Below, piece after piece: positions 1-58,148 of a stretch of DNA of 58,148 nucleotides. How positions within the stretch are numbered: position 1 is the first letter of the stretch; each line of letters starts with the position of its first letter. The notes beneath the pieces were generated by a model. The model searched no databases. It saw nothing but the letters and a program-made list of their open reading frames with translations, and had not been told where the DNA came from. This stretch comes from Microcaldota archaeon. GTDB lineage: Archaea > Micrarchaeota > Micrarchaeia > Anstonellales > Anstonellaceae. The DNA lies in contig JAPLWX010000038.1 in the NCBI GenBank assembly GCA_026396415.1, positions 1 through 58,148 on the forward strand, read 5' to 3'. The translations under genes were made by a program, and so were the position numbers.

Positions 1-135
1 GAACACGCAAACAAACTGCTGCGGCAGTTTGAGTGGGAATACAACAGGCTGCCGCACAGCAGCCTTAAATACAAAACTCCCCTAGAAGTGTTCAAGGCCA
101 AGCAAGCTGCTGGCTCTATATGTGGTGTCGCTTAA
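1..135 (+). pseudogene. Transposase C-terminal end (integrase core, IS3/IS481-like), cut by window edge
   Basis: The first 44 codons are open from the window edge to a TAA at 133-135 and encode the typical tail of a DDE integrase-core transposase: a tryptophan and YNRLPHSSL, followed by YKTPLEVF. This matches the Y-N-x-x-R-P-H-x-x-L ... T-P-x-E signature of IS3/IS481-type transposases. Only the end is visible, so intactness cannot be judged. The same reading frame stays open after the stop into the DUF3883 fragment, which suggests that the insertion sequence landed inside that gene. No terminal inverted repeat could be recognised with only one end in view. Confidence 0.8.
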
Positions 136-174
136 CACCTAATAAAACGGGTTCCGTTCGTTTCAGGTGGCGCA

Positions 175-606
175 TTGGTGCTACCTGCGAATTATGGAGA
201 TTCATCTGATACATTCTGCGCTGATGAAGTTGCCCGCTCTATTATAGAAAAACTGGCAATGGACGCAATTATGAAGTATGAAATAGAATTGGGGCGAGTG
301 CCAGAAGATGTTTCAAAAAAGAATTATGGCTGGGACATAGAAAGCACAGATCCAAACACCAAAGACCGGTGGCTTATAGAAGTAAAGGGGAGACAGAAAG
401 GCGCGACTACAGTAACAGTGTCTCGCAATGAAATACTTTCAGGCAAAAACCGCCCAGAAAGATACATATTGGCTTTGGTGGAAGTGGATAAGGGCAGCCC
501 ATTAAAACCGATTTATATGGTTAATCCCTTTGAAAAAGAATCAATGCCCGGATTTGCCACTGAGAGCATAAATCTTAATATCTCCAAACTTATTCGTTCA
601 ACGTGA
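175..606 (+). CDS. DUF3883 domain protein, probable C-terminal remnant of a defence helicase
   Basis: The 143 residues match the DUF3883 domain: GRVPEDVSKKNYGWDIES, then WLIEVKGR, then NEILSGKNRPERYILALVEVD. The domain has an Ile-Glu-Val-Lys core like PD-(D/E)xK nuclease folds. In archaea and bacteria it commonly forms the C terminus of large SNF2/DEAD-type helicases in phage-defence loci. The first possible start is a TTG at 175, but the frame is open back to 136, right behind the transposase stop, and GGALVLP before the domain resembles helicase sequence. I infer that the upstream helicase was severed by the insertion sequence. It overlaps the DUF1156 methyltransferase start by 4 nt. A free-standing small DUF3883 protein remains possible. 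Confidence 0.7.
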   Translation: MVLPANYGDSSDTFCADEVARSIIEKLAMDAIMKYEIELGRVPEDVSKKNYGWDIESTDPNTKDRWLIEVKGRQKGATTVTVSRNEILSGKNRPERYILALVEVDKGSPLKPIYMVNPFEKESMPGFATESINLNISKLIRST

Positions 607-3314
607 TGATTATGGGGTACAAAAAGAAACTTATCGAAGTAGCTCTTCCGCTTGAAATCATAAATTCATACTCTAAAAGAAAAGGTTTCCATACGGGAAT
701 ACATACTTATTGGGCCAGACGCCCAATCGGAATCTGCAAGGCAGTCATTCTTGCATCATTGCTAGACGACCCATCGAATTCTCTGCCTGAAAAAGAGGCA
801 AATAAAGAAAGAAAAAGATTGTTTGGATTGATTGAACGCGTAGTAAAAGAAGATGTCCTGAATACAAATACGCTGAATAACGTTCGCACAGAGATGTTGA
901 AAAGCTGTGGGCGAGATCTTCCAGCAATAGTGGACCCGTTTTGTGGTGGCGGGTCAATACCATTAAGTGCGCAACTTCTTGGTTTGGATGGGTATGGTTC
1001 AGATTTAAATCCGATTGCTGTGTTGATAAATAAGGCGATATTAGAGATACCTCATCGTTTTGAAGGCAAACCACCTGTGAATCCTAGGGTTAAGGGTTTA
1101 GAACAGATAACGGGCAATCCACTTATTTTGGACTTGGAATACTATGGCAAGAAGCTTCTAGAGCTTACAACGGCTAAATGCCAAGATCTATATGAAAAAA
1201 CACCGAATGGCGAAGATATAGATATTTTCATATGGTGTCGAACAATAAAATGTTCAAATCCCATATGTGGCGTAGAAGTTCCTTTGGTTACACAATTTCT
1301 ATTATCTGAAAAAAATCAGATTTACGCAAAGCCAGTATACTCCGGTAAATCTCTTTCCTTTGAAATCGTTAATCATGAGATTCAACCAACAAAAACAGGG
1401 CGCGGTTCAAATTTCAAATGCTATAAATGTTCACAGCTTCTACCCGGAGATTATGTAAAAGTTGAAGGTGTAGCAAAACGTATGAGATATGCACTCGTGG
1501 CCGGCATGGTAAGAAAGAAAGGAAAAAAGATATACCGTGCATTAAATTCATTGAATCTGCCCATTGTGCAATTTAAGGATTTGGATGTTGAGTTGCCAGA
1601 CGATCCAAGAAATATATGGACAAAAAAATATGGGCTCACTATGGTTTCTGACTTATTTACCAAACGCCAATTGTATGTCCTTAAAACTCTAAATACTCAA
1701 CTCTCAGAAGTTGTGAAAATAGCTGAAAAAGACGCATCTGCGGTTAAGTCGTATTCAGATATACGTGATTATGAATCTGGTGGCGATGGCGCCAAAGCAT
1801 ATGGGCAGGCGTTGGCTATATATCTGAGTACAATAATTGCTGATTTTGCTGAACATGATAATGCACAATGCCGTTGGAGATCTGGGACAGAAATGAATGA
1901 AGAAATGTTCTCTCGCCAAGTAATTCAGATGCATTGGGACTTTGCAGAAGTAAATCCATTCGTTAATGATAATTTTGCCTTTATAAACAAGCGCATAAAG
2001 GCGCTTTCCCAGCTTCCAATGGGAGTTTCGGGCGGTGCAAAACAACTTGATGCTTCTGCAACGTTCTATCCTCTTGGAAAAAAAGCTATAGTTTCTACAG
2101 ACCCACCATATTATGACAATATTATGTATGCCAACCTTTCCGATTTTTTCTATCCAATACATAGGAACAATTTGAAATTAGTGTTTCCAAGTCTTTTCTC
2201 CACGATGTCCACTCCAAAAGACGAAGAAATTGTTTCAAATCCTTATCAATTTGATGGAGATAAAGACAAAGCAAAGGATCATTTCAAAGATGGGATGACA
2301 AGAGCATTCGAGATAATACGTAATAATCATGATTCAAGATACCCATTGACGATTTACTATGCATACAAACAAAGTGAAAATGAAGAAGGAAAAGACGATT
2401 CCACAAGCTCGACTGGGTGGGAAACCATGCTTGAAAGCTTAATCGAAAATAGATTTAACATAGTTGGAACATTGCCATTTAGGACGGAACAAGCAAGTCG
2501 TCTTAACGCATTAACTACGAATACATTGGCGGCATCTATAGTGATTGTATGCCGCCCAAGAGATGAAAAGGCTCCACTTGCCACACGGAGAGAGCTCCTT
2601 CAACAACTTAAAACTGAATTGCCAAAAGCAGTCAAAGCGCTTCAGGATTCAGGAATCGCGCCAGTGGACATGGCACAAGCAGCTATAGGTCCCGGGATTT
2701 CAGTTTTCTCGCGTTATTCCAAGGTGTTGGAAGCTGAAGGCAGTCAGATGAGCGTCAAAACAGCACTCCAACTGATAAACAAGGAGCTAGATGAGTTTCT
2801 CACCCATCAGGAAGCAGATATGGATAACGAAACTCGATTCTGTATTGCTTGGTTCGAACAGCACCAGTGGGACATAAGTCCATTTGGGGATGCTAATACA
2901 CTTGCTAATGCCAAAGGTACTGCATCCAACGCTCTAGAAGAAGCAGGTCTATTCAAGGCTAAAACAGGCAAATGCTATCTAGTTAAGATAGATGATTTAC
3001 AAAAATTGGATTTTGAAAAGAAAATAACCGTATGGGGGGCGACCCATCAACTCATAAAATTACTAGATTCTGAAGGTGAAACAGCTACAGCAAGTGCACT
3101 AAGACGATTGGGAGGAGTAGCAGATTCAGTAAAGGAGCTTGCATACCGATTGTATTCGATTTGTGAACGCAAGGGCTGGGCAGAAGACGCACAAAAATAT
3201 AACACATTGATTTCTTCTTGGGACACTATGGGGGACTTGGCTGTGAGAGACGCTAAGCGCATTACATCTGCCAAGGATAAATCCCAACGCAAGATTACAG
3301 AGGAGGATTGGTAA
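603..3314 (+). CDS. DUF1156 domain DNA methyltransferase (predicted adenine-specific, anti-phage type)
   Basis: This 903-residue protein begins with the DUF1156 hallmark (IEVALPLEIINSYS, then HTYWARRP) and carries methyltransferase motifs: DPFCGGGSIPL near residue 111 (SAM binding) and STDPPYYDN near residue 498 (catalytic DPPY). Cysteine pairs around residues 215-285 suggest a zinc-binding insert. Family knowledge: DUF1156 methyltransferases pair with DUF499 ATPases and helicases in defence islands that recall DISARM/BREX-type modification systems. The start is GTG 603 or ATG 606/612, overlapping the upstream gene. The DUF499 gene follows after 1 nt, so this is an operon. Base composition is clearly more AT-rich than the chromosomal genes further right, which fits horizontal acquisition. 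Confidence 0.88.
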   Translation: MMIMGYKKKLIEVALPLEIINSYSKRKGFHTGIHTYWARRPIGICKAVILASLLDDPSNSLPEKEANKERKRLFGLIERVVKEDVLNTNTLNNVRTEMLKSCGRDLPAIVDPFCGGGSIPLSAQLLGLDGYGSDLNPIAVLINKAILEIPHRFEGKPPVNPRVKGLEQITGNPLILDLEYYGKKLLELTTAKCQDLYEKTPNGEDIDIFIWCRTIKCSNPICGVEVPLVTQFLLSEKNQIYAKPVYSGKSLSFEIVNHEIQPTKTGRGSNFKCYKCSQLLPGDYVKVEGVAKRMRYALVAGMVRKKGKKIYRALNSLNLPIVQFKDLDVELPDDPRNIWTKKYGLTMVSDLFTKRQLYVLKTLNTQLSEVVKIAEKDASAVKSYSDIRDYESGGDGAKAYGQALAIYLSTIIADFAEHDNAQCRWRSGTEMNEEMFSRQVIQMHWDFAEVNPFVNDNFAFINKRIKALSQLPMGVSGGAKQLDASATFYPLGKKAIVSTDPPYYDNIMYANLSDFFYPIHRNNLKLVFPSLFSTMSTPKDEEIVSNPYQFDGDKDKAKDHFKDGMTRAFEIIRNNHDSRYPLTIYYAYKQSENEEGKDDSTSSTGWETMLESLIENRFNIVGTLPFRTEQASRLNALTTNTLAASIVIVCRPRDEKAPLATRRELLQQLKTELPKAVKALQDSGIAPVDMAQAAIGPGISVFSRYSKVLEAEGSQMSVKTALQLINKELDEFLTHQEADMDNETRFCIAWFEQHQWDISPFGDANTLANAKGTASNALEEAGLFKAKTGKCYLVKIDDLQKLDFEKKITVWGATHQLIKLLDSEGETATASALRRLGGVADSVKELAYRLYSICERKGWAEDAQKYNTLISSWDTMGDLAVRDAKRITSAKDKSQRKITEEDW

Positions 3315-3315
3315 T

Positions 3316-6051
3316 ATGCTCAAAACATGGAGAGAAAATATTGTTCCGCACAAAGACGTAGCCAGTGGGCATTACCAACAGGCCGAGTTTGCCGCAGATT
3401 TAGCAGAAGTTTTGAAAGGCACCGCTGGACCAGAATATCAGGATGCGATAGAGTTCTTCAATCGCACATATCTTACTGAGGGCATGAAAATGCTTCTCAT
3501 TTCCGCTTTACGCAGAACCGAAGGTATAAACGGAGAACCAGTCGTTCAACTTAAAACAGCGTTCGGAGGGGGCAAAACTCATACGTTGTTAGCGTTATAT
3601 CATATGTTTCGTGATCCACGTTCCGCCAAGCATGAAATGGTTAAGAAAGTTATGTCTCTAGCAAAGGTCAAATCTATCAAGAAAGTCAACGTTGCAGTTC
3701 TCGTTGGGACTGACATCGATCCAGTAAAACCGTATACGGTCCCTGGCTCCAAGATTAAAATAAACACATTATGGGGGAATATGGCATACCAGCTGGGTGG
3801 TGAGAAGGCTTTCGAGCAGGTCGCAGACGCGGATAAAAAGGGTGTTTCGCCAGGTGCAGCTACATTAGTTAAAATATTCAATGATACTGGCCCATGCGTC
3901 ATAATTTTCGATGAATTGATAGCGTATACACGTAATATCTACAACAAAAATGATTTACCGTGTGGTTCTTTCGATTCGATTTTGTCATTCATGCAACATC
4001 TTACTGAAGCTGTAAAAAGAAGCAAAAATTGCATGGTAATCGCATCCATACCTGAATCTGAAGTGGAAATTGGAGCACAGAACGGCAAAGAGGCATTGGT
4101 GAGAATAGAGAAAACGTTTGGTAGACTTGAAGCTATATGGAAGCCAGTAAATGCAGATGAAGGATTCGAGATAGTTAGGCGAAGACTTTTCGAGCCAGTA
4201 AAAGACGAGAATATTCGCGATGAGGTCTGCCGGGCATTCAGCGATATGTATTCTAAATGCCAGAATGATTTTCCAGTAGGTTGCAAAGAAACGGATTATT
4301 TAAACCGGATGCGGGAGTCATATCCAATTCACCCAGAAGTTTTCGATAGGCTATATTCTGACTGGTCTACGTTAGAAAAATTCCAAAGGACTAGAGGCGT
4401 TCTTAGGTTAATGGCAGCAATCATACACGAATTATGGATAAAGAACGATTCTTCGCTCCTTATTATGCCCGGGAATTTACCAATGGACTCTCAACCAGTC
4501 CGCAATGAGATGACAAAATATTTGGGAGACCAGTGGAACAGTATTGTTGATTCGGATGTAGATGGAGGGCGGTCTGAACCAAAAATGATTGATTCGTCAA
4601 ACGTCCGCTACGGAGCCATATCTGCCGCACGCAGAGTTTCAAGAACAATTTTCCTTGGGAGTGCCCCATCATCTAGAGAACAGCGAAACAGAGGAATTGA
4701 AAGTGTGCGTATAATGCTTGGTGCCGTACAACCAGGTGAAAGTGTTTCGATATTCAGAGATGCACTTTCTGCTCTTTCTAATAAACTTACATATTTGTAC
4801 GATTCGGGGGATCGCTTTTGGTACGATTCGCATCCAAATATCAAAAAGACAGTAGAGGATAGATCAGCCCGCTTAACTGAAGAGGATGCTTATTCAGAAA
4901 TAAAACGGCGGATGCAAACTTCAAGAGAACATGGAGACTTTGCAGGTGTACATATCTGCCCAGAAAGCGCAGATGTCGGCGATGAAGATGAAGTCCGCCT
5001 TGTTGTTTTGGCACCAGAACATTCCTATAAAAAAGGCACTGCTTTGTCTGAAGCACTTACATCTGTGCGCCAAATATTGGAGAATCGTGGCAATTCCCCT
5101 AGGCTTTACAAAAACATGCTGTTATTTCTCGCTTCAGACACTGATTCGCTTTCAAACATTGAATGGGATGCGCGTTCATATATCTCATGGAAATCGATAT
5201 TGGACGAACGTGAATCACTTAATTTAGATGCGCATCAAATTAGGCAAGCCAATTCGAGTGTCGGTTCCTTAGATTCAGCCCTAAATCAAAAAATACATGA
5301 TGCATACTGCTGGCTTTTGGTTCCAAATCAAACTGGGACAAATCCGATAGAATTTACGCCAGTCAGAATTTCAAAGGGCGAGGGAGGATTTGTTTCAAGA
5401 GCCTCAAAAACTGTAAAACTGGAAGAAATTCTGATCACTCGATGGACGCCCGCAATTTTACAAAACGAGCTTGATAAGCATCTTTGGAAAGATAACCCCC
5501 ACATTGGAACTAAATTGTTGTGGGAATATTTCGCCTCAAACGTTTATCTCCCCAGATTGAAAAACAAGGATGTTTTGTTGGCATGCATAAATGAAGCAGT
5601 GCAATCGCGTGATTTTTTTGGTTATGCGATGGAATGTGACCAAAACGGCAAGTATTTGGGATTCAAATTCGGAGCGGCATTCCCTAACGCATCAATAGAT
5701 GCGCAAAGTGTGTTGATTAAGCATGATATTGCTACGTCTGTTGAAGTGACGCTGAAGCCCCTTGAACCACCCGTTATCGGACCTAACGTTTCTCAACCTC
5801 CAGAAATCGATCCAAAAGGACCAAAAACCACGCGCTTCTATGGTTCTATCGATGCAAATCCCATACGTCTTTTGGAAGGTATAGATAAACTTGATTCAGA
5901 AATAATCCAACATCTAATCAAAAACAATGCTGAAATCGAGATTACTATTGAGATAAATGCACACCTAAATCAAGGCATATCAGACCAACTTAAACGCATA
6001 TTGATGGAGAATACTAAGACACTCAATTTCAAGACTAGGAATTTAGAATAA
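3316..6051 (+). CDS. DUF499 domain ATPase, defence-associated
   Basis: This 911-residue P-loop ATPase has Walker A FGGGKTH near residues 83-90, and CVIIFDELIAY near residue 195 serves as Walker B. The N terminus (WRENIVPHKDVASGHYQQAEFAADL) is typical of DUF499 proteins. In known loci DUF499 sits next to DUF1156 methyltransferases; its exact biochemical role is unsettled, and DNA translocation or sensing is inferred. It is the last gene of the three-gene operon. The acidic, proline-bearing linker and C-terminal domain (about residues 800-911) are unassigned. No nuclease of the locus survives in the window, so the system may be incomplete on the left. Confidence 0.85.
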   Translation: MLKTWRENIVPHKDVASGHYQQAEFAADLAEVLKGTAGPEYQDAIEFFNRTYLTEGMKMLLISALRRTEGINGEPVVQLKTAFGGGKTHTLLALYHMFRDPRSAKHEMVKKVMSLAKVKSIKKVNVAVLVGTDIDPVKPYTVPGSKIKINTLWGNMAYQLGGEKAFEQVADADKKGVSPGAATLVKIFNDTGPCVIIFDELIAYTRNIYNKNDLPCGSFDSILSFMQHLTEAVKRSKNCMVIASIPESEVEIGAQNGKEALVRIEKTFGRLEAIWKPVNADEGFEIVRRRLFEPVKDENIRDEVCRAFSDMYSKCQNDFPVGCKETDYLNRMRESYPIHPEVFDRLYSDWSTLEKFQRTRGVLRLMAAIIHELWIKNDSSLLIMPGNLPMDSQPVRNEMTKYLGDQWNSIVDSDVDGGRSEPKMIDSSNVRYGAISAARRVSRTIFLGSAPSSREQRNRGIESVRIMLGAVQPGESVSIFRDALSALSNKLTYLYDSGDRFWYDSHPNIKKTVEDRSARLTEEDAYSEIKRRMQTSREHGDFAGVHICPESADVGDEDEVRLVVLAPEHSYKKGTALSEALTSVRQILENRGNSPRLYKNMLLFLASDTDSLSNIEWDARSYISWKSILDERESLNLDAHQIRQANSSVGSLDSALNQKIHDAYCWLLVPNQTGTNPIEFTPVRISKGEGGFVSRASKTVKLEEILITRWTPAILQNELDKHLWKDNPHIGTKLLWEYFASNVYLPRLKNKDVLLACINEAVQSRDFFGYAMECDQNGKYLGFKFGAAFPNASIDAQSVLIKHDIATSVEVTLKPLEPPVIGPNVSQPPEIDPKGPKTTRFYGSIDANPIRLLEGIDKLDSEIIQHLIKNNAEIEITIEINAHLNQGISDQLKRILMENTKTLNFKTRNLE

Positions 6052-6266
6052 AATGAAACTGTGGCGGAAAATGCGGATCGAGCCGCCTTTCCTAGATATT
6101 CCCTATAGTCGTCTCTCTACTAAGCATACTTATTCGCTTAAAGAATTTTAAAATATCAAAGTAATAGATACACCTCATTTCCGCAGCAATCACTTCGTAG
6201 ACCCACCGGCATCCTACCCTAGGAACAGTTATATGCACGTTTCCCTGCTTGTTTGGGGGTGGGATT
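6052..6266 (+). promoter_or_regulatory. Intergenic region with promoter of the Cdc6 gene of element A
   Basis: This 215-bp gene-free stretch separates the defence operon from element A. A TATA-like AGTTATATG lies around 6227-6235. A strong purine-rich ribosome-binding sequence (GGGGGTGGG, 6255-6263) sits just before GTG 6267 and decides that start over TTG 6249. I saw no inverted repeat or attachment-site copy here. Confidence 0.45.
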
Positions 6267-7397
6267 GTGCGCGAGCTGTTCGAAGACAGGCATGGCGTCG
6301 AAAGCGCGTTAATACTCAAGGAATATGCGCTCACGCCTGCATACTACTCAACGGATGTCCTCCACCGCGAGGCCGAGCTGAAGGAAATCGCGGAAGCAGT
6401 CAAGCCGCTTCTTTATGGCAGGCAGCCTGAGAATCTCTTCATCCATGGCGACTCAGGCACCGGCAAGACAACCTGCGCTAAATACGTGTCAAGGAAGCTT
6501 GAGGAGCAGTCGGGCAACGTAAAGCCGGTTTACATCAACTGCTGGCAGTCCCTGACGCGCATGTCAGCCTACTCCAAGATTGCCCTGGCAATCGAAACCA
6601 TGCTTCCAAGGCGCGGCTGGGCGATTGATGAAGGTCTTGACCGGATAACGGAGGCGATGGAGAAGGAAAACGTGAGGGTGCTTATGGTGCTTGATGAGCT
6701 AGATGGCCTGTTTTTCCAGCACCAGGAGTGGCTTTTGTACGACCTTACCCGCATCAACAGCGAAAAGCCGCTGTTTTGCGTGATTGCCATTTCAAAGGAT
6801 AAGAATCTCCTGGCGAACAAGGACATTCGGATAAAGAGCTCGGTCAGGCTCAAAGACCTCGAATTCAAGCATTATAACGCGGCGCAGATAGCGGACATTT
6901 TGGAGGAGAGGGCGAAAATCAGCCTGAGGGATGGCAGCTACAATCGGAATGTCCTGGATGCCTGCGCTGCAAGGGCGTTTGCCCGCGAAAGCAATGCGCG
7001 ACTGGGCTTCGAATTCCTCTGGAGAGCCGCGAAGATTGCGGAAAGGGGCAACCGCAGCAAGATAACCTTGGAAGATGTCAAGGCTTCTGCTGAAAGGACA
7101 CTGTACGATGAAAAGGCACCCAAGCGCGTGGAGGATCTGGGCTTTGAGTTCATGAACGCGAGCCTGACCGATGAGGAGAGGCTCATACTCAGCATACTCA
7201 AAAATGGTGAAAAGACCTCCTCGCAGCTTTATGCCGCGTTTTGCAGGAAGATGACGCGCAGCAGCCGCTCGATTCGGAACTACCTGAGCAGGCTCGAGAT
7301 AAAACAGCTGGTCAGGATTGAAACCGTGCCGGACAACGGCTCAGGGTTTTCAACAAGGAAGATAAGGCTGAATATTGGGACTGGAAATGAAACATGA
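6267..7397 (+). CDS. cdc6: Orc1/Cdc6-family AAA+ replication initiator (element A)
   Basis: This roughly 376-residue AAA+ ATPase has HREAELKEI, Walker A GDSGTGKTT (about residues 60-70) and Walker B VLMVLDELDGLFF (about residue 138), followed by an ATPase lid and a C-terminal winged helix (residues about 300-370; SSRSIRNYLSRLE). The order is that of archaeal Orc1/Cdc6, which recognises origins and loads MCM. It is co-oriented with the histone-fold gene 3 nt downstream and lies beside an iteron cluster at 7613-7722. A diverged homologue occupies the equivalent place in element B (55669-56745), sharing the NCWQ.S.RM.IYS region after Walker A. I infer replication of the element rather than of the chromosome. 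Confidence 0.88.
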   Translation: MRELFEDRHGVESALILKEYALTPAYYSTDVLHREAELKEIAEAVKPLLYGRQPENLFIHGDSGTGKTTCAKYVSRKLEEQSGNVKPVYINCWQSLTRMSAYSKIALAIETMLPRRGWAIDEGLDRITEAMEKENVRVLMVLDELDGLFFQHQEWLLYDLTRINSEKPLFCVIAISKDKNLLANKDIRIKSSVRLKDLEFKHYNAAQIADILEERAKISLRDGSYNRNVLDACAARAFARESNARLGFEFLWRAAKIAERGNRSKITLEDVKASAERTLYDEKAPKRVEDLGFEFMNASLTDEERLILSILKNGEKTSSQLYAAFCRKMTRSSRSIRNYLSRLEIKQLVRIETVPDNGSGFSTRKIRLNIGTGNET

Positions 7398-7400
7398 TTT

Positions 7401-7595
7401 GTGAATTTAGCGCGGGGTGTGAACGTGGATTTTGCAATAAAAAACAGTGTAAAGATGTTCCTGAAAGGGCATAAGAAAAGGATGGCGAATGGCGTATGCG
7501 AAGCGCTGGACGCGGATATTGAAGCGACGCTGAGGAAGGCGTGCAAGCGGGCTGAAACGAACGGAAGATCAACCGTCATGCCGCTGGACCTGTGA
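7401..7595 (+). CDS. Small histone-fold protein (DUF1931-type archaeal histone)
   Basis: The gene encodes up to 64 residues starting at GTG 7401; GTG 7419 or 7425 are alternative starts. The sequence IKNSVKMFLKGHKKRM...ALDADIEATLRKACKRAETNGR-STVMPLDL matches the single histone-fold pattern of DUF1931-like proteins, where the last helix begins after NGRxTVMPxDL. Such proteins bind DNA as dimers. It is translated with the element's Cdc6 (3-nt gap), so a role at the nearby iterons, in origin architecture or in packaging of element DNA is plausible but inferred. Element B has no equivalent. Confidence 0.75.
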   Translation: MNLARGVNVDFAIKNSVKMFLKGHKKRMANGVCEALDADIEATLRKACKRAETNGRSTVMPLDL

Positions 7596-7612
7596 CGATG
7601 CTCCGTTTCATT

Positions 7613-7722
7613 GCGCTTACTTTCGCGCTTAATGTTCCCTGCTAGCTTCCGAAACTTGACAGTCGGTGAAGACTGCGCTTAATATGCGCTTAAAACGACG
7701 TTCTGGCTGCCAATTGCGCTTA
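7613..7722. repeat. Iteron-like array, five GCGCTTA repeats (candidate origin of element A)
   Basis: Five direct copies of GCGCTTA begin at 7613, 7625, 7675, 7686 and 7716, the last overlapping the VirB4 stop codon. Spacings are 12, 50, 11 and 30 bp, so two pairs lie one helical turn apart. They fill the gap between the convergent histone and VirB4 genes, next to Cdc6. The position fits an initiator-binding site. Element B has a different iteron in the same place. Confidence 0.6.
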
Positions 7723-10700
7723 TTTCGCGCGTTTCGCTCTCAGATAATATTTGTGTGCTATCTCTTCTACTATGCTATCAATATCCGCGCGCGTTATCGT
7801 CCTTGCTATCTGCGAGTACTTGTCCTTCATGAGCCGGTCGGTGACAAGGATAACCGTTTCGTCAAACTCCTTCTGCCGTGACTCAATCCTCCGCTTAAGC
7901 TCTTCCGCATCGCCAAGCATGTTGTTTCCTGTTTCTACCTCAAAGCAGATCCTGCACTTGCCGATTGAGACCAGCACATCTGAATTTCCGCCAGCATCCA
8001 CCACCGCTTTTATCCGCTTGGACTTGAACCTGTCTGCGATTGCCCAGCAGAACAGCGCGTGCTCTGCCGTTTCGTTCCCCTGCGTTTTCACCAGGTAATA
8101 TGCGGAGCCCTCGTGCGCGCCCAGCTTGTCCTTGTGCAGCACGTAGCCCTCCTTGCGCAGGGTCTGTGCCTGCTTCTCGCTTATCTCGCTTAGCCGATAG
8201 TAGCCCTTGGATAGGTTTATCTTGACCTCCTCCTTGGCATATTCGCTCTCCTTTTCCTCGATGATTTTTTGCGCCTCATTGGGATCCGTAGTTATCAGTG
8301 CGTGGATCAGTGGAGGCGCCACTGTGAAGAAACGGTAATGCCCTTCCTCAGTTATCAGGATGCCGTGTCCCTTGTTTGCCCTAAGCAGGAAATCCTTCTC
8401 GCTATCGTTGAGCTTGAGCCCTTTTGAGACCAGTTCCAGGTTGCTCGGGTTCTGGCGCATGAGAATCTTTGTGGAAGTCGTGTTTAGGATGCTTCTTCCA
8501 CCATCGCTTTTCAGCAGGTCTTCTATTTCCTGCGTGATGAAGCCGATTGAGGCGTTGTATTTGCGGGAGGTCTTGATGAATTCCAGGATGTAGTTTTCCG
8601 CCTCGTGGCTGCGCAGCAGGGACCAGCCCTCGTCTATCAGCACCACCTTTGGCTTGTTGTCCTTCCTTATTTCTCGAGCAACCAAATCAAGCACAACGAA
8701 CATCATCAGCTTCTTTACAGGGCCTGGAAGCCTGCTGAGGTCAAAATCCACGAACTCGCTTTTGAGGTTTATTTTGGTCTGCTTGTCAAGGAAGCCGAAA
8801 AAGCCGCCCTTGCTGTACATCCGCACCCTGTTGAGAAGTACTTCCACGCTCCTGTCCTCAAGGAAGGACTTGCGCCTGTTCGATTTCTTGAGCACGCTTT
8901 CCAGCACCAGCTTGAAGTCGCTGAAAGTCGGCGGCTTCTTTTTCCAAGTGGCTGGCTTGTCGTAAACTATGCCCTTCTTCAGGTAGACGCCCAACAGCGC
9001 CTCATTGAGAACTCCCTTCTGGCTTTCCGTCAGGCCGCCGGAAATGATATCGAAAACTGATATCAGGGAAATCATCTTGCTTCCGAAATCCTCGCTTCCG
9101 AAGTCGAAGACGTTTATGATTGAGTCGGAGTCCTTGGAAAGCTCCACCACCTCGCCGTTCAGTTTTTTGGTCAGTTCCTTGTACTCCGCGTTCGGGTCGA
9201 GGATGTAGACCCTTGCCTCGTCGTTTATCAGGTGCTGGATTGTGAGGTATTTTGAGGTGTAGCTTTTTCCTGAGCCGGAGATGCCAAGCACGAAAAAGTG
9301 CTTGTTGCTCATGGAATCGAAGTCAACAAACAGGGGGTTCTTGGTCTGTTCTTCATGGGCGAACATCACCCCCTTTCTCTTTGTGCTTGCGGGGGATATG
9401 AAAGGGAAAGTGGCTGTGAGGGGGCTTGTCAAAAATTCCCTGTGCGATTCCAGCGCGTCGGTTCCGAGCGGAAGCGTGGACTTTATGCCCTCCGCCATGC
9501 GGTACTTTGCCACCTTGGGGATCATCAGCATGGCATTGAGGTTGGCGTTGCATTTCTCGGTCAACAAATCAAGCTTTCCAAGGTCGGCTTCCTTGTTGTC
9601 AAGGTAAAGCGAGACGCGGAAAAGCTTCTCCTCGCCCTTGTAGAGCTGCTCGTATGTCCTCATCGTGTCGTTCTTCTTTATCTCCAATGCCGGGTTGGGC
9701 GTGCCTTTTGCGGTGCTCATCATCAGATCCGCGGTTTGCCGGATTATCTGGTTGTGCAGAAGCACAAGTGTTTGGGTAATCGTGGACGGGTGGATGTGAA
9801 GCGAGATGTCGTAGCCCTCGTTTTTCCCAAGAAATGAGCGGAGCCAGCCGTCCTCAACTTTCCTTGGGTAGCCGGTTACCTTTACTATCCGGTGGAATGT
9901 CTCGTTTACCCTTGCCTCTTCCGGCTTGACCTCAAACGTAGGCGTAAGCATAAAACGAAAGATGTCCTTCATCGGGTTGTCGCTTTCCACTTTCCTTTTT
10001 GGGAAGAGTTTGGAGAACAAGCCAGGTTTTGGCTTTTTCTGGGCTACTTTCGCGGGGGCTGTTTCATCTTTGTATTCGGAATATGAGAATAGCAAGGCGA
10101 TTAACTGGTCGTTGCCAAGGCGGTTTGCTTCCAGTCCGCAGCCAGAAATTTTCTCCATCATTATCTGAACCTGCTGGTCAAGCTGCTTCAGTTCGTTATC
10201 TTGCCCAACCGTACCTTTTCCCATGCGTTTTTTCGGCTGGTGGGTGACAATCAGGTAGTAATGGCGCTCCTTTACCTTGTTTTCCTCCATGAACTTTTCC
10301 TCGAAGATACGGAAATCGGTGTAAAGCGAGCTGAATTCGCGCACCGAGTTCTGGAACTTCTTTTCCTGCGCCTCGAAATAGCCGTCCAAACGGGCGTCGG
10401 TTGTCCTTACCAGAACCTGTATCGGCTGGACAAGATGGTTGAGGAATTCCCGGTAATTGGATATGAGCGACTTTTTCCTTTCCTCGTCAAGAAGCTCGAA
10501 GTTCACAGGGTAAACCTGGAGGATTGCGCGCATCGCCCCGCTGTCAAGGTAGATTGTGCTGTCCTTTATCGCCTTTACACCTATGAAATGCTGTGCCTTC
10601 GGATCTTCGGGTGAGGCTTTTCGGATGTTTTGGTTGTATGCTATGGCATCAAGGAGCTTTTCCTCTATATTCAGGAACGCGAAAGCCAGGCCGGTTAGTG

Positions 10701-10863
10701 CAAATACTGCAGGCAGCACTAAACGGAACTCGCCTTCAAGCGGCAGGTTGTAGGCAAGGATAGCCATTACCCCAAAAAGCACGGCAAAGCCTAGCTGCTT
10801 GAGGTCAAGATTAAGGATAATCTTCTCTTTGTACTTTATCTCGTCTGGAATATCGTAGCCCAT
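7720..10863 (-). CDS. virB4: VirB3-VirB4-like conjugation ATPase with C-terminal nuclease-like domain (element A)
   Basis: This 1047-residue protein starts at ATG 10863, where MGYDIPDEIKY matches the homologue in element B. Residues 1-65 carry a PrgI/VirB3-like segment (DLKQLGF followed by two membrane helices). The VirB4 body has Walker A GISGSGKSYTSKYL near residue 525 and Walker B KVVLIDEGWSLL near 738, followed by QEIEDLL and ILMRQNPSNL, typical of VirB4/TraC. Residues about 910-1047 form an extra domain with AEHALFCWAI, SDVLVSIGKCRICFEVETG and VILVTDRL. Its Asp...Glu-x-Glu arrangement recalls PD-(D/E)xK nucleases. It would power pilus assembly or DNA transfer at the membrane. It is the last gene of the minus-strand operon. 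The nuclease assignment is inference. Confidence 0.85.
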   Translation of the reverse strand: MGYDIPDEIKYKEKIILNLDLKQLGFAVLFGVMAILAYNLPLEGEFRLVLPAVFALTGLAFAFLNIEEKLLDAIAYNQNIRKASPEDPKAQHFIGVKAIKDSTIYLDSGAMRAILQVYPVNFELLDEERKKSLISNYREFLNHLVQPIQVLVRTTDARLDGYFEAQEKKFQNSVREFSSLYTDFRIFEEKFMEENKVKERHYYLIVTHQPKKRMGKGTVGQDNELKQLDQQVQIMMEKISGCGLEANRLGNDQLIALLFSYSEYKDETAPAKVAQKKPKPGLFSKLFPKRKVESDNPMKDIFRFMLTPTFEVKPEEARVNETFHRIVKVTGYPRKVEDGWLRSFLGKNEGYDISLHIHPSTITQTLVLLHNQIIRQTADLMMSTAKGTPNPALEIKKNDTMRTYEQLYKGEEKLFRVSLYLDNKEADLGKLDLLTEKCNANLNAMLMIPKVAKYRMAEGIKSTLPLGTDALESHREFLTSPLTATFPFISPASTKRKGVMFAHEEQTKNPLFVDFDSMSNKHFFVLGISGSGKSYTSKYLTIQHLINDEARVYILDPNAEYKELTKKLNGEVVELSKDSDSIINVFDFGSEDFGSKMISLISVFDIISGGLTESQKGVLNEALLGVYLKKGIVYDKPATWKKKPPTFSDFKLVLESVLKKSNRRKSFLEDRSVEVLLNRVRMYSKGGFFGFLDKQTKINLKSEFVDFDLSRLPGPVKKLMMFVVLDLVAREIRKDNKPKVVLIDEGWSLLRSHEAENYILEFIKTSRKYNASIGFITQEIEDLLKSDGGRSILNTTSTKILMRQNPSNLELVSKGLKLNDSEKDFLLRANKGHGILITEEGHYRFFTVAPPLIHALITTDPNEAQKIIEEKESEYAKEEVKINLSKGYYRLSEISEKQAQTLRKEGYVLHKDKLGAHEGSAYYLVKTQGNETAEHALFCWAIADRFKSKRIKAVVDAGGNSDVLVSIGKCRICFEVETGNNMLGDAEELKRRIESRQKEFDETVILVTDRLMKDKYSQIARTITRADIDSIVEEIAHKYYLRAKRAK

Positions 10864-10868
10864 GGCAA

Positions 10869-11813
10869 TCACAGCGCGGCGTAAATCATCGGCAAAGCCA
10901 TCCACTTCAGAGGCCCCATCGTTTGGAGAACCGGCTCGACAACTGAAAGGATGGCGATTGCGAAAAGCGCAAGGTTGAGTAAGCCCACCAGCCCGAAGCC
11001 GAGCATCACAGCCATTGACTTGACGAATGAATCAAGCAGATTGGGATCCGGCGAGCTGAACAGCGAGGCAAGCCCGGCAATGAAAACCGCGTCTATTGCC
11101 GTCATGAATACGATTATTGCTATTATTTTGAGAAATGCGCCTCCCCACGCCTTTCCGAATGGCATGAAGTAGAGGAATATTGAGATTGGGAAAAGCAGTA
11201 GCAAGAACGGAATAAGCAAATAGCGGATAAGCAGCGTGAAGAATGTAATCCCTGCCGTGAAAAGCAACCCTCCGATTATCACAAGCGCGAATATCAATGA
11301 GGCAAAGGACATGTTCGCATTGAATACGCTTGCCACGGATTGGGTAATTAAAGAGGTCGAAATGTACTGGTTGAGCGAAAGCAGCATATCGAACAGGTAA
11401 AACGAGAACGTGAGTATCACTATCATGAAGAAAACGTCCTTGAGCATCATCTTTGCCCTTACCCTGCCTTCCACGTCCGGCGCCTGGATGATATAGTAAA
11501 ACCCTACGCCCATCAGCGCGATTGAGTAAAGGCTCTCCAAAAGCGCCATCACCTGCGTGTAAGGCGCGCAGAACCAGTGCGGATCGGGCGAGGCGGTAAG
11601 AAATCCTATTGCCGAATTGGTGAACTGCTGGCTTGTGTAAACCATGCCAGTTGCCAAAGTCGTAAGGAAAGACTCGGTTATACAGGCCGGAAGGTTATTG
11701 AGAACTGCCAGTATGTCCGTGTTGTTGGCGCACGAGCTTGGCGGCAGCGTCACATTCATTGAGGCGTTCTGGATCGCCATGAGCGCAAGGATGCCGAATA
11801 GGAAAAGCCTCAT
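10869..11813 (-). CDS. VirB6/TrbL-like polytopic membrane protein (element A)
   Basis: The protein has 314 residues from ATG 11813, exactly the length of its element B homologue. A signal peptide (MRLFLFGILALMAIQNAS) precedes a lumenal/extracellular stretch containing FLT.SPDPHWFCAPY, followed by about six membrane helices, including LLIRYLLIPFLLLLFPISIFLYF. The layout fits VirB6/TrbL inner-membrane channel components, and the neighbours (VirB4 5 bp downstream, VirB2-like genes upstream) support this. Family assignment is by topology and context rather than a diagnostic motif. Its start overlaps the upstream 504-residue gene by 4 nt (ATGA), so the two are translationally coupled. Confidence 0.75.
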   Translation of the reverse strand: MRLFLFGILALMAIQNASMNVTLPPSSCANNTDILAVLNNLPACITESFLTTLATGMVYTSQQFTNSAIGFLTASPDPHWFCAPYTQVMALLESLYSIALMGVGFYYIIQAPDVEGRVRAKMMLKDVFFMIVILTFSFYLFDMLLSLNQYISTSLITQSVASVFNANMSFASLIFALVIIGGLLFTAGITFFTLLIRYLLIPFLLLLFPISIFLYFMPFGKAWGGAFLKIIAIIVFMTAIDAVFIAGLASLFSSPDPNLLDSFVKSMAVMLGFGLVGLLNLALFAIAILSVVEPVLQTMGPLKWMALPMIYAAL

Positions 11814-13324
11814 TTTAGCAGCCTCCTTGCCAGTCTGTAAAGCAGATATGCGATGAGAAGCGCGGTTGCGATGTACCAAAGCGTGGAGAAGAAATCCGGC
11901 TCCTTGGTTGGAATGATGTATATTGCCCTTGCGCTCTTGGTTTCAAAGTCGGTCAGGAATTCAGCGTAAACCGTGCTTGTTGCTGGCGTGTAATTGAATT
12001 GCGCGTATGCCTCGCCAAGGGAATCTGTTGTTATTGACTGGTTCTTGCCTGCATAGTATAGGGCAATTTGCTTCTGTGCAAGCGGGGAGCTAGTCCCATT
12101 GTCATAAAACCTGACTTTCAAATGGAAGGTTGAGTTTGTCCTGTTCGTTAAATTGAGCGCGATTATGGGCGTTTGGTTCAATTCTGGGCAAAAGGTGCCG
12201 TTTTGCCAGCTTCCAAAATGCGAATTGACCTCAAAAGTGCAGTTTAGGCTAGCCGTGCCTACCTGGAAGTGGGTTTTTTCGCTGTAAATGGTAGTTTCAT
12301 TGATTTCCCTGCTTAGGGGCACTATGTTGTAGATTTGCGCCTTCCTGCTCGGGTGCGCTGCGGGCGTCAGGATGTTATAGGGCGCAAGGCCATACGCCAG
12401 ATTATATTCCCTGTTTTTCACTTTCAGGTATGAGTTGCCAACCGAAAGCCCAAAGTTGCTGAAATCCGCGTTGGACGAATAGGAAAACCAGCCATCAAGC
12501 AACCCGTCCTTGAAAGAATCCACCATTGAACGCTCGGTGTGGTTGAAGGCATAGTAAGAGGCGCTTTTGCTGTCCGACGCGCTCGCTGAATCGTGGATGT
12601 CGTCCGTGCCAACATAATCGCAAGTGGTGTAGCAATGAGTAATGCCGTTTGAAGTGTAGCAGTGCGTAACCAGATGGGAGTGATGGATGAGATATTGCGA
12701 GTTTGCGTTGAGCGTGGACATGAACACATTCGGAACCTGAGAAACGCTGAAGTTTGACTTTGTGCCTGCGCCGATGCTTTGTCCGTTGAGGTAGTTCTGT
12801 ATTCCGAAGTTATAGCCGCAGACAACGTATTGCGTGTTGCAATCGCTCGGGAAAGTCTGATGCTCGATGACAAAGCTAAGCGCGGCTTGGGAGTAAAGCT
12901 CGCCCGTGGAATTCACGAATAGACTCGAATTCTCAATAACCGAAGGCGAAAGCGAGAGGATGCGCACCCACGCGCCCTTGATGTTGTTCGAGTTTACTAT
13001 GGTAGTGTTGTCGGGCGCGTATTTCGTGAACTGGAGCGCGTAATTCCAGTTCTTGGACTCGTTGAAATCCGGCAAGCCGTTATTCCGTATGAGATTGTCG
13101 GTTATCAGCATTTTCTTCTGGTCGTTCGTAAGATTGCCGAGATGGTCGCAGATTGTCGGATCAACAAGGTTGAGGTTATGGCAGTTGTCAATCAGCGAAT
13201 CCGCAGGCCTAGCAGGTGGCGCGTTGCTGCTCGCCCAGGTAAAGTCATGGTAAGGGTAAGCCGGGCAGGTCGGTATGGCTTGCGCTAGCGCGGGAAGCAG
13301 GAGGAGAAGGAGCAGCCGTTTCAT
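11810..13324 (-). CDS. Secreted, membrane-anchored 504-residue protein, specific to element A
   Basis: An N-terminal signal peptide (MKRLLLLLLLPALAQA) leads to a large exported domain rich in N-x-S/T sequons and cysteines. A C-terminal helix (FFSTLWYIATALLIAYLLY) with a basic tail follows. The topology is that of a surface protein with one anchor. Near residues 395-455 an Ig-like segment (TNRTNSTFHLKVRFYDNGTSS...ALYYAG...FNYTPATSTVYAEF) is visible. I do not recognise a family. It sits inside the VirB operon, overlapping both neighbours by 4 nt, and is absent from element B. A role in target-cell contact or as surface tip of the transfer machine is inferred only from that position. Confidence 0.8.
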   Translation of the reverse strand: MKRLLLLLLLPALAQAIPTCPAYPYHDFTWASSNAPPARPADSLIDNCHNLNLVDPTICDHLGNLTNDQKKMLITDNLIRNNGLPDFNESKNWNYALQFTKYAPDNTTIVNSNNIKGAWVRILSLSPSVIENSSLFVNSTGELYSQAALSFVIEHQTFPSDCNTQYVVCGYNFGIQNYLNGQSIGAGTKSNFSVSQVPNVFMSTLNANSQYLIHHSHLVTHCYTSNGITHCYTTCDYVGTDDIHDSASASDSKSASYYAFNHTERSMVDSFKDGLLDGWFSYSSNADFSNFGLSVGNSYLKVKNREYNLAYGLAPYNILTPAAHPSRKAQIYNIVPLSREINETTIYSEKTHFQVGTASLNCTFEVNSHFGSWQNGTFCPELNQTPIIALNLTNRTNSTFHLKVRFYDNGTSSPLAQKQIALYYAGKNQSITTDSLGEAYAQFNYTPATSTVYAEFLTDFETKSARAIYIIPTKEPDFFSTLWYIATALLIAYLLYRLARRLLK

Positions 13325-13743
13325 GATGAGGCACCCCCCGTTTCCTCGCGGTCATAGATGCTCATGATTACCATCTTGGGCTTGTCCTTTGTGCCCTTTT
13401 TGCCATAGTAGAAACTGAAGTGGAAGCCCGGAATCTGAAATATCCCGTCGTGGACTATGACCACGCGCTTCCTTGCCACCCTTGCAAGCTCGTCAATCCA
13501 TTTCTGGCGCTCAACCAGCCTGTCGTTCATCGGCACATGGCCGATTATGGCAGTGTCGAACGACCTGTCCAAGAAAGGCAAGCAGTGACAATCAGCCCAT
13601 TTGATGCCCGGATCCAGGGAAAACTGGTCTGTCCGCACGTCCCCTAGCTTGTTGCCCCCGCAATTGACGTGCAGAACCGTGCCGATACAGAAATGGTACG
13701 GATCTTCGTCTTCCTCTGGTTCTTTCCTGTTTTTCAAACGCAT
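13321..13743 (-). CDS. Minimal class I SAM-dependent methyltransferase-like protein
   Basis: The protein has 140 residues. VLHVNCGGNKLGDVRTDQ resembles motif I plus the acidic end of strand 2 in Rossmann methyltransferases, ADCHCLPFLDRSFDTAI matches the motif of type-11 methyltransferases, and ELARVARKRVVIVHDG gives the next strand. It is only about half the usual length, covering the core strands and ending after an acidic tail. Cysteine replaces the usual Gly-Cys-Gly order (NCGGN), so activity is uncertain. It overlaps the following gene by 4 nt and lies 9 bp after the small VirB2-like gene. It is missing from element B. Substrate unknown. Confidence 0.65.
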   Translation of the reverse strand: MRLKNRKEPEEDEDPYHFCIGTVLHVNCGGNKLGDVRTDQFSLDPGIKWADCHCLPFLDRSFDTAIIGHVPMNDRLVERQKWIDELARVARKRVVIVHDGIFQIPGFHFSFYYGKKGTKDKPKMVIMSIYDREETGGASS

Positions 13744-13752
13744 TTTATCACC

Positions 13753-13968
13753 TTAACAATAGCTCCCTCCTTTCAGCAACGTGGCGACCAGGGGCGCGAG
13801 GAAAATCACGGATATCCCAACGAACACACCGATGAGCACCTCCTTCCACTCCGCCCTCTGCGCCGGGTTCCTGCTGGTCATCAGCACGAGGCCTGCGTAG
13901 GCGCAGACTATGACGCTGAAAAACACCGCGACAGTCCGTATTGCCGCGGCTATTTCGGTCAGGTCCAT
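13753..13968 (-). CDS. VirB2/TrbC-like small membrane protein 2 (element A)
   Basis: This 71-residue protein has two membrane helices: residues about 12-30 (VAVFFSVIVCAYAGLVLM) and 47-66 (IGVFVGISVIFLAPLVATL), separated by a short polar loop (TSRNPAQRAEWKE), ending GGSYC. Two helices around a polar loop is the VirB2/TrbC pilin topology. The element B partner (50588-50812) shares the loop N-R/P-xQR-EWKE and the GGGSYC end. No cleavable signal peptide is evident, unlike the neighbouring pilin candidate. It starts 2 nt after that gene, so both are probably made together as two related subunits. Confidence 0.7.
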   Translation of the reverse strand: MDLTEIAAAIRTVAVFFSVIVCAYAGLVLMTSRNPAQRAEWKEVLIGVFVGISVIFLAPLVATLLKGGSYC

Positions 13969-13970
13969 GC

Positions 13971-14279
13971 CTACCACCCGCACACGTCCGTCGCGCCCAC
14001 CAGGTTCTTGACGAGCAGCGGCGCCACCCAGATGATAATCAGCCCGATCACCACCCCTCCGAGCAGCCCCTTTGCGGTGTTCCTCTCGGCTATGTCGTTG
14101 CTGCTTGCCAGTACGAACCCGCCGTATGCCGCTATCAGGACGCCCGCGATTGTGCCCAGCACCTGGATTATCCCGTACAGCCTGCAAATGGGCTGATCCA
14201 CGGGAATCACCAGGTCAGCAGCCACTAAGCCCGCCAGCGCAAGCAAGCCAGCTGCAGCCAGCAGAATTTTCCTATTCAT
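13971..14279 (-). CDS. VirB2/TrbC-like pilin candidate 1 (element A)
   Basis: The protein has 102 residues: a signal peptide (ILLAAAGLLALAGLVAA), then DLVIPVDQPICRLYGIIQ, then two membrane helices around an SSNDIAERNTAKG loop, ending DVCGW. Two conserved cysteines, one after the signal peptide and one at the C terminus, could form a disulfide. The element B homologue is close (CRLYG, LAERNNAK, LLGGVVIGLII, DVCGW all retained). The layout fits a TrbC/VirB2 major pilin. The start overlaps the stop of the methyltransferase gene by 4 nt. Pilin function is inferred from topology and VirB neighbours. Confidence 0.75.
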   Translation of the reverse strand: MNRKILLAAAGLLALAGLVAADLVIPVDQPICRLYGIIQVLGTIAGVLIAAYGGFVLASSNDIAERNTAKGLLGGVVIGLIIIWVAPLLVKNLVGATDVCGW

Positions 14280-15115
14280 TCATATCGCCTCCTTTGGTAT
14301 GTTATTTTCAGATCGTGTGGGGCGATGCCGGACTTTTGCCTGATGAGCGGCAGGAAGGAGCGGTTCAACTCATAGCCTATTGATCTCCGGTCTAGGCTAT
14401 CCGCTACCTTTGAAGTCGTGCCGCTCCCAAGGAAAGGGTCCAGCACCGTTTCCCCCTTGTAAGTGTAAAGCCGGATGAGAGCCTCCGGCAATTCCTCAGG
14501 AAACATCGCAGGGTGCGAAAGCTGGCTATACTGATTCTTCGTTTCCGGGTGCATCTCCCAGATGTCGGAATTCCAGCGCAGCTTCGCCTCCTCGATGTCG
14601 ATTGTCGCCCGTTCCTTTTCCTCGCCGCTCACGCTCTTGTAGTCGAACCTTCCCTTGCGAAGAACCAGTATGTGCTCGAAGATGTTGTTCGGAAAATAGT
14701 ACATCGGATAGGGGTGTTGTATGAATACGCCGAAGCGTTTTGCCGCCCCGCTGCCTTTTTTTGCGCCAACCCCATCCGGCTTGCGCCAAATGATGTCTTC
14801 CCTGTATTCGAAGCCAGCCCTTTGAAGGAGAACGACATAATGGGCGGGAATCGGGTACTTGTACTTGTGGCTGATTATGTCGCAGATGTTCACGCAGATA
14901 TAGCGGCCTTTCTCGAGCACGCGGTAGCACTCGCGGAAAACGGCTTGCATTTCTTGCAGATAATCATTGAAGTCGTCAAGCGAGCCTATGTTCTCCAAGC
15001 CGTAGTCCTTGACATCGAAATAGGGCGGGCTTGTAACTATCAGCTGCACGGAGTTGTCCGGCACTTCGGTCATGTGGCGCGAGTCGCCAATCACAACGAG
15101 ATGTTGTTTTTCCAT
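14276..15115 (-). CDS. DNA methyltransferase, beta-group N4-cytosine/N6-adenine type (element A)
   Basis: The protein has 279 residues. Motif IV (VTSPPYFDV, about residues 27-35) comes before motif I (VLDPFLGSGTT, about 217), the order of beta-class amino-methyltransferases, and TSPPY favours N4-cytosine or adenine. The region between holds PIPAHYVVLLQRAGF, WRKPDG and SHPAMFPEELPEALI, all standard for the family. It is the first gene of the VirB operon, overlapping VirB2 by 4 nt, and no cognate endonuclease is adjacent. It probably protects the element's DNA or marks it for replication control; that is inference. The homologue in element B is diverged in motif I. Confidence 0.88.
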   Translation of the reverse strand: MEKQHLVVIGDSRHMTEVPDNSVQLIVTSPPYFDVKDYGLENIGSLDDFNDYLQEMQAVFRECYRVLEKGRYICVNICDIISHKYKYPIPAHYVVLLQRAGFEYREDIIWRKPDGVGAKKGSGAAKRFGVFIQHPYPMYYFPNNIFEHILVLRKGRFDYKSVSGEEKERATIDIEEAKLRWNSDIWEMHPETKNQYSQLSHPAMFPEELPEALIRLYTYKGETVLDPFLGSGTTSKVADSLDRRSIGYELNRSFLPLIRQKSGIAPHDLKITYQRRRYE

Positions 15116-15180
15116 GCCCTTATTATTTTGGCAGGGGTCTCATTATAGCTCGTGCGTAATTGGGCATTATTGTGCAGGGC
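15116..15180 (-). promoter_or_regulatory. Promoter of the methyltransferase-VirB operon (element A)
   Basis: Read on the minus strand, a TATA box (GCTATAATGAG, around 15140-15150) lies about 30 bp before ATG 15115, followed by ACCCCTGCC and AATAAGGGCATGG. The same arrangement, with long identical stretches (ACCCCTGCC, AATAAGnGCATGGAAAA), precedes the element B methyltransferase at 49455-49514, so the promoter was conserved while flanking cargo changed. Confidence 0.65.
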
Positions 15181-15197
15181 GGAAGACTTTACGAGTA

Positions 15198-16937
15198 TCA
15201 AAACCGCTTTCCAAATAGGCAGCCTTCTTTTGTATCCTCTAACTTTGCCCGCACATATTTAGTGATGTCAAATCCTTGCGAGAAATTGCTTGTCGGGATT
15301 TTATCTGAATTGAGAAGACAGATATATTGGAAACCGCATTTTTCCGACACTTCCGCTGCAAGTTCAAGTGCATACGCAAATTGACGATTGTCTACATCTC
15401 CAAAGAGAGTACTATCGTGCACTAAGAAGCCGGGAGAGATATTCCGTTTTGACCAGATTGTAGCCAACGCCAAATCGTAACAAAAAGTATTCATTTTAGA
15501 AAATCCTTCGCTCTCGCCACGCTCTATTTTGATATTAAATCTAAATCCAACCTCATCTATGTTTACGATTAATGCACCGGGCGAGTCTCGAATACGCATG
15601 CTGTATTCATTAAAGAGTTTGACTTCCTGCTCCCAAACCTGTCGAATCTCCTCATGCTTTTGTTTAGCTTTCTCCTCAAGTTTCACCTTGTCAATTTTAA
15701 CCGCGCTTTTACCCTGTTGGAATTTTTTCAGAGCCTCAATCTTCTGTGCCATGACCTTCGATTTGGACACAAGGTCAGTATAGGTGGCATTCATAGCTTG
15801 GAGCTCATCTAAGGCACCAAAAGTTTTGAGGATATTGAGTTTTGCCGCACGTTCTGTGCTAAGCAACTTTATTTGAGCGTCATTTTGAGTTATTTTCAGT
15901 CGAAGTTCTTCTATCTCGGTCGTGAGAAAATTCGTTCTATTTTTTATCAATTCCACATGAAATTCTTGAACGTCAACGAGGCGGCGTTTTATTAAATCAG
16001 GAACGGTTATTTTAGCCTCTTGGTAAATATTATCGAGATATTGTAATTCTGGGGTTTTTTCGCCCTTCATAGTCTCTTCGTATAAAGACACTGATTGCCG
16101 AAGTTCAAAATTCTCATTCGAAATCTCGTGGAGCTGTTTTGTTAATCGGTCGGCTTGAGTTTCTATATCATGGTATTGCATATGAACCTTGAAACTGTCC
16201 ATCTGACCTTTGAGGGATGAGATTTTTTCATCAAGACGGATTTTGTCCGTTTCTAATTCGCCAAGATTTCCTGTTATTTGCTGCACTGACTCGTCAGTTG
16301 TGGCAACTCTAAGCTGTTCTAGCATTTTTTCTTTATCTTTTATGACTTGAAATCGGCTTGCGTCTTCCCAATTAAGGTTTAGGAGAAAGGCGTTGGCGAG
16401 TTGTTTGCTGTATTCATTCTGATCAGGACTGGACTTGAATGCGTCGACATGTGTGCGCTCGAATCTTCTAACGAAATAGGAGATTAAATTACGGAATGTA
16501 GGATTGTGCTTTTCATTTTCGCCACCCAGACCAAACATTGCTTTACCAAGTATCTCCCATGTTGTTTTGATTGTGAAATATTCGCGTCCATTTGGAAGAA
16601 CATATGGCTCTGCACCTAGAAGGGTCAAATCGCCCTCAAAATAAATCTTACCTGGATCTGCGGTGCATCTGGAGATGGTATATTGTTTCCCATAAAGATC
16701 CAAATCAAGGAAAAAGGTCCATCCTTTAAGCTCCGGTCTCATCAGCCCTTTCCCATCGCTCGTTTCGCTCCCTAGGCAAAAATTTATGATTTCGATTAAG
16801 GATGTCTTTCCAGTGCCGTTACGAGAATCTTTATCGGTTGATTTTTCGGTTGTATCTGAGAGGATAACGTTGAAGCCCGGGGCTAGATTGATAATGTTCT
16901 TGAAGCCTGGTTGATCTGATCTAATCCCCCTAATCAT
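15198..16937 (-). CDS. ABC-three-component system ATPase, DUF2326 family
   Basis: This 579-residue SMC/RecN-like ABC ATPase has Walker A SRNGTGKTSLIEIINF near residues 40-55, a long coiled-coil middle (about residues 200-440), and a C-terminal half-site with FLVHDSTLFGDVDNRQ, the DUF2326 signature. In ABC-3C systems this ATPase works with a middle component and an effector carrying the ABC-3C C-terminal domain, and the set is predicted to act against phages or plasmids. Both partners are encoded directly upstream with overlapping ends (8 nt here). Base composition is AT-richer than the VirB operon, as expected for cargo. Confidence 0.85.
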   Translation of the reverse strand: MIRGIRSDQPGFKNIINLAPGFNVILSDTTEKSTDKDSRNGTGKTSLIEIINFCLGSETSDGKGLMRPELKGWTFFLDLDLYGKQYTISRCTADPGKIYFEGDLTLLGAEPYVLPNGREYFTIKTTWEILGKAMFGLGGENEKHNPTFRNLISYFVRRFERTHVDAFKSSPDQNEYSKQLANAFLLNLNWEDASRFQVIKDKEKMLEQLRVATTDESVQQITGNLGELETDKIRLDEKISSLKGQMDSFKVHMQYHDIETQADRLTKQLHEISNENFELRQSVSLYEETMKGEKTPELQYLDNIYQEAKITVPDLIKRRLVDVQEFHVELIKNRTNFLTTEIEELRLKITQNDAQIKLLSTERAAKLNILKTFGALDELQAMNATYTDLVSKSKVMAQKIEALKKFQQGKSAVKIDKVKLEEKAKQKHEEIRQVWEQEVKLFNEYSMRIRDSPGALIVNIDEVGFRFNIKIERGESEGFSKMNTFCYDLALATIWSKRNISPGFLVHDSTLFGDVDNRQFAYALELAAEVSEKCGFQYICLLNSDKIPTSNFSQGFDITKYVRAKLEDTKEGCLFGKRF

Positions 16938-17160
16938 AATTGCACCATCGTAAACGACCTTGATTTAGTTCTATCCCACCTATCATATACAGGAAATCAA
17001 GGCATAAAATGAAGCGTTGATAATTTCCAACATCTGGATCATCGCGCATACACTCCCAAAGGCTACTAACTGTTCGCGGAGTTCTTAGGTTAGCCAGCAC
17101 CTTCGAACCTAGGCCTATGAGCGACTTGGACGTTGAAATATGTTTGGTCGGAAGAATCAT
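16930..17160 (-). CDS. ABC-three-component system middle component (MC6-like)
   Basis: The protein has 76 residues: MILPTKHISTSKSLIGLGSK, then LANLRTPRTVSSLWECMR, then FILCLDFLYMIGGIELNQGRL. The ILPTKHI start, TVSxLW and FxxxLDxLYxxGxI elements are what I know from middle component 6, a small winged-helix-like adaptor between ATPase and effector. It is embedded with a 4-nt overlap upstream and an 8-nt overlap downstream, so it is translated with both partners. The family call rests on these short motifs and a perfect gene context. Confidence 0.8.
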   Translation of the reverse strand: MILPTKHISTSKSLIGLGSKVLANLRTPRTVSSLWECMRDDPDVGNYQRFILCLDFLYMIGGIELNQGRLRWCNYD

Positions 17161-17933
17161 TTTTCAAAAACCTCGCATAGTTCAAATAGATGGGTTAAAA
17201 CTGCCAGACCGGCGGCTTGTCTTTGGAAATCTGGGTTTGGCCCGGTAGCCAACTCGAGAAGTTCCGAGAATATCTCATCCCCTCCCAACCCCTCCTGCTT
17301 GCATTTCTCATATCGCTCAACAAAGCTAGACTTGAGTTTTTCAGAGAAATCTGGAGTTATCTGTTCCATATGTGCTATGAACTTCCCGACTTCTTCTGAT
17401 TTTGCTAGAGACCAGACCATTAGGTCTTCTGTCCGTTTACTCAATCCGTTTTTCTTTAGTTTGTCTTTTGGAGGGGTAAGTTTCCTCTCGAATGGAATAA
17501 TTTTTGGGCTGCTCATAAGATGACGAGTGACTATTTCCAACTCTGTATTATTGACTTTAAGTATGTTATCACGATAAATTTTATTGACCCATAGCTCATG
17601 ATCTTTTTTCATTTTCCTAAGCTGCTCAACACTATATGTTGATGTCTGGCTATCTACTTGTGCATGATGTAATGGGCAGAGCAGAATCATGTTCTCTTCG
17701 CTATTCAATTGTGCTATTGGAAATTCTTTGTCAAACCTAGGTCCTTTCTCAGAGATTCCAACGATATGAGCAATCATGCTCAGAACCACTACGTCGTCAT
17801 CTCCGGATTTTGGCGCCGTGAGCATAGTTTTACAGTTAGGAAACGCACAGCAATTCATTGACTGCTGCAGCAGAATCTTTACCTGCTTTGGAACACTCGG
17901 TCTGCTGACTTTTTGATTGGTCGAGGTCAACAT
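17157..17933 (-). CDS. ABC-three-component effector with N-terminal HNH nuclease domain
   Basis: The protein has 258 residues. The N-terminal half is an HNH nuclease: CCAFPNC (zinc ligands), IAHIVGISEKGPRFD, then NMILLCPLHHAQVDS with the His-His pair, ending YSVEQLRKMKKDHE, around residues 25-110. The C-terminal half (about 130-258) is helical and would be the ABC-3C interaction domain. It is first in the three-gene operon. In ABC-3C systems the effector is thought to be released or activated by the ATPase on sensing invader DNA, with cleavage of DNA as outcome. HNH assignment is strong; the C-terminal domain call rests on context. Confidence 0.82.
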   Translation of the reverse strand: MLTSTNQKVSRPSVPKQVKILLQQSMNCCAFPNCKTMLTAPKSGDDDVVVLSMIAHIVGISEKGPRFDKEFPIAQLNSEENMILLCPLHHAQVDSQTSTYSVEQLRKMKKDHELWVNKIYRDNILKVNNTELEIVTRHLMSSPKIIPFERKLTPPKDKLKKNGLSKRTEDLMVWSLAKSEEVGKFIAHMEQITPDFSEKLKSSFVERYEKCKQEGLGGDEIFSELLELATGPNPDFQRQAAGLAVLTHLFELCEVFEK

Positions 17934-18040
17934 TTCACCCCTACCACAAAGGAGATTTTATTCTCTAATTTCTTGGGATTCCCGAATTCCATAGACTTAC
18001 TTCACAAACAAGCCTTTAAAGCTCTGCTTTATTGCAGCCG

Positions 18041-18235
18041 CTACTTATTCTTGAACATCACAATCTTGTTTATTTCCGGCATATTCTCAAAGTAGACTGT
18101 GAACGATTCCGTCTTGGAGTTGAAGAACGCCACCCCGACCTTGCGCCACCTGCCTATCGGAGTTCGTACCTTGGCTACGAAGTCAGGCCCTCTCTTCCTG
18201 CCCTCTATCAGCAATAGGCTTGAATATTGTGTCAT
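18041..18235 (-). CDS. Conserved small protein next to the winged helix gene (element A)
   Basis: The protein has 64 residues. The core KVRTPIGRWRKVGVAFFNSKTESFTVYFE...NKIVMFK matches a small protein type seen on many bacterial mobile elements (W-x-K/R-I/V-G-V-A-F-x-N-x-x-x-x-F-T-V). Its function is not known to me. The element B partner (48366-48560) shares KTP..DGKWVKLGVGFFNPKSQSFTIYFD. The start overlaps the winged helix stop by 4 nt in both elements, so the pair is a fixed unit. The C-terminal half is beta-rich with alternating hydrophobics. Confidence 0.75.
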   Translation of the reverse strand: MTQYSSLLLIEGRKRGPDFVAKVRTPIGRWRKVGVAFFNSKTESFTVYFENMPEINKIVMFKNK

Positions 18236-18441
18236 TTTTCCTTCCTCACAAGCACCCGGAAGCCGACGCTTTCCATCTTTATTCTGGGCGCGCTCTGAAC
18301 TTGCACTATCAGCTGAATGTACTTCTTGATGGTACGGTGATCCCAGCCCGTCTTGCAGGCTATCTGGTGCACGCTGATGCCCCCCTCCGGGATGAACTCG
18401 AGCATCTTCATCATCAGATTTTCATTGATCTTCCCGACCAT
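18232..18441 (-). CDS. Small winged helix DNA-binding protein, likely master regulator (element A)
   Basis: The protein has 69 residues from ATG 18441. Further upstream starts in frame exist but run through the operator, and the element B homologue begins at the same MVGK/R residue. A helix-turn-helix is visible at about residues 22-46 (SVHQIACKTGWDHRTIKKYIQLIV), followed by a wing (RIKMESVGFRVLVRKE). I count 45 identical residues of 69 against the element B copy. A TATA-like AAATATTC lies about 27 bp upstream, implying a leaderless transcript, with three palindromes further upstream that have the same spacing in both elements. Confidence 0.8.
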   Translation of the reverse strand: MVGKINENLMMKMLEFIPEGGISVHQIACKTGWDHRTIKKYIQLIVQVQSAPRIKMESVGFRVLVRKEK

Positions 18442-18491
18442 GCTTCCTTTCGTGCCTGGTCTTGAATATTTGCCTTGCCGCAGACGCCACG

Positions 18492-18543
18492 TTTCCTTGG
18501 AAAGAATTTTCTCCGAGATATTTCCGCGGAATTTCCGCGGAAA
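18492..18543 (-). promoter_or_regulatory. Triple operator TTTCCnnGGAAA upstream of winged helix gene (element A)
   Basis: Three palindromes of consensus TTTCCnnGGAAA occur at 18492-18503 (TTTCCTTGGAAA), 18521-18532 (TTTCCGCGGAAT) and 18532-18543 (TTTCCGCGGAAA). Centres are 11 and 29 bp apart, and the nearest is 56.5 bp from the start codon. Element B has three copies with centres 11 and 30 bp apart and the same 56.5 bp to its start. The sites lie upstream of the TATA box. Confidence 0.7.
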
Positions 18544-18635
18544 GTTGAGTGTTCCAGGCATCCGGGCAAAGGCCTGCATGTTAATGCCATATTGCGCACG
18601 AGCGAATAAACGGAGTTAGGCGCATAAACTGGCAC

Positions 18636-18758
18636 ATGGAAGAAAAACCGTTGTCCCTCGACGATCTCAAGCCATTTCTCCCGGCTTGGCTATGGGAATT
18701 GAAAAAGAAAGCAAAAGAAGAAAGGGAAAAGAAGTCAGAGCTTCTGGTCAAGCCCTAG
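18636..18758 (+). CDS. Possible 40-residue basic/acidic helical peptide, antisense to integrase end
   Basis: An ATG-started frame of 40 codons encodes a lysine/glutamate-rich helix (FLPAWLWELKKKAKEEREKK). It lies in the gap behind the integrase gene and overlaps its last 24 bp on the other strand. The amphipathic composition looks protein-like rather than random, but there is no homologue in element B and no clear ribosome site, so it is a weak call. Confidence 0.3.
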   Translation: MEEKPLSLDDLKPFLPAWLWELKKKAKEEREKKSELLVKP

Positions 18759-19937
18759 CTCGACAGCCTTCTTGAAAAGGTAGTCCTTGAATTCCGCGTT
18801 TTGCATGAGCCTGTTGAGCACCTCTTCGCCGACCTTGCGCTCGTCCTCGATCTGGATCGCGGACTGTGCGTTCATCGGAGTCCCGCAGCGCAGGCAGAAT
18901 TTCGCTATCGGCGAGTTCTTCTCCTTGCAGCGCGGGCAAAGGCAAACCACCATTTTGTCCTCCTTCTTGTCGTCAGGTTTAATGATGCCCTGCAGAGCGA
19001 GCAGTGCCTTGTCCACATCGCGCCCGGACAAGTGCACGTAAACTGAAGCCATGTCGCTTGCCTGCACCCAGCCGAAATACTCCTTCATCTGCGCCTCGGT
19101 CAGCTTTCCCGCAAGCGCCGTTGCCCGCGAATGCCTGAACAGGTGCGGGAAAATGCGCTTCTTTATCCCAGCCTTTATGGCCAGTTGCTTCAGCATGAAG
19201 TAGACCGAGCGGTATTCCATGCACGTTTCGCGGTATTTGTAGCCGTTCGAAAGAGGCGGCCAGAGGGGCGCTTCGGGGTTATCCGCCTTCGCGTGGATTT
19301 CAATCCAGGACGAAAGCGTAGGCGCCGAGCTGATTATCCGAACGCGCCTATCTCCAGTCTTGCCCGTAACCCGCAGCACAGCCCCGTATTGGTCAAACTG
19401 GACGTTCTTCATCTTGAGGGTGAGGATTTCACCTATCCGGCAGCCGGTCTCGTACAGGACAAGGATAAGCGCCTTGTCACGCGGGTGATCCGCGGCTTTC
19501 GCCAGCCTGAAAACCTCCTCCTCGGTAATGAGCTCCTCGGGCAGCTTGTGCTTGTTCTTGAGCCTCGATTTTATCCAGGAAACTTCCGGGGGGAAAAACT
19601 CGTCGTTCCCCTTGTACCATTTGAAAAATAGCTTCAGAATGGTCTTGAAGTCGTGCTTCGAGGCAGGCGCGTAATCGGTGCTGTCCACCTCGTTCACAAG
19701 CTTCATCAGGCTCTCTTTAGTCGCCTCGTCAAAGGGCTTTTCGTGCCATTTTGAGAGGAAGCGGAGGCAGTAAATGCACTTGCACATCCGCATCCGGCCA
19801 ACGCCCCGAGCAAGCCTTTCATTCGCAAAAGAAAGGATCAACTGCTTGTTCTTGGGGCATACGCCCTTGTCGCGCTCCACCCGCTTATACGCCAGGTCCA
19901 TGTTGGCCTGGCTCTTATGCACCTCGAAATTTCCCAT
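18735..19937 (-). CDS. Tyrosine recombinase/integrase with C-terminal zinc ribbon (element A)
   Basis: The protein has about 400 residues from ATG 19937 (MGNFEVHKS); an in-frame start at 19991 is less likely. An N-terminal core-binding domain precedes the catalytic domain with ETGCRIGEIL (first Arg), HLFRHSRATA (His-x-x-Arg) and SVYVHLSG, where the Tyr would be the nucleophile. After it comes a zinc ribbon, CPRCKEKNSPIAKFCLRCG (about residues 338-356). The gene starts about 90 bp from the 3' end of tRNA-Gly, the usual place for an integrase that uses a tRNA 3' end as attachment site. It would integrate and excise element A. Confidence 0.9.
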   Translation of the reverse strand: MGNFEVHKSQANMDLAYKRVERDKGVCPKNKQLILSFANERLARGVGRMRMCKCIYCLRFLSKWHEKPFDEATKESLMKLVNEVDSTDYAPASKHDFKTILKLFFKWYKGNDEFFPPEVSWIKSRLKNKHKLPEELITEEEVFRLAKAADHPRDKALILVLYETGCRIGEILTLKMKNVQFDQYGAVLRVTGKTGDRRVRIISSAPTLSSWIEIHAKADNPEAPLWPPLSNGYKYRETCMEYRSVYFMLKQLAIKAGIKKRIFPHLFRHSRATALAGKLTEAQMKEYFGWVQASDMASVYVHLSGRDVDKALLALQGIIKPDDKKEDKMVVCLCPRCKEKNSPIAKFCLRCGTPMNAQSAIQIEDERKVGEEVLNRLMQNAEFKDYLFKKAVELGLDQKL

Positions 19938-20028
19938 GCCTATCTCTCCGGTCAAAGGGTAATTTGAGGCTTCATGCCCAATCCGGCACATACGTGCCAG
20001 ATCGGGGCGAACTGAGGTTAGAATAAAG

Positions 20029-20221
20029 TGCGACCGCCGGGATTTTCAAAGCCCTAAACCCGCATTCGTCGGGGGGTTTGGGCGGTGTCGGACTAAGGGG
20101 GCGAAGCCCCCTTGGGCTGACATTTGAACCCGGGTTACGAGATTTATGCGGCCAATTCCGCACGAACCGATGCCGAAAAGCCTTGGCAACCTCGAGTCCT
20201 ACCAGGCTAGACTACAGTCGC
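20029..20221 (-). tRNA. tRNA-Gly(GCC) with two introns, one in the T loop
   Basis: Folded by hand, the 193-nt gene gives a 73-nt tRNA. The acceptor stem GCGACTG/CGGTCGC has one wobble pair and the discriminator is A. The D arm is GTCTAGCCTGGTAGGAC, the anticodon stem CGAGG/TCTCG, the loop TTGCCAA (anticodon GCC), and the T stem CCGGG/CCCGG with loop TTCAAAT. A 40-nt intron follows anticodon-loop position 37, the canonical archaeal place. A further 80 nt interrupt the T loop; their ends pair as TTCAAA/TTTGAA with bulges on opposite sides, like a bulge-helix-bulge splice motif. Inside are a GGGGGC-TTCG-GCCCCC hairpin and a second long stem. CCA is not encoded. An alternative is a tRNA damaged by an insertion. 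Confidence 0.72.
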
Positions 20222-20353
20222 ACCATTACATGCTGCGCGGCAGGTTGATTAAAATCCTCCATTTTAAAACCGTTTCGCTCAGTTTTGCAATAAGGGGAGG
20301 GCTACGGCGGTCGGCAACATACAGTTTATATTATATTCTTGCGGAAATGGGTC
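20222..20353 (+). promoter_or_regulatory. Divergent promoter region between tRNA-Gly and the pilin-like operon
   Basis: An AT-rich TATA element (TTATATTATATTC, about 20328-20340) lies just upstream of ATG 20354, so the pilin-like operon probably begins with a nearly leaderless transcript. On the minus strand, TTTTAAAATGG and GATTTTAATC (20245-20270) could serve tRNA-Gly. Nothing else is seen in the gap. Confidence 0.5.
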
Positions 20354-21001
20354 ATGCGCGCGCGGGGCTTTGTTTTCTCACTGGACGCTTTCGTGGCGTT
20401 CGTCCTCATCATGATTACCATCAACCTCCTCATTTTCACGATTGGCACGCCCAAGCCGTACTTTTCCGAGCTCGAATCCGCCCACATCCTTGCTCATGAC
20501 ACCCTTCAGGTGCTTGCCACGAGCGGCGAAGCCCAGTCAGGGGGGGCGCCGGCGCAGACCTATCTTGAAAGGATATTGAGGGACGACGGCTCGACGCCGG
20601 AGATCATGCGGAAGGTGGCTGGCGGCAACGACAGCTACCGCCCCATAATACCGAAAGGGTACGGCTACAGGCTGGAATACCTGAATCTTAACAATTCCGG
20701 AGTATCCGAAGACTGGGTGCCGCTTTACGACGCAGGGAAGGACATGGAATCCGACCGCTATGGCAGGAACTACACCAAGCTGCAAGCATCCGCCACCACA
20801 TTCCTGTCGGCCTACCTGTTCAAGCCAATGCCGGGCGAATCCCCCTTCTGCCACGCAGGGTGCAGAGGCTATGAACTCAATGCAAGCGGGGAGGCGGTCT
20901 ATGCCAGGCCTTGCGACACGACGCCCTGCAACATAACAACATCGGATTTCCGCATTGGCAAGAATACGGTGAGGATAGTAAGGCTGGCAGTCTATACGTG
21001 A
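20354..21001 (+). CDS. Type IV pilin-like secreted protein 1
   Basis: The protein has about 215 residues from ATG 20354; a TTG at 20339 lies inside the TATA region. The N terminus RARGFVFSLDAFVAFVLIMITINLLIF is a pilin-type signal: a basic stretch, then (R/K)G-F-x-F-S-L-D-A and a hydrophobic helix, the form seen in many DPANN surface proteins. The exported part has N-x-S/T sites and four cysteines near the end (CHAGC, CDTTPC). It is the first of five genes with related N termini in one operon. Its role as a minor pilin or surface subunit is inferred from the signal. Confidence 0.75.
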   Translation: MRARGFVFSLDAFVAFVLIMITINLLIFTIGTPKPYFSELESAHILAHDTLQVLATSGEAQSGGAPAQTYLERILRDDGSTPEIMRKVAGGNDSYRPIIPKGYGYRLEYLNLNNSGVSEDWVPLYDAGKDMESDRYGRNYTKLQASATTFLSAYLFKPMPGESPFCHAGCRGYELNASGEAVYARPCDTTPCNITTSDFRIGKNTVRIVRLAVYT

Positions 21002-21008
21002 TGATGCC

Positions 21009-22694
21009 ATGGTGAAAACAACGAAAAGTGCAAGGGGCGGCTTCTTCTTCGCGGTGATGGCACTGGCCATGCTTTCGCTTGTGCTGCTGACGGTGCAGAT
21101 TTGGGTAAGAACGTTCGAGCAGTCTGACTACAGCGCGTCGCAGCGCTTCAAAGGCGAGGCGGTGAGGTCGATTCTTGCCAGCCTTTCTGACAAAACGCTT
21201 AGTGATTTTGCAAATGCATCGGCATTCTATGCCACTTACAAGCTGGTGAACTACACTTCGAGCCAGGGGCTGGGCCTGGCGCAGCTGCCGGGCACAGATG
21301 AGGCGCATAACAGGAATACAGGAGTTGTGGAAAACGCCACCATCGGGCTCATGATAAACGGCAGCAGCCCGCCAAATTGGGCGCCGGGAATATGGTACAG
21401 CGGCGATGAAATGGATTCGTACACGCTTGCAGGGTGGCAGAACAAGACGAATGCCGCCGCAAATGCCATGGGGTTTGACATCCGGTTTTCCGATGCCAGG
21501 AACTTCAGGTATTACCAGATTGACCCCTGGACGGTGGGCGTTTCATTCGATTTGGAGATGAACATCACGGATGCGGAGGGCACCATGCGCCAGAACAAGA
21601 CCATGCACGCCGGGAGCAGCTTCCCGATTTCAGGCTTTTTGGACCCGATGATAAGCAGGAAGGACATGGAGCACAGGGCGGAGCCGCGGGACCTTGCGAC
21701 TGAAAAGCAGATTTTCAAGCTGGGCAAGTATAGCGTGCCTGCGGATGTGCAGCCGACCCTGGTGAAGGATGCCGGGAAGGAAGGCTATGGCTGGTTCTTC
21801 GGGCCAATAACCGAGCTGACCCCCGACGAGATAAGCCCTCTGGCCACAACCGGAGTCACTCTTGGCAATATCAAGCAATACGTGCTTGTGAGCCCCTACA
21901 ATGACGGGCTGGCGGGCATTGCGGATTCCTATGGCGCGGTGATTGTCACCGAAGAGCCGGTGCTTGGGACTGCCATTGAAAACGGGTGCAATGTCACAAG
22001 GCAGACAAGGTGCCTCAACTGCATGGAAAAGGTGGAGCCTGGGCCTGGCTGCGCCGGGACCGGATGGGAGCTGTTTCCACCTGGCAACAACCCCGTGGAC
22101 GTGCCCGCCATTGCCGTGAACAACTGGAATATGAGTGACGTGACACCTGTGACAAGGGCGCTGGCCAGCGGGGATATTACGGACCACTATGTGCTGATTG
22201 ACAACACATATGAGCTTCCCGAGGACAAGATGAAGGCCGACGCATACCATCGGGTGTGGGACATCACCAGCCTGAGGGACATGGCAATATGCGGGTTTTA
22301 CGTGAAAGGCAAGGGGCCGTCATTCTTCCAAAGGATGCTGACTGGCGCGGAGTACATCCAGAACCCCGACCCGGGATTCGGCATTGAAAGCTTCGTGGTG
22401 GGGCAGTGGGCAGGCGGAGCGGAGGACAAGGGAGGGGACTATGCCGCAGACCTCTATTCGCGGCTGGATTGGGAATTCTACCAGAGCTACCAGGGCACAA
22501 ACACTGGGGACCTGATGACTGCGCAGAGGATAAAGGGGATGATGGGGTGCAAAAGCAAGGAGATGTGCGACGCAAAAAATGCGACCACGATAGGGCTTGG
22601 GCACTTCATGCTTACGGATGACGCGACTGCGCGGTATTTGTCAACATTGATTTCCTGCAAGGAAACTCCGGCAGCGCCGCATGCGCCTTGCTAA
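21009..22694 (+). CDS. Large pilin-like membrane-anchored surface protein 2
   Basis: The protein has 561 residues with one N-terminal helix (GGFFFAVMALAMLSLVLLTVQIWV) after a short basic segment, then a large exported domain with many N-x-S/T sequons (for example NASAF, NYTSS, NATIG, NKTN) and a cysteine cluster around residues 330-350 (CNVTRQTRCLNCMEKVEPGPGC). I do not recognise a family. The gene follows the first pilin-like gene by 8 nt. The size suggests an adhesin or tip subunit of the same surface structure; this is inference from the operon. The next gene starts 13 nt after its stop. Confidence 0.75.
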   Translation: MVKTTKSARGGFFFAVMALAMLSLVLLTVQIWVRTFEQSDYSASQRFKGEAVRSILASLSDKTLSDFANASAFYATYKLVNYTSSQGLGLAQLPGTDEAHNRNTGVVENATIGLMINGSSPPNWAPGIWYSGDEMDSYTLAGWQNKTNAAANAMGFDIRFSDARNFRYYQIDPWTVGVSFDLEMNITDAEGTMRQNKTMHAGSSFPISGFLDPMISRKDMEHRAEPRDLATEKQIFKLGKYSVPADVQPTLVKDAGKEGYGWFFGPITELTPDEISPLATTGVTLGNIKQYVLVSPYNDGLAGIADSYGAVIVTEEPVLGTAIENGCNVTRQTRCLNCMEKVEPGPGCAGTGWELFPPGNNPVDVPAIAVNNWNMSDVTPVTRALASGDITDHYVLIDNTYELPEDKMKADAYHRVWDITSLRDMAICGFYVKGKGPSFFQRMLTGAEYIQNPDPGFGIESFVVGQWAGGAEDKGGDYAADLYSRLDWEFYQSYQGTNTGDLMTAQRIKGMMGCKSKEMCDAKNATTIGLGHFMLTDDATARYLSTLISCKETPAAPHAPC

Positions 22695-22707
22695 TGATGG
22701 TGAAAAA

Positions 22708-23139
22708 ATGGGTGAGAAAAAAATGCGCGGGCAGGCGACCACCGAAATGCTGGTGCTGGTGGGCTTTGCGCTCGTGTTCATCATACCCATTGCCTTCCTT
22801 TTCCTGTCGGCCTCGAACAATGAGCTCTCCAAGACCTCGGTCATGCAGGCAAAGGCCACTGCGCGCTCCATTGCGGACAATGCGGGGGAAGTCTATCTGC
22901 AGGGCCCGGGCGCAAGGAAGTACATTGTGGTGAACTTTCCGCAGGGCGTGACCGGCGCGAGCGTGGCGGACGGAGTGGTGGCGCTCACGCTGGACTCGAA
23001 CGGATACAGGCAGGACATCGTGGCAACCACGTTTGCGGATATAACCGGCAATTTGTCGGGAAAGCGGACAGCGGGGCTCCAGACGATAAAATTGGTGACT
23101 GGCGATGACAATGTTGTCAATATCACATACCAAAAGTAA
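22708..23139 (+). CDS. Class III signal peptide (DUF361-type) pilin
   Basis: The protein has 143 residues from ATG 22708, chosen because GGTGA precedes it and MGEKKMRGQATTEML then gives a short basic leader. RGQATTEMLVLVGFALVFIIPIAFLFL is the class III signal peptide: Gly-Gln just before the cleavage site, Glu at +5, and a hydrophobic helix that forms the fibre core. The mature part is small and beta-rich (NFPQGVTGASVADGVVALTLDSNGY). It is the clearest major pilin candidate of the operon. Processing would need an EppA/FlaK-type peptidase, not seen in this window. Confidence 0.82.
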   Translation: MGEKKMRGQATTEMLVLVGFALVFIIPIAFLFLSASNNELSKTSVMQAKATARSIADNAGEVYLQGPGARKYIVVNFPQGVTGASVADGVVALTLDSNGYRQDIVATTFADITGNLSGKRTAGLQTIKLVTGDDNVVNITYQK

Positions 23140-23182
23140 GCGCTCGGGCGCTAGCAGCCCCTTGCAGCGCGGACATGCAAGT

Positions 23183-23686
23183 ATGAATAGGACTGCCATT
23201 CGCGGGCAGGCGGCTGTTGAAATGCTTGCGTATGCCGCGTTCTTCTTCGCGGTGTTTGTGGCAGCCGTGGCCGTGTTCCTCCAGGTGCAGGGCCAGGAGC
23301 TGACGCGCGCGGAAAACGCATATGCGCAGGAGATTGCCTACGGGTTTGCAGACAGCATACATACTGCCTTCGTGGCGGGGCCTGGCTTTGTGGAGAGCGT
23401 GGGCATGCCAAGAGACATACTTGGCAAGCGCTACCTGCTGTTCGTGAGCATGTCAGCCGACGCATCGGCGCAGGAGACGGGGCTGGTCTATGTGAACTGG
23501 GAGTCCTCGGGAAAGAACGCGAGCTTTTCAGCGCCCACCGAGACTGCAAGCTATGCCTATGCTGGAGGCGCCGATGGCATGGTGACGGTGCAGCCCGGAA
23601 GCAACTATATCGTAATCGACCCGTCGAAAGGGAGCGTCCTGAACATCAGCAACGTGGACGGCACGATAAAAATCGAGAAGGGATGA
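23183..23686 (+). CDS. Class III signal peptide pilin-like protein
   Basis: The protein has 167 residues from ATG 23183 (MNRTAIRGQAAVEML). RGQAAVEMLAYAAFFFAVFVAAVAVFLQ again shows the Gly-Gln plus Glu+5 pattern of class III signal peptides. The mature domain (about 130 residues) contains N-x-S/T sites and no cysteines. It is 43 nt after the previous pilin gene and overlaps the next by 4 nt, so it is cotranslated with it. Probably a minor pilin. Confidence 0.8.
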   Translation: MNRTAIRGQAAVEMLAYAAFFFAVFVAAVAVFLQVQGQELTRAENAYAQEIAYGFADSIHTAFVAGPGFVESVGMPRDILGKRYLLFVSMSADASAQETGLVYVNWESSGKNASFSAPTETASYAYAGGADGMVTVQPGSNYIVIDPSKGSVLNISNVDGTIKIEKG

Positions 23687-24186
23687 ACATGAAAGGGCAG
23701 TATTTTTCATTTGACGCGATAATCGCCACGGTAATCATGGTGCTTGCGTTCTCCTCGCTTGTCGCCTACTGGTATGGCGCGCAGGCAGTGGTGGAGTCGC
23801 GCACCTACGACAGGCTGGCTGATGCCAACAGGATAGCCGAGTCACTTCTCTCGCCAGGCTCGCCCTCGAACTGGAACGAGCTGCAGAACATGGACCAGAT
23901 AAGGCAGATTGGGATTGCAACCTCGTTCGGGAATGAGCTGGATATGCGCAAAGTGGATACGCTTGCGGCGAATGCGAACATGGGGAACTATGCGGAAGTC
24001 GGCAACCTGCTGCGCGCCGGGGGCGAATATTGCATACTGATAGAGCAGGCGGATGACAGAGGCGGCCTGGTCAGGGAGATAGGGCGCCGCTACGACCCGG
24101 CAAATGCGACATTCGTTGCAGTTGCGAACAGGGGCGCGACACTTGAAGGCCACCCGGTGCGCATGCGCGTGTTCCTCTGGAAGTAG
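23683..24186 (+). CDS. Pilin-like protein with KGQYFSFDA signal
   Basis: The protein has 167 residues. The leader MNMKGQYFSFDAIIATVIMVLAFSSLVAYWYG resembles that of the first protein in the operon (FSLDA/FSFDA) and combines Gly-Gln with an F-S-F-D-A-x-x-A helix start. The exported domain is alpha/beta with a cysteine (GEYCILIEQADD). Its start overlaps the preceding stop by 4 nt. Together with the first gene it defines a pilin subtype distinct from the RGQxxxE proteins, so the fibre probably has at least two subunit classes. Confidence 0.78.
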   Translation: MNMKGQYFSFDAIIATVIMVLAFSSLVAYWYGAQAVVESRTYDRLADANRIAESLLSPGSPSNWNELQNMDQIRQIGIATSFGNELDMRKVDTLAANANMGNYAEVGNLLRAGGEYCILIEQADDRGGLVREIGRRYDPANATFVAVANRGATLEGHPVRMRVFLWK

Positions 24187-24222
24187 CGCGGTTAATAAGG
24201 GAAGAGACAGAGAAGAAGCTTC

Positions 24223-25665
24223 GTGGGAGAGAAAAAATTGCGAGAAGATGCCATGGATGTTTCGGAAATTGCGTCAACCGCGGACATCAGGATTCCGCCC
24301 GACCCGCTTGCGCAGGTAATAGGGCAGGACGAGGCGGTAAAGATCGGGAGGATGGTGGGGAAGCAGAGGAGGAACCTGCTTCTTGTGGGGCCGCCAGGCA
24401 CCGGGAAGTCCATGCTGGCGCAGGCAATCGCATCCACGCTTGAAAAGCCCAAGGAGGAAGTGCTGGTGCTCCACAATCCTGAAAAGCCCGAGCGCCCGCT
24501 GGTACAGGTAAGGGCGGCCATATCGAAAAAGGCGGACAAGCGCCCTGCGTGCGAAGTGCTTGACCCCTATGGCGTACCCGCATTCGTCTCGGAGAAGCTG
24601 GGGTTCCGCTGCAGGCGGTGCGCAAGGATGTCCTCGCCGGATGCATCATCGTGCTATTTCTGCGGGGCGGACAAGTACAGGCGCATGAGGGGGCCGTTTG
24701 ACGACCTGCTGGTGGGCGGGGCGATGGAGAGGCAGGATAGGGTGAACACCACGCGCGTGCGCGACGGCAAGGAGGAGCTGGTGGTATTCGAGCGGCGCGG
24801 GGAAAAGATTGCGCTGCTTACGCAGAAAGAGCTTTCAAAGATAGCGGAGCTTGAGAAAAAAGCGCAGTACAAGGTGCTCCTGCCGCTTGACCGTGCGGTA
24901 TTCGTGCAGGCAACAGGCGCGTCCGAGACGGAATTGCTTGGAGATGTGCGCCATGACCCGTACGGGTCGCACCCGCAGATAGGCTCGCTCCCATACACCC
25001 GCGTGGTGCCCGGAGCGGTGCACGAGGCGCACGAGGGCGTGCTTTTCATTGATGAGCTGTCCGCGCTTGGCAAGCTGCAGCGCTTCCTGCTCACAGCCAT
25101 GCAGGAGAAGAAGTATCCCATCACGGGCAGGAACCCCACTTCCACAGGCTCATCTGTCCGCGTGGACGGGGTGCCGTCGGACTTCATACTTGTTGCCGCG
25201 GTGAACTTCAACGACGTGCAGAACATCCTCTCGCCGCTCCGCTCGCGCATTTTGGGCAACGGCTACGAGCTTTTGATGAACGCTTACATGCCGGACACGC
25301 CGGAGAACCAGATGAAGCTGGTGCAGTTCTTCGCGCAGGAAATCGTGCGGGACGGGCGCATACCGCACGCCGATGCCGGCGCAATCGAGGAGCTTCTCAC
25401 ATTCGCGCGCAGGAAGGCAAAGGAGGTGGACGGCAAGTCCGGCCTCACGCTCCGCCTCCGCATGGTCTCAGGAGCGGTGAAGATGGCAGGCGACCTTGCT
25501 TCAGGGGAAGGCAAGCCGCTCATAACGCGCGAGGACGTGAAATTCGCGCTTGCAAACGCACGCCCCATAGAGGAGCAGGCTGGCGAGAAGTACGGGAGCT
25601 GGTACCGCGCGGGGCTTGCTGATGCAGGGATGAAGCGCGAGGGCGGCGGGAACGAAGTGGGATGA
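24223..25665 (+). CDS. LonB-like AAA+ ATPase lacking the protease domain, with zinc-ribbon insert
   Basis: The protein has 480 residues from GTG 24223. It matches the ATPase part of archaeal LonB: VIGQDEAV, Walker A GPPGTGKSMLAQA (about residue 55), Walker B GVLFIDELSAL (about 272), sensor region LSPLRSRILGNGYEL and MPDTPENQMKLVQF. The usual Ser-Lys protease domain is missing; the protein ends after the ATPase lid. Where LonB carries membrane helices between Walker A and B, there is a zinc ribbon, CRRCARMSSPDASSCYFC (about residues 130-147). It follows the pilin genes by 36 nt. It probably remodels or unfolds a protein substrate; a link to the pilus is inferred from context. Confidence 0.78.
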   Translation: MGEKKLREDAMDVSEIASTADIRIPPDPLAQVIGQDEAVKIGRMVGKQRRNLLLVGPPGTGKSMLAQAIASTLEKPKEEVLVLHNPEKPERPLVQVRAAISKKADKRPACEVLDPYGVPAFVSEKLGFRCRRCARMSSPDASSCYFCGADKYRRMRGPFDDLLVGGAMERQDRVNTTRVRDGKEELVVFERRGEKIALLTQKELSKIAELEKKAQYKVLLPLDRAVFVQATGASETELLGDVRHDPYGSHPQIGSLPYTRVVPGAVHEAHEGVLFIDELSALGKLQRFLLTAMQEKKYPITGRNPTSTGSSVRVDGVPSDFILVAAVNFNDVQNILSPLRSRILGNGYELLMNAYMPDTPENQMKLVQFFAQEIVRDGRIPHADAGAIEELLTFARRKAKEVDGKSGLTLRLRMVSGAVKMAGDLASGEGKPLITREDVKFALANARPIEEQAGEKYGSWYRAGLADAGMKREGGGNEVG

Positions 25666-26082
25666 ATGAAAAAATGTGCCTTTTGCAACTTTCAGGATAA
25701 GCAAGTTGTCATTTACCAGGATAGCCTATGCTTTGCAATCATCAGCAAGGACCCCATCAACAGGCAGCATGTTTTGATTGTTACAAAGAAGCATTACCAG
25801 GGCTTGGCGGAAGTCCCTGCCGGGACAGCTGCGCACATTTTCCTTGTTGCCAAGAAAATGTCAAAAGCGGTAGAGAAGGCGTGCAAGCCGGATGCTATCA
25901 CGTGCACGTTCGACGATGATTTTTCCAATGGAGGATTCAATCTGGTTCAGCATTTTAAAATCCACCTAATACCGCGCTTCAGGAAAGACAGGCATCTTAT
26001 TGATTGGAGCCCGCTCAGGGTGCGCGCGAGCGCGAAGCTTCGCTCAAGATTTGCAGAAGAGGTCAAAAGACGCCTGGGATAG
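25666..26082 (+). CDS. HIT-family protein with active-site His replaced by Lys
   Basis: The protein has 138 residues. CAFC near the N terminus, the fold signature INRQHVLIVTKKHYQGLAEVP and VQHFKIHLIPR (H96, K98, H100) identify a HIT-domain protein. HIT hydrolases use His-x-His-x-His with the middle His as nucleophile; here the codon is AAA (Lys), so ordinary nucleotidyl hydrolysis is unlikely. It starts at the nucleotide after the LonB-like stop, so it is the last gene of the pilin-LonB operon. It may bind nucleotides without hydrolysis or have a changed reaction. The change could also reflect decay, although the rest of the fold looks intact. Confidence 0.8.
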   Translation: MKKCAFCNFQDKQVVIYQDSLCFAIISKDPINRQHVLIVTKKHYQGLAEVPAGTAAHIFLVAKKMSKAVEKACKPDAITCTFDDDFSNGGFNLVQHFKIHLIPRFRKDRHLIDWSPLRVRASAKLRSRFAEEVKRRLG

Positions 26083-26140
26083 GATGCCGCGTTGCCAGCC
26101 CGGCTGGGGGTTTGGGCCGCGCCCATCTGCAATTTTTTCT

Positions 26141-27589
26141 TCAGCTATAATAACAGGTCTGCACAAGTTCGGTCCTGACGGTTATCGATGAGTCCTGGTT
26201 TTTGTTGTCCAGAATGATGTAGAATCTCTGCGGCTTGCCCCAGTCGAATTCGTAAGTGCTCTGCATCACCTGCGCCTCGTGGGCATATGAGCTATAGCTT
26301 TGGTGCGCCTGCGAGTTCTGGTAGCCCTCCTCATCCGTCAGGTGCCAGTCAAGGGGCTTGGGCGAGAGCGACCGCACTGACAGCTTGAAATGGCACCATT
26401 TGAAGCCGCCTGCGCCGATATTCGGGTCGCGCCAGTAGTTCCAGCCCCAGCCAGGGGAAATAACCTTGGTCTCGTCTATGTCCGTGTAGGGGCCGTATGC
26501 CGTGCCCTGGCTCTCAGCCCCGCGAAGCTCGTCCAATGGGCGGCTGCAGTCCCGCACTTCAAATGTATAATTCACCTTCAGGCACTCGGGGAGGGTCTCG
26601 CCCGGGAAGGCGCCGCCTGCCGTGTCGAAAATGAACCAGTATTCGGTTTCATTCTTGCTGTTCCTGTTGCTATGGTAGGTCACGCCCTTGCCGTTGGTGT
26701 CGTAATGCGAGCCTATCGCCCCGCTGATGATGGAGGTGTTGATGTTTTTGCCTATGTATACTTCGGCGAACGCGTGCTGGCATTCAGGTATGAGAAGGAC
26801 GCGCGCAGAGCCGCCAATCGCCTCCACCATGGACGCGATGAGCACTGCCTGGTTCTTGCAGTCGCCGGACTTGGTGGCAAGCGTCTGGTTGGGGTAGTAG
26901 GGGGGCCACATGTCCAAAGGCACGTTCTGGTAGAACACGTTGGCACGCACATAATCGTAGATGTCGAGCAGCTGGTTGATTGAAAACGCGCCTGGATGCT
27001 TGGAAATCGCCTGCGACGCCGCCTGCCTGACCGCCAAATCCGTCTCGTCGAACTTGTCGCAATAGCCTGCAAGCATGGTGTCGCACGGGGGGTTGTCGGG
27101 CCTGCTGTTGCAGACATACCAGCCGTTCTTGGAAAGATAGGCCCCCTTGAGCACCGTGAATTCAACTGATTTTGATGCAGTCAGCCCCTCGCTGTCCGTT
27201 GCGCTTATTTCCAGCGTGTGGTTGCCGACTGTCTTCAATGCTTCCCAGTAGAAATCCGGCTTCTCATAGCCTTCAGGCAGCAGCGCAGCCTGGCTTGCCC
27301 CGCTCGCATACGTAATCCCGTCAATTTTGAGCTCGCAGGAAGCCAGGTTGCCGTCAGGGTCGTTGCACCAGTAGCTGTAGCTCATGGGAAAGGGAGTGGG
27401 CGCCTCGGTCCTGTTGAGCTCCAGGTTGACCCGAGGGGGGCTGTTCTGGGGCGGCTCCCCGCTCTGGTTCGTGGCATTGGCTTCATCGCCAGAAGGCTCA
27501 ATGATGCCGCAGCAGCCTGCAAGGAGCAGGAAAGAGATTGACAGGAAGCAGGCTGCAAGAAGGGCTGCATGGCAATGCCGCTCGCGCAT
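26141..27589 (-). CDS. Lipoprotein with transglutaminase-like domain
   Basis: The protein has 482 residues. The lipobox FLLLAGC (Cys about residue 26) marks a membrane-anchored exported protein, followed by a Ser/Pro/Asn-rich spacer. Residues about 55-145 form an Ig-like domain (YWCNDPDGNLASCELKIDG...VGNHTLEISATDSEG). The transglutaminase-like core follows: SGDCKNQAVLIASMVEAIG with the catalytic Cys (about 241), CQHAFAEVYI with His (about 271) and FIFDTAGG with Asp (about 320). Such domains act as cysteine peptidases or amide-bond formers on surface proteins. The gene stands alone with its own upstream gap, downstream of the DUF2070 gene and convergent with the pilin operon. Confidence 0.83.
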   Translation of the reverse strand: MRERHCHAALLAACFLSISFLLLAGCCGIIEPSGDEANATNQSGEPPQNSPPRVNLELNRTEAPTPFPMSYSYWCNDPDGNLASCELKIDGITYASGASQAALLPEGYEKPDFYWEALKTVGNHTLEISATDSEGLTASKSVEFTVLKGAYLSKNGWYVCNSRPDNPPCDTMLAGYCDKFDETDLAVRQAASQAISKHPGAFSINQLLDIYDYVRANVFYQNVPLDMWPPYYPNQTLATKSGDCKNQAVLIASMVEAIGGSARVLLIPECQHAFAEVYIGKNINTSIISGAIGSHYDTNGKGVTYHSNRNSKNETEYWFIFDTAGGAFPGETLPECLKVNYTFEVRDCSRPLDELRGAESQGTAYGPYTDIDETKVISPGWGWNYWRDPNIGAGGFKWCHFKLSVRSLSPKPLDWHLTDEEGYQNSQAHQSYSSYAHEAQVMQSTYEFDWGKPQRFYIILDNKNQDSSITVRTELVQTCYYS

Positions 27590-27670
27590 GCCCTTTGCAG
27601 CGCGTGCAAGCTATAAGAAAGCATAGGTTGCCCGTTTAACTTGGCTCCATAAGCGCTGCCGCGCAACACC

Positions 27671-27731
27671 TGGATTTTCCCAATCTTCTTTTGGCTTGCG
27701 CCAAAATCTGGGGAAAATCTAGATTTTCCCC
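27671..27731. repeat. Nested inverted repeats, possible terminator of the DUF2070 gene
   Basis: A perfect 22-bp palindrome at 27710-27731 has the half-site GGGGAAAATCT and spans the DUF2070 stop codon. Just downstream of that stop on the minus strand, TTTTGGC-TTGC-GCCAAAA forms a hairpin, and GATTTTCCC at 27673-27681 pairs again with the palindrome arm. The alternative pairings could form a termination or regulatory structure between DUF2070 and the lipoprotein gene. Confidence 0.45.
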
Positions 27732-29497
27732 AGCGCCCAGACTAGGAGCACGGCGCCGACTATGAGCATGATGGGAAGCGCGAGCTTGAGGAGCGCGACC
27801 ACTGCGTTTATCGTGGATGCAATTTCCGCGGACTGGCCTGTGCCGAACACGCGTATCCTGAAGCGCTCGGAGGATGCGCCGAACTTCACCGGCTCAAGGC
27901 GCGTTAGCGCTTCGCTGAAAAGCTTGCGCACCGCACTGAAGACTGCGCCCTTGTCGTCCGCGCCCAGCGGGTGCAGCACGCCCTGCACGGTGTTTATCTG
28001 GTGGGTGTCCGTGCTCATCACTTCGCCGTTGCACGAGTAGCCGTGCTCCTTGCCAAGCCCGGACATGAGGGAGAGGAGGGACTCGCGGAAGTCGGGCGTG
28101 ACGCTGTTGGAGTCGGCAAGCAATAACGCGGTGAGCTTCTTGCCCTGCGCGAAAAGCGCGAGCTTCAGCCCGTTGCTGCCCAGTGTGGCAATGGAAAGCT
28201 TGGCCTCGGCGCTGCCGAACAGGAAGGGAGACTGCTTATGGGGGGAGGAGAGAAGTTTCTCCGTGGCATCAAGCATCTCAAAGCCTATGTGGCTGCCCAC
28301 CTCGACAGAGGAGATGTCGCCTGTTTCAGCATTGTGCTCGTCCACCACGCAGGCGTCTTTCATGTATTTTTTCGCCTTTTCCATGAGCGCAAGGCCCAGG
28401 CCGAAATTTATGTCTTCGGTAGTCTTTGGCGCCCGCGTGTAGGAAAGGAAAGCCGAATCGCCTATGCGCATTGCAGACGCCCTCACGCTTCCCACCCTGC
28501 AGACATTGTGCGAAAGCCTTGCAGGCGCAAGGCGCAATCGCGCAAGCGCGCGGTTGCAGGCTGCGATGACCTTGCCTGCCTCGTCGGATGTGACAGGGTT
28601 GAAGTCATGCGTTGCAGTCCCGTGGAAGACAAAGACATTGCGCCTGCCATCAGGGCAGAGCGCGGCGGATATCATATGCGTGAACTCGCTGCCCCCCAGG
28701 TTGCCGAAAGGGCCGAAGTGGATGTATGGAACCACGAAAAGAGTATCATTTCCCTTGCCGGAGAAGCGGCCAAGCCACACCAGCGTTTCCGCATCCTCGC
28801 CTATTTCGTCAAACACCGCCTCCAGGTCCTTTTCGCCGTAAAGCCACTGGGAGAGGAACATGGAAAGCGCGTCCATTGAGGAGACGCCCAGGTTCTTTTT
28901 CATGGGCGCGGAGACCACGTAGAACATCAGGTAGATGGCGCAGATGAATACGAACGAGGAGAGGAATACGCGCAGCATCACGCCTGCAGGGTCAAAAGGG
29001 CTGTAAAAGCCCGCGCCTGTCAGGAAGAAAAATGCAAACAGGGCAAGCTGCATCAGCGAAAGCAGCGCCGCGCTTTTCCTGAAGTCGAATGCTATCATGA
29101 GGAGGAAATACCAGAGGGCGAATGAGACTCCGAAGCCCACGAACACCAGGTTGGATGCTCCAGGGACAACATTTGACAGGAAGAGGGAGGCAAGGTAGAA
29201 TGCGCCATAGCAGGCGACTGTGAGCAGGGCGAGGAAGGAGGCGCGCCGGAAAATCGCCTTCCTCCGCAGCACGAAAAGCCCCACTGCGGAAAGCACCGCG
29301 GGGAATGCAAGGAGGTAGACGCCGTCAAAGCCTCCTGCGATTGCCGCAAGGGGGGTGAACTCACTGCTCCTTGCGACCGAGAAAAGTATGCCGAAAAGAA
29401 AGGAGAGCGCGAATATGGCGATGACGGTCTTTGCGGGATGCGGGAGTGAGACGAAGTATTTCGACAGGGCGATGGCCTTTTTCTTTGCTTCCTGCAT
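27719..29497 (-). CDS. DUF2070 family archaeal membrane protein
   Basis: The protein has 592 residues. The N-terminal third holds about seven membrane helices, a soluble domain follows (about residues 210-560), and a final helix (LPIMLIVGAVLLVWAL) ends the protein. Diagnostic DUF2070 blocks are present: YIHFGPFGNLGGSEFTHMI, FHGTATHDFNPVTS, VDEHNAETG and STDTHQINTVQG, with conserved His/Asp/Glu that look like metal ligands. The family is archaeal and of unknown function. A small acidic gene lies directly upstream (13 bp), likely in the same transcript. Confidence 0.88.
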   Translation of the reverse strand: MQEAKKKAIALSKYFVSLPHPAKTVIAIFALSFLFGILFSVARSSEFTPLAAIAGGFDGVYLLAFPAVLSAVGLFVLRRKAIFRRASFLALLTVACYGAFYLASLFLSNVVPGASNLVFVGFGVSFALWYFLLMIAFDFRKSAALLSLMQLALFAFFFLTGAGFYSPFDPAGVMLRVFLSSFVFICAIYLMFYVVSAPMKKNLGVSSMDALSMFLSQWLYGEKDLEAVFDEIGEDAETLVWLGRFSGKGNDTLFVVPYIHFGPFGNLGGSEFTHMISAALCPDGRRNVFVFHGTATHDFNPVTSDEAGKVIAACNRALARLRLAPARLSHNVCRVGSVRASAMRIGDSAFLSYTRAPKTTEDINFGLGLALMEKAKKYMKDACVVDEHNAETGDISSVEVGSHIGFEMLDATEKLLSSPHKQSPFLFGSAEAKLSIATLGSNGLKLALFAQGKKLTALLLADSNSVTPDFRESLLSLMSGLGKEHGYSCNGEVMSTDTHQINTVQGVLHPLGADDKGAVFSAVRKLFSEALTRLEPVKFGASSERFRIRVFGTGQSAEIASTINAVVALLKLALPIMLIVGAVLLVWALGKI

Positions 29498-29510
29498 AGC
29501 CGATGCCCCC

Positions 29511-29729
29511 TTATTTGTTCTCCCGGGTGGACGACCCCTTCTTCTTGGAGGCAGTGCTGGCCTCGTCCCCGCCGATTATCATTTCCTGCAGCAGCGCGGT
29601 GTTTTCCATGTATTCGCGCGCAATCTCGCGGAAGCTCTTGCCCGACTTTTGGGCAAGCTTCATCAGCTCAAGCGATATGTAGCGCATTTCAGAGTTCGCG
29701 CTGTAGCTTTCGTCGTCTTCGCTGTCCAT
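29511..29729 (-). CDS. Small conserved archaeal-type protein of unknown function
   Basis: The protein has 72 residues: an acidic N terminus (MDSEDDESYSANSEMRY), an amphipathic helix (LELMKLAQKSGKSFREIAREYMENTALLQEMI) and a basic, disordered tail (KKKGSSTRENK). The helix resembles a DNA- or ribosome-associated coiled segment, but I recognise no family. It is transcribed divergently from the NMD3 gene and precedes DUF2070 by 13 bp, so it is probably the first gene of that operon. Confidence 0.6.
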   Translation of the reverse strand: MDSEDDESYSANSEMRYISLELMKLAQKSGKSFREIAREYMENTALLQEMIIGGDEASTASKKKGSSTRENK

Positions 29730-29734
29730 AAAAC

Positions 29735-29787
29735 TCCCATTGACGTTAGGATATATGGATATATATACGTATCCTCTAAGCAGACGT
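29735..29787. promoter_or_regulatory. Divergent TATA region between the small gene and nmd3
   Basis: This short AT-rich gap contains the stretch ATATATGGATATATATACG (29749-29770), giving a TATA box about 25 bp before ATG 29788 and another in the opposite direction for the minus-strand operon. It supports the internal ATG as NMD3 start. Confidence 0.55.
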
Positions 29788-30396
29788 ATGGCTCGTTATT
29801 GCCCGAAATGCGGAAAACCCGACACGGACGTTGCGTTCCACGGCGAGCTCTGCATGGAGTGCGCGAAGACTGCCATCGGCGAGCTGCCCAATGTGCAGGT
29901 CACCATCTGCTCGAAATGCGGCGAAGTTCTGGACAAGGGCAGGAAGAAGAAGGGAACCACCGTCCAGGCAGAGGCCACGCGCCTACTCAAGCTCAAGGAT
30001 TGCATGCCTGTTTATTCCGAAGACATGGCAAGCGTGGAGTACGACACGCCATCAGGCAGGATAAAGAGGGATTTGCTTGTGCTTGTCAGGAAGGAGCAGT
30101 GCGTGGAATGCGCGCGCTCCAACTCGCAGTATTTCGAGGCGATAATACAGGTGCGCGGCGGCGACAGGCTCAAGGTGGAGAGGATGGCAGACATCCTGAC
30201 TAGGCGTGTGGAGTCGCGCTCGTTCATCCCAAAGATAGAGGAGCTCAAGGAAGGCATAGACATCTACTGCGGAAGCAGGAGCGAGGCGATTGCCGCGCTC
30301 AACGCGCAGAAACTGGGCTTCCAGCGCACCGAAAAGCTCGCGGGCGAGAAGAACGGCAAGCGGTTGTACAGGACCACGCTGCTTGTGCGCCTATAA
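29788..30396 (+). CDS. nmd3: NMD3-family ribosome-associated zinc protein
   Basis: The protein has 202 residues from ATG 29788; the upstream in-frame start would run through the TATA box. Two zinc-binding CxxC pairs open the protein (YCPKCGKP and LCMECAK; CSKCGEV follows), then an NMD3-type core with RKEQCVECARSNSQYFEAIIQVRG and IDIYCGSRSEA. Eukaryotic NMD3 exports the 60S subunit; archaeal homologues are thought to act in large-subunit maturation or recycling. It is shorter than eukaryotic NMD3, as usual for archaea. It converges on the YkgJ gene with a 6-bp overlap. Confidence 0.87.
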   Translation: MARYCPKCGKPDTDVAFHGELCMECAKTAIGELPNVQVTICSKCGEVLDKGRKKKGTTVQAEATRLLKLKDCMPVYSEDMASVEYDTPSGRIKRDLLVLVRKEQCVECARSNSQYFEAIIQVRGGDRLKVERMADILTRRVESRSFIPKIEELKEGIDIYCGSRSEAIAALNAQKLGFQRTEKLAGEKNGKRLYRTTLLVRL

Positions 30397-30921
30397 ACGC
30401 CCCTCATTTTCCAGGAAGCCGAAAAACGCCTCCAGCTGAGGCTTTTCCTTGTGCAGCACGTTCCACTTGCGCACTATTTCGCCGTGGCGTATGAGGTCGG
30501 CGCGCAGCGCCTCGGCCACCTTGGGCATTTCCGCCTCCTTTGCGAACTTCACCGGGCAGAGCGCGCGCTTCTTCATTTCCGCGCCGTCCAGGTCAAAGGG
30601 GTAGAGCTGGCAAACGAACGGACGGTCTTTGTAAAGCGCGCAGGCGCAGTCCTTCCCCAAAAAGACGCAGTCCTCGCCGGAGTGGCGCATGACAAGGAAA
30701 TAGTCGCGCAGCTGGTTGCCCTCAAGCGCGAGCACCGGATAGTGGGGCGTGTGCCGGTAATTCACCCCTGAGGAGAACTCGAGTATTTCCTGCGGCTTCT
30801 TCCCTGACGCGCGCACCAGCCGCATTGCCTCGGGCACGGTGAGCACCACGGAAAGCACGCGGCAGCAGCGCGCGGTGCAGCCCTTGCAGGAGTTGATGAT
30901 TTTTGGTGAGATTTTTTCCAT
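30391..30921 (-). CDS. YkgJ-family cysteine cluster protein
   Basis: The protein has 176 residues. CKGCTARCC near the N terminus, then CVFLGKDCACALYKDRPFVCQLYPFDL, form the YkgJ (CxxCxxxCC ... CxxY..RPxxC..YPF) signature, which binds a metal, probably Zn or Fe, through these cysteines. Family members are linked to Fe-S or methylation chemistry, but a specific reaction is not established. It lies 4 bp downstream of the Lrp-type regulator on the same strand, so it may be cotranscribed. Confidence 0.85.
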   Translation of the reverse strand: MEKISPKIINSCKGCTARCCRVLSVVLTVPEAMRLVRASGKKPQEILEFSSGVNYRHTPHYPVLALEGNQLRDYFLVMRHSGEDCVFLGKDCACALYKDRPFVCQLYPFDLDGAEMKKRALCPVKFAKEAEMPKVAEALRADLIRHGEIVRKWNVLHKEKPQLEAFFGFLENEGRL

Positions 30922-30925
30922 TTGC

Positions 30926-31918
30926 TCACTTTGAATTTAGCTTTGGATACTCTATTGGAATATCCCTGAATTGGTCGATTTTATAAATGTAGGTAGGCTC
31001 CACACGAGAGATAATGTCCGAGAACTTGTATTTCATCTCCTGGATGATTTTCCTGAAAGGCTCGCCGCGCTCCACCTCGATGTCAAGCACAAGGTCCCAA
31101 TTGCCAATCACGCGGAGATGGTGCACAATATTCGGGTGCAGCTGGCAGTAGGTGAAAAGCATTTTCTCCTTTTGGGAGGTGAGGTTTGCAAGCTTGAACA
31201 GGACGCGGTGGCGCGGCTTGCCCAGAAGCACGTGGTCGGGCAAGATGGTGTAGCTTTGGATGATGCCTACCTTCTCCAGCTTTTTGACGATGTTCTTGGC
31301 GGATATTTCTGAAATGCCGATTTTGCGCGCGATTTGCACCAGCGGAACGCGTGCATTGTAATTCACCATGGAAAGCACTTTCCGCTCGCTTTCTGAAAGC
31401 ATTTCTTCACGCACTTCGGCGCCGGTGAAAGCAGTGTATGCTTCCCTGGGCTGCTTTTTTTCCGCATCAATCAGGTAAGCGCGGTGGAATTGGGTGAAGC
31501 CGATGGGAATTGTGGTGTCGTATTCGCGGAAATTCTTTCCAAAGCGGTTGGAAAGCTCTGTGATGATGTCGCGCAGGTGGAATATCCCCTTGGCGCAGAT
31601 GGCAATTATGAGATCTGCGTATCCTTCGCCGCGCATTATGATGGGAATGAAACGGTGGCTATTGAGATAATCAAAAAGCTCCTTTTCCGATTCCTTGTCC
31701 ATATTCTGCAGCTTGAAGAAGTATAGCCCAAAGAAGTAGTCTGCCTTCCGGTACTCTATCATGGGCCAGCAGTACTGCAGCACGCCTGACTTTTGTAGGT
31801 TTTCCACCCTGTACTTGACAACCTGAGGGCTGGTTTTCAGCGTCTTGGCAATTGAGCTGTAGGACTGGCGCGAATCCTGGTCAAGTTCATAGAGGATTTT
31901 CCTGTCTGTCAAGTCCAT
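30926..31918 (-). CDS. Double Lrp/AsnC-family transcription regulator
   Basis: The protein has 330 residues with two helix-turn-helix domains: residues 1-50 (LTDRKILYELDQDSRQSYSSIAKTLKTSP) and about 175-220 (LSESERKVLSMVNYNARVPLVQIARKIGIS). Each is followed by a ligand-sensing alpha/beta RAM-like segment. This is a tandem duplication of the usual 150-residue Lrp unit. The promoter region is AT-rich and shared with the divergent 32018 gene, so control of that gene and self-control are likely. Lrp proteins sense amino acids, and the neighbour may act on one, but the ligand is unknown. Confidence 0.85.
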   Translation of the reverse strand: MDLTDRKILYELDQDSRQSYSSIAKTLKTSPQVVKYRVENLQKSGVLQYCWPMIEYRKADYFFGLYFFKLQNMDKESEKELFDYLNSHRFIPIIMRGEGYADLIIAICAKGIFHLRDIITELSNRFGKNFREYDTTIPIGFTQFHRAYLIDAEKKQPREAYTAFTGAEVREEMLSESERKVLSMVNYNARVPLVQIARKIGISEISAKNIVKKLEKVGIIQSYTILPDHVLLGKPRHRVLFKLANLTSQKEKMLFTYCQLHPNIVHHLRVIGNWDLVLDIEVERGEPFRKIIQEMKYKFSDIISRVEPTYIYKIDQFRDIPIEYPKLNSK

Positions 31919-32017
31919 AGTTTTAAATTATATAAGAAAAAGTATAAATAATTATGTTTTTTAAAGAAAATAACTCAGAGATTATAAATAGCTAAATTTG
32001 CATATTTGCTGCGGTGA
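31919..32017. promoter_or_regulatory. AT-rich divergent promoter between Lrp gene and 32018 gene
   Basis: The 99-bp gap is strikingly AT-rich. It holds TATA-like elements in both directions (AAATTATATAAG near 31924; GATTATAAATAG near 31980) and a run of T/A tracts. An Lrp-type dimer would favour such bendable DNA. No exact palindrome stands out. Confidence 0.5.
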
Positions 32018-32791
32018 ATGCAGGTGCAAAAAACAGGGGAAATAAGCAGCTTGATGACGGAGAGCGCAGCGCCAGCAGCAATAGCTCCGGGTCGTTCTCC
32101 GCAAGATGAGGTAGTCCGGAGAATGACCAGGAAGAAGCGCTGCAGGTTCCACGCAAAATATCCGGATAGGCTGAAAGGCGCCATCAGGCTCGCCATGGCA
32201 AAAAGGAAGCCGATTGGGCTTTTCATGCTCTGGGGTGTGTGGAAAAAAGGCGCTGTGGATGGCGCCGAGGCGGCTGCACTCGACATTATTGACGCAATGT
32301 TGCACGATGTGCAGGAGGTTTACCCGCCTGGCTTTCGCCTTACCATGGTAATGGCGGATACGCACGCTACACTTAATCTGATGGATAAAATGAGTGTGTA
32401 TGGCTATGATTCCTACATTGGCGCTTTTGAGAGGTATGCGCGCGCCAGGGGGCACACTGTTTTGAGGCTGAGTGAAGTGCTCGCGCGGGCTCATGCTGAG
32501 CCGGAAGGAGTGGAAGAGGGGCTTGCGCGCGTGCAGCAGAGCGATTACTGGCCCATACTTGTTGCATCGGCAGGCAAGTACTATGAGGGAGAGGACAAAG
32601 AGAATGGGGCAAGGGCATATGTTGAGCGTCGGCTTGCCGAGAAGCCAACCCTGGAGCGGGCTTTCAAGCAGGCAATTTTCATGACCTACAACGGCCCGCG
32701 CTACGATGTCCTTGCGCCTGACTTGCCAACCATTTACCCGATTGCCAACAGGAAACGGACGAACGAGAAGCCTTGGTTTGTGCTGGACTGA
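32018..32791 (+). CDS. Unassigned 257-residue protein, faint resemblance to PvcA/DIT1 fold
   Basis: The protein is soluble, with no membrane segment. The central part VYPPGFRLTMVMADTHATLNLMD...YIGAFERYARARGH has the pattern of the DIT1_PvcA (isocyanide synthase) family, in which a predicted strand is followed by an Asp-bearing loop, but the match is weak and I would not name an activity. N-terminal basic residues (MTRKKRCRFHAKYPDR) precede it. It is transcribed away from the Lrp regulator, which probably controls it, and lies 59 bp before the cysteine-rich array. It may belong to that transcript. Confidence 0.6.
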   Translation: MQVQKTGEISSLMTESAAPAAIAPGRSPQDEVVRRMTRKKRCRFHAKYPDRLKGAIRLAMAKRKPIGLFMLWGVWKKGAVDGAEAAALDIIDAMLHDVQEVYPPGFRLTMVMADTHATLNLMDKMSVYGYDSYIGAFERYARARGHTVLRLSEVLARAHAEPEGVEEGLARVQQSDYWPILVASAGKYYEGEDKENGARAYVERRLAEKPTLERAFKQAIFMTYNGPRYDVLAPDLPTIYPIANRKRTNEKPWFVLD

Positions 32792-32850
32792 TGGGCGCGG
32801 CTCCGTGCTCCCCTATTTTTAATATTTGACAGCAAAAGTGTGCCGATAAC

Positions 32851-34422
32851 ATGGACGCCGTGCTAGAAAGGCAGATGCAGAAGGACTGGGACGCTACCTG
32901 CCGGGTGCTGTTCGGCGCGGAGATGGGCAAGCTACATGATTTCCTTCCCTGGCTCTCTTACTACGCGCCGCCTTCATCGAAGAGGAAATCGCATGTTTCA
33001 GGAAAGGAGGTGGCGCTTGCCACCGACCGCTATCCGAAAAACGCGCGCTTCGTGTCTGCCGACGAGGTGGAGCACAACTGCAGCTATGCGCTGTCCATGA
33101 ACGACATAAAGGACATCGACTCGCTGAGACGCGCGCTTCTTGAAAAGTGCGAGTATTCAGGCAACAGGTTACTCGGCAACACCGCGTTTGCTGATTCGTC
33201 CGACCTCATCACGGATTCCCAGTACATTTATTCCTCGAACCAGATACAGAACTGCTCGCACGCCTGCGCGTCCACGCTCATACGCAGGGGGTGCAAATAC
33301 GCGTTCGGGTGCGTATGGCACGGCGAGTGCGAGTTTACCCTGAGAGTGGCAGGGGCGTACAATGTGAAACGATGCTTCGAGTCATTCATGGTCACGGATT
33401 CGACAGGCCTGGCGTTTTGCCATGCGTGCCTGAACTGCCATGACCTCATGTTCTGCTTCGGGCAGCAGAACGCCGGCTACAGGATAGGCAACATCCAGCT
33501 GGAAAAAACCAGGTATGCCCTGCTCAAGGCAAAGCTAATGTCCGAAATCGTTGAGCGGCTGGCGGAGGAAAAGGCGTTCCCGTCCTTGTTTGAGCTGGTC
33601 CCTGACACCCTCCCGAAAAGCATCCCGAAAATCAGCGTGAAGGAGGAAAAGGATGTGCAGAATGTCGATATTGTGAGAAAGGGGTTTGCCTCCACATACG
33701 GGATAATTTTCAAAAAGCCTCCAAAACATAAACTAGAGGAATATGCGGACTGGCTGGAGCAGGGCGCAGTCAGGGCGATTGCGATAAAGACGCCGTATGG
33801 GCGGGAATCCTACATACCCGAGAACTTTTCCATGTATTCAATGATGCCGCGCTCCAGGCTGGTATCGGTACCGGAAATAATGGAAATCGGCAAGCATGAG
33901 ATGCCTTCAAGCTGCCTGGAGGGGCTCGAGGGGATGTTTGCCGCAATGAAGGACAGCTTTTTCTTCACAGGGGAGTTTTACAGCGGCAAGAGCAGGAATG
34001 CAGCCACGACGCCGTGCGTGTTCAATGCCGTGAACACCTACAAGGGATTTGACGCCACAAATGCGGAAAACACCGCTTATGCCACGCTTGCGCTCAATTC
34101 AAAATACACATATGGCGGCAACTGGACGCTGGAGTCGGAGTTCTGCATAAAGTGCTACAACTCCAATTTCCTTGCGCGCTGCCTGGAGATGGACGGCTGC
34201 ACTAAGTGCGCTGATTCTTACTTCTGCCACAACTGCGAAGGATTGACGGATTGCATGTTCTGCTTCAACATGAAAGGCGCGCGCCACTGCATCGCAAACA
34301 CGCAGCTTTCCCGCGAGGAATACATAAAAGCGCGCGATGCCATACTAGCAAAGCTCTCGGATGAGCTTGACAGCACGCGCGGGCTGAAGATGAGCATCTA
34401 CAACATCGGGGCGAAGGGATGA
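32851..34422 (+). CDS. Cysteine-rich duplicated repeat protein, copy 1 of 6
   Basis: The protein has 523 residues, about 26 of them cysteine by my count. It has two homologous halves, each starting with a short helical segment (CRVLFGAEMGKLHDFLPWL; YGIIFKKPPKHKLEEYADWL). Each half continues with short serine/asparagine/cysteine-rich repeats that look like the coils of a beta-solenoid and closes with a cysteine core (FCHACLNCHDLMFCF; CTKCADSYFCHNCEGLTDC) and a helix. The C terminus is SIYNIGAKG. No signal peptide or membrane segment, so intracellular. First of a tandem family. Cysteine spacing suggests metal binding; function unknown. Similar CxNCxDCxxC solenoid proteins occur in candidate-phyla bacteria, from memory. 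Confidence 0.75.
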   Translation: MDAVLERQMQKDWDATCRVLFGAEMGKLHDFLPWLSYYAPPSSKRKSHVSGKEVALATDRYPKNARFVSADEVEHNCSYALSMNDIKDIDSLRRALLEKCEYSGNRLLGNTAFADSSDLITDSQYIYSSNQIQNCSHACASTLIRRGCKYAFGCVWHGECEFTLRVAGAYNVKRCFESFMVTDSTGLAFCHACLNCHDLMFCFGQQNAGYRIGNIQLEKTRYALLKAKLMSEIVERLAEEKAFPSLFELVPDTLPKSIPKISVKEEKDVQNVDIVRKGFASTYGIIFKKPPKHKLEEYADWLEQGAVRAIAIKTPYGRESYIPENFSMYSMMPRSRLVSVPEIMEIGKHEMPSSCLEGLEGMFAAMKDSFFFTGEFYSGKSRNAATTPCVFNAVNTYKGFDATNAENTAYATLALNSKYTYGGNWTLESEFCIKCYNSNFLARCLEMDGCTKCADSYFCHNCEGLTDCMFCFNMKGARHCIANTQLSREEYIKARDAILAKLSDELDSTRGLKMSIYNIGAKG

Positions 34423-34478
34423 GCGAGGAACAGGGCGAGATAAACTGGAAGTTCATGAATACGGATTGAGGTTCTTGC

Positions 34479-36083
34479 ATGGATAAAAATGACCAATCGG
34501 AAACCTACTTCGAGCTCAATAGGAGATGGAACACCCTTTGCAGGACAATCTTTGGAGAAGAGATAGGGGACATGAAAGAATATGGCGGATGGCTTGCGGA
34601 AAACACTCTGCCCCTTTTTGCCAGGAAATCCGGTTCGTCCGGCAAGGAGGTGGCATTCGTATTGCCATATTATCCAAAAGAGGCCAATTTTGCCTCGCTG
34701 GACGAGGTGGACTTCAACAGGAAGTTCGGGCAGCTGTCAATAAACGAAGTGAAGGACATTGATTCGGTCATTGGGGCGGTTTCGGAAAGGGCTTGCTATT
34801 CAGGCAACATTGTCCTTGGGAATTCGAAGTTCGTGGATGGGAGCGCAGACATCATTGACAGCTTCTACATCTACCGCTCTGCGCAAATCAGCTTCTCGAA
34901 ATACGTTGCTTATGGATACAATATGGAATATGCGGAAGGCGTCTTTGGGACAATAAACCACGGGCACTGCAACAATTCCATAAGGATATCAGATTCCAAC
35001 TTCCTCAGCCGCTGCTTTGAGACGTATGGCTCTGAGCAAAGCTCTGATTTATTCTATTCCCACAAGCTCTTCAACTGCAGAAACTGCCTTTTCTCATTCA
35101 ACCTGAGGAATGCAAGGAACGCCATAGGCAATCTCCAGCTCCAGCCGGAAAAATATGCAGAACTCAAAAAGAAGCTTCTGTCTGAAATGGCAGGGATTCT
35201 CAGGAAAGAAAGAAAACTGCCAAGCCTGCTTCAGATGGTTGGCGGCTCTGAGCCGGACCTGCGCGCCCTTTCAGCCCTTCGGCAGAAGCTTGAGCCGCTC
35301 CGGAAAAAGGAACAAAGGCAGGACGTGATTGAGGACGCGTTCGAAAAAACAACCGCGGTTGTCCTTGGAAAAGGCCTTAAGGGCGTGGAAAGGTACGGGG
35401 CATACCTTCGTGAATACACGCGGAAAACCGTGCAATGCAACTCCGCGATGAGCGGTGAGCAGATAACGGTTGCGGACTACGCCCGCTATATGGATTACCC
35501 GAAAAACAGGCTTTTGACCGAGCAGGAGGCGGAGCTGGCCGGTAAATCGTTCAAAATCAGCACTGAAGAACTCAATGAGCTTGATTTGGCCAAGGCTGGC
35601 AAACTGATTGGCAAAATCGCCTATTTCCATCCAGGATTTGACCATGGGAAGCTTTCTAATATCATTGACAGCCAGGTAAACCTGGATGCGGTGAATTGCT
35701 TCAAAGGCATACTCAACCTTTATTCGAAAAACTGCGCCTACAACTTCTACACCCTTGAGTCCGAGTCGGTTTTCGGCTGCAATTCCATCAGAAAATCGAA
35801 TTTCGTGATGCGCTGTTTCCTGTCTGCAAACCTCTCAAGATGCTTCGAGGTCGATTCCAGCCGCCAGTGCTCTGACTGCTATTTCTGCCACAACTGCGAG
35901 AATGTCCATGATTCCATGTTCTGCTTCAACGTGAAGAACAAGTGGAACGCAATCGGCAACGTGGAATACCCGAAGGAGAAGTATGCCGAGGCGAAGCAGG
36001 CGCTTCTTTCGCAAATCGCCCAGAAGCTTGAGAAGGACAAGAAACTGGGCATGAGCATCTACAACATCGGGGCGAGGAAATGA
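34479..36083 (+). CDS. Cysteine-rich duplicated repeat protein, copy 2 of 6
   Basis: The protein has 534 residues with the same two-half plan as copy 1. Half 1 holds INEVKDIDSVIGAVSERACYSGNIVLGNSKFV and RNCLFSFNLRNARNAIGN, with fewer cysteines in its core. Half 2 ends with CSDCYFCHNCENVHDSMF and FNVKNKWNAIGN, then SIYNIGARK. The repeated phrase Y/C-x-G-N-x-V-L-G-N-S-K-Y/F-V marks the first solenoid turn. The gap to copy 1 is 56 bp, enough for an internal promoter, and the stop overlaps copy 3 by 4 nt. The weaker N-terminal core suggests the halves have different tasks. Confidence 0.75.
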   Translation: MDKNDQSETYFELNRRWNTLCRTIFGEEIGDMKEYGGWLAENTLPLFARKSGSSGKEVAFVLPYYPKEANFASLDEVDFNRKFGQLSINEVKDIDSVIGAVSERACYSGNIVLGNSKFVDGSADIIDSFYIYRSAQISFSKYVAYGYNMEYAEGVFGTINHGHCNNSIRISDSNFLSRCFETYGSEQSSDLFYSHKLFNCRNCLFSFNLRNARNAIGNLQLQPEKYAELKKKLLSEMAGILRKERKLPSLLQMVGGSEPDLRALSALRQKLEPLRKKEQRQDVIEDAFEKTTAVVLGKGLKGVERYGAYLREYTRKTVQCNSAMSGEQITVADYARYMDYPKNRLLTEQEAELAGKSFKISTEELNELDLAKAGKLIGKIAYFHPGFDHGKLSNIIDSQVNLDAVNCFKGILNLYSKNCAYNFYTLESESVFGCNSIRKSNFVMRCFLSANLSRCFEVDSSRQCSDCYFCHNCENVHDSMFCFNVKNKWNAIGNVEYPKEKYAEAKQALLSQIAQKLEKDKKLGMSIYNIGARK

Positions 36084-37678
36084 GCGAACTTTCAGATGTG
36101 CTTGAAAGGAAATGGGGCTCCACGTGCAAATTGGTTTTCGGGGAGCCCATAGGCCCGCTGGAAGATTATGCAGCATGGCTTTCTGAGATGGCAGGCGCTG
36201 TCTTTACCAGGAGCTCATCAGTGTCAGGCAAGGAAGTCTCGTTTTCTGTTGACGACTATGCCAAATCCGCCAAGGCAATGGGATTTGAGGAAAACGACTT
36301 TGCCGCGAAGTTCCAGCCCATATCAATCAATGACATAAAGGATATAGATTCGCTTGCGCGCGCGGTTTCAGAGCGGGCGGTCTATACAGGCAACATCGTG
36401 CTTGGCAATTCCAAGTACGTTGAGAGAAGCTCAAATGTTTCAGACAGCTTCTACGTCTCATCATCAAGCCAGGTGGGAGATTCAAAATACATTGCTTACG
36501 ACAGCATGGCGCGCCTGTGCGATTCGGTCTTCGGATGCGCCATGCCCGGCGACTCGGAATACATCGTGCGCTGCAACGACACCTACAAGACGCGCCGCTG
36601 CTTCGAGATATGGATGACTGCAAACAGCGCGGACTGCTACTATTCGTTTGCCCTGAACAACTGCTCCGACTGCATCTTCTGCTTCAACTCCCGCTCCGCA
36701 AGGCATGCAATAGGGAACACAAAACTCCCGCGTGAGAAGTATTCCGAAATAAAATCCAGGCTGCTTTCGCAGATGAGGGACGAGCTGGGAAGGAAAAAGA
36801 GGCTGCCCTCCCTTCTTGACATCGTGGCAAAGGCCAAGGACACCAGGGAGGAAAGCAGGGCGCTTCTTGAGGGAAGATTCACCCCTGGAAAGCGGGAAAA
36901 GAAAGACATGCAGCCCATGGAGGATGCGTTTTCCCATGCCTCGTCCATTGTGCTTGGGAGGGAGCTGCGCGGCATTTCTGCATATTCCCCCTGGCTCAAG
37001 TCCCATGTGAAGGAAAGCGAGAAGAGGAAATCAGTCCTTACCGGCAGGGAAATATTCGTGGGCGGGTATGCCAATTACCTCGACATTCCAAAGGACAGGA
37101 CTGTGCTTGAGGACGAGGCTTTCAGGCTGGACGAGCTCCGCCCTTCCATTTCCGGGCTGGAGGGCATCACGCTCCAAAACGCGCACGAGCGCATAGGCGG
37201 AGTTGCCTACTTTGCGCTGGAATTCCAGGCTGCGGCAAGCAGGAACATGGTGGACTGCATGGCCTATGCGAACAGCGTGAACTGCTTCTGCACCTTCCCC
37301 TGCAATGAGGCGAAGGACTCTGCGGTGGACTTCTGGCCGCGAAGCTCGGAGCATGTTTTCGGCTGCGGCATAATCTTCGACTCCAACTTCTGCTTCAAGT
37401 GCCACCAGTCGGTGAAGCTGCAGCGCTGTTTTGAGTGCGACTCGTGCCGCGACTGCTCTGACTCGTACTTCTGCCACAACGCCGAGAATTGCCATGATTG
37501 CATGTTCTGCTTCAATGTGAAGAACATGAAGTATGCGATAGGCAATGTTGAGATGGGAAAGGAAGAATACGCGCGCGTGAAGAAGATGCTCCTTGCAGAG
37601 ATTGGCGCGAAGCTTGAGAAGGATAAAAAGCTGGAGTGGAATATCTACAACATCGGTGCATCGCATGGCAAGAAGTGA
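36080..37678 (+). CDS. Cysteine-rich duplicated repeat protein, copy 3 of 6
   Basis: The protein has 532 residues. Half 1: YTGNIVLGNSKYVERSSNVSDSFYVSSSS, CNDTYKTRRCFEIW, CSDCIFCFNSRSARHAIGN. Half 2: the signature AHERIGGVAYFALEF, WPRSSEHVFGCG, LQRCFECDSCRDCSDSYF and NCHDCMFCFNVKN. R-C-F-E occurs in both halves and is conserved across copies, as is A-x-E-x-I-G-x-I/V. It starts inside the stop of copy 2 (ATGA) and overlaps copy 4 by 14 nt, so copies 2-4 are tightly coupled in translation. The sequence shows no catalytic motif I recognise. Confidence 0.75.
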   Translation: MSELSDVLERKWGSTCKLVFGEPIGPLEDYAAWLSEMAGAVFTRSSSVSGKEVSFSVDDYAKSAKAMGFEENDFAAKFQPISINDIKDIDSLARAVSERAVYTGNIVLGNSKYVERSSNVSDSFYVSSSSQVGDSKYIAYDSMARLCDSVFGCAMPGDSEYIVRCNDTYKTRRCFEIWMTANSADCYYSFALNNCSDCIFCFNSRSARHAIGNTKLPREKYSEIKSRLLSQMRDELGRKKRLPSLLDIVAKAKDTREESRALLEGRFTPGKREKKDMQPMEDAFSHASSIVLGRELRGISAYSPWLKSHVKESEKRKSVLTGREIFVGGYANYLDIPKDRTVLEDEAFRLDELRPSISGLEGITLQNAHERIGGVAYFALEFQAAASRNMVDCMAYANSVNCFCTFPCNEAKDSAVDFWPRSSEHVFGCGIIFDSNFCFKCHQSVKLQRCFECDSCRDCSDSYFCHNAENCHDCMFCFNVKNMKYAIGNVEMGKEEYARVKKMLLAEIGAKLEKDKKLEWNIYNIGASHGKK

Positions 37679-39248
37679 AACCCTTGAGGCATTGAACAGG
37701 CGCTTCAAAGGCGCGTGCAAGATACTGCTCAAATCAGAGGTTGGCGATATCTGGGAGTTTGACGATTACCTTGACGGCATGATTGAGGTGAACAGGCACG
37801 AAAAGTCGCATGTTTCCGGCAAGGACGTGGTGCTGGGCATAAAGGAGTATGCTGCAGATGCGCGGTTCGTAAGCTACGACGAGATAGACTACGGGAAAAA
37901 ATACGCCCCTGTGCCGCTTGCAGGGGCAGCGGGCATTGATTCGCTTGTCAGCGCGCTTTTGGGCAGGTTCGCATACGCAGGCAACCTTGTCATCGGGAAA
38001 TCCAGCCACGTAGAGAGGAGCGCGAATATTTCAGACAGCCACTTTGTCTATGACTCTGCGCTCTACGGGGACTGCAAGTACATGTACAAGAGCACGCTGG
38101 GAAGGCTGAATGAGGATTTATTCGGCTCGCACGGGTGCGGGGAGTCGCAGTTCTGCATACGCTGCACGCAGACATACAGGGACAGACGCTGCTTCGAGGC
38201 GTGGATGACGCAGAACTGCGCCGATGTCTACTACTCTTTCAACCTTGATTTCTGCTCGGAATGCATGTTCTGCTTCAATTTGAGGAACAGGCACCACTGT
38301 ATAGGCAATGTGCAGCTTGAGCCTGAGGAATACTTCAAGGTGAAGGAAAGGCTGCTTGCCGAGATGGCGCAGATGCTCAAGCGCGACAAGGCGCTTCCCT
38401 CGCTTGTTGAAATATTGGCAAGGAGCAGCTGGAGCAAGCCGAAAATTCCCGACATCCCAGGCACAAACCAAGGCGGGGGAAAAGTTGAGGTGGAGCGGGA
38501 GTTTTCAAAGACAACAAAGCTTGTCCTGGGCACGGAGCTTCGCGGCATTGACAGCTACAGGGAATGGCTGCTGGAGCACACGCACACGATTTTGAGGCTC
38601 AAGTCAGCGGCAAGCGGCAAGGATGTGCTTTTCCTGCCCTTTGTGGTCGCCCTGCCCAAGCTTCCTGACAACCGCCTGCTCACCATGGAGGAGGCGCTGT
38701 GGCTGGGAGAGCACTCCGCCATAAGCCAGCAGGAGGCGAAAAGCATAAGCATGGCAAATGCGCATGAGCGCATAGGCGGCATTGGCTTTTTCCCAATCGA
38801 GTTCTGGGAGGGGAAAAATGCATTCGTGACAGATTCCTACATGTCGCTCCATACCTCGTACTGCTACCTCACCTCGGCAATGGTGGAGGCGAAATACTGC
38901 GCGTGCGGCATGTGGCCCAGGACTTCAGAGCACTGCTTCGGATTCGATTCGCTTTTGGACTGCAGCTTCTGCGTCAAGTGCTACAACTCGCAGAAGCTCC
39001 AGCGCTGCTTTGAGTGCGATTCCTGCAATTCATCTTCAGACTGCTACTTTTGCCACAACGTTGAGAACTGCCATGACTGCCTGTTTTGCTTCAACGTGAA
39101 GAACTTGAAATATGCTGTGGGCAATGTAGAGGTCGGCAAGGAGGAGTATGCGCGCGTGAAGAGGATGGTGCAAGACGAAATTGCGGCAAAAGTCGCGAAG
39201 GAGAAGAAGCTGGCGTGGAGCATTTACGGCATAGGGGCGAGGAAATGA
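37665..39248 (+). CDS. Cysteine-rich duplicated repeat protein, copy 4 of 6
   Basis: The protein has 527 residues from ATG 37665 (MARSETLEALNRRFKGACKILL). A longer frame back to 37593 lies inside copy 3 and is rejected. Half 1 holds SHFVYDSALYGDCKYMYKS and CSECMFCFNLRNRHHCIGN; half 2 holds AHERIGGIGFFPIEF, LQRCFECDSCNSSSDCYF and NCHDCLFCFNVKNLKYAVGN, ending SIYGIGARK. It is closest to copy 3 in the C-terminal core, which points to a recent duplication. The stop overlaps the start of the Bat-type regulator gene by 4 nt. Confidence 0.75.
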   Translation: MARSETLEALNRRFKGACKILLKSEVGDIWEFDDYLDGMIEVNRHEKSHVSGKDVVLGIKEYAADARFVSYDEIDYGKKYAPVPLAGAAGIDSLVSALLGRFAYAGNLVIGKSSHVERSANISDSHFVYDSALYGDCKYMYKSTLGRLNEDLFGSHGCGESQFCIRCTQTYRDRRCFEAWMTQNCADVYYSFNLDFCSECMFCFNLRNRHHCIGNVQLEPEEYFKVKERLLAEMAQMLKRDKALPSLVEILARSSWSKPKIPDIPGTNQGGGKVEVEREFSKTTKLVLGTELRGIDSYREWLLEHTHTILRLKSAASGKDVLFLPFVVALPKLPDNRLLTMEEALWLGEHSAISQQEAKSISMANAHERIGGIGFFPIEFWEGKNAFVTDSYMSLHTSYCYLTSAMVEAKYCACGMWPRTSEHCFGFDSLLDCSFCVKCYNSQKLQRCFECDSCNSSSDCYFCHNVENCHDCLFCFNVKNLKYAVGNVEVGKEEYARVKRMVQDEIAAKVAKEKKLAWSIYGIGARK

Positions 39249-39973
39249 GCCGCGAGCAGGACGAGATAAACCGGAAGTGGAAGGAAAAGAAGGTCAAAGC
39301 CGCCACCATAGGCTTCTACCACCAGAATTGCCAGACCAGCATATCCACCGAGAAGTTCCCGCACATCAGGCTGGACGAGGTGAGCCCGGTCGTCTATCTT
39401 GACCGGAAACCGGGCAAATATGATTATCTTCTTATGTGGAATGTCAGGGCGGAGAAGCCCTCCGAAGTTGATGAGTACCTCACATATGTCAAGCGCCACA
39501 ATGACACGAAAAGGCTCACTGTGCTTGAGAAGTCGGGCAGCCAGGCGCTCATTCTCCTGAATGCCTACATGCCCTCTTCGAGCTATGAAAAGGTGCTGCA
39601 GAGCGGCACGATATCCACCTCGCCGGTCCTTGCCAAGGACGGGTTTGAGACTTACAATGTCGTTTCGCCAGACCCCAAGGGCATAAAGAAGCTCGCGCAC
39701 GAGCTGGAAGCCATTGGCGACGTGAAGATAATGCGCGTGGGCGATTACCGGAGCGAGATAACCGGGCCGTCGCTCACGGACAAGCAGAAGGACGCGCTTG
39801 CGGTCGCGCTCATGAGCGGCTACTACTCCTGGCCGCGCGGCGTGGGGCTGGTACAGCTTGCGCAGGCTGCCAAAATCTCGCGCAGAAGCATGCAGGAGAG
39901 GCTGAGGCGTGCGGAGGCAAAGTTGTTCCCGCACCTCGTGAAGGGCTATCTTGAGAAAAGCGGCAAGAAATAG
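39245..39973 (+). CDS. Bat-type (HTH_10) transcription regulator inside the array
   Basis: The protein has 242 residues from ATG 39245. The C terminus LTDKQKDALAVALMSGYYSWPRGVGLVQLAQAAKISRRSMQERLRRAEAKLF is the bacterio-opsin-activator HTH domain found in archaeal regulators. The first 170 residues (KAATIGFYHQNCQTSISTEKFP...DYLLMWNVRAEKPSEVDEYL) would be a sensor domain of unknown ligand. The start overlaps copy 4 (ATGA), so regulator and array proteins are made together. Control of the array is likely but inferred. Three cysteine-rich genes precede it with tight coupling and two follow. Confidence 0.85.
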   Translation: MSREQDEINRKWKEKKVKAATIGFYHQNCQTSISTEKFPHIRLDEVSPVVYLDRKPGKYDYLLMWNVRAEKPSEVDEYLTYVKRHNDTKRLTVLEKSGSQALILLNAYMPSSSYEKVLQSGTISTSPVLAKDGFETYNVVSPDPKGIKKLAHELEAIGDVKIMRVGDYRSEITGPSLTDKQKDALAVALMSGYYSWPRGVGLVQLAQAAKISRRSMQERLRRAEAKLFPHLVKGYLEKSGKK

Positions 39974-40023
39974 GGCATATGCCCAATAAAGCATTAAGTT
40001 GGACAGAGGGCATAATTTGCGAT

Positions 40024-41619
40024 ATGGATAAACCGCCAGCCGCGCTGCCTGTTCTGCAGAAGAGGTGGGATAGCACATGCAGGGTGCTTTTCGGCAAGGA
40101 AGTGGGCAGGCTTGAGGAATTCGGCCCGTGGCTTTCGGACATGGGCGAAAGGCTGGTGCACAGGAAGTCGGCTGTTTCCGGGAATGACGTCACTTATGCC
40201 ATAAGGGATTATGCCGAGGGGAGCAGGTGGATTTCATTTGACGAGATTGATTTCACCAAGAAGGCAGCCCCCCTTCCCGCAGGCATTGACGGCATCAATA
40301 ATATTGGCTTGATTGTCTCATTGCTGCAAGGCAGGTTCTATTACGCAGGAAGCGCGGTGCTGGGCAATTCGCAGTATGTGGAGAAAAGCTCGGGCATCAC
40401 CGACTGCTTTTACATGCTCCAGACAGGCAAGCTCACCGAATGCAAGTACATAGCATATTCGGTGCTTGGCAGGCTGAACGAGGATGGCTTCGGGGTGAAT
40501 GGCAACGGGGAGAGCGCGATGTGCGTAAAATGCTGCGAAACTTTCCGCGACAGGCGCTGCTTTGAGCTTTGGCAGTCCCGCTCGTGCTCAGACTGCTATT
40601 ACTCGCACAACCTCGACGACTGCCAGGAGTGCTTCTTCTGTTTCAATGCCAAGAACCTGCGCCATGCAATAGGGAATGTGCAATTGCCGAAAGAAAAATA
40701 CTATGAGGTAAAGAAGAGGCTGCAAACAGAGATGGCGGAAAAGCTGGCAAGGGAAAAGAGGCTGCCTTCGCTTGTGGAGATTGCAGCCAAGTGCCCAAAG
40801 CCCTCAGCCCCCAGGCTTTCCGCCCCTGCAACTCCTGAAAAAGCCGACAAAGCCGTGATTGAGGAGGCATTTGCAAAAACCTGCAACATTGTGCTGGGAA
40901 GAAGGCTGCAGGGAAGCATTGACGATTATGCGGAATGGCTGAAGAGGAACATCAGGCGGAGCGAAACCCTGAAGTCCGCGGCAAGCGGGAAGCCTGTGAG
41001 GAGGTTTGATTACTGCGAGTATTTTGCGCTGCCGCCCGGCAGGCTGCTAACAAGGGAGGAGGCAAGGGAGGCGGGGGAAAAGCTGAAAATAGGGGAAAAG
41101 GAGGCGGAAAGCCTCTCGCTTGCCAATGCGCATGAAAGCATCGGCAAAATCGCATTCTTCTGCCCGGAATACAGGGACGGGATGAACCTGAATATCATTG
41201 AGTGCGCGACCTGCGGCGACTCTGCGCACTGCTACCGCTCTTCACCAGTTGTTTTCTCGAAATATGCCGGCTATTGCTTCTGGCCCCGCTCAAGCGAGCA
41301 TGCGTTCGGCTGCGCCGCGCTCCTCTCATCGGAATTCAATATCAGGTGCTTCAATTCTGTCAAGCTTGCCCGCTGCTTTGAGGTGGACTTCTCGCGGGAC
41401 TGCTCGGGCTGCTATTATTGCCATAACGTTGAGAATTGCACTGACTGCATGCTCTGCTTCAATGCCAAGAACCTCCGCTACGCGGTTGGGAACGTGGAAG
41501 TGGGCAGGGAAAGGTTCATGGAGATGAAGAAGAGGCTGCTCGGGCTTGCGGGAAAGGAGCTTGAGGAAACCAAGGGCTTGCACTGGGGGATATACAATAT
41601 TGGCGCGCAAACAGGATAG
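40024..41619 (+). CDS. Cysteine-rich duplicated repeat protein, copy 5 of 6
   Basis: The protein has 531 residues from ATG 40024, in line with the start of the other copies. Half 1: FYYAGSAVLGNSQYVEKSSGITDCFYM, RRCFELWQSRSCSDCYYSHNLDDCQECFFCF. Half 2: AHESIGKIAFFCPEY, WPRSSEHAFGCAALLSSEFN, LARCFEVDFSRDCSGCYY, NCTDCMLCFNAKNLRYAVGN, ending GIYNIGAQTG. The gap after the regulator gene is about 50 bp, so translation may restart here. Both halves keep a full cysteine core, unlike copy 2. Confidence 0.75.
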   Translation: MDKPPAALPVLQKRWDSTCRVLFGKEVGRLEEFGPWLSDMGERLVHRKSAVSGNDVTYAIRDYAEGSRWISFDEIDFTKKAAPLPAGIDGINNIGLIVSLLQGRFYYAGSAVLGNSQYVEKSSGITDCFYMLQTGKLTECKYIAYSVLGRLNEDGFGVNGNGESAMCVKCCETFRDRRCFELWQSRSCSDCYYSHNLDDCQECFFCFNAKNLRHAIGNVQLPKEKYYEVKKRLQTEMAEKLAREKRLPSLVEIAAKCPKPSAPRLSAPATPEKADKAVIEEAFAKTCNIVLGRRLQGSIDDYAEWLKRNIRRSETLKSAASGKPVRRFDYCEYFALPPGRLLTREEAREAGEKLKIGEKEAESLSLANAHESIGKIAFFCPEYRDGMNLNIIECATCGDSAHCYRSSPVVFSKYAGYCFWPRSSEHAFGCAALLSSEFNIRCFNSVKLARCFEVDFSRDCSGCYYCHNVENCTDCMLCFNAKNLRYAVGNVEVGRERFMEMKKRLLGLAGKELEETKGLHWGIYNIGAQTG

Positions 41620-41661
41620 ATGTTTTTAACTTAGGGAGCACAAAAGCAAAACGGTGAATGA

Positions 41662-43211
41662 TTGGACCTCAACAGTGCCTGGAAATCCACCTGCAGGCTG
41701 GTTTTAGGCGAGGAGATAGGCGAGCTTGAAGAGTTCCGCGAGTACTTGCTCACAAGGCACTTTCCCATTTCCGAAAGAAAGTCCGCGCTTTCCGGCAAGC
41801 GCGTTGTGATGGGCTCGGACAGGTATCCGAAGGGGGCAAAGGTCATTTCGCAGGACGAGATAGACTATGCGAAGAAATACCCGGCGCTTGGCATAAATGA
41901 AATCAAGGACATTGACTCCATAATTGAAGCGTTCCATGAGCGCTTCCTCTACTGCGGCAACAAGGTGTTCGGCGTTAGCAGGTTTTTCTCAGGAGTGGAC
42001 AACTGCACGGACAGCTTTTTCGTGGAAGAGTCCCATGATGTCGTGGGAAGCAAGTACGTGGCATACTCGTCCTTTGTCAGGATAGGATCTGAGCACGTTT
42101 TTGGTTCGGGCGTGCTCATACGCGGCGCGCACCTCATCAAGATACTGGGCAGCGCCGACCTGTCGCGGAGCTTTGACTGCAGCATGTGTACCGCGTCATC
42201 GGACATGCTGTTCTCTGTGTACTCGCACGGCTGCTCAAACTGCCTGTTCTGCTTCAACCAGAGGAACAAGAAATACGCGATAGGCAACCTGGAGCTTCCC
42301 CGCGAGAGGTATTTTGAGATACGGAAAAAAATAGTTTCCGAGGTTGCAGAGCATCTGCGGAAGCACAAAAGCTTTCCCTCGGTTTTCGATTTCCCCCTCT
42401 TGGGGAAAAACCGCCAATCTCTGCCGTCCGCCCGCGCGAGGAATTCGACATCGCGCCGGTAGAGAAGGCATTTGAGGCGACCACGGGCCTGATTTTCGGG
42501 AAGCCTCTGCACGGCTTGGACGCGCATGCGCGCTTTCTCCTGAACAAGGTGGAGGAAATCAAGGAGGCGAAAACCGCGCTTGGCGGGCAAGCGTATTATT
42601 CCAACTATTTCTGGAGCAGGAATACACCTCCAACAAGGAGGATTGGCAAGCACGAAACTGAGGAGGCAGGCAAGCTGGAAATAGCTCTTGCAGAAGGAGA
42701 GCTGCCAGGCTTTGCGGCGCTGAAGGAGAAAGTACAGAAAATCGCGCTCTATACGGTCGAATTTGATCTGGGCACGCGCCAGAACTGCGGCGTAACGCCG
42801 GTGGTATACGAGGCGGTCGACTCGTACAGGATAAGCGACGCGACATATGCGAAAAAATGCGGCTATTGCACGCACATACAGAACTGCGACTCGGTTTTCG
42901 GCTCAGGCATATTGATGGTGGATTCATCATTCTGCCTGCGCTGCAACGACTGCGTGAAGACGACTGCGAGCTTTGAGCTTGACTCGTGCAAGAGCTGCCA
43001 CCGCTGCATGTTCTGCCATAACTGCGAAAACCTCTCGGATTCCATGTTCTGCTTCAATGCGAAAAACCTCAAGCATGCGGTCGGGAATGTGGAGGTTGGC
43101 AGGGAAGAGTACGCGCGCATAAGGCATATTGTGGTGAATGACATATTGCAAAGGCTGGAAAGGAAAGGCGACGTCGGATTTGACGTCTGTAGCATTGGCA
43201 CGAAGAAGTAG
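41662..43211 (+). pseudogene. Cysteine-rich duplicated repeat protein, copy 6 of 6, frameshifted
   Basis: Two frames together make one family member. The first (TTG 41662, MDLNSAWKSTCRLVLGEEIG) runs through half 1 to a premature stop at 42462. The second, in the -1 frame, continues with EEFDIAPVEKAFEATTGLIFGKPLHGLDAH and ends with SCHRCMFCHNCENLSDSMF and FNAKNLKHAVGN. The switch lies near 42391-42410, where runs of C, G and A follow each other, so one extra base explains it. Without the shift the protein would be about 515 residues. It could be an assembly error or real loss of function. It ends back to back with the HerA-like gene. Confidence 0.75.
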
Positions 43212-45938
43212 TTACTTTTTCTTAGGCTTGGCTTTTGCCGCAGGCTTTTTGGCGCTCGTTTTTGCTTTGGAGGGAGTTATTTTTGCCGTTGGAGATGGCT
43301 TCTCCTCTGCCTCTTCCTCGTCGGGCATGGAAACCTCGGGCTGATGCACACGGGCGCGCGCTGCCGCCTTTTCGCGTATCCTGCTCAGCTTCTGCGCAAG
43401 GGAGGCGTCCTCGTCATCCTCTTTTTGCAGGAGGGAGCGTTCTTCCCGTGATTCTTCATCTGATGCTTCTTTTGCGCGCTTCGCCCTGCGGGGGGCAGGA
43501 GCTTCATCCTCGCTTCCTTCTTCACCCCGGCTGCGCCTGCTGGCCTTCTTTGCTGGCTTTGCCTCAGGCTCGTATTCAGGCATGTAAATCGGCTTGTGCT
43601 TGCTGCGGGGCTTTGATTTTGGAGCGGGCTCTTCATCTTCGGGCGCCTCATTCTCATCCTCTGGCGATTCGCCCTCGTCTGCAGGCATTTCTTCTTCGGA
43701 TGAAGGCGCCTCACCCTTATCTGCCGGCTCGTCCTCATCAGGAGAGGATTCTTCGTCCTTGGGCGCATCCTTATAGGCAGTGTCCTCGTCAAGCGCGAGC
43801 TCCTTTTCCTTGTCCGCAATGTCCTCTTCGCTTTCCTTCTCTTCGTGCGGCTCCTCGTCCTCGCGGAGCCTTATGGGCGAGTCTTCCTCAAGCTTCATGC
43901 CCATGAGCTCGTCTGAGAATTTCGCTGGCTTTTTTTCCTCGTCTTCATCTGACCGGGAACTCTCTTCTTTTTCCTCATCCCCTTCCTTGTCTTTAGTCTC
44001 ATCCTTGAAAACAGGGGGCTGCGGCTTCTTTTCCGCGCCGTACTGCACATTGTAGCTTGCCGATGACTGCTGCGCGCCTGCGGACTGGGAATGTGCGCTT
44101 TGCCGGTGCACCGGGGCTTGCGCGCCCTGCGCATTGCCCGCCTGGGGCGGCGGGCGGACCTGCCCAGAACCGTATTGCGCGACAGGGGGCTTGCCGTCGG
44201 AATCATTCGTGTCATGCGCGGCATCCATCTGGGAAAGCTCCATGGATGGCTTGTAGCCCCAGCGCGCGACATCCACCACGTGCAGCTTCATGGGAAGTAT
44301 GTATTTCTTGCCGTCGAACAGCCGCACAATGCACTCACGCTGGTGAAGCCTTACAAACATCTCCTTCTTGCTTTCCTCAAGCTCGGTTTGCGTCCGCGCC
44401 TTCTTGAAGGATTCCTCTATCTTGATTTCCATGATGGATGAAATCATCGTTGCATCCTCCCTGTTGAGCTTGAAGGAGACGATGTTCCTTATGTTCGAGA
44501 CTATGCTGTCATGTATCTCCTTCTGCATCTGCCCGAGGTACTGCATGGAGAGGTAGGCATAGAGGTTGAATTTGCGCGTCTCGGAGAGGATGTCCTTCAC
44601 CACCTTGGTCTCCACGCGCTGGAACTCGTCCATCACGAGGATGGTGGGCACGTTGAGCTTTTCCGTGATGGCAAGGATGTACATCTGGTTTATCACGGCG
44701 CCGGCAAGGAAGTTGATCATCCGCTTGCCGAAGAAGTTGGGATTGAAGGAAATCACGGTGACGTTGTTCTTGCGGATGAGGTTGAGGAGATCCTCCTTTT
44801 TCTTGTCGCCGCCAAGGTAAAGCTCGTATTCGCCCACGAAGTTGAGCACGGGCAGTATGGCATCGTTGAAGTGGTGGATGTAGATGTCATTGAACTCCTC
44901 GTCGAAGAAGCGCTTTATCTCGTCGTTCTCGACAGAGGAGACGAACTCCGCGCGCTTACTGGAGTCCGTGAGCAGGAGGGAGACGTTCTTCAGGTTCATG
45001 GAGTCTATGGAGGAGAGCAGGTGCACCGCGTAGAACAGCACGCGCTCGGAGTATTTGTTGTCCCCGCCTATTGCCGATGAAAGAAGCTGGGAGATGAGCT
45101 GCGTCATCAAGGGCGTCTTGTTGCCCCCGACGTCGAGGGGCTCGATGTAGTTGTGGACGAGGTCGACTATGTAGTCGTTGGGGAACATGCGCACGAACTC
45201 GCCGTGCGGGTCAATCATCACTATGCGGACGTTGCTGCCGTATTTCGCCTGTATGGACTTTATCAGGGCGAAGAGCCCCTTGCTTTTCCCTGTGCCCGAT
45301 GCGCCTATCACAAGCGTGTGCTGGAAGATGTCGAAATTGTCCACGCCCACGGTGATGCCGGTTTCCTCGAACACCGGGTATTGCGAGGTGACCGACATGC
45401 GCTTTGGTATGGGGTCCAGTATCTCGATGTAGACCGCGGGGTTCTTCTCCAGGTCCACCTCGAAAAAGCGCTCGGGGCTGGTGGAAACCACTATGCTTTT
45501 CTTTCCCTTCTCGTTCACCGCGGTGCCAAAGCCCAGCGTCTTGCCAAGCACCCTCCAAATCTTCAGGTCCACCTCCACTATGCTTTCCTTCAGGGCAAGG
45601 GAGAGGAAGTCCTGCGCGCCGCCGAGAAAGTAGAACTTGGGGAACGGGAGCATGCTGCCTTTTTCCTTTTCAAGCATGACCGGCTCGGACACCTTGTAGG
45701 GGAAGACGAGCATGGACATGTCCGCAAGCCCTTTTCTCTCGCGCGCAAAGAACTGCATGGTGTTTATCTTGCGCTTGGTGATGATGTTTATGAAGTTCGG
45801 CGAGAAGAAGTCGCGGAAATCAATGAATCCCAGGAATGGCATTGTGGACTTGAGAATCTGGTTGAAGAGGTTCCTCACGTCCGACTCCTTTATCTTTTCA
45901 GAGTAAAGGAGGAGCTCGCGCGCTTTCACAGTTCCCAT
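43212..45938 (-). CDS. HerA/VirB4-superfamily ATPase with long acidic tail
   Basis: The protein has 908 residues. A beta-rich N-terminal domain (about 1-190) precedes the P-loop core: Walker A GASGTGKSKGL (about residue 212), IDPHGEFVRMFP, Walker B TILVMDEFQRV and a hexamer-type finger RNIVSFKLNREDA. This is the HerA/FtsK/VirD4 superfamily, whose members pump DNA or act in secretion. From about residue 570 the chain is low complexity: glutamine/serine-rich, then strongly acidic (EEDIADKEKELALDEDTAY), ending in a lysine/alanine-rich basic tail. The tail resembles a eukaryotic-like charged linker. It converges with the cysteine-rich array, with no base between the two stop codons. Confidence 0.82.
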   Translation of the reverse strand: MGTVKARELLLYSEKIKESDVRNLFNQILKSTMPFLGFIDFRDFFSPNFINIITKRKINTMQFFARERKGLADMSMLVFPYKVSEPVMLEKEKGSMLPFPKFYFLGGAQDFLSLALKESIVEVDLKIWRVLGKTLGFGTAVNEKGKKSIVVSTSPERFFEVDLEKNPAVYIEILDPIPKRMSVTSQYPVFEETGITVGVDNFDIFQHTLVIGASGTGKSKGLFALIKSIQAKYGSNVRIVMIDPHGEFVRMFPNDYIVDLVHNYIEPLDVGGNKTPLMTQLISQLLSSAIGGDNKYSERVLFYAVHLLSSIDSMNLKNVSLLLTDSSKRAEFVSSVENDEIKRFFDEEFNDIYIHHFNDAILPVLNFVGEYELYLGGDKKKEDLLNLIRKNNVTVISFNPNFFGKRMINFLAGAVINQMYILAITEKLNVPTILVMDEFQRVETKVVKDILSETRKFNLYAYLSMQYLGQMQKEIHDSIVSNIRNIVSFKLNREDATMISSIMEIKIEESFKKARTQTELEESKKEMFVRLHQRECIVRLFDGKKYILPMKLHVVDVARWGYKPSMELSQMDAAHDTNDSDGKPPVAQYGSGQVRPPPQAGNAQGAQAPVHRQSAHSQSAGAQQSSASYNVQYGAEKKPQPPVFKDETKDKEGDEEKEESSRSDEDEEKKPAKFSDELMGMKLEEDSPIRLREDEEPHEEKESEEDIADKEKELALDEDTAYKDAPKDEESSPDEDEPADKGEAPSSEEEMPADEGESPEDENEAPEDEEPAPKSKPRSKHKPIYMPEYEPEAKPAKKASRRSRGEEGSEDEAPAPRRAKRAKEASDEESREERSLLQKEDDEDASLAQKLSRIREKAAARARVHQPEVSMPDEEEAEEKPSPTAKITPSKAKTSAKKPAAKAKPKKK

Positions 45939-46355
45939 TCCATTGCACCGTATGCGCCTTTGCCACGCATTATTAATAAACGTTTAAGGCGGCGAGCGTG
46001 AGAAGAAAAAGGAGGGGGTTGCGGAAGATGTCGAACGCCGGCGTTCGGCAATTGTCCAGCCAAGCTGGACAAGTACCTCGAACCTAGGGGGAATGCGCAT
46101 TTTCTAGACGAAAATGCATCAGATGTGCAGCGACGCATCGCTGCACAATTGTCGAGCCTGGCTCGACAAGTCGTCGAACGGAGCACCGTTCGATGCTGAC
46201 CGAGGAGCGAAGCGGCACAGGTGCCCCGCAAGGTGTGGCGGGCAGCCCGCTGGCAGCAGGTGCATACAGAAGGTTATGTGCCGCACCTTGTACCTGGGTT
46301 CGGAGTGGGATCCGGGAGAGCTAAGGCTCTCCCGTCTGCCCAATTGCTCCGCAAT
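45939..46355. other. Hairpin-rich non-coding spacer between the HerA-like gene and tRNA-Trp
   Basis: No gene is visible in these 417 bp. The HerA-like promoter (ATTATTAATAAACG, about 45969-45982) is followed by six or more stem-loops. Two related hairpins (46050-46073 and 46147-46171) share ATTGTCnAGC...GCTnGACAAGT with a compensatory C-to-G/G-to-C change, and a second pair (46030-46048 and 46173-46195) shares TCGAACG...CGTTCG. Further stems are GCATTTT...AAAATGC, GTGCAGCG...CGCTGCAC, GGGAGAGC...GCTCTCCC and CCCAATTGC...GCAATTGGG. A minus-strand stretch near 46300 resembles 5S rRNA loop C, but no full 5S fold forms. Confidence 0.55.
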
Positions 46356-46465
46356 TGGGATCGTAGGGATTTGAACCCTAACATGCAGGTGTATTCTAGG
46401 ACCCGCGCGTTTCCGCACGGGCGAGATCTGGAGCCTGCCGCGCTACCAAATTACGCCACGACCCC
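46356..46465 (-). tRNA. tRNA-Trp(CCA) with 37-nt intron
   Basis: Hand folding gives the acceptor stem GGGGTCG/CGATCCC (one G-U), D arm GCGTAATTTGGTAGCGC, anticodon stem GCAGG/CCTGC with loop CTCCAGA (anticodon CCA) and T stem TAGGG/CCCTA with loop TTCAAAT. The discriminator is A and no CCA is encoded. A 37-nt intron sits after position 37, the standard place for archaeal tRNA-Trp. The mature length is 73 nt. The gene is transcribed away from the element B integrase, which lies 60 bp on its 5' side, so it is not a classic 3'-end attachment site. Confidence 0.9.
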
Positions 46466-46489
46466 GTGGTTTACTACCGGATTATTTCA

Positions 46490-46525
46490 TATACCTTTAT
46501 ATACTTCAAACGCATTAACAGCTAC
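46490..46525 (+). promoter_or_regulatory. Promoter of the element B integrase
   Basis: A TATA box (CTTTATATAC, 46495-46504) lies about 25 bp before ATG 46526. This makes the internal ATG the start, with a leaderless or near-leaderless message, and rejects the in-frame GTG at 46466, which overlaps the promoter. Confidence 0.6.
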
Positions 46526-47785
46526 ATGGATTCAATTTCTTCATCTCCTCCGACGTACACAACGTCAGCAGCCTATGATGTTGTTCGGCTTGCCCATTTC
46601 AAGAACGTTCTCAAGACAGACGAAGCCATAATTCCGGCAAACAAAATAGACCTCATGAAATTTATAAGCCATATGGAGAGCCGCGGCATCACCATTTCGC
46701 GTTGCCGCTCGCTCATGGATGACATAATGTGGTTCGGCAGGCTCCTGAAAAAGCGCTGGATGGACTGCACCCGCGAAGACATTGACGAGCTGATGGCCGA
46801 TCTGCGCCGCACCGATTACGCAGGCTGGACAAAGCTCCGCAAGGCATTCGCACTCAAAACTTTCTACCGCTACCTGAATGGCGGCGACTCCCCGCCACAT
46901 TGCGTTGCCAGGATAAACCGCACAGAGCTTAATTTCGAAACCCACAATCTTGAAAGCCGGGACATCCTAAGCCTTGAAGACCTCCAAAAGCTGCTCAAGG
47001 CCTGCGACAACGAACTTGAATCTGCGCTTATCTATTGCTTATGGGAGAGTGGCGCACGCTCGTCCGAGTTTATGAGACTCACAATTGGCGACCTGGAGGA
47101 CAAGGGCAACTTCTACTTGGTTCACATCCGCACTTCCAAAGTCAGGGCTTCCTCAAGCGCCCCAAGAGTCCGCAAGTTCCCCCTAGTGGAAAGCGTTGGC
47201 TTCCTTCGAGCCTATTTGAACAAGCACCCTATGCGTGACAACCCACAGGCAGCCCTTTGGCTCTCAAACAGCCAGAACCGCCGCAGGCAGCCTCTGACAG
47301 ACCGGGGCCTACGTTTCATCATCAAAGGCATAGGCAAGCGCGCCAAGATAGGCAAACGGGTGTGGGTGCACCAGTTCAGGCACTCTGCAGCCACCCGCAT
47401 GGCCCCCAAGCTCTCCCTGCCAATAATGAACGACCTTATGGGATGGAGCAAAAGCAGCCGCATGCACGCCACCTACGTGCAACTTGATGGCGAGGCATCC
47501 CAGCGCGCGGTTCTTGAACTTTACGGCATGGAGGCGCCACAGTCTAAGCCCAAGCCTGTTGAAATGCTTCCCTGCCCCGCCTGCAAGACTCCCAACCTGC
47601 CTGGCAATGTCATGTGCGCCATCTGCGGCCGCGCATTGCAGACCATCGGCGCAGTCAGCGTAATGGACGAGCTTGAGCAGATGAAGAAGAAAATGAACCA
47701 AATGATGCTGCCAGCCGCACGCGGATCCGTAACCCGAGCAAAGAGGGCCGCGCAAAGAAAGATGCTGAGAAAAAAGAGGGCGTAA
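46526..47785 (+). CDS. Tyrosine recombinase/integrase with C-terminal zinc ribbon (element B)
   Basis: The protein has 419 residues from ATG 46526. The catalytic set is WESGARSSEFMRL (Arg), HQFRHSAATRM (His-x-x-Arg) and MHATYVQLDG (Tyr). An N-terminal core-binding region precedes it, and a zinc ribbon CPACKTPNLPGNVMCAICG (about residues 350-368) plus a basic tail follow. The same domain order, including the ribbon, is found in the element A integrase, although sequence identity looks modest. It catalyses insertion and excision of element B; the attachment site is not resolved. Confidence 0.9.
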   Translation: MDSISSSPPTYTTSAAYDVVRLAHFKNVLKTDEAIIPANKIDLMKFISHMESRGITISRCRSLMDDIMWFGRLLKKRWMDCTREDIDELMADLRRTDYAGWTKLRKAFALKTFYRYLNGGDSPPHCVARINRTELNFETHNLESRDILSLEDLQKLLKACDNELESALIYCLWESGARSSEFMRLTIGDLEDKGNFYLVHIRTSKVRASSSAPRVRKFPLVESVGFLRAYLNKHPMRDNPQAALWLSNSQNRRRQPLTDRGLRFIIKGIGKRAKIGKRVWVHQFRHSAATRMAPKLSLPIMNDLMGWSKSSRMHATYVQLDGEASQRAVLELYGMEAPQSKPKPVEMLPCPACKTPNLPGNVMCAICGRALQTIGAVSVMDELEQMKKKMNQMMLPAARGSVTRAKRAAQRKMLRKKRA

Positions 47786-47794
47786 AAACACTTA

Positions 47795-47965
47795 CTACTG
47801 TTTATGCAACCAGGCGGGGCGACCGCGCTTTTTAGAAAGAATGTTCGCCTCAACACCAGTCCTAACTCGAATAACAAGGGTGCCCTCAACTTCATAGGCT
47901 TCTAACTCTGCCCAGTCCTCCATTACTGCGGTTTTCAAGCATGCAAGGCGGATATCCAGTGCCAT
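47795..47965 (-). CDS. Small unknown protein between integrase and operators (element B)
   Basis: The protein has 56 residues from ATG 47965: MALDIRLACLKTAVMEDWAELEAYEVEGTLVIRV, ending KKRGRPAWLHKQ. A helix is followed by a short beta segment and a basic tail with an AT-hook-like RGRP. An in-frame extension upstream crosses the operators and is unlikely. It is antisense to the integrase direction and converges with it after 9 bp. No match is seen in element A. A small DNA-binding accessory such as an excision factor is conceivable, but this is only inference. Confidence 0.45.
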   Translation of the reverse strand: MALDIRLACLKTAVMEDWAELEAYEVEGTLVIRVRTGVEANILSKKRGRPAWLHKQ

Positions 47966-48056
47966 GCCAATGTTATGCTCTAAGGGGTGCCTTATCGGTT
48001 CATGAATAATCCGACACGTTAATGCATGACAATCCCTAAACCCCAACGCGCGCGTT

Positions 48057-48109
48057 TTTCCGAGGAATTTCCCAGGAAATACCTCAGGGTTTTCTTCCTT
48101 CCTAGGAAA
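48057..48109 (+). promoter_or_regulatory. Triple operator TTTCCnnGGAAA upstream of winged helix gene (element B)
   Basis: Palindromes occur at 48057-48068 (TTTCCGAGGAAT), 48068-48079 (TTTCCCAGGAAA) and 48098-48109 (CTTCCTAGGAAA). Centres are 11 and 30 bp apart, with 56.5 bp from the last centre to ATG 48160. The order, spacing and distance equal those in element A, although the surrounding sequence differs. This implies that DNA geometry is under selection, probably for cooperative binding by the winged helix protein. Confidence 0.7.
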
Positions 48110-48159
48110 TGTGCTGGCTGCGGTCGCGCACAAATCTTTTTCCGCGCACAGAACAACTC

Positions 48160-48369
48160 ATGGTCGGAAGGGTTGATGAAAATCTCATGGTGAAGCTGCT
48201 TGAGCTTATCCCAAAAGAGAGCACGAGCGTGCACCAGCTGTGCTGCAAGACTAGCATAGACCACCGGACCATCAAGAAATATATCGCGCTGATAGTGCGC
48301 GTGCAAAACTCGCCTAGGCTGAAAGTGGAAACTATCGGCCTGCGCGTGCTTGTGAGGTTGGAAAAATGA
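48160..48369 (+). CDS. Small winged helix DNA-binding protein (element B)
   Basis: The protein has 69 residues from ATG 48160, aligned to the element A copy without gaps. The helix-turn-helix TSVHQLCCKTSIDHRTIKKYIALIV and wing RLKVETIGLRVLVRLE are conserved. D-H-R-T-I-K-K-Y in the recognition region is identical in both, consistent with both proteins reading the same TTTCCnnGGAAA sites. A TATA-like CAAATCTTTTT lies about 27 bp upstream. The stop overlaps the next gene by 4 nt. Confidence 0.8.
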   Translation: MVGRVDENLMVKLLELIPKESTSVHQLCCKTSIDHRTIKKYIALIVRVQNSPRLKVETIGLRVLVRLEK

Positions 48370-48560
48370 CGGAAAACTCGAACGTGGTTGTAATTGACGG
48401 CAAGGGGAAGGGTGCACCGGACTATGTGGTCAAGACGCCCACTGACGACGGCAAATGGGTGAAGCTCGGAGTCGGCTTCTTCAACCCCAAAAGCCAGTCG
48501 TTCACTATCTATTTCGATATCCTGCCGAACAGGCAGAAGGTGGTGATGTTCAGGGCTTAG
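48366..48560 (+). CDS. Conserved small protein next to the winged helix gene (element B)
   Basis: The protein has 64 residues, the same length as the element A partner. KTPTDDGKWVKLGVGFFNPKSQSFTIYFD is the conserved core, and the end NRQKVVMFRA parallels INKIVMFKNK. The fold is probably a small beta sheet. It is always coupled to the winged helix gene by a 4-nt overlap, so it may be a co-regulator or an early protein of the element. The 3' end overlaps the convergent cargo gene by 11 bp. Confidence 0.75.
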   Translation: MTENSNVVVIDGKGKGAPDYVVKTPTDDGKWVKLGVGFFNPKSQSFTIYFDILPNRQKVVMFRA

Positions 48561-49380
48561 GCGGTGCCGCTTTTTTATCGGATGGCGGCTTGTGCTCCTT
48601 TAATATTTTTCCATACGCAGCAAGAAAATCTTCTGGACTCATGGCGTTTGGATGTTCGTAATGGTTTTTGAATATCTTCTCAGTTTCATCTGCAAATTTC
48701 TGACTATCCTTTGCCATCTTGAGCGTCACGTTTTCAAAAAAGCTATTTTCCAATCTGAGTTTTGCAACGAATAGGGCATTGTAAAGAAGGAATATATTGA
48801 CAAAATACTGGACCAGTTCCTCGGATTTAATCTCTTCAGCCACACTGCTGTTTGCGGGATAGATGAACACTTGCTTCTTATCGGTTATTAGATACATGGC
48901 GTGGCTGACGGCATACTTGTATTTGTTGACGCAGTATTCGAAAAGGGGCACGGCGTATTCATATTTATCCCGTATAGTGGTGAATGGCAGCTCATCACTC
49001 TGAGCAGTTGGAAGATTCTTGCATAACTGCTTGTACTCCTTTCTCACTAGTTCATAGAAATCTGCGTAGAGATGAAGAGCCAAATATGCCCTCAGCCAAA
49101 ATTCTTGACCCGGGTCCGATGTGATTCGTGAGGCTTTGATAACGTGCGACATGACCGCTTGGTTGGCCTGTGCTACGTGGAAATCAGGAATGAAGTCCCA
49201 GATATCCAAAAATCCCTCCGTAAAAAGGTCTCTCAAAAGCTGATCGTTTAATTCGTAATATTTTTTGTATTCGTCATAATCGCAGATTTGTTTTCCATTA
49301 TAAACTACAGTTTCGACGCCCCTTGCGTTTTCCAACTGCTCCTTGATGTATCTCTCGAAAAATGGCATGCCAGTGGTCAT
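48550..49380 (-). CDS. Unknown 276-residue cargo protein in the variable slot of element B
   Basis: The protein has 276 residues from ATG 49380; longer in-frame starts run into the divergent promoter. It is mostly helical, aromatic-rich (YDEYKKYYELND, LHLYADFYELVRKEYK, VQYFVNIFLLYNALF), soluble, with a lysine/proline-rich end (HKPPSDKKAAPPKP). I recognise no family. It occupies exactly the place where element A has its ABC-3C defence cassette, between the small protein and the methyltransferase, and like that cassette it is AT-richer than the core genes. A defence or addiction function is therefore a reasonable guess, not shown by any motif. Confidence 0.65.
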   Translation of the reverse strand: MTTGMPFFERYIKEQLENARGVETVVYNGKQICDYDEYKKYYELNDQLLRDLFTEGFLDIWDFIPDFHVAQANQAVMSHVIKASRITSDPGQEFWLRAYLALHLYADFYELVRKEYKQLCKNLPTAQSDELPFTTIRDKYEYAVPLFEYCVNKYKYAVSHAMYLITDKKQVFIYPANSSVAEEIKSEELVQYFVNIFLLYNALFVAKLRLENSFFENVTLKMAKDSQKFADETEKIFKNHYEHPNAMSPEDFLAAYGKILKEHKPPSDKKAAPPKP

Positions 49381-49454
49381 GTTTTCACCATCTAAGATTG
49401 GGTTTCCTGGGCATAAAAACCTTCTGACCCGTAGAAATACCCCTCCCTGGCACA

Positions 49455-49509
49455 TTAATCCCAACTTCTCCACGCTGCATAATCTCACCCCTGCCCTATC
49501 AATAAGTGC
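49455..49509 (+). promoter_or_regulatory. Promoter of the methyltransferase-VirB operon (element B)
   Basis: TGCATAATCTCA (TATA at about 49476-49483) is followed by ACCCCTGCC and AATAAGTGCATGG, mirroring the element A promoter over about 60 bp including GCACAnTAAT upstream. The remaining part of the 129-bp divergent gap belongs to the cargo gene and shows only short A/T-rich stretches. Confidence 0.6.
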
Positions 49510-50283
49510 ATGGAAAAGAAACACCTTGTTGTAATCGGCAACCCGCGAAGGATGGCTGAAGTGCCGGATGGCTCCGTGCAGCTCGTGATAACCAACCCTC
49601 CCTATTTTGACATAGGTGGCTGCGACGAATGCACGGAATGCCAGGACGACTTCAACGACTACTTGCAGGAAATGCAGCTCATCTTATCAGAATGCCACCG
49701 GGCACTGGAGGATGGCGGCATAATCTGCCTGAACATATGCGATGTTGTGAACTACAAGTGCAAATATCCCATCCCCGCGCACTACACACTTCTCCTTCAG
49801 CGCGCGAACTTTGAATACCGGGAGGAGATAGTCTGGCGCAAGCCATCTGGCGATCTGACCGGCACACGAAGGGGCCTGTTCATCCAACGCGCCACCCCAA
49901 TGGACTACTCTCCGAACAACGTCCTTGGGCATGTCCTGGTTTTCCGCAAGGGCAAATTCAACCGCAAGAAGGTAAGCGATGGAGAAAGGCGCCAGGCAGT
50001 GCATGACATAAGAGAGGTGATGCGCAGCCGCCAGGACATGGACGCCGGCTCTTTGTATCCAGCGGAGCTTGCGGAGGCGCTCATCAAACTTTACACTTAC
50101 GAGGGGGAAACGGTGCTTGACCCGTTCCTTGGTGGCGGCATGACTGTACAGGCAGCGGCGTGCCTTGGGCGCAGGTCCATAGGCTACGAACCCGACCGCT
50201 CCCGCCTGCCGTCTATCCTGCAAGGGTCACGCATCGCCCCAAATGACCTGGAAATAATCGGACAAAGGAGGCTGTTTGAATGA
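49510..50283 (+). CDS. DNA methyltransferase homologue, partly diverged motifs (element B)
   Basis: The protein has 257 residues. It aligns with the element A enzyme from MEKKHLVVIG onwards. Motif IV is VITNPPYFDI (TSPPY in A) and motif I VLDPFLGGGMT (GSGTT in A), again in beta-group order. The SHPAMFPEELPEALI segment of A is reduced to SLYPAELAEALI, and a cysteine-rich loop (CDECTEC) is inserted after motif IV. Activity is possible but the changes may alter target or weaken it. It is the first gene of the VirB operon, with 4-nt overlap into VirB2. Confidence 0.82.
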   Translation: MEKKHLVVIGNPRRMAEVPDGSVQLVITNPPYFDIGGCDECTECQDDFNDYLQEMQLILSECHRALEDGGIICLNICDVVNYKCKYPIPAHYTLLLQRANFEYREEIVWRKPSGDLTGTRRGLFIQRATPMDYSPNNVLGHVLVFRKGKFNRKKVSDGERRQAVHDIREVMRSRQDMDAGSLYPAELAEALIKLYTYEGETVLDPFLGGGMTVQAAACLGRRSIGYEPDRSRLPSILQGSRIAPNDLEIIGQRRLFE

Positions 50284-50585
50284 GGAAAACACTAATGGCA
50301 ATTGCCGCGCTGCTGTGCTTTGCTGGGCTTGTGGCAGCCGAGCTGGTAATTCCGCCAGAGCAGCCTGTCTGCAGGCTATACGGCATGATCCAGGTGTTTG
50401 CCACAATAGGCGGCATCCTGGCTGCTGCATATGCTGGCTTCACGCTTGCCACGAGCCATGACTTGGCGGAGCGCAACAATGCCAAGCTGCTCCTCGGCGG
50501 AGTGGTGATAGGACTGATAATCGTCTGGCTTGCTCCGTTGGCTGTGAAGAGCCTTGTGGACGCAAGCGACGTGTGCGGGTGGTAG
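50280..50585 (+). CDS. VirB2/TrbC-like pilin candidate 1 (element B)
   Basis: The protein has 101 residues with a signal peptide (LMAIAALLCFAGLVAA), then ELVIPPEQPVCRLYG, two membrane helices around TSHDLAERNNAK and the end DASDVCGW. It is highly similar to the 102-residue protein of element A, the best conserved pair besides the winged helix proteins, which suggests strong constraint on this subunit. The two conserved cysteines are kept. Likely the main pilin or channel-rod subunit. Confidence 0.77.
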   Translation: MRKTLMAIAALLCFAGLVAAELVIPPEQPVCRLYGMIQVFATIGGILAAAYAGFTLATSHDLAERNNAKLLLGGVVIGLIIVWLAPLAVKSLVDASDVCGW

Positions 50586-50587
50586 GC

Positions 50588-50812
50588 ATGGCATTCGATT
50601 TTGTCTCGCTTGCCAACAGCCTCAAGACAATTGCCGTCTTCCTTGCCACCATCACCATAGCCTATGCGGGCTTTTCGCTTGTCACTAACAGGAGCCCCGA
50701 GCAGCGGAACGAATGGAAGGAGATAATCGCGGGCGTTTTCATAGGCATCGTACTCCTTTACCTCGTCCCGCTCATAGCCGCGCAGCTCGGCGGCGGCTCG
50801 TATTGCGGGTGA
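50588..50812 (+). CDS. VirB2/TrbC-like small membrane protein 2 (element B)
   Basis: The protein has 74 residues from ATG 50588. Two helices (IAVFLATITIAYAGFSLV and IAGVFIGIVLLYLVPLIAA) flank TNRSPEQRNEWKE; the end is GGGSYCG. It matches the 71-residue protein of element A in length, loop and C terminus. It begins 2 nt after the stop of pilin candidate 1 and ends 4 nt before VirB6. Confidence 0.7.
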   Translation: MAFDFVSLANSLKTIAVFLATITIAYAGFSLVTNRSPEQRNEWKEIIAGVFIGIVLLYLVPLIAAQLGGGSYCG

Positions 50813-50816
50813 TACC

Positions 50817-51761
50817 ATGGAAAAATCATATATCGCAATTATTGCATTCCTCCTCCTTGCAGGCACCTCCCACGCAGATTCAACCAACTCCACGAACTAC
50901 GGAGATCTCATAAGCGCGCTCACAACCGGGCTTACAAACCTCCCCGGCAAGATAGTTGATAGCTTCTTCTCTTACGCTGTTTCGGGCCTTATCTCCTCCT
51001 CGCATCAGCTCGTGGACTCGTCCTTCAAGTTCATGTTCTCAACCCCCAACCCCATGTGGTTCTGCACCCCTTACAACGGGGTAATGGCGATAGTGGAAAG
51101 CCTCTACTCGCTCACTCTGATGGGGCTTGCGCTCTACTTCATATTACGCTCTAACGACGCAGAAGGCAGGGCTAGTGCGAAAAAGTGGATGGAGAACATG
51201 CTCGTAATGGTCGTGATACTCACCTTCTCATTCCAAATCTTCAGAACAATGCTGGATTTCAGCACCTTCCTTGCAACAAGCGCGGCAAGCGAGTCCATGA
51301 AAAGCATCTTCACAAGCCCTCTCAGCTTTTCCACATCCATCTTCTCGCTTGTCATCCTCATCCCGGCAATCTCAGGCATGTTCCTGACCTTCCTGACCCT
51401 CCTGCTCCGCTACCTGCTCATCCCGTTCCTGCTTTTCCTCTTCCCGTTTTCAATTTTCCTCTATTTTACGCCCCTGACGCAGCGATGGGGCAAGGCATTC
51501 CTGAGCATAATAGTCGCAATAGTCTTCATGACGACTTTCGACGCACTCATACTCCTTGGGCTAAGCTCGCTGTTCAATTCGCAAGACCCCAACTTGGCAG
51601 ATTCGCTTGCGCGCGCGTTCGCCGTGCTTTTCGGCTTTGCCGCGATTGGATTAGTCAATCTGCTAATCTTCATCCTGTCAATCCTTTCCATAATACTACA
51701 GAACAACACCGTAAGGAGCGTGTTGGGATTTGCAGTGGCTGGGAAGGTGCTGACAAGGTGA
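50817..51761 (+). CDS. VirB6/TrbL-like polytopic membrane protein (element B)
   Basis: The protein has 314 residues, the same length as in element A. A signal peptide (SYIAIIAFLLLAGTSHA) precedes an exported segment with FSTPNPMWFCTPYNG and about six membrane helices, including LLRYLLIPFLLFLFPFSIFLYF and FLSIIVAIVFMTTF. The FCxPY element and the positions of helices are conserved with A. It would form the membrane channel of the transfer apparatus together with VirB4 (5 bp downstream). Confidence 0.77.
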   Translation: MEKSYIAIIAFLLLAGTSHADSTNSTNYGDLISALTTGLTNLPGKIVDSFFSYAVSGLISSSHQLVDSSFKFMFSTPNPMWFCTPYNGVMAIVESLYSLTLMGLALYFILRSNDAEGRASAKKWMENMLVMVVILTFSFQIFRTMLDFSTFLATSAASESMKSIFTSPLSFSTSIFSLVILIPAISGMFLTFLTLLLRYLLIPFLLFLFPFSIFLYFTPLTQRWGKAFLSIIVAIVFMTTFDALILLGLSSLFNSQDPNLADSLARAFAVLFGFAAIGLVNLLIFILSILSIILQNNTVRSVLGFAVAGKVLTR

Positions 51762-51765
51762 TGAT

Positions 51766-54700
51766 GTGAGCTATGACATACCGGACGAAATCAAGTACAG
51801 GGAGAAAATCGTCTTCGGGCTTGACCTGAAGCAGCTTTGCTATCTCTGCCTTTTCGGGCTGCTTGCCTTCCTATCGCTCAGCATCCCAATAAAGGGCCAG
51901 GCGGTGCTCATTCTCCCTTCTTTCTTTAGCATTCTCGGAGTAGGCTTCATCTTCTTGAATCTGGAGGAGCGTGTGCTAGATGCCTGGCACTATTACGGAG
52001 AAGTGAGAAAAGCACCCTCATCAGACAAAAAAGCGCAGCGGCTGATGGGAATACACGCGATTGAAAACAATCAAATGATTCTCGTAGATGGCTCATTGCG
52101 CGCGGTCCTGCAAGTAGAACCAATAAACTTCAGCCTGCTGGACGAGGGGCAGAAGACAGCATTCGTTTCCAATTACAGGGAATTTCTCAACCATCTCACC
52201 GACTCCGTACAGATACTTGTCAGGACTGAAAAATCGGACGCGGAAGACCTGTTTGCCGAAGCGCAAAGCAACCTTGAAGGCGCCGAAACCGAGATAGCCT
52301 CCTTCTTCCGCGACTTCTTCACGTTCGAGCGCGAGTTCATGGAAGCCAACAACGTGAAAAGCAGGCGATACTATCTTGTAGTGGCGCAGCAGAAGCGCGT
52401 GGCGTTGGGAAAGGGAAATGCAGAGGAGGAACGAAAACAGCTCGACCAAAAGGCGCAAATAATACAGGAAAAGCTCTCGGCGTGCGGGCTTCGTTCGGAG
52501 CGCCTAAGCAGCGCAAGACTAACGCGCCTCTTCACATCATACTCGGTGGCGGAAAACGAAGAACAGGAGAAGGAAGCCGAGACGAAAAAGGGCAATCCGC
52601 ACATCAATTCGCTAATCTGGCTCATAATCAAGACCAAAATAGATATAGCCGCATTTTTCGCTCCAGTATCCGCAAATCACGCCAAAAAGGAAAAGCAGGT
52701 GAAAGAACCCGAGTCAGAGCGCGCGTCCTCCCTTATCGAAGAAATAACGCCCGACTTTGACATCTCAATATCTCACGCGGGCGTCAACGGGATACGCCAC
52801 CGCATAATCAAGGCGGTGGGGTATCCTCGCAATGTGGAGGACGGCTGGCTCGAGCAGTTCATGGCGACGAGCGAGCCGTACGACGTTTCCATACACATCC
52901 ATCCCGCAAGCATCAGCCGCACCCTTGTAAACATCCATAACCAGATAATCAGGCAGACATCCGACCTCCTTTCGGGCAACGCGGAACACACACCCAACCC
53001 AGCATTGGAGATAAAGCGCAAGGACACGCTGAAGGTCTACGGGCTTCTCTACAAAGGCAAGGAGAAGATGTTTGACGTTTCACTCTATGTAGACAACCAG
53101 GCGCGCGACTTAGAGGAGCTTGCGCTCATGGAGGAGCGCTGCAAAGCAAACATGAACGCCATGCTCATAGTGCCGAAAAGGACGGACTTTCGCATGGCGG
53201 ATGGCATAAAATCAATGCTTCCGGTGGCGGTGGACGCGCTCGAAGCGCGCCGGGAATTTCTTACAAGCTCGCTCTGCGCCACCTTCCCGTTCCTCTATCC
53301 GGTGGACTCGCGCGGCAAAGGCACGTTCTTCGCGCACGAAAGGAGAACACTGAACCCGCTTTTCATAGACTTCGACGCAATGAGCAACAAGCACTTCTTC
53401 GTCCTTGGCATTTCCGGCTCGGGCAAGAGCTACGCGGCGAAATTCCTGCTCATGCAGCACATCCTCTCAAGGGAGGCGAAAATCTACGTCCTCGACCCTA
53501 ACGCGGAGTATTCGGGCCTGGTAGAGCGGCTTGGTGGCACGGAAATAGATCTTTCCAAGGACTCGGACAAGATTATCAACCTGTTCGACCTGGCAGGGGA
53601 GGACTTCGGAAGCAAGATGCTCACGCTCATTTCGGTATTTGACATAATAACCGGGGGATTGAGTGAAAGCCAGAAGGGAGTGCTCAATGAAGCGCTCGTG
53701 CGCGTTTACAGAAAGAAGGGCATAGACGCGGCAAACCCAGGCAGCTGGGAAAGGAAAGCGCCCACGTTCAGCGACCTGAAGGGCATACTGGAGGACATGA
53801 AACGAAGGGTAAAGAGGCGCACGCAATCGCCCGAGGAAAAGAGCGTGGAGGTGCTGCTCAACAGGGTTCGGATGTACTCGCGCGGAGGCTTTTTCGGCTT
53901 CCTGGACAGGGGGACGAAGGTGGACTTGAACAGCGGGGTGCTGAGCTTCAACCTGAGCAGCCTTCCACCGCAGGTGAAGCAGCTTGTGATGTTTTCTGTG
54001 CTGGAGCTGGTTTCGCGCGAGATGCGGAAGGACAAAAAGCCCAAAGTAGTGCTTATTGATGAGGGTTGGTCGCTTCTGCGCAGCAAGGAGGCTGAGGACT
54101 ATATACTGGAATTCATCAAGACCTCGCGCAAGTTCAATGCTTCGATAGGCTTCATAACACAGGAGATAGAGGATTTGATGCGCAGCGAAGGCGGAAGAAG
54201 CATACTCAACACCACCTCTACGAAAATACTCATGCGCCAGAATTCGAGCAACCTTGACCTGATTTCCAAGACGCTCGCTCTCAACGACAGGGAGCGGGAC
54301 TACTTATTGCGCGCGGAAAAGGGCCAGGGATTGATGATAAACGAGCAGGGAAGGTATGAATTCATAGTGAAGGCGCCGCCGATGATAAATGCGCTCATCA
54401 CGACCGACCCGAACGAAAAGCGCCCAGAGGGGATGCCTGTAATGGAAAAGAAGAAGGAGAAAAAGGATGCGGGAGAGATGGATTGCGCGTGCGGGTTCTA
54501 TCTGGAAAGCGAGCTAAGCGACGCTCAAAAGGACTTTTTGGCTACCGAAGGGTTCGTCTACCATCGCAGCCACCTTTTCGATGCCAAAGGGAGCCATAGG
54601 TTTGTGGTGAGGCGACAGCCGCAGGAGTCGCCCGAACACTCGCTTTTGTGCTGGGGGATAGCAGAGGAGATAAGGAAGCATGGAGGCAGGCCGGAGGTGC

Positions 54701-54957
54701 TTGCCACGGTTGGCGCGGACGTTTCAGTGAAGGTTGGGAAGAGGAGGATTTGCTTTGAGGTTGAGACGGGCAGCAATCTTGACTCCTATGATGAGGAGCA
54801 CGTTAAGGCAAAGTTTGAGGAAATAAGAAAGGAATACGATATGCTCATTGTGGTGGTGACTGACAGGAAGCAGCGGGGGAAGTACGAAAAGATTGCGCGC
54901 GCGAAGGCGATAACAAGGACTGAGGTGCCGGAAGCAGTGGCAAGGCTGTTCAGATAG
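51766..54957 (+). CDS. virB4: VirB3-VirB4-like conjugation ATPase with C-terminal nuclease-like domain (element B)
   Basis: The protein has 1063 residues from GTG 51766. It contains a PrgI/VirB3-like N terminus (SYDIPDEIKYREK, two membrane helices), Walker A GISGSGKSYAAKF (about residue 546), Walker B VVLIDEGWSLL (about 760), QEIEDLM and ILMRQNSSNL. The extra C-terminal domain (about residues 910-1063) repeats the features of A: SPEHSLLCWGI, ADVSVKVGKRRICFEVETG, VVVTDRK. Conservation of Asp, Glu-Val-Glu and the flanking strands in two diverged copies supports a functional nuclease-like fold. The middle linker around residues 280-330 differs strongly from A. Confidence 0.86.
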   Translation: MSYDIPDEIKYREKIVFGLDLKQLCYLCLFGLLAFLSLSIPIKGQAVLILPSFFSILGVGFIFLNLEERVLDAWHYYGEVRKAPSSDKKAQRLMGIHAIENNQMILVDGSLRAVLQVEPINFSLLDEGQKTAFVSNYREFLNHLTDSVQILVRTEKSDAEDLFAEAQSNLEGAETEIASFFRDFFTFEREFMEANNVKSRRYYLVVAQQKRVALGKGNAEEERKQLDQKAQIIQEKLSACGLRSERLSSARLTRLFTSYSVAENEEQEKEAETKKGNPHINSLIWLIIKTKIDIAAFFAPVSANHAKKEKQVKEPESERASSLIEEITPDFDISISHAGVNGIRHRIIKAVGYPRNVEDGWLEQFMATSEPYDVSIHIHPASISRTLVNIHNQIIRQTSDLLSGNAEHTPNPALEIKRKDTLKVYGLLYKGKEKMFDVSLYVDNQARDLEELALMEERCKANMNAMLIVPKRTDFRMADGIKSMLPVAVDALEARREFLTSSLCATFPFLYPVDSRGKGTFFAHERRTLNPLFIDFDAMSNKHFFVLGISGSGKSYAAKFLLMQHILSREAKIYVLDPNAEYSGLVERLGGTEIDLSKDSDKIINLFDLAGEDFGSKMLTLISVFDIITGGLSESQKGVLNEALVRVYRKKGIDAANPGSWERKAPTFSDLKGILEDMKRRVKRRTQSPEEKSVEVLLNRVRMYSRGGFFGFLDRGTKVDLNSGVLSFNLSSLPPQVKQLVMFSVLELVSREMRKDKKPKVVLIDEGWSLLRSKEAEDYILEFIKTSRKFNASIGFITQEIEDLMRSEGGRSILNTTSTKILMRQNSSNLDLISKTLALNDRERDYLLRAEKGQGLMINEQGRYEFIVKAPPMINALITTDPNEKRPEGMPVMEKKKEKKDAGEMDCACGFYLESELSDAQKDFLATEGFVYHRSHLFDAKGSHRFVVRRQPQESPEHSLLCWGIAEEIRKHGGRPEVLATVGADVSVKVGKRRICFEVETGSNLDSYDEEHVKAKFEEIRKEYDMLIVVVTDRKQRGKYEKIARAKAITRTEVPEAVARLFR

Positions 54958-55402
54958 CGCGCGGGACATAAACCTTGTGTATCTCGTACTTTCGAACTAT
55001 GTTGAACCCCATTCTTTTCCAGAATTCGGCTTTCCTCGTTATCTCGGCATCTGTTTTGCTGATGGTTTCCAAGTTGCCCCAAACAGATGTAACGCGATAC
55101 TTGCAGAACACACCTTCAAGTTCCTTCCAAAGGCGCGAGCCGATGCCCATGTTTCGGAGGTGCTCTGGCAATTCAAACGTCCATCCGGACGTTGAATCTG
55201 TCTGGAACTCGTTTTTATCTAGAACTTTGTATACGGTCATGCCTAGGACGGGCATTTTTTCATAAGAAACATAGAATGACAGGTCAGCTCGTTCAATAAG
55301 ATGGCTATAGCCAGAGCGGACCTTTACTGTAAATTTGTAGAGTTTGCCAGAGTTGTCCTTAACTGAGATTGTGCTTGTTTCGATTGTCTTTTCCTCTGGC
55401 AT
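54950..55402 (-). CDS. GNAT-family acetyltransferase
   Basis: The protein has 150 residues. WTFELPEHLRNMGIGSRLWKELEGVF is motif A of GNAT enzymes (acetyl-CoA binding, R/Q-x-x-G-I-G), and FWKRMGFNIVRKYE is the usual C-terminal strand-helix. The N-terminal strands (KLYKFTVKVRSGYSHLIERADLSFYVSYEK) fit the acceptor side. Substrate unknown. It converges with VirB4 with 8 bp overlap and is an element B-only accessory. A toxin-type acetyltransferase cannot be excluded, but no partner antitoxin is adjacent. Confidence 0.8.
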   Translation of the reverse strand: MPEEKTIETSTISVKDNSGKLYKFTVKVRSGYSHLIERADLSFYVSYEKMPVLGMTVYKVLDKNEFQTDSTSGWTFELPEHLRNMGIGSRLWKELEGVFCKYRVTSVWGNLETISKTDAEITRKAEFWKRMGFNIVRKYEIHKVYVPRAI

Positions 55403-55583
55403 GCTGTTCTTTCATTGTTTTTTCCTTTTAATTCCATGCTGCTGGATTGCGCGCGCGTTCCGCGCCCTGAAAAAACCGCATTTTTCATTGGCTTTCTTTT
55501 CGTGGCACATGCAGACACTATTATATGGACGATTTTAAGGGGCATGGAAAATGGCGAGTCTATTCGATAAATGGCGTGAAAAT
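55403..55583. other. Intergenic region upstream of the GNAT gene
   Basis: This stretch between the GNAT gene and the iterons is AT-rich at its left side, with T tracts, and contains a CGCGCGCGTTCCGCGCC island near 55450-55468. GACACTATTATATGGACG (about 55513-55530) has a TATA-like core. A 34-codon frame from 55550 exists but carries no protein signature. No gene is called. Confidence 0.4.
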
Positions 55584-55664
55584 GTCGCGCCAAAGTCGCG
55601 GCTTTTTGCTTATATACTGGGCGCGACTATGTGCAGGAGGCGATGTCGCGGCTAAGGTCGCGCC
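55584..55664. repeat. Iteron-like array, five GTCGCGSC repeats (candidate origin of element B)
   Basis: Direct copies lie at 55584 (GTCGCGCC), 55595 (GTCGCGGC), 55645 (GTCGCGGC) and 55657 (GTCGCGCC), with an inverted copy at 55620-55627 (GGCGCGAC). The pairs are 11 and 12 bp apart, with the inverted copy in between, a quasi-symmetric layout. They end 5 bp before the Cdc6 stop codon, the same relative place as the GCGCTTA array of element A. Confidence 0.6.
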
Positions 55665-55668
55665 AGAA

Positions 55669-56745
55669 TCACAGATTGGCAAGCTGTATCATCCTGGTAT
55701 TCAAAAGCGGGCTTCCACCATCAATCGTTTGTATGTTCAGAACCTTCTTTGCCTCAAGTTCGTGGAGATAGTTTCGTATTTGCCTCTTGCTCCGTTTCAG
55801 CTTCCTGGAAAAAGCCAGGTAAAGGTCGGTCGAGCTTTTCGGGCCGGTTTTCACTATTTCAAAAATCACTTGTTCCTCATCGCTTAACTTGACTTGGGGA
55901 ATTGCGGAGTGTCCCTCAAGCTGCCCCACTGCTCCAAAAGAATTGCATTTATCCGTCGCCTTGACATCTTCAAGCGTTATCTCCGCCCTTCCGACTTTCT
56001 CGGCATTCTTTGCCGCGCGCCACAGCAAATCCAAGCCGTTCCTCACGTTGCTTTTCCTTGCAGCCATCTTTTCAGCGCAGGCTTCGATAACCTCCTTGCC
56101 CCAGCTGCCAGGCGCCAGACCCATAATTGCCCTTTGCTCCAAGATGTCTTCCAATTCAGCAAGGTTGTAGTGCTTAAATTCCAACTGGGAAAACCTAACC
56201 TCGCTTCCAACACCTTTGCTTGCCATCAGGTTTCCATTATTTGATATGCATATTGAACCGAAGAACGGCTTTCCCTTACCCGCCCTTTCAATATCGCAAA
56301 GCAGATGCGCCTCACCGTGGAAGAAAAGCCCGTCAACATCATCCAGCACAAGGAGTATCCGCGTTCCCTCCTTTTCCATAAGCTCGATTATCCTGTCGAA
56401 TACCTCATCCCGCGCTAAGCCTCTGCGCGGCATCATCTCCCCCAGTGCTCTTACAATGAGGGAATAGATTGCCATTCGGGTGGAGTGCTGCCAACAGTTC
56501 ACATAAATTAGCTTCACGCGCGAGCTTTTCCTCTCAAGCCCCTTCAGAATCTGCGTTATAACCGCAGTTTTGCCGGTTCCAGGGTCTCCAAATATGAAAA
56601 GGTTGTCTGGTTGCCTGCCTTCAAATAGGGGCTTTATCGCCTCGCTAATATCCTTTGTTTCCATCTCCCTGTGAATGAGGCTGTTCGGGCAATGCCCAGC
56701 CATCAGAGCCTCTTCCCTGGTTATCACTAAGCCCATTCTTACCAT
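55669..56745 (-). CDS. cdc6: Orc1/Cdc6-family AAA+ replication initiator (element B)
   Basis: The protein has 358 residues from ATG 56745; ATG 56736 (MGLVITREEAL) is equally possible. Walker A FGDPGTGKTAV (about residue 52) and Walker B ILLVLDDVDGLFF are followed by sensor and lid regions and a C-terminal winged helix (KLKRSKRQIRNYLHELEAKK). It shares with the element A protein GRQP.NLFI.GD.GTGKT, YVNCWQ, MPRRG, LEFKHYNLAE and GLDLLWRAAKNAE. It lies in an operon with two membrane protein genes upstream and probably initiates replication at the adjacent iterons. Confidence 0.87.
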   Translation of the reverse strand: MVRMGLVITREEALMAGHCPNSLIHREMETKDISEAIKPLFEGRQPDNLFIFGDPGTGKTAVITQILKGLERKSSRVKLIYVNCWQHSTRMAIYSLIVRALGEMMPRRGLARDEVFDRIIELMEKEGTRILLVLDDVDGLFFHGEAHLLCDIERAGKGKPFFGSICISNNGNLMASKGVGSEVRFSQLEFKHYNLAELEDILEQRAIMGLAPGSWGKEVIEACAEKMAARKSNVRNGLDLLWRAAKNAEKVGRAEITLEDVKATDKCNSFGAVGQLEGHSAIPQVKLSDEEQVIFEIVKTGPKSSTDLYLAFSRKLKRSKRQIRNYLHELEAKKVLNIQTIDGGSPLLNTRMIQLANL

Positions 56746-56759
56746 CTCAATACATTACC

Positions 56760-57302
56760 TCAACCCGGAACTGTTATGTTCAGGTCGGAATTCGCGCTTC
56801 TGTTCATCCCCACGGGCAGTGGGGCATTAGTGCAACTTGCTTTGAGAGCTGCAAAATCATCGCAGCACTTGGAGCAGGAAGTGAAGAGGTTCGCGTTGCT
56901 TACAAATGTGGTATAAGCCAAATACGCAAAGAACAACAACGAGAGGCAGACAAGGAAGAAGAGGATTGAGGGAATTATGGAATTTCTTGAGATGCGCATG
57001 TATATTGCCATCCCGTTTGCCACAACGAAGGAATAGACTCCGATTGCGGTTAATAGCGAAATGACTGAATAATCCGCGTTTTGGAACGATACAACCCAAA
57101 TCAGCGCAATGAAGCACACGATCTCAAGCGTTTTGTAGATGTAGAGGTGCGCGCGGCGTGCTTTCAGCAACGTTCTCATTATGGGATTAGCCTCAAGCAC
57201 CCAACCCTTCTTTTCCGTGCACTTTAGCGTGAAGAAGAGGTCTGATGCCCACAAGAGGATGAAGAAAACAGACAGGATGGCGACAAATGGCAGTATGAAC
57301 AT
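56760..57302 (-). CDS. Four-helix membrane protein (DUF5658-like)
   Basis: The protein has 180 residues with helices at about 3-25, 55-75, 78-98 and 108-132. DLFFTLKCTEKKGWVLEANPIMRTLL after helix 1 is the D-x-x-x-T ... E-A-N-P arrangement of small DUF5658-like membrane proteins. The C-terminal tail (about 45 residues, CSKCC plus another Cys, N-x-S) would be outside. Function unknown. It is encoded 3 bp after the coiled-coil/TPR protein and 14 bp before Cdc6, so it belongs to the same transcript of element B. Confidence 0.65.
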   Translation of the reverse strand: MFILPFVAILSVFFILLWASDLFFTLKCTEKKGWVLEANPIMRTLLKARRAHLYIYKTLEIVCFIALIWVVSFQNADYSVISLLTAIGVYSFVVANGMAIYMRISRNSIIPSILFFLVCLSLLFFAYLAYTTFVSNANLFTSCSKCCDDFAALKASCTNAPLPVGMNRSANSDLNITVPG

Positions 57303-57305
57303 GTT

Positions 57306-57920
57306 TTATGCCCCCTTCCGCTTCTTGCGGACTTTCTTGTATGCCTCCTTGGCTTTCTCGAATTTGCCAGCCTTTGCGTAATATTCAGCCGCGTTCTTGT
57401 GATCCCCCTTGGAGTCTGAGATATGTGCGGCTTCCTCGAACTTCCCAGCCTTTACAAGCTGTTTTATCTTCCCATTCTCTGGCTTGCTTTCCTTCCTTGT
57501 TGAGCGGAGTTTCCAGAACATGAAGCCAATGCCCAATGCTCCTATTACTGCCGCAATCCACATCAATATCTGCACGATGATATTCGTTTTCGCTGAGTTT
57601 GCCGTTCCTAAACTCTCTTGTGCGCCAGCCTGCACGGTTCCAAGCTCGCTGAACGCCTGGTCTGACTTGTCTAGGAAATCGCCCAAGCTGGTTGCGCTTT
57701 TTGCCAATCTAACCGTTGCCTGAGCGTTTGAAAGGTTGGCCTGGGCATCGGCGAGCTGCTTCTGTGCCGCCGCCACCTTGACAGTGTCGGCTCCGTATGT
57801 GCCACCTGCACTTGAAGTGGCGTTCTTTGCGAGTTCAATTGCCTTTTCCGTCTCCTGCATCTTTGCATCAAGCGCAGCTGAGATGGTGTCTTTCATCCTC
57901 TCCGCTACCCTGCCCAGCAT
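57306..57920 (-). CDS. Coiled-coil membrane protein with TPR-like tail, N terminus uncertain
   Basis: The protein has at least 204 residues from ATG 57920. Residues 1-110 are a heptad-rich exported helix (AAAQKQLADAQANLSNAQATVRLAK), then comes a membrane helix (IIVQILMWIAAVIGALGIGFMFW), then a cytoplasmic TPR-like tail (LVKAGKFEEAAHISDSKGDHKNAAEYYAKAGKFEKAKEAYKKV). The frame stays open upstream to 58049 with protein-like sequence (EKFRSEAQNELSSGYCSQSV) but offers no ATG, GTG or TTG, so the 5' end may be damaged by the palindromic insertion at 58031-58130 or use a rare start. An assembly or docking factor is possible. Confidence 0.65.
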   Translation of the reverse strand: MLGRVAERMKDTISAALDAKMQETEKAIELAKNATSSAGGTYGADTVKVAAAQKQLADAQANLSNAQATVRLAKSATSLGDFLDKSDQAFSELGTVQAGAQESLGTANSAKTNIIVQILMWIAAVIGALGIGFMFWKLRSTRKESKPENGKIKQLVKAGKFEEAAHISDSKGDHKNAAEYYAKAGKFEKAKEAYKKVRKKRKGA

Positions 57921-58030
57921 ATTGCTCGCATTGGCTGCGTCGTTCTGCGCAATTATCGCACTGTCAACAGATTGGCTGCAATAGCCAGAAGAGAGTTCAT
58001 TTTGAGCTTCAGACCTGAATTTCTCGCTTA

Positions 58031-58130
58031 TTAGGTATGCTATGCCTACCTAACTCTAGTTTTTCTCTCGGAAATGACATTTTACTGTACTGATGGTATT
58101 ATTAATTAGCATACCTAATTAGGTATGCTA
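58031..58130. repeat. Repeated palindromes with TTAGGTATGC half-sites
   Basis: A perfect 24-bp palindrome at 58107-58130 has the half-site TTAGGTATGCTA. The imperfect palindrome at 58031-58053 carries TTAGGTATGCTATG again, which is also found running out of the first palindrome (58119-58132). The two sites are about 88 bp apart and flank an AT-rich piece. They lie where the upstream end of the coiled-coil gene is expected. Operator, recombination site and small insertion are all possible. Confidence 0.5.
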
Positions 58131-58148
58131 TGGCACACCGTGTTTACA

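Follow-up and report, generated by a model that had tools for sequence, protein, structure and literature searches.

The window, which is the whole stretch of 58,148 nucleotides analysed here (contig C47 of the uncultured Ca. Micrarchaeota genome G000), was found to contain two integrated elements, A and B (Table 1), which are probably integrative elements of the conjugation type, with a VirB4 domain and paired iterons starting the transfer and with smaller satellites hitching on them as helpers. VirB4 was found in at least six copies in G000, namely those of A and B (52-54% identical) and four more, against the two copies counted in the preliminary description.

Integration and spread of the element family

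The mobility of the family is well supported. The reading of A and B as integrative elements was borne out by att repeats where tRNA genes end, by congeners with empty sites, by multiple copies and by a patchy distribution. It was also backed by the element backbone, which was closer across species than the chromosome; most backbone windows of A showed 86-98% DNA identity to G008, another species, whereas the chromosome showed 79-83%. The VirB4 alone was found to be exchanged between A and the otherwise near-identical element L019. VirB4 was present in 12 of the 245 genomes of the phylum Micrarchaeota and in one of nine congeners, and the presence is patchy and variable between close species. 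Loci without an integrase and without variation between close strains had been named in advance as evidence against mobility; an integrase was found in every delimited copy, and close species differed in presence. A scan of IMG/VR with VirB4 found no relative, and a PHROGs scan of ten element proteins found no structural (virion) proteins, the sole match being VirB4 to a 'terminase' label through the P-loop.

Insertion by the tyrosine integrase is targeted to tRNA gene ends. The 3′ exon of the tRNA was occupied in A, C21 and the tRNA-Leu groups (L024, L026 and L027 at tRNA-Leu 3′ ends), and the 5′ end in B and the C19 group, with which the integrase of B was also found to group. The attachment gene of A is a tRNA-Gly(GCC), not detected by Rfam/ARAGORN, of which a syntenic copy was present in congeners. 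The 12-nt att core CCGGCGGTCGCA was found at 20029-20040, with a second copy on contig C36 (C36:1904-1915). Next to the C36 copy lies a gene whose orthologue borders tRNA-Gly in G004, G006 and G007, in which the element is lacking and the flank gene, the tRNA-Gly and a 220-aa gene are contiguous; the left flank gene of this site in G000 lies on C36. Element A had been described as starting at 6052, whereas positions 175-6051 were found to contain defence cargo (NOV_C and HmaB/HmaC) and the distal att lies on C36.

Element B abuts the 5′ end of tRNA-Trp(CCA) and, as a correction to the preliminary description, runs off the contig end. Its candidate att is identical over 21 nt to C43:3832-3852. 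Occurrences of GGGGTCGTGGCGTAA on C18, C20 and C23 were set aside as att of B, because the C43 occurrence alone extends to 21 nt. The C21 copy contained a 14-nt att repeat at 18658/31480, exactly covering the tRNA 3′ exon, and the C19 copy a 17-nt att repeat at 2041/38215, at the tRNA 5′ end. An exact-match search within the available DNA found no convincing att for C15, L017, L022, L024, L026 and L027, the distal ends of which may fall outside the DNA searched. The mirror orientation of A and B was borne out by long inverted repeats.

Table 1. Features of elements A and B and of the DNA next to them, with positions in the window.
Feature	Position	Strand	Evidence
Left cargo of A	1..6051	+	between Orc1 of A and distal att on C36
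NOV_C protein, left cargo	175-606	+	Pfam
HmaB DUF1156 methylase, left cargo	603-3314	+	PADLOC HmaB 4.9e-249; Pfam
HmaC DUF499 ATPase, left cargo	3316-6051	+	PADLOC HmaC E 0; Pfam
Orc1/Cdc6 of A	6249..7397	+	Cdc6_lid 1e-15, AAA; 99% to G008 element
64-aa protein downstream of A orc1	7401..7595	+	no profile match in A
Paired iterons of A (TTAAGCGCA...TTAAGCGCA)	7612..7722	-	two pairs 11-12 bp apart
VirB3(PrgI)-VirB4 ATPase of A	7720..10905	-	P-loop_TraG 3.5e-23; PrgI 2.6e-4
VirB6-like multi-spanning protein of A	10869..11879	-	97% to L019, 42-48% to B
Cys-rich surface protein of A	11810..13324	-	alignment; TM/sequon scan
140-aa protein of A	13321..13743	-	weak Methyltransf_11 match, 0.024
Second VirB2/T4SS_pilin-like protein of A	13753..13968	-	translation; paralogue family alignment
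First VirB2/T4SS_pilin-like protein of A	13971..14279	-	T4SS_pilin 5.8e-7; alignment
N6/N4 DNA methyltransferase of A	14276..15115	-	N6_N4_Mtase 5.7e-48
Boundary (promoter-like) repeat of A	15111..15163	-	cargo/core junction; nhmmer 2.9e-8
ABC-3C/PDC-M68-like defence operon, cargo of A	15198..17933	-	Pfam DUF2326, MC6, CTD10
Two small conserved proteins of A (64 and 115 aa)	18041..18579	-	homologues elsewhere
Tyrosine integrase of A	18735..19991	-	Phage_integrase 3e-19; zinc ribbon
tRNA-Gly(GCC), introns in anticodon loop and T-loop	20029..20221	-	read from sequence
Chromosomal segment between A and B	20339..46231	.	
tRNA-Trp(CCA) with intron	46356..46465	-	Rfam tRNA 52.5 bits; anticodon from sequence
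Candidate att of B	46452..46472	.	identity to C43
Tyrosine integrase of B	46466..47785	+	Phage_integrase 3.5e-17
Small conserved protein of B	48366..48560	+	homologous to A 18041-18235
Cargo-slot protein of B	48550..49524	-	no known family
Boundary repeat of B	49461..49514	+	upstream of B core operon; nhmmer 2.4e-7
N6/N4 DNA methyltransferase of B	49510..50283	+	N6_N4_Mtase 2.9e-30
VirB2-like pilin 1 of B	50280..50585	+	TrbC 1.1e-4
VirB2-like pilin 2 of B	50573..50812	+	T4SS_pilin 6.3e-10; Mbov_0395 pilin-like family 1.9e-5
VirB6-like protein of B	50817..51761	+	81-86% to C19/C15/C42 copies; no profile match
VirB3-VirB4-nuclease-like protein of B	51766..54957	+	P-loop_TraG 2.1e-25; conju_CD1110 7.9e-81
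Iteron pairs of B, GTCGCG	55584..55662	.	55584/55595 and 55645/55657
Orc1/Cdc6 of B	55669..56745	-	TIGR02928 9.2e-55 (NCBIfam, above cut-off)
4-TM protein and C-terminal part of surface protein, B	56760..57920	-	intact homologue in C15/C19

Gene content and the proposed transfer machine

Most of the genes that the preliminary description had assigned to both copies were recovered. The DNA methyltransferase (N6/N4 type) and Orc1/Cdc6 were found by profile, the two VirB2-like proteins by T4SS_pilin/TrbC profiles and alignment, and the VirB3-VirB4-like ATPase by profile or alignment to PrgI/VirB3-VirB4. The tyrosine integrase was found in A and B, and the zinc ribbon claimed for it gave weak matches at the C-terminus. 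The VirB6-like protein was multi-spanning and conserved in all copies carrying it; it was named by its topology and position, as no profile matched. No winged helix was found by Pfam in either copy, and in sister elements a related small protein gave no more than weak wHTH matches. The C21 element contained no recognisable pilins, VirB6 or Orc1.

The first pilin of A contained a signal peptide and a C-terminal CGW. The Cys-rich surface protein contained a signal peptide, an ectodomain rich in N-glycosylation motifs and a C-terminal TM (AF2 model of low confidence, pLDDT 53); it was kept in A-type elements and missing from B. The C-terminal part of a surface protein listed for B in Table 1 has an intact homologue of 609-638 aa in C15/C19. 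Homologues of the two small proteins of A were found in B, C42, L017 and L024-L027, and the relatives of its 64-aa protein in L024/L027 gave weak histone-fold/CENP-X-like matches. The cargo operon of A contained three genes (15198-16937, 16930-17160 and 17157-17933) with PADLOC matches to PDC-M68B (5e-174) and PDC-M68A (7e-75). The VirB4 of A may start at 10863.

The absence of VirD4 stated in the preliminary description held for the whole genome (92% complete), in which PF02534 was not found, with control genomes positive. The stated absence of a relaxase was borne out within the set of element proteins searched with Pfam, in which no relaxase family was found. A HerA/TrwB-like ATPase (43212-45938) in the chromosomal segment was found in 14 of the 21 genomes searched; being chromosomal and widespread in Micrarchaeota, it is not element-encoded and was rejected as the missing coupling protein, and it could still be a host factor.

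A PDB sequence search gave no significant match of VirB6, the pilins, the surface protein or the nuclease domain, and the sole match of VirB4 was the Thermoanaerobacter VirB4 (4ag5). The nuclease-like C-terminus of VirB4 (7720-8265 in A, 54406-54957 in B), proposed in the preliminary description, was supported by an AF2 model (pLDDT 85) and by Foldseek, the weak matches of which were for the most part PD-(D/E)xK nucleases; the top ranks included the N.BspD6I nickase, Can2, Hjc and RecU (best E 1.4e-3, weak). The motif E..D..(E/D)VETG was kept in 17 sequences of this type of domain, with the usual ExK lysine of PD-(D/E)xK replaced by Glu (E..D..(E/D)xE).

Iterons, boundary repeat and satellites

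The iterons claimed for both copies were found as five GCGCTTA in A and as GTCGCG pairs in B. Those of A lie within 7613-7722, just 3′ of virB4; those of B showed the same geometry with a different sequence and adjoin orc1 rather than virB4. TRF detected no tandem repeat here, the units being spaced pairs. The paired motif of A was found at eight loci, the sole settings being 3′ of A-type virB4 and 3′ of the nuclease-domain genes of satellites. We propose this site as a putative ori/oriT-like site. The boundary repeat of A was 84-89% identical over 80 bp (blastn) to the sequence upstream of satellite integrases. The reading of this repeat as part of an archaeal integron was dropped, because it sits upstream of core genes and of satellite integrases.

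The satellites were found to be small integrated elements of about 6.5-8.3 kb, several of them in G000, that code for a sister integrase and, anchored in the membrane, a copy of the PD-(D/E)xK-like C-terminal domain of VirB4, along with cargo. The promoter-like boundary repeat and the paired-iteron site were common to satellites and helpers. At three loci of G000 the free domain gene adjoined an integrase gene, the product of which was 53-59% identical to the helper integrases, and the full set of integrase, free domain, paired iterons and boundary repeat was found on C17 (two copies) and C31. The pair of integrase and free-domain genes was also found in G008, G013 and G018, the satellites of G013 and G018 being without the exact iteron pair; in G013 (78% complete) no full-length helper was found at E<=1e-50. 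The free domain matched no phage record. The direction of the iterons relative to the domain gene was opposite in satellites. The C17 and C31 satellites were found to combine an integrase of their own and a site in common with the helper, with no transfer channel. The common site may be a mobilisation signal, and the satellites would depend on the helpers.

Proposed mechanism, rival readings and known systems

The elements would replicate and transfer themselves. Once excised, the circular form would be kept up by the Orc1/Cdc6 that it encodes, and the co-operonic methyltransferase would mark the element DNA against restriction. The C-terminal PD-(D/E)xK-like domain of VirB4 may recognise and nick the paired-iteron site near virB4, as an analogue of relaxase and oriT, and would pass the DNA to the fused VirB4 motor; as the genome search gave no VirD4, VirB4 is proposed to take on both tasks. 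The DNA would be carried to a neighbouring cell by a reduced type IV machine of two VirB2-like pilins, a VirB6-like channel and the VirB3-VirB4 motor, with the surface protein added in A-type elements, and the satellites would ride the helpers by means of the free domain, the iteron pair and the promoter-like repeat. The full claim, an archaeal conjugation free of relaxase and coupling protein, in which VirB4 brings its own site-specific nicking nuclease and satellites exploit it, is possible but less likely than not.

The iterons could just as well be bound by Orc1/Cdc6. It is possible, with a considerably lower probability than that of the preferred reading, that the iterons are a replication origin for Orc1/Cdc6 and the 64-aa protein and that the C-terminal domain and its free copy serve in entry exclusion or in the destruction of competitors, with the satellites using the Orc1 of the helper in trans for replication and moving in some other way. 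Iterons beside initiator genes are classical, and those of B adjoin orc1; in L018, however, orc1 lies 5.5 kb from the iterons, which are next to virB4, and satellites contained iterons and no orc1. The swap of VirB4 between near-identical elements is as expected of an exclusion determinant, the faster divergence of the free domain than of its integrase (59% vs 89% in G013) fits one as well, and the TM anchor suits a role on the recipient side, whereas a domain fused to a motor ATPase is more readily explained by substrate processing than by exclusion.

Two readings that leave conjugation aside were found to be improbable. A T4SS carried on mobile islands and serving protein secretion or host interaction in an epibiotic lifestyle, a role proposed for Patescibacteria, is improbable: the sets of T4SS_pilin, VirB4 and VirB6 resemble those of Patescibacteria, mostly without relaxase (PMC12102498), and contact with host cells through the Cys-rich surface protein is conceivable, but no conserved effector was seen, the methyltransferase, Orc1 and iterons are indicative of DNA, and the cargo consists of defence or transport genes. 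The system is absent from most relatives and is therefore not needed for that lifestyle. The Patescibacteria systems are, moreover, chromosomal, widespread in their phylum and not bounded by integrases, unlike ours. A domesticated DNA import of the Ced/Ted kind, used for uptake and repair and lying in genomic islands by chance, is the least probable. It has the same minimal parts (VirB2, VirB4 and VirB6, without relaxase or VirD4; PMC9905601); however, integrase and att bound every delimited copy, presence is patchy within the genus, six diverged, cargo-bearing copies lie in one genome, and VirB4 scored 8e-81 with CD1110 and 7e-70 with the mycoplasma ICE against 3.9e-11 with CedB (42 bits against a cut-off of 700).

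For the preferred, conjugation-type reading, VirB4 and mating-channel genes were present, VirD4 was not found in the genome, and a relaxase was not found among the element proteins scanned. Archaeal conjugative plasmids and ICEs are likewise described as having no recognisable relaxase (PMC9905601, PMC6563490, PMC12857230). The thaumarchaeal ICEs (Krupovic 2019, PMC6563490) are likewise integrated, contain VirB4 and VirB6/VirB3 homologues without relaxase, Orc1/Cdc6 in some, and show empty sites between close strains; they have a median of 64 kb, most contain VirD4/TraG, and TFIIB, ParB, FlaI/PilT and TadC are also present. Ours differ by the lack of VirD4, the VirB3-VirB4-nuclease-like fusion, VirB2-type pilins, the operonic methyltransferase and the satellites. 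The conjugative pNOB8-type plasmids of Sulfolobus and pT33-3 of Thermococcus share VirB4-type ATPases and the lack of relaxase (PMC12857230), but contain VirD4-like proteins and no recognisable pilin (PMC9905601), and are plasmids rather than a multi-copy family integrated at tRNA ends. The mycoplasma ICE (Mbov_0395/0397) and the CD1110-type Firmicute ICE gave the best VirB4 profile matches and have a minimal apparatus as in ours, and the former also gave the best match of pilin 2; mycoplasma ICEs carry VirD4 (PMC12857230), whereas ours contain an archaeal integrase, Orc1 and the nuclease-like fusion. Bacterial IMEs resemble the satellites in being small, integrase-bearing and thought to use the transfer machine of a helper; they bring a relaxase or oriT, whereas the satellites bring a copy of the nuclease-like domain of VirB4 and the iteron pair of the helper.

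A literature search, with subscription journals and bioRxiv outside its scope, found no description of this element family. A motor-fused nuclease-like domain with a defined DNA site is a candidate for the start of conjugative transfer in archaea; the satellites keep almost nothing but these pieces and offer a natural dissection of the minimal mobilisation module. If true, this reading would add a new mode of initiation to conjugative transfer, and the system would be, within the reach of the literature searches, the first archaeal conjugation of the helper-satellite kind to be described. The family would, in addition, spread genes for defence (Hma, ABC-3C, and RM of types I and IIG) and for a zinc transporter between DPANN archaea.

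Gene content and copy number

Contig C47, which constitutes the window, belongs to a 1.74-Mb genome (G000) of 52 contigs. Elements A and B were each found to contain an integrase, small conserved proteins, a DNA methyltransferase, two VirB2/T4SS_pilin-like proteins, a multi-spanning protein (labelled VirB6-like from topology, conservation, and position, without a profile match), a PrgI/VirB3-VirB4 ATPase, and a convergent Orc1/Cdc6. The A-type elements contained an additional Cys-rich surface protein of 384-580 aa with a signal peptide and a C-terminal TM segment, whereas B and the elements on contigs C19 and C15 contained instead a 4-TM protein and a surface protein of different build, adjoining orc1. 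The surface gene of B was cut off by the contig end. A 64-aa protein was found after orc1; its sister copies gave weak histone, CENP-X, and DUF1931 matches, and it is possibly a mini histone-fold DNA-binding protein.

Four further VirB4 copies were found in G000, on C19, C15, C42, and C21; the two copies described earlier are real, but a total of two was wrong. Contig ends coincided with exact repeats of 103-137 bp (shared by the starts of C47 and C42, by the ends of C42 and C21, and by one further pair in the table), so that the assembly breaks at repeats, and the copy number may be too low in the assembly. The family was present in one of nine congeners (G008) and in 12 of the 245 phylum genomes sampled, so that its presence varies between close relatives. 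The VirB4 relatives in GTDB were all from Ca. Micrarchaeota or uncultured archaeon, which makes the host a micrarchaeon (DPANN), and a search of viral contigs with VirB4 gave no relative.

Integration sites and cargo

The integration was found to be site-specific. The integrases of loci L024, L026, and L027 abutted tRNA-Leu 3′ ends, and that of A abutted the 3′ end of a two-intron tRNA-Gly(GCC). In genomes G004, G006, and G007 the same tRNA-Gly was located between a 332-333-aa gene and the orthologue of the window gene at 20339. The sole G000 orthologue of the 332-333-aa gene was found on contig C36, directly followed by a second copy of the tRNA-Gly 3′ end in the same orientation; A therefore spans from C36 across an assembly gap to the window, and its left cargo takes in the type IIG RM enzyme of C36 and the Hma system. 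Element B adjoined the 5′ end of tRNA-Trp, and an identical 21-nt sequence on C43 is a candidate for its partner att. The segment between A and B is chromosomal, as claimed before, because it is partly syntenic in G008 and its HerA-like gene is widespread.

Coordinates of the elements and associated features
Feature	Location	Remark
Element A	C36:~1904 to window 20040	left of 20040 in the window
Hma system	window 603-6051	left cargo of A
64-aa protein after orc1	window 7401-7595; L024:15656-15850; L027:13467-13661	
tRNA-Gly(GCC)	window 20029-20221 (-)	T-loop intron
Cys-rich proteins, ~530 aa	window 32851-41619	five related, in a row
Element B	window, right of 46451	
Exact repeat	window 58014-58147; C17:142-275	contig ends
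14-nt repeat CCCGTTGGGAGCGT	C21:18658 and 31480	tRNA gene 3′ exon (T-stem, acceptor, discriminator)
17-nt repeat	C19:2041 and 38215	5′ end of tRNA
GGGGTCGTGGCGTAA copies	C18:45979; C20:23529; C20:24548; C43:3831	
Two-gene unit (L083)	C43:3964-5248	between tRNA-Trp-5′-end-like sequences at 3831 and 5344
Reverse transcriptase (C31)	L088:3836-4969	RVT_1 2.3e-17; satellite cargo
Homologous open frames	L024:13191-14283	full-size element, another genus

The T-loop intron of the tRNA-Gly matched many other places in G000 (C24, C20, C40, C50, C35, C25, and C21) and on contigs of G001, as would a T-loop tRNA intron family that is spreading. In the C21 element, the att core corresponds exactly to the short 3′ exon that remains after such an intron, a match relevant to the proposal that integration is blocked by tRNA introns (PMC3293823). 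Three of the GGGGTCGTGGCGTAA copies (C18, C20:24548, and C43) were followed by a similar ...CTGGGGTC(A/T)T.GAG stretch, and two copies had homologues of element cargo genes no more than about 2 kb away; the copies may be relics of att sites or members of an intergenic repeat family. The gene pair of L083 reads like an AbiE toxin-antitoxin.

The internal cargo of A included an ABC-3C/PDC-M68 operon; among the cargo genes of C19 were those of a type I RM system and of a zinc ABC transporter. A, B, C19, C15, C42, and the G008 element L019 all had a promoter-like repeat of ~72 bp upstream of the methyltransferase. In C42 and C15 it recurred ahead of VirB6 and/or VirB4, and in C19 and C21 it matched partially upstream of VirB4, in each case with cargo preceding these genes; in A and B it was absent upstream of VirB6 and VirB4, and the core was uninterrupted. 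For the one ~530-aa Cys-rich protein run against Pfam there was no match; the row of five was partly missing at the syntenic place of G008, with more copies on C43, in G004, and in G001.

Satellites, iterons, and VirB4 exchange

The last ~170 residues of VirB4 formed a separate domain (AF2 pLDDT 85), whose Foldseek matches were mostly PD-(D/E)xK enzymes (among them Can2, Hjc, RecU, and the nickase N.BspD6I), with weak E-values. Free copies of the domain fused to an N-terminal TM segment were found on C17 (two), C31, and C44. On C17 and C31 the free domain was located directly 3′ of an integrase of 399 aa that shared 53-59% identity with the integrases of the full-size (helper) elements; the two genes lay in a conserved unit of ~2.6 kb, with a tRNA-Leu 3′ end (CTCCCTGCA) as its outer end. 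Two tandem C17 units delimited an ~8.3-kb element; the C31 satellite (~6.5 kb) contained a reverse transcriptase and a gene that we read as Dam-like. The gene pair was also found in G008, G013, and G018.

The satellites have the domain, the iteron site, and the promoter-like sequence in common with the helpers. The last of these, of 80 bp and 84-89% identical to the A copy, preceded the satellite integrase. The iteron was a paired motif, TTAAGCGCA-N3-TTAAGCGCA, with an 11-12-bp phase, present as two pairs in most helpers and one in satellites. In the helpers A, L017, L018, and L019 the motif closely followed the 3′ end of virB4, and in the satellites C17a, C17b, C31, and that of G008 it was 3′ of the gene for the free domain; the TAAGCGC pair was found nowhere else in 0.92 Mb of DNA examined (overlaps included). 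In L018, orc1 was 5.5 kb away, which argues that the site goes with the nuclease-domain gene. The same geometry was found with GTCGCG in B and C19 and with CGTGTAAAA in C15.

The family was multi-copy and shared between species, and VirB4 was found to be swapped. The DNA identity of elements A and L019 was 86-98% from the methyltransferase through the pilins and the surface protein to VirB6, and it was 90-98% across orc1, whereas chromosomal DNA of the two species was 79-82.5% identical. Only at VirB4, between these blocks, did identity fall to 56-81%, with breakpoints near the gene ends; VirB4 was exchanged as one unit.

Proposed transfer and relation to known systems

VirB2/3/4/6 are the core of conjugation machines. 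The VirB4 best matched CD1110-type (8e-81) and mycoplasma ICE (7e-70) ATPases, whereas its match to CedB was poor (4e-11). A whole-genome search found no VirD4 coupling protein, in line with the earlier claim. Thaumarchaeal ICEs are larger than these elements and mostly carry VirD4 (PMC6563490), and relaxases are not recognised in archaeal conjugative elements (PMC9905601, PMC6563490, PMC12857230). The domain-iteron module would start transfer, Orc1 would replicate the circle, the methyltransferase would protect it, and the satellites would be mobilised in trans.

The A/B family is real and mobile, and apparently undescribed, as had been claimed: the literature search, with subscription papers and bioRxiv outside its reach, gave no account of these elements or satellites. 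It is a novel form of the archaeal integrative-conjugative element, and it offers an unusual candidate, open to direct test, for how transfer could be initiated without a relaxase.

Follow-up and report, generated by a model that had tools for sequence, protein, structure and literature searches.

The analysed window (58,148 nucleotides, from a Microcaldota archaeon with a genome of 1.74 Mb) carries two integrated elements, A and B, each of which encodes one VirB4 protein (Table 1). The two VirB4 proteins share 52% identity over their full length, and in both of them a TraG/VirB4 P-loop ATPase domain (PF19044; E 3.5e-23 in A and 2.1e-25 in B) is preceded by an N-terminal VirB3/PrgI segment, for which only a weak PrgI match was obtained (21.9 and 17.0 bits versus a cut-off of 27). 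Both are accompanied by a VirB2-like pilin and by a VirB6-like membrane protein, the latter recognised from a conserved neighbour cluster and 6–9 transmembrane stretches. Neither tRNA att sites nor convincing direct repeats at the bounds of the elements were found. An ABC-three-component defence-like module (CTD10, MC6, HNH_2) is located inside element A (15198–17933, minus strand), and a row of NOV_C, DUF1156 methylase-like and DUF499 genes resembling a defence cassette lies beside it (175–6051, plus strand). A run of paralogous proteins of ~530 aa with no Pfam match occupies positions 32851–41619 (plus strand).

Table 1. Features of elements A and B in the window
Feature	Element	Position	Strand	Remarks
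Cdc6/Orc1-like AAA+ protein	A	6249..7397	plus	Cdc6_lid
VirB4	A	7720..10905	minus	1061 aa; PrgI/VirB3-like N-terminus, ATPase, C-terminal nuclease-like domain
C-terminal domain of VirB4	A	7723..8220	minus	aa 896-1061; winged-helix-like lead-in and PD-(D/E)xK-type core (predicted); AF2 pLDDT 89, pTM 0.86
Glu989-Val-Glu991	A	7933..7941	minus	989 acidic 66/66 (57 E, 9 D); 991 Glu 66/66
Asp976	A	7978..7980	minus	invariant 66/66; predicted metal ligand; Asp81 in domain numbering
His949	A	8059..8061	minus	invariant 66/66; start of core helix 1; His54 in domain numbering
ATPase core of VirB4	A	8368..9315	minus	P-loop_TraG match, aa 531-846, E 3.5e-23
VirB6-like protein	A	10869..11879	minus	~7 transmembrane stretches; hydropathy and conserved neighbour cluster; no Pfam match
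VirB2-like pilin	A	13753..14187	minus	PF18895 32.7 bits, above cut-off
Tyrosine recombinase (integrase)	A	18735..19991	minus	PF00589
HerA/TrwB-like ATPase	adjoins B integrase	43212..45938	minus	PF10412 32 bits, DUF87 40.7 bits
Tyrosine recombinase	B	46466..47785	plus	PF00589
VirB2-like pilin	B	50280..50585	plus	PF04956 22.8 bits, below Pfam cut-off
VirB6-like membrane protein	B	50817..51761	plus	hydropathy and neighbour cluster
VirB4	B	51766..54957	plus	1063 aa; architecture as VirB4 A
C-terminal domain of VirB4	B	54478..54954	plus	aa 905-1063; AF2 pLDDT 90.6, pTM 0.86
Asp985	B	54718..54720	plus	equivalent of Asp976
Glu998-Val-Glu1000	B	54757..54765	plus	

A previous reading of the window, made from its sequence only, had stated that no relaxase is encoded. 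With the families tested none was detected either: PF03432 and PF13814 had no match in the whole genome, and no relaxase Pfam family was matched by the scanned genes of the two elements. VirD4 (PF02534) was likewise without a match in this genome. The HerA/TrwB-like ATPase near the integrase of element B may act as a coupling protein, and a lack of coupling protein is therefore not claimed here.

The P-loop_TraG match stops at aa 846 in VirB4 A and at aa 852 in VirB4 B, and the C-terminal tail thus lies beyond the ATPase. The sequence-only reading had noted that both tails extend past the usual ATPase and have motifs in common, and all four motifs were recovered in both proteins: EHALFCWAI (A, aa 948) or EHSLLCWGI (B, aa 957); SDVLV (A, aa 975) or ADVSV (B, aa 984); ICFEVETG (aa 986 and 995, respectively); and VTDR (aa 1021 and 1031). 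Between the Asp of the second motif (D976 in A, D985 in B) and the first Glu of the third one (E989 and E998) lie exactly 12 residues in either protein, and the second Glu is at aa 991 and aa 1000. The location proposed for the domain, within the last 130–150 residues, was right, while its length was underestimated: the domain covers ~165 residues, because a small winged-helix-like lead-in is counted in. Searched against Pfam, NCBIfam, PHROG and PADLOC, the tail gave matches at chance level only, and the domain profile found no match in a sequence search of the PDB.

The fold of the domain was predicted with AlphaFold for copy A from a 23-row alignment and, separately, for copy B from 54 rows. 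Both models displayed the helix-strand-strand-strand-helix-strand (alpha-beta-beta-beta-alpha-beta) arrangement of the PD-(D/E)xK core (in copy A and domain numbering, helix 52–66; strands 71–74, 82–86 and 89–96; helix 105–118; strand 121–126), preceded by a short strand-helix-strand-strand lead-in that resembles a winged helix. A fold unrelated to nucleases, which would have spoken against the early proposal, was thus not what the prediction returned. Comparison with solved structures by Foldseek and VIA-align placed VC1899 first (Z 9.9, rmsd 3.8 over 138 residues); Hjc was also matched (Z 8.1, rmsd 3.7 over 95 residues), and Can2/Cdn1, BsaWI and, for domain B, the nickase N.BspD6I were further top matches, all of them nucleases or proteins of nuclease fold. 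Foldseek E-values to the PDB were modest (6e-3 at best for A and 4.2e-4 for B), and a Z of 8 is near the warning level of the tool; the case for the fold rests on family consistency and on sequence tests.

Conservation was counted over 66 non-redundant homologues gathered by profile searches. Loss of the Asp and Glu residues in most homologues would have weakened the nuclease proposal; instead, the Asp, an acidic residue at position 989 and Glu991 were each present in 66/66. Expressed in domain numbering, where position 94 is E989, Glu96 is E991 and Gly98 is G993, the Gly is also invariant (66/66) and Thr97 is kept in 65 of the 66 sequences, which gives the family signature H...D-x12-(E/D)-x-E-T-G. 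The position of the canonical Lys of PD-(D/E)xK enzymes is taken by Glu in all homologues, and the same Glu is found in most of the Replic_Relax/MOBC alignment. Absence of this Lys would suit a catalytically weak or dead module that serves for DNA binding or for docking on VirB4, as would the presence of binding-only versions of the fold (ERCC1, FAAP24, FANCM) among the structural matches. We nevertheless regard such a module as improbable, given that none of the 66 homologues, strongly diverged as they are, has lost the His or any of the acidic positions, and that the Replic_Relax/MOBC alignment has the same ExE set.

Kinship was assessed with hhalign. When the 66-row profile was set against Hjc proteins of the same phylum, the PD-x12-E stretch aligned exactly (P 5.9e-5), and none of 300 column shuffles was as good. 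MOBC relaxases belong to the PD-(D/E)xK enzymes; they nick oriT, carry a winged helix at the N-terminus and have not been seen to form a covalent intermediate (PMC8152469, PMC12857230). Against a set of 16 MOBC/Replic_Relax proteins, including that of pAM373 (a plasmid typed as MOBC), the alignment of the same profile spanned 141 columns and paired His, PD and ExE with their counterparts (P 3.3e-4, with none of 1000 shuffles as good; HH probability 38%). The Replic_Relax profile also matches a Cdc6 cluster, probably via the winged helix, and for this reason the core was tested alone, with the winged helix removed; the match persisted (P 0.002, 0/300 shuffles). No match was obtained with Mrr, NucS and 14 unrelated profiles (P 0.02 or worse). 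By these profile comparisons, the domain appears to match MOBC more weakly than it matches the Hjc active site. Moreover, significance was reached only with 66 rows and with pAM373-type MOBC proteins added, alignment of 23 rows against 11 Replic_Relax proteins not being significant, and PF13814 matched none of 23 domain members. In the set and order of its residues the domain is therefore MOBC-like but, having no PF13814 match, it is not assigned to that family; on sequence grounds, MOBC membership is not established. The CloDF13 record contained no annotated MobC.

Taken together, the PD-(D/E)xK resemblance, originally seen by eye, is now backed by two independent models, fold matches, residue conservation, and the Hjc and MOBC profile matches with their shuffle controls. 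On the evidence of the models, the VirB4 C-terminal domain almost certainly has a PD-(D/E)xK fold and, as far as computation goes, the assignment is close to settled.

A profile search with the tail domain alone recovered it in 136 of 301 genomes of the phylum, which indicates that the likeness between the VirB4 tails is not due to chance. All 15 VirB4 proteins with at least 55% identity carried the domain; more distant VirB4 proteins of 894–907 aa from one family (G087, G089, G093) gave no domain match by profile search. Searches of viral contigs, plasmids and phages did not detect the domain. A diverged copy (GPDIV...IAIEYETG) is carried by a HerA-like ATPase of ~530–700 aa that occurs once per genome in many members of two other families (f20 and f21), and among the neighbours of this ATPase no T4SS genes were recognised. 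The gene for this ATPase often adjoins one for a xylose-isomerase-like TIM-barrel protein (AP_endonuc_2; loci L111–L130, L149 and L150).

Since this related domain occurs on a HerA-like ATPase without recognised T4SS neighbours, its ancestral role may not have been conjugation. The HerA-like chromosomal form favours the main rival to a relaxase-like function, namely a processing nuclease of the HerA/NurA kind that is not site-specific. Coupled to the translocase for end processing or degradation, as has been proposed for NurA and HerA, such an enzyme would resect imported or exported DNA, or attack competing DNA as HerA-nuclease defence pairs do, with no site-specific nicking. In line with this, HerA-NurA has been proposed to make single-stranded DNA for archaeal DNA exchange (PMC9905601), and VirB4 A matches PADLOC HerA models through its ATPase. 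However, no defence model is matched by the domain alone, and a stand-alone form without ATPase travels with recombinases. We consider this reading unlikely, though to be kept in view.

The stand-alone form comprises 12 distinct genes that form one clade (support 100/100), and several of the proteins have two predicted N-terminal membrane stretches. A further candidate, L058/L142, looks like a VirB4 that has been truncated, and this count does not include it. Nine of the 12 genes follow closely downstream of a tyrosine-recombinase gene on the same strand, three of these being separated from it by a single small gene; a tenth has a recombinase gene nearby. In the genome studied here, recombinase and domain gene form a repeat of ~2.6 kb, present in three near-full copies with 87–92% identity and devoid of T4SS genes. 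A 41-bp core sequence ends this unit and also brackets an apparent derivative that lacks both genes. At L035:7693-8927, such an apparently non-autonomous derivative has both ends and the 41-bp repeats flanking another small gene. A dN/dS of about 0.04–0.06 shows strong purifying selection on the stand-alone copies. Elsewhere, homologues of the HerA/TrwB-like ATPase of Table 1 and of the ~530-aa paralogues adjoin an integrase and a stand-alone domain gene (L045, 1292–5779), and two mini-element recombinase copies (91% nucleotide identity) with no nuclease-like gene are situated among chromosomal-looking genes (L231:3842-7650).

The position immediately downstream of recombinase genes, together with an active-site motif profile nearest to Hjc, could point to a recombination accessory factor, i.e., a Holliday-junction resolvase or excision helper that works with the tyrosine recombinase. 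This contrasts with the VirB4 elements, in which the domain is fused to the secretion ATPase, away from the integrase, and with the recombinase copies of the same mini-element family that lack a domain gene, so that we hold this role to be quite improbable.

No relaxase has been recognised on archaeal conjugative plasmids, and the literature leaves open how they produce the single-stranded DNA that is transferred (PMC9905601, PMC12857230). By a slight preponderance, we favour the view that the VirB4 C-terminal domain is a MOBC-relaxase-like, cis-fused DNA-processing nuclease which readies the element for transfer, and that mobilizable mini-elements make use of the stand-alone copy. From sequence and models, a relaxase-like role is plausible; that no relaxase was detected and that the domain also occurs alone beside integrases would both fit DNA nicking or processing for transfer. 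Using its H...D-x12-(E/D)-x-E active site, the domain would nick the element's own DNA at the transfer origin, in a metal-dependent reaction with no covalent intermediate. The cut strand would then be passed directly to the fused ATPase, with motor and DNA-processing enzyme in one polypeptide. By extension, we infer that the stand-alone domain beside a tyrosine recombinase may allow small integrated elements to behave as mobilizable ones by processing DNA in trans. What the analysis established is the predicted fold, the conserved residues, the fusion, the distribution, the synteny and the selection; that the domain is catalytic, that it makes nicks and not double-strand breaks, that it is specific for oriT and that it acts in transfer is inferred. 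Against the MOBC-like reading stand the Glu in place of the canonical Lys, the mini-element recombinase copies without a domain gene, and the fact that no oriT was found.

A bolder form of the MOBC-like reading, which we put forward only tentatively, is that in this domain archaeal conjugation has its first relaxase, a nickase of MOBC type built into VirB4, and that small integrase-plus-nuclease elements use a freed copy of it to hitch a ride. If the relaxase reading is true, one protein both cuts and pumps DNA in archaeal conjugation. Judged from models and sequence, the tail domain could be a candidate for the missing nicking enzyme, and a VirB4-fused nuclease-type domain that also occurs in recombinase mini-elements offers a concrete protein, three residues and substrates for testing the relaxase question. 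A PD-(D/E)xK domain fused to VirB4 was not described in the literature searched, which is no proof of absence.

The domain was also compared with known systems. It resembles MOBC/PF13814 Replic_Relax proteins (TraX of pAD1, pAM373-type plasmids) in the residue order His, (P)D, E-x-E and then a conserved basic residue, and in having a coupling or translocating ATPase encoded nearby. Ahead of the nuclease core, where those proteins have a winged helix, a short winged-helix-like lead-in is predicted here. MOBC relaxases, however, are separate bacterial proteins of 260–300 aa, while here the domain is fused to VirB4 in archaea; the likeness is visible only profile to profile, and the ETG motif that follows the active site is found in the VirB4-tail family only. 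The PD-(D/E)xK core is shared with Hjc and VC1899/Can2/Cdn1, and the D-x12-E spacing is identical to that of Hjc of the same phylum, although Hjc has ExK instead of ExE. Unlike these proteins, which have other partners, the domain is fused to a T4SS ATPase and lacks a CARF domain. The association of a HerA/VirB4-superfamily motor with a nuclease function, with no recognised relaxase, is common to HerA-NurA and archaeal Ced/Ted DNA exchange (PMC9905601), but NurA is a separate nuclease of RNase H fold, in contrast to a PD-(D/E)xK domain that is part of VirB4. Likewise, arCOG03166 of archaeal dark-matter islands combines ATPase, HTH and PD-(D/E)xK-type nuclease on archaeal mobile DNA; compared by description only, it is an AAA+ ATPase with HTH and RecB nuclease and not a VirB4 (PMC4158269).

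Finally, in Bacillus and Staphylococcus plasmids typed as non-mobilizable (L072–L081), a Replic_Relax gene was observed between a DUF87/TraM-recognition ATPase gene and conjugation genes, and mobility typing of such plasmids may, as far as gene content suggests, miss MOBC-like relaxases.

Follow-up and report, generated by a model that had tools for sequence, protein, structure and literature searches.

The window, the whole stretch of 58,148 nt that was analysed, is part of the genome, designated G000 here, of an uncultured, tiny member of the Micrarchaeota. Its minus strand carried a tRNA-Gly(GCC) gene split by a canonical intron in the anticodon loop and by a second intron in the T loop, with a tyrosine integrase gene adjoining the tRNA 3' end (Table 1); the coordinates given in the initial annotation were exact for this strand. 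Removal of both introns yielded GCGACTGTAGTCTAGCCTGGTAGGACTCGAGGTTGCCAATCTCGTAACCCGGGTTCAAATCCCGGCGGTCGCA, a 73-nt tRNA-Gly(GCC) with the normal T loop TTCAAAT, in which the predicted exon junction across the T-loop intron site reads CCGGGTTCAAA followed directly by TCCCGG. In the pre-tRNA fold (-86.5 kcal/mol, versus -71.1 +/- 4.5 for shuffled sequences; z = -3.4, none of 200 shuffles being as low), the acceptor, D, anticodon and T stems and a UUCAAA/UUUGAA helix were all formed, the last having been noted at the outset. ARAGORN detected no tRNA in the window and the Rfam model RF00005 missed the gene, as is expected from the T-loop insertion; the sole Rfam match in the window was a tRNA-Trp gene at 46356-46465.

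Table 1. Features of the interrupted tRNA-Gly(GCC) gene and the adjoining integrase in the window (carets mark splice sites)
Feature	Position	Strand	Evidence
tRNA-Gly(GCC) gene with two introns	20029..20221	minus, read 20221 to 20029	Spliced 73-nt tRNA; all stems in pre-tRNA; homologues in relatives
Canonical 37/38 intron, 40 nt	20144..20183	minus	Anticodon loop UUGCCA^A; homologous intron in G003, G004, G007, G009
T-loop intron at 59/60, 80 nt	20043..20122	minus	UUCAAA^UGUC...GAAAA^U; mini-introns or other elements at same position in relatives
3' exon, 14 nt (U60 to discriminator A73)	20029..20042	minus	All of the tRNA that lies between intron and integrase
Central-helix 5' strand, UUCA, exon	20125..20128	minus	Pre-tRNA fold and exon structure
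Central-helix 3' strand, UGAA, intron	20045..20048	minus	UUCA/UGAA, UUCG/CGAA, UUCA/UGGA in other tRNAs
3' splice-site bulge AAU, cut AA^U	20042..20044	minus	AAU in most of 37 candidates
Family-1 mobile palindromic element copy (GTCAGCCC...CAAACCCCCC), right border provisional	20071..20121	minus	Dispersed copies in own genome and other Micrarchaeota
Element hairpin 1	20087..20121	minus	Covariation: both-side changes at 5/12 pairs, score reached by 0/500 shuffles
Hairpin 2 (GCCCAAACC...GGTTTAGGGC), closing the intron	20051..20083	minus	Fold; other tRNA-borne copies have a similar 3' arm, GGTTTGNGG
Tyrosine integrase, of the element abutting the tRNA 3' end	18735..19991	minus	ORF and sequence motifs; same gene and junction in sister G008

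A second tRNA-Gly(GCC) gene, the search for which had been proposed as a check, was found neither with RF00005 at E values up to 10 nor by BLAST with the gene in the G000 assembly, which is about 92% complete and whose tRNA complement is a lower bound. The other glycine tRNAs of the genome, Gly-TCC (locus L015, T loop intact) and Gly-CCC (contig C18, T loop interrupted by a 44-nt intron), both assigned by eye, do not read GGC or GGU by standard wobble. Since no second GCC gene was found in this assembly for an essential tRNA, splicing of the interrupted gene is probably required.

The T-loop junction had been read as a relaxed bulge-helix-bulge (BHB), and the exon structure agreed with this. 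The 3' splice side was canonical, consisting of the T stem, the 3-nt AAU bulge and the 4-bp UUCA/UGAA helix, that is, half a BHB, whereas the 5' splice side was relaxed and without the canonical inner helix, its place in the MFE fold being taken by a multi-branch junction of element hairpins. The 18-nt intron of the homologous gene in G007 formed a strict, textbook BHB (UUCA AAU CCA GAAUU UGG UGAA AAU, central helix UUCA/UGAA). A scan of the fetched loci, which demanded an acceptor stem, the start of a D arm and a T stem only and not the central helix, returned 37 distinct T-loop-interrupted candidates with the full 4-bp central helix in 24, frequencies that refer to loci fetched by resemblance to the query and are not estimates across Micrarchaeota, as from a random genome sample; the shuffle control, three copies of the same DNA, gave four candidates, none with the helix. 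That the gene is a pseudogene ruined by the insertion, GGC and GGU being read by an unassembled gene, would fit the incompleteness of the assembly; we regard it as very improbable, given that no stem has been lost and that acceptor variants of different species remain paired (GCGACTG/CGGTCGC and GCGGCTG/CGGCCGC), that the same arrangement recurs in at least eight tRNAs, and that most of the 37 candidates have a central helix matched to base 57 of the T loop, U going with A and C with G. Plain target duplication was rejected as the origin of the T-loop introns, as a paired TGAA and not a repeated TTCA precedes the 3' site, and flank repeats of the T-loop copies did not exceed the control, one copy excepted.

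The best match of the EndA protein of G000 among solved structures was the ARMAN-2 epsilon-2 enzyme (4fz2/9w2k; E 1e-126), to which it is orthologous. Counted along the ARMAN-2 alignment, it retains the catalytic residues Tyr236, His251 and Lys282, the bulge-binding Arg275, and Tyr160-Lys161 of the ASL loop; the roles of these residues were taken from PMC12397907, which ties the ASL loop to relaxed substrates. The genome encodes a splicing endonuclease of the ARMAN-2 type (epsilon-2), for which broad specificity is predicted.

When G000 was searched by BLAST with the gene, many places matched the T-loop insert only. The shared core of this family, designated family 1, extended from GNCAGCCCAAGGGGG, which is the left end, to CCCCCTTAGTCCGNCACCGCCCAAACCCCC. 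Within G000, family 1 occupied the T loops of tRNA-Gly(GCC), Arg(GCG), Ala(TGC), Lys(TTT), Ser(CGA) and one further tRNA of unassigned isotype; the T loop of a Glu-type tRNA carried a second family (CCTAGGGGG..CCCCCTNAGG..TCACCCCC), and the 44-nt insert of Gly(CCC) was related to neither, so that the genome has at least eight T-loop introns, in tRNAs whose isotypes were assigned by eye. The intron had initially been singled out as an unusual case; this stands insofar as it is a T-loop intron of a DPANN genome, but it is no isolated oddity, in view of the number of such introns and of a body that recurs as a dispersed mobile repeat. When 84,980 species were scanned for an exact pattern, family 1 turned up in no contigs other than those bearing the labels Micrarchaeota, 'ainarchaeum' or unnamed archaeon, and none was found in viral contigs with one exact pattern; the relatives holding the element are named Micrarchaeota, in agreement with the earlier placement of a T-loop intron beside an integrase in a DPANN-like genome.

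In hairpin 1, the both-side changes among 20 distinct copies amounted to 21 cells, with 99.2% of cells paired, and slid controls failed; as the rows were hand-chosen and the structure was derived from sequence, these compensatory counts are the stronger part of the covariation evidence. G044 contained nine related copies, the majority 142-308 nt long, whose left ends were for the most part sharp and preceded by AAAT or CAAT and whose right end was GGTGGTGGGGCGAGCCAGTTG. A copy between PAC2-like and superoxide dismutase genes was present in G000 and G008, and the same site was empty in six further species of the genus (G002, G004, G005, G006, G007 and G009). Direct repeats of 14-41 bp lay on both sides of eight copies, most copies being without them; such repeats exceeded the control in the non-T-loop copies but not in the T-loop copies as a class. 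Dispersal together with presence and absence among relatives characterises a mobile, non-autonomous element, and the intron body is, as judged from its homologues, a copy of a dispersed, Micrarchaeota-specific palindromic mobile element.

Some copies showed further peculiarities. Nested hairpin inserts (GCATTTTGC..GCAAAATGC and GTCGAGC..GCTCGAC) were located within own-genome element copies (L048, L051, L100 and L106), and a family-1 copy with nested hairpins (L047/L097, contig C35 of G000) breaks a C1-peptidase-like reading frame between LLK and ISVDLRAFCPPIYNQG, adding an in-frame TGA. In G013 (L033, contig C11), a family-1 copy lies at the anticodon-loop junction between a tRNA 5'-half fragment and a complete tRNA, whose 41-nt 5' half is nearly the same as that of the fragment; an acceptor mismatch in the downstream copy is absent from the fragment.

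No transposase linked to the element was found. The genome's own IS200/IS605 genes were rejected as movers, the flanks of its two Y1 transposases being without a recognisable element end, and no Y1 transposase was detected in G006 despite 23 family-2 hits. Palindromic and REP elements related to IS200/IS605 have a left-end hairpin, insert 3' of a short motif and are non-autonomous; the element described here has these features in common with them, but some of its copies are flanked by the repeats mentioned above and the own Y1 flanks lack element ends. Membership of IS200/IS605 or RAYT-REP was not adopted, the genome having no Y1 transposase with the same ends. A SINE-like retroelement was rejected on the lack of an RVT_1 match in the copy-rich G006 and G044, G000 and G008 having matches, and a classical MITE on the lack of terminal inverted repeats when the ends were read and of a short fixed target duplication. 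Rfam gave tRNA only for the window and the element-bearing loci, with no known structured RNA or group I intron.

Comparison of the gene in related genomes, also suggested earlier, revealed several states of the same tRNA-Gly T-loop site: mini-introns of 15, 18 and 19 nt (G002, G007 and G009) and of 37 nt (G005), family 1 (G000 and G003), family 2 (G006, G008, G014 and G016), and no intron (G004). The mini-introns of G002, G007 and G009 were free of element sequence, and that of G005 resembled an internally deleted element. In G004 the T loop was intact, the exons and canonical intron being otherwise very similar; the tree gave no firm placement for this genome. G000 and G008 were sisters (100/99), yet their introns had different bodies, family 1 and family 2, respectively.

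Family 2 was observed at other sites as well. It occupied 37/38 introns of Arg-type tRNAs (L207, L208, L209, L212 and L213, including one on contig C41 of G000), was flanked by 14-25-bp direct repeats in L214, L215, L224, L226 and L229, two of which repeat the 5' end of tRNA-Ala, and formed tandem dimers with a period of about 70 nt in T-loop introns of G006 (L210 and L228). Separately, two tRNA-Val genes of G000 (L021 and L022, contigs C44 and C52) had a common non-tRNA sequence, GCCGGCAAGCCGAC, at the expected 5' D-arm; these inserts are probably homologous D-loop introns.

Between G000 and G008, DNA identity was 96.6% over the stretch that runs from the integrase as far as the 3' splice site (window 18830-20048), with divergence beyond it; part of this similarity may stem from the integrated element having spread recently. 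The G008 integrase, 97.7% identical in amino acids, likewise adjoined its tRNA-Gly, which has a different T-loop intron. No attachment-site repeat of the tRNA 3' end was present in the window, and a 16/17 match at C37:9950 was discarded as such a site because the stretch looks coding. It had been proposed that the intron could protect the tRNA from integrases. Retention of the intron as a shield of the tRNA 3' end, in the manner of Randau and Soll, is a general hypothesis in the literature (PMC4090602), and the intron does split a typical att region; nevertheless, since an integrase element already lies directly at the tRNA 3' end here and in G008, with differing T-loop introns, the proposal was not supported and seems most improbable for this gene. 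The T-loop intron did not prevent integration, and the 14-nt 3' exon is still available. Another integrase gene (46466-47785) is located elsewhere in the window (46356-47785), next to tRNA-Trp on its 5' side. Its flanking cargo, an ATPase (51766-54957) and an Orc1/Cdc6-like protein (55669-56745), resembles the tRNA-Gly element's 7720-10905 and 6249-7397, respectively; this one contig apparently contains a pair of related integrated elements.

Taken together, it is likely that the gene contains a genuine spliced intron at 59/60, of a kind in which short mobile hairpin elements, themselves non-autonomous, have settled repeatedly. The epsilon-2 endonuclease would make one cut 3' of A59 and another within the AAU bulge, 3' of its AA; ligation of the tRNA halves would restore UUCAAAU as a normal T loop. 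The element makes up most of the intron, with its covarying GGGGG/CCCCC hairpin and a C-rich tail that pairs with the intron's 3' part. The family seems to insert 3' of sequences like RAAT, one of which is supplied by the T loop TTCRAAT. Being spliced out, the element would remain silent, and as insertion inside a spliced intron would cost little, T-loop introns of Micrarchaeota tRNAs may have been repeatedly filled, exchanged and trimmed. A pre-existing mini-intron is favoured as the starting point by the several states of the same site, including the textbook BHB of G007, and by the differing bodies in the sister genomes.

Alternatively, the hairpin elements could be archaeal introners, the element itself creating T-loop introns: insertion in the invariant TTCRAAT would make spliceable introns, permitted by the relaxed epsilon-2 endonuclease, with the complementary 3' end brought along or soon acquired and the mini-introns being decayed insertions. 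Nearly all T-loop copies begin roughly 1 nt into the intron from the 5' splice site, the 3' arm GGTTTGNGG is common to tRNA-borne copies, and the T loop of G004 is intact in an otherwise very similar gene; the mini-introns could also be deletion remnants of elements and not their ancestors, as the G005 intron looks like one. We nevertheless hold this origin to be rather unlikely, as element-free mini-introns occupy the same tRNA-Gly position in G002, G007 and G009, intron tails (TGGTGAAAAT) are alike whatever the body, and two unrelated-looking bodies in sister genomes are easier to understand with an intron older than the insertions.

Non-canonical BHB introns of archaeal tRNAs, among whose listed positions is 59/60, are known mainly from Crenarchaeota, Thaumarchaeota and Nanoarchaeota (PMC4090602), and ARMAN-1 and 2 appear in a list of cases with multiple introns (PMC4033280). 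The case described here shares with them the 59/60 position, a BHB-like junction and multiple introns per tRNA, and differs in occurring in Micrarchaeota and in having a dispersed mobile repeat as body. Similar intron sequences in different tRNAs also characterise the translocatable tRNA introns (PMC4390854), of which the mechanism is unknown; here, by contrast, related copies lie outside tRNA genes, empty sites exist in relatives, and the tRNAs affected include one of class II (Ser), whereas translocatable introns were not seen in class II tRNAs (PMC4390854). The disruption model for Caldiarchaeum tRNA-Thr (PMC3293823) likewise proposes mobile DNA as the cause of intron gain and has a tRNA fragment beside the insertion, but it concerns a single locus, where the insertion measures 1.9 kb and carries a recombinase-like ORF, as opposed to hairpin elements of 50-320 nt in many copies.

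How non-canonical introns spread among archaeal tRNA genes has been an open question since intron transposition was described in Thermoproteales. In the present case the body of the intron is a traceable mobile element, which connects the spreading of such unusual introns among tRNAs with mobile DNA. T-loop introns also cause standard tRNA finders to miss such tRNAs. With non-tRNA copies, empty sites, several states of the gene in one genus and a suitable relaxed endonuclease, intron gain and turnover become directly testable; were the elements indeed introners, insertion itself would yield new tRNA introns in archaea.

Follow-up and report, generated by a model that had tools for sequence, protein, structure and literature searches.

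The question raised by this locus is what a row of long cysteine-rich genes does in an archaeon with a small genome. The window, by which we mean the whole 58,148-nt stretch of DNA analysed, comes from an assembly of 1.74 Mb in 52 contigs. The initial annotation had described the locus as a tandem array of six duplicated proteins. As shown in Table 1, the tandem arrangement, the common direction and the span of 10 kb were upheld. However, a gene for an HTH_10 regulator was found to separate copies 4 and 5, and copy 6 is spread over two reading frames. Since the C-terminal half of copy 6 has no ATG, GTG or TTG codon where its domain begins, copy 6 is not counted as an intact sixth copy: either the gene is frameshifted or the assembly is wrong around 42400-42470. 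The overlapping ends reported among copies 2 to 4 were confirmed (4 nt between copies 2 and 3; 14 nt between copies 3 and 4), and so was the internal duplication, as the 12 halves can be aligned and recur at the DNA level every ~760-830 nt. The cysteine motif was present as claimed. Directly 3' of the array, a convergent gene abutting copy 6 encodes an ATPase.

Table 1. Position of the array, its neighbours and other features in the window
Feature	Position	Strand	Details
Solenoid copy 1	32851..34422	+	523 aa ORF
Solenoid copy 2	34479..36083	+	534 aa ORF
Solenoid copy 3	36080..37678	+	532 aa ORF; AlphaFold2 model with pLDDT 93.1, pTM 0.91
Solenoid copy 4	37665..39248	+	527 aa ORF; G005 orthologue 78% identical, adjoins regulator
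HTH_10 (bacterioopsin-activator type) regulator	39245..39973	+	242 aa; PF04967 1.3e-15
Solenoid copy 5	39979..41619	+	546 aa ORF; G005 orthologue 76% identical
Solenoid copy 6	41662..43211	+	two frames, 41662-42462 and 42432-43211 (266 + 231 aa)
Partner ATPase	43212..45938	-	908 aa; DUF87/HerA domain
Hma defence genes	603..6051		HmaB (827 bits), HmaC (1074 bits)
Mirror-like gene set, first	6249..19991
PDC-M68B candidate defence protein and adjoining protein	15198..17933		578 bits; adjoining protein with weak HNH and CTD10 matches
Lrp/AsnC-like regulator	30926..31918		resembles two-domain type
Gene just 5' of array	32018..32791		257 aa; sub-threshold DIT1/PvcA isonitrile synthase match, E 4e-4
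Mirror-like gene set, second	46466..56745

The solenoid-like turns noticed earlier were borne out by the AlphaFold2 model of copy 3, which was built with 135 sequences and scored highly (Table 1). In the predicted fold, a helical cap, a hairpin and a solenoid occur in duplicate and form two beta-solenoid halves. The predicted strands repeat about every six residues and the cysteines every three. Twenty-six of the 28 cysteine columns in the two solenoid regions had the same phase. Spacings of 3, 6, 9 and 12 between cysteines had 550-930 occurrences, compared to 20-60 for the off-phase spacings. The non-cysteine residues found in these columns were Ser (39%), Ala (13%), Thr (10%), Leu (10%), Val (9%) and Gly (7%), with almost no replacement by His, Asp or Glu. 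Since the three-residue period is strict and the replacements are mostly of this kind, the cysteines seem more likely to pack the core than to bind metal, and they would point inward into a packed core of small residues.

The initial annotation had favoured a cytoplasmic metal-binding or scaffold assembly. A thiol or metal store, with a cysteine-lined core that binds soft metals or buffers redox and with an incidental or regulatory link to the ATPase, would agree with the cysteine content of the solenoids (4.4%, compared to 1.6% in other ORFs) and with the predicted inward-facing ladders. Nevertheless, the cysteines are widely swapped for the residues listed above, their number ranges from 10 to 35 per protein, and the set of potential ligands is never invariant. 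Conservation above 90% was limited to C195, C477 and H466 among all columns of Cys or His, and most other cysteines were replaced by non-ligand residues. The metal-binding proposal is weakened by this result, and we consider a store of either kind very unlikely.

No family match was obtained for the solenoids in Pfam, NCBIfam, PADLOC or PDB sequence searches, in agreement with the earlier statement that no characterised family is recognisable, and Foldseek with the solenoid model returned nothing at E<=0.001 from PDB or BFVD. Judged by these failed membership tests in all of the named databases, the family appears to be new; no publication on it was found in the literature. The top Foldseek matches, non-significant with E>=0.17 (above 0.1) and TM about 0.1, were left-handed beta-helix hexapeptide proteins (LpxD, GlmU, gamma-carbonic anhydrase), whose strands likewise recur every six residues. 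However, the solenoids have no Pfam hexapeptide match, and their small core residues stand three apart, which is unlike the hexapeptide pattern of the left-handed beta-helix. Pentapeptide-repeat proteins such as MfpA and Qnr, being thin beta-solenoids with small residues turned inward, resemble the family as well, but their repeat is five residues whereas the period here is three. The solenoids are also near-neutral (mean pI 7.4) and no obvious DNA mimic, and DNA mimicry by charge was set aside on this ground.

No relative of the solenoids was detectable in viral contigs, phages or plasmids. When back-translated motif patterns were run against viral contigs, the first gave a single match, located at one end of a phage contig and judged to be due to chance, and the second gave none. 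A partial profile match to the viral family phrog_15341, to which no function is assigned, was weak and covered about 100 residues (best E 3e-7). Cysteine-rich proteins of candidate-phyla bacteria were presumed to be possible relatives; in a pattern-limited scan of genome contigs, the matches listed were archaeal. The profile search recovered archaeal relatives in 33 of the 59 nearest genomes (0 to 26 matches each), and presence was patchy inside the genus. Those relatives that bear a name are Candidatus Micrarchaeota, among them LFW-35, 'Ca. Anstonella stagnisolia' (PMC8561730). In one genome elsewhere in the class, 35 solenoid matches were counted, some of which are halves or fragments.

The genome itself carries 21 solenoid copies on ten contigs, 18 intact and 3 in two frames, and they make up about 2% of the assembly, so the earlier remark on a large investment by a small genome holds. 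Most of these copies lie far from the ATPase, next to unrelated housekeeping genes. When 135 full-length proteins were placed in a tree, the intact copies of this genome (18) were scattered among those of other genomes. Since they form no clade of their own, the paralogues are old, and an origin of the array by recent tandem duplication was ruled out. The dN/dS ratio was about 0.12 in three orthologous solenoid pairs, indicating purifying selection, and likewise about 0.12 for the ATPase and the HTH_10 regulator, all values being approximate because synonymous sites are near saturation. A recognition function shaped by an arms race is unsupported, as this low ratio applies over whole genes.

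Two-domain proteins are not the only form of the family. Beyond the order, five genomes have single-domain relatives of about 240 aa, in tandem arrays in two of the five, and an independent profile made from the single-domain proteins recovered the two-domain ones with E down to 1e-31. Within the order, the N-terminal and C-terminal halves are in many genomes two neighbouring genes, which in most cases overlap; each has its own start codon close to the boundary between the domains. Decay was ruled out for most of these split relatives by the start codons, and it was retained as an explanation for copy 6 of the array. The fused protein is thus equivalent to the two-gene pair, and this suggests that the two halves act together. 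At L208 (G018), the second solenoid ORF from the ATPase side is 890 aa long and has the family domain towards its C-terminus; the ~330 residues with which it begins are unexplained.

The distribution of the ATPase followed that of the solenoids closely. In the 295 genomes of the phylum, both were present in 49, the solenoid family only in four, the ATPase only in two and neither in 240 (Fisher 1.4e-48, a value that ignores kinship and rests on incomplete genomes). For the 59 nearest genomes, the corresponding numbers were 31, two, two and 24. The four family-only genomes may be explained by genome incompleteness. G006 and G029 are fairly complete genomes that carry the ATPase and have no detectable solenoid. 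With automatic ORF calling, the ATPase and a solenoid gene were no more than 300 bp apart in 26 of the 37 mapped genomes. This window, in which copy 6 abuts the ATPase, is added to them; its distance was scored as 1.6 kb because the split ORF of copy 6 was masked. In other families of the class, too, single-domain relatives stand next to the ATPase. Each genome has one ATPase locus, multiple matches being fragments, as compared with 1 to about 35 solenoid matches. It is therefore with considerable confidence that we regard the solenoid family and the ATPase as partners.

The gene order is partly kept as well. The arrangement solenoid, HTH_10 regulator, solenoid, ATPase is common to G000, G005 and G011, and in G005 the two solenoids that flank the regulator are orthologous to copies 4 and 5. 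The regulator between the two solenoids is 83% identical in G005 and 66% in G011, and five other genomes have more distant HTH_10 genes near the array (22-27% identity). Across 39 mapped loci, the recurrent neighbours were HTH_10 and Lrp-type regulators and local synteny, and no other gene family; in particular, neither a channel or membrane gene nor a conserved nuclease, protease or other effector gene next to the solenoid/ATPase pair recurred. The initial annotation missed the regulator within the array and the convergent, co-occurring ATPase, and by missing the wider set of paralogues it understated the family.

The ATPase contains a DUF87/HerA P-loop domain (PF01935, 3.8e-10, 40.7 bits against a cut-off of 23.2), for which four distant homologues also score above the cut-off. 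Residues G212, G215, G217, K218, D437 and E438 were invariant in 33 homologues, so that Walker A and Walker B are intact, and from about residue 570 on the C-terminal tail is acidic and of low complexity. The monomer model matched DndH-C (TMt 0.68), VirB4 (4ag5, TMt 0.69), TrwB (about 0.6) and HerA. On sequence and model, the protein is assigned to the HerA/VirB4/TrwB/DndH superfamily, with the same domain and fold as HerA/DndH-type ATPases. Its divergence tracked that of RpoB loosely (Spearman 0.63), and its identity was 56% to the same-genus G004 compared to 62% to G042 of another family. Purely vertical inheritance was rejected on this account, and since identity follows RpoB so loosely, loss or transfer is likely in the history of the gene.

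We propose that the array is part of a cytosolic two-component machine, in which the ATPase motor, encoded by one gene per genome, would work with many paralogous two-domain beta-solenoids as its exchangeable subunits. The solenoids would most likely act as adaptors or recognition arms and not as cargo; they would be in contact with the motor, a presumed hexamer, and deliver specific DNA or protein clients to it. This reading is favoured because there is one ATPase locus, many ancient solenoids, and no secretion, membrane or effector part, and we put its probability at roughly 0.5. Several observations count against it: whole genes are under purifying selection, with no indication of recognition surfaces that evolve fast, most copies are distant from the ATPase and lie beside housekeeping genes, the family-only (four) and ATPase-only (two) genomes exist, and no effector is conserved beside the pair. 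The further proposal that this is a new machine, in which one motor of the HerA/VirB4 superfamily works with up to about 35 ancient and functionally distinct solenoids, each for a different client, is more tentative, and we hold it at somewhat below even odds. If true, the scheme of one motor and many adaptors would be an unfamiliar way of diversifying one translocase. In any case, a hypothetical-protein expansion in DPANN archaea, to which about 2% of a small genome is given and for which no database entry or fold match was found, becomes a testable two-component system, and the cysteine solenoid with its period of three is of interest as a protein fold.

The superfamily assignment also bears on the possibility that the ATPase motors a reduced type IV-like export and that the solenoids are its folded substrates, destined for the surface or, as these archaea are probably host-associated, for a host cell. 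The likeness of the ATPase to VirB4 and to the TrwB coupling proteins, the match of a distant ATPase member to the TraG/TraD C-terminal region above the cut-off, and a gene ratio that fits one motor with many cargoes are consistent with such export. However, no hydrophobic N-terminus was present among the 135 solenoid homologues, which confirms the lack of signal peptides noted before, and no transmembrane segment was predicted in the solenoids or in the ATPase (maximum 19-residue hydropathy 1.52). The mapped loci also have no recurrent relaxase or channel gene as type IV secretion or conjugation systems do, and cysteine-rich proteins with unpaired thiols are better suited to the cytosol. We regard export of the solenoids as rather unlikely. 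Alternatively, the solenoids may form a cytosolic shell or filament of paralogous subunits on their own, with the ATPase only aiding assembly. The numerous conserved paralogues side by side, the paired halves and the repetitive fold speak for such a scaffold, but some ATPase-bearing genomes are down to one or two copies, and an independent scaffold is improbable. Like exported cargo and thiol or metal storage, it is less likely than the adaptor machine.

A role in defence was also considered, in which the ATPase and solenoids would detect or stop invading DNA, much as anti-phage systems built around HerA or DndH do. The fold neighbours of the ATPase include DndH and the anti-phage HerA complexes, presence is patchy within genera, the ATPase follows RpoB only loosely, and the same window carries defence genes and integrases. 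Nevertheless, in the HerA-SIR2 and HerA-DUF4297 complexes the ATPase is paired with an effector, whereas the partner here is a multi-copy beta-solenoid with no nuclease, SIR2 or DUF4297; no such domain was identified in the solenoids by PADLOC or Pfam, and none recurred in the mapped loci. Purifying selection over whole genes and the housekeeping neighbourhoods of most copies further disfavour this explanation, which we judge unlikely.

Apart from the array and the ATPase, the window contains mirror-like gene sets on either side of its middle. Each set has a phage-type integrase, a TraG/VirB4-like ATPase of ~1060 aa, an N6/N4 DNA methylase and a Cdc6-like ATPase, and the two are probably related integrative elements. 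Their larger TraG/VirB4 ATPases thus lie in separate putative mobile elements and are distinct from the partner ATPase. The Hma genes and the PDC-M68B candidate lie at one end of the window and, respectively, within the first set (Table 1). Just upstream of the array stand the gene with the isonitrile synthase match and the Lrp/AsnC-like regulator, relatives of which were found near the array in G003, G010, G014 and G023.
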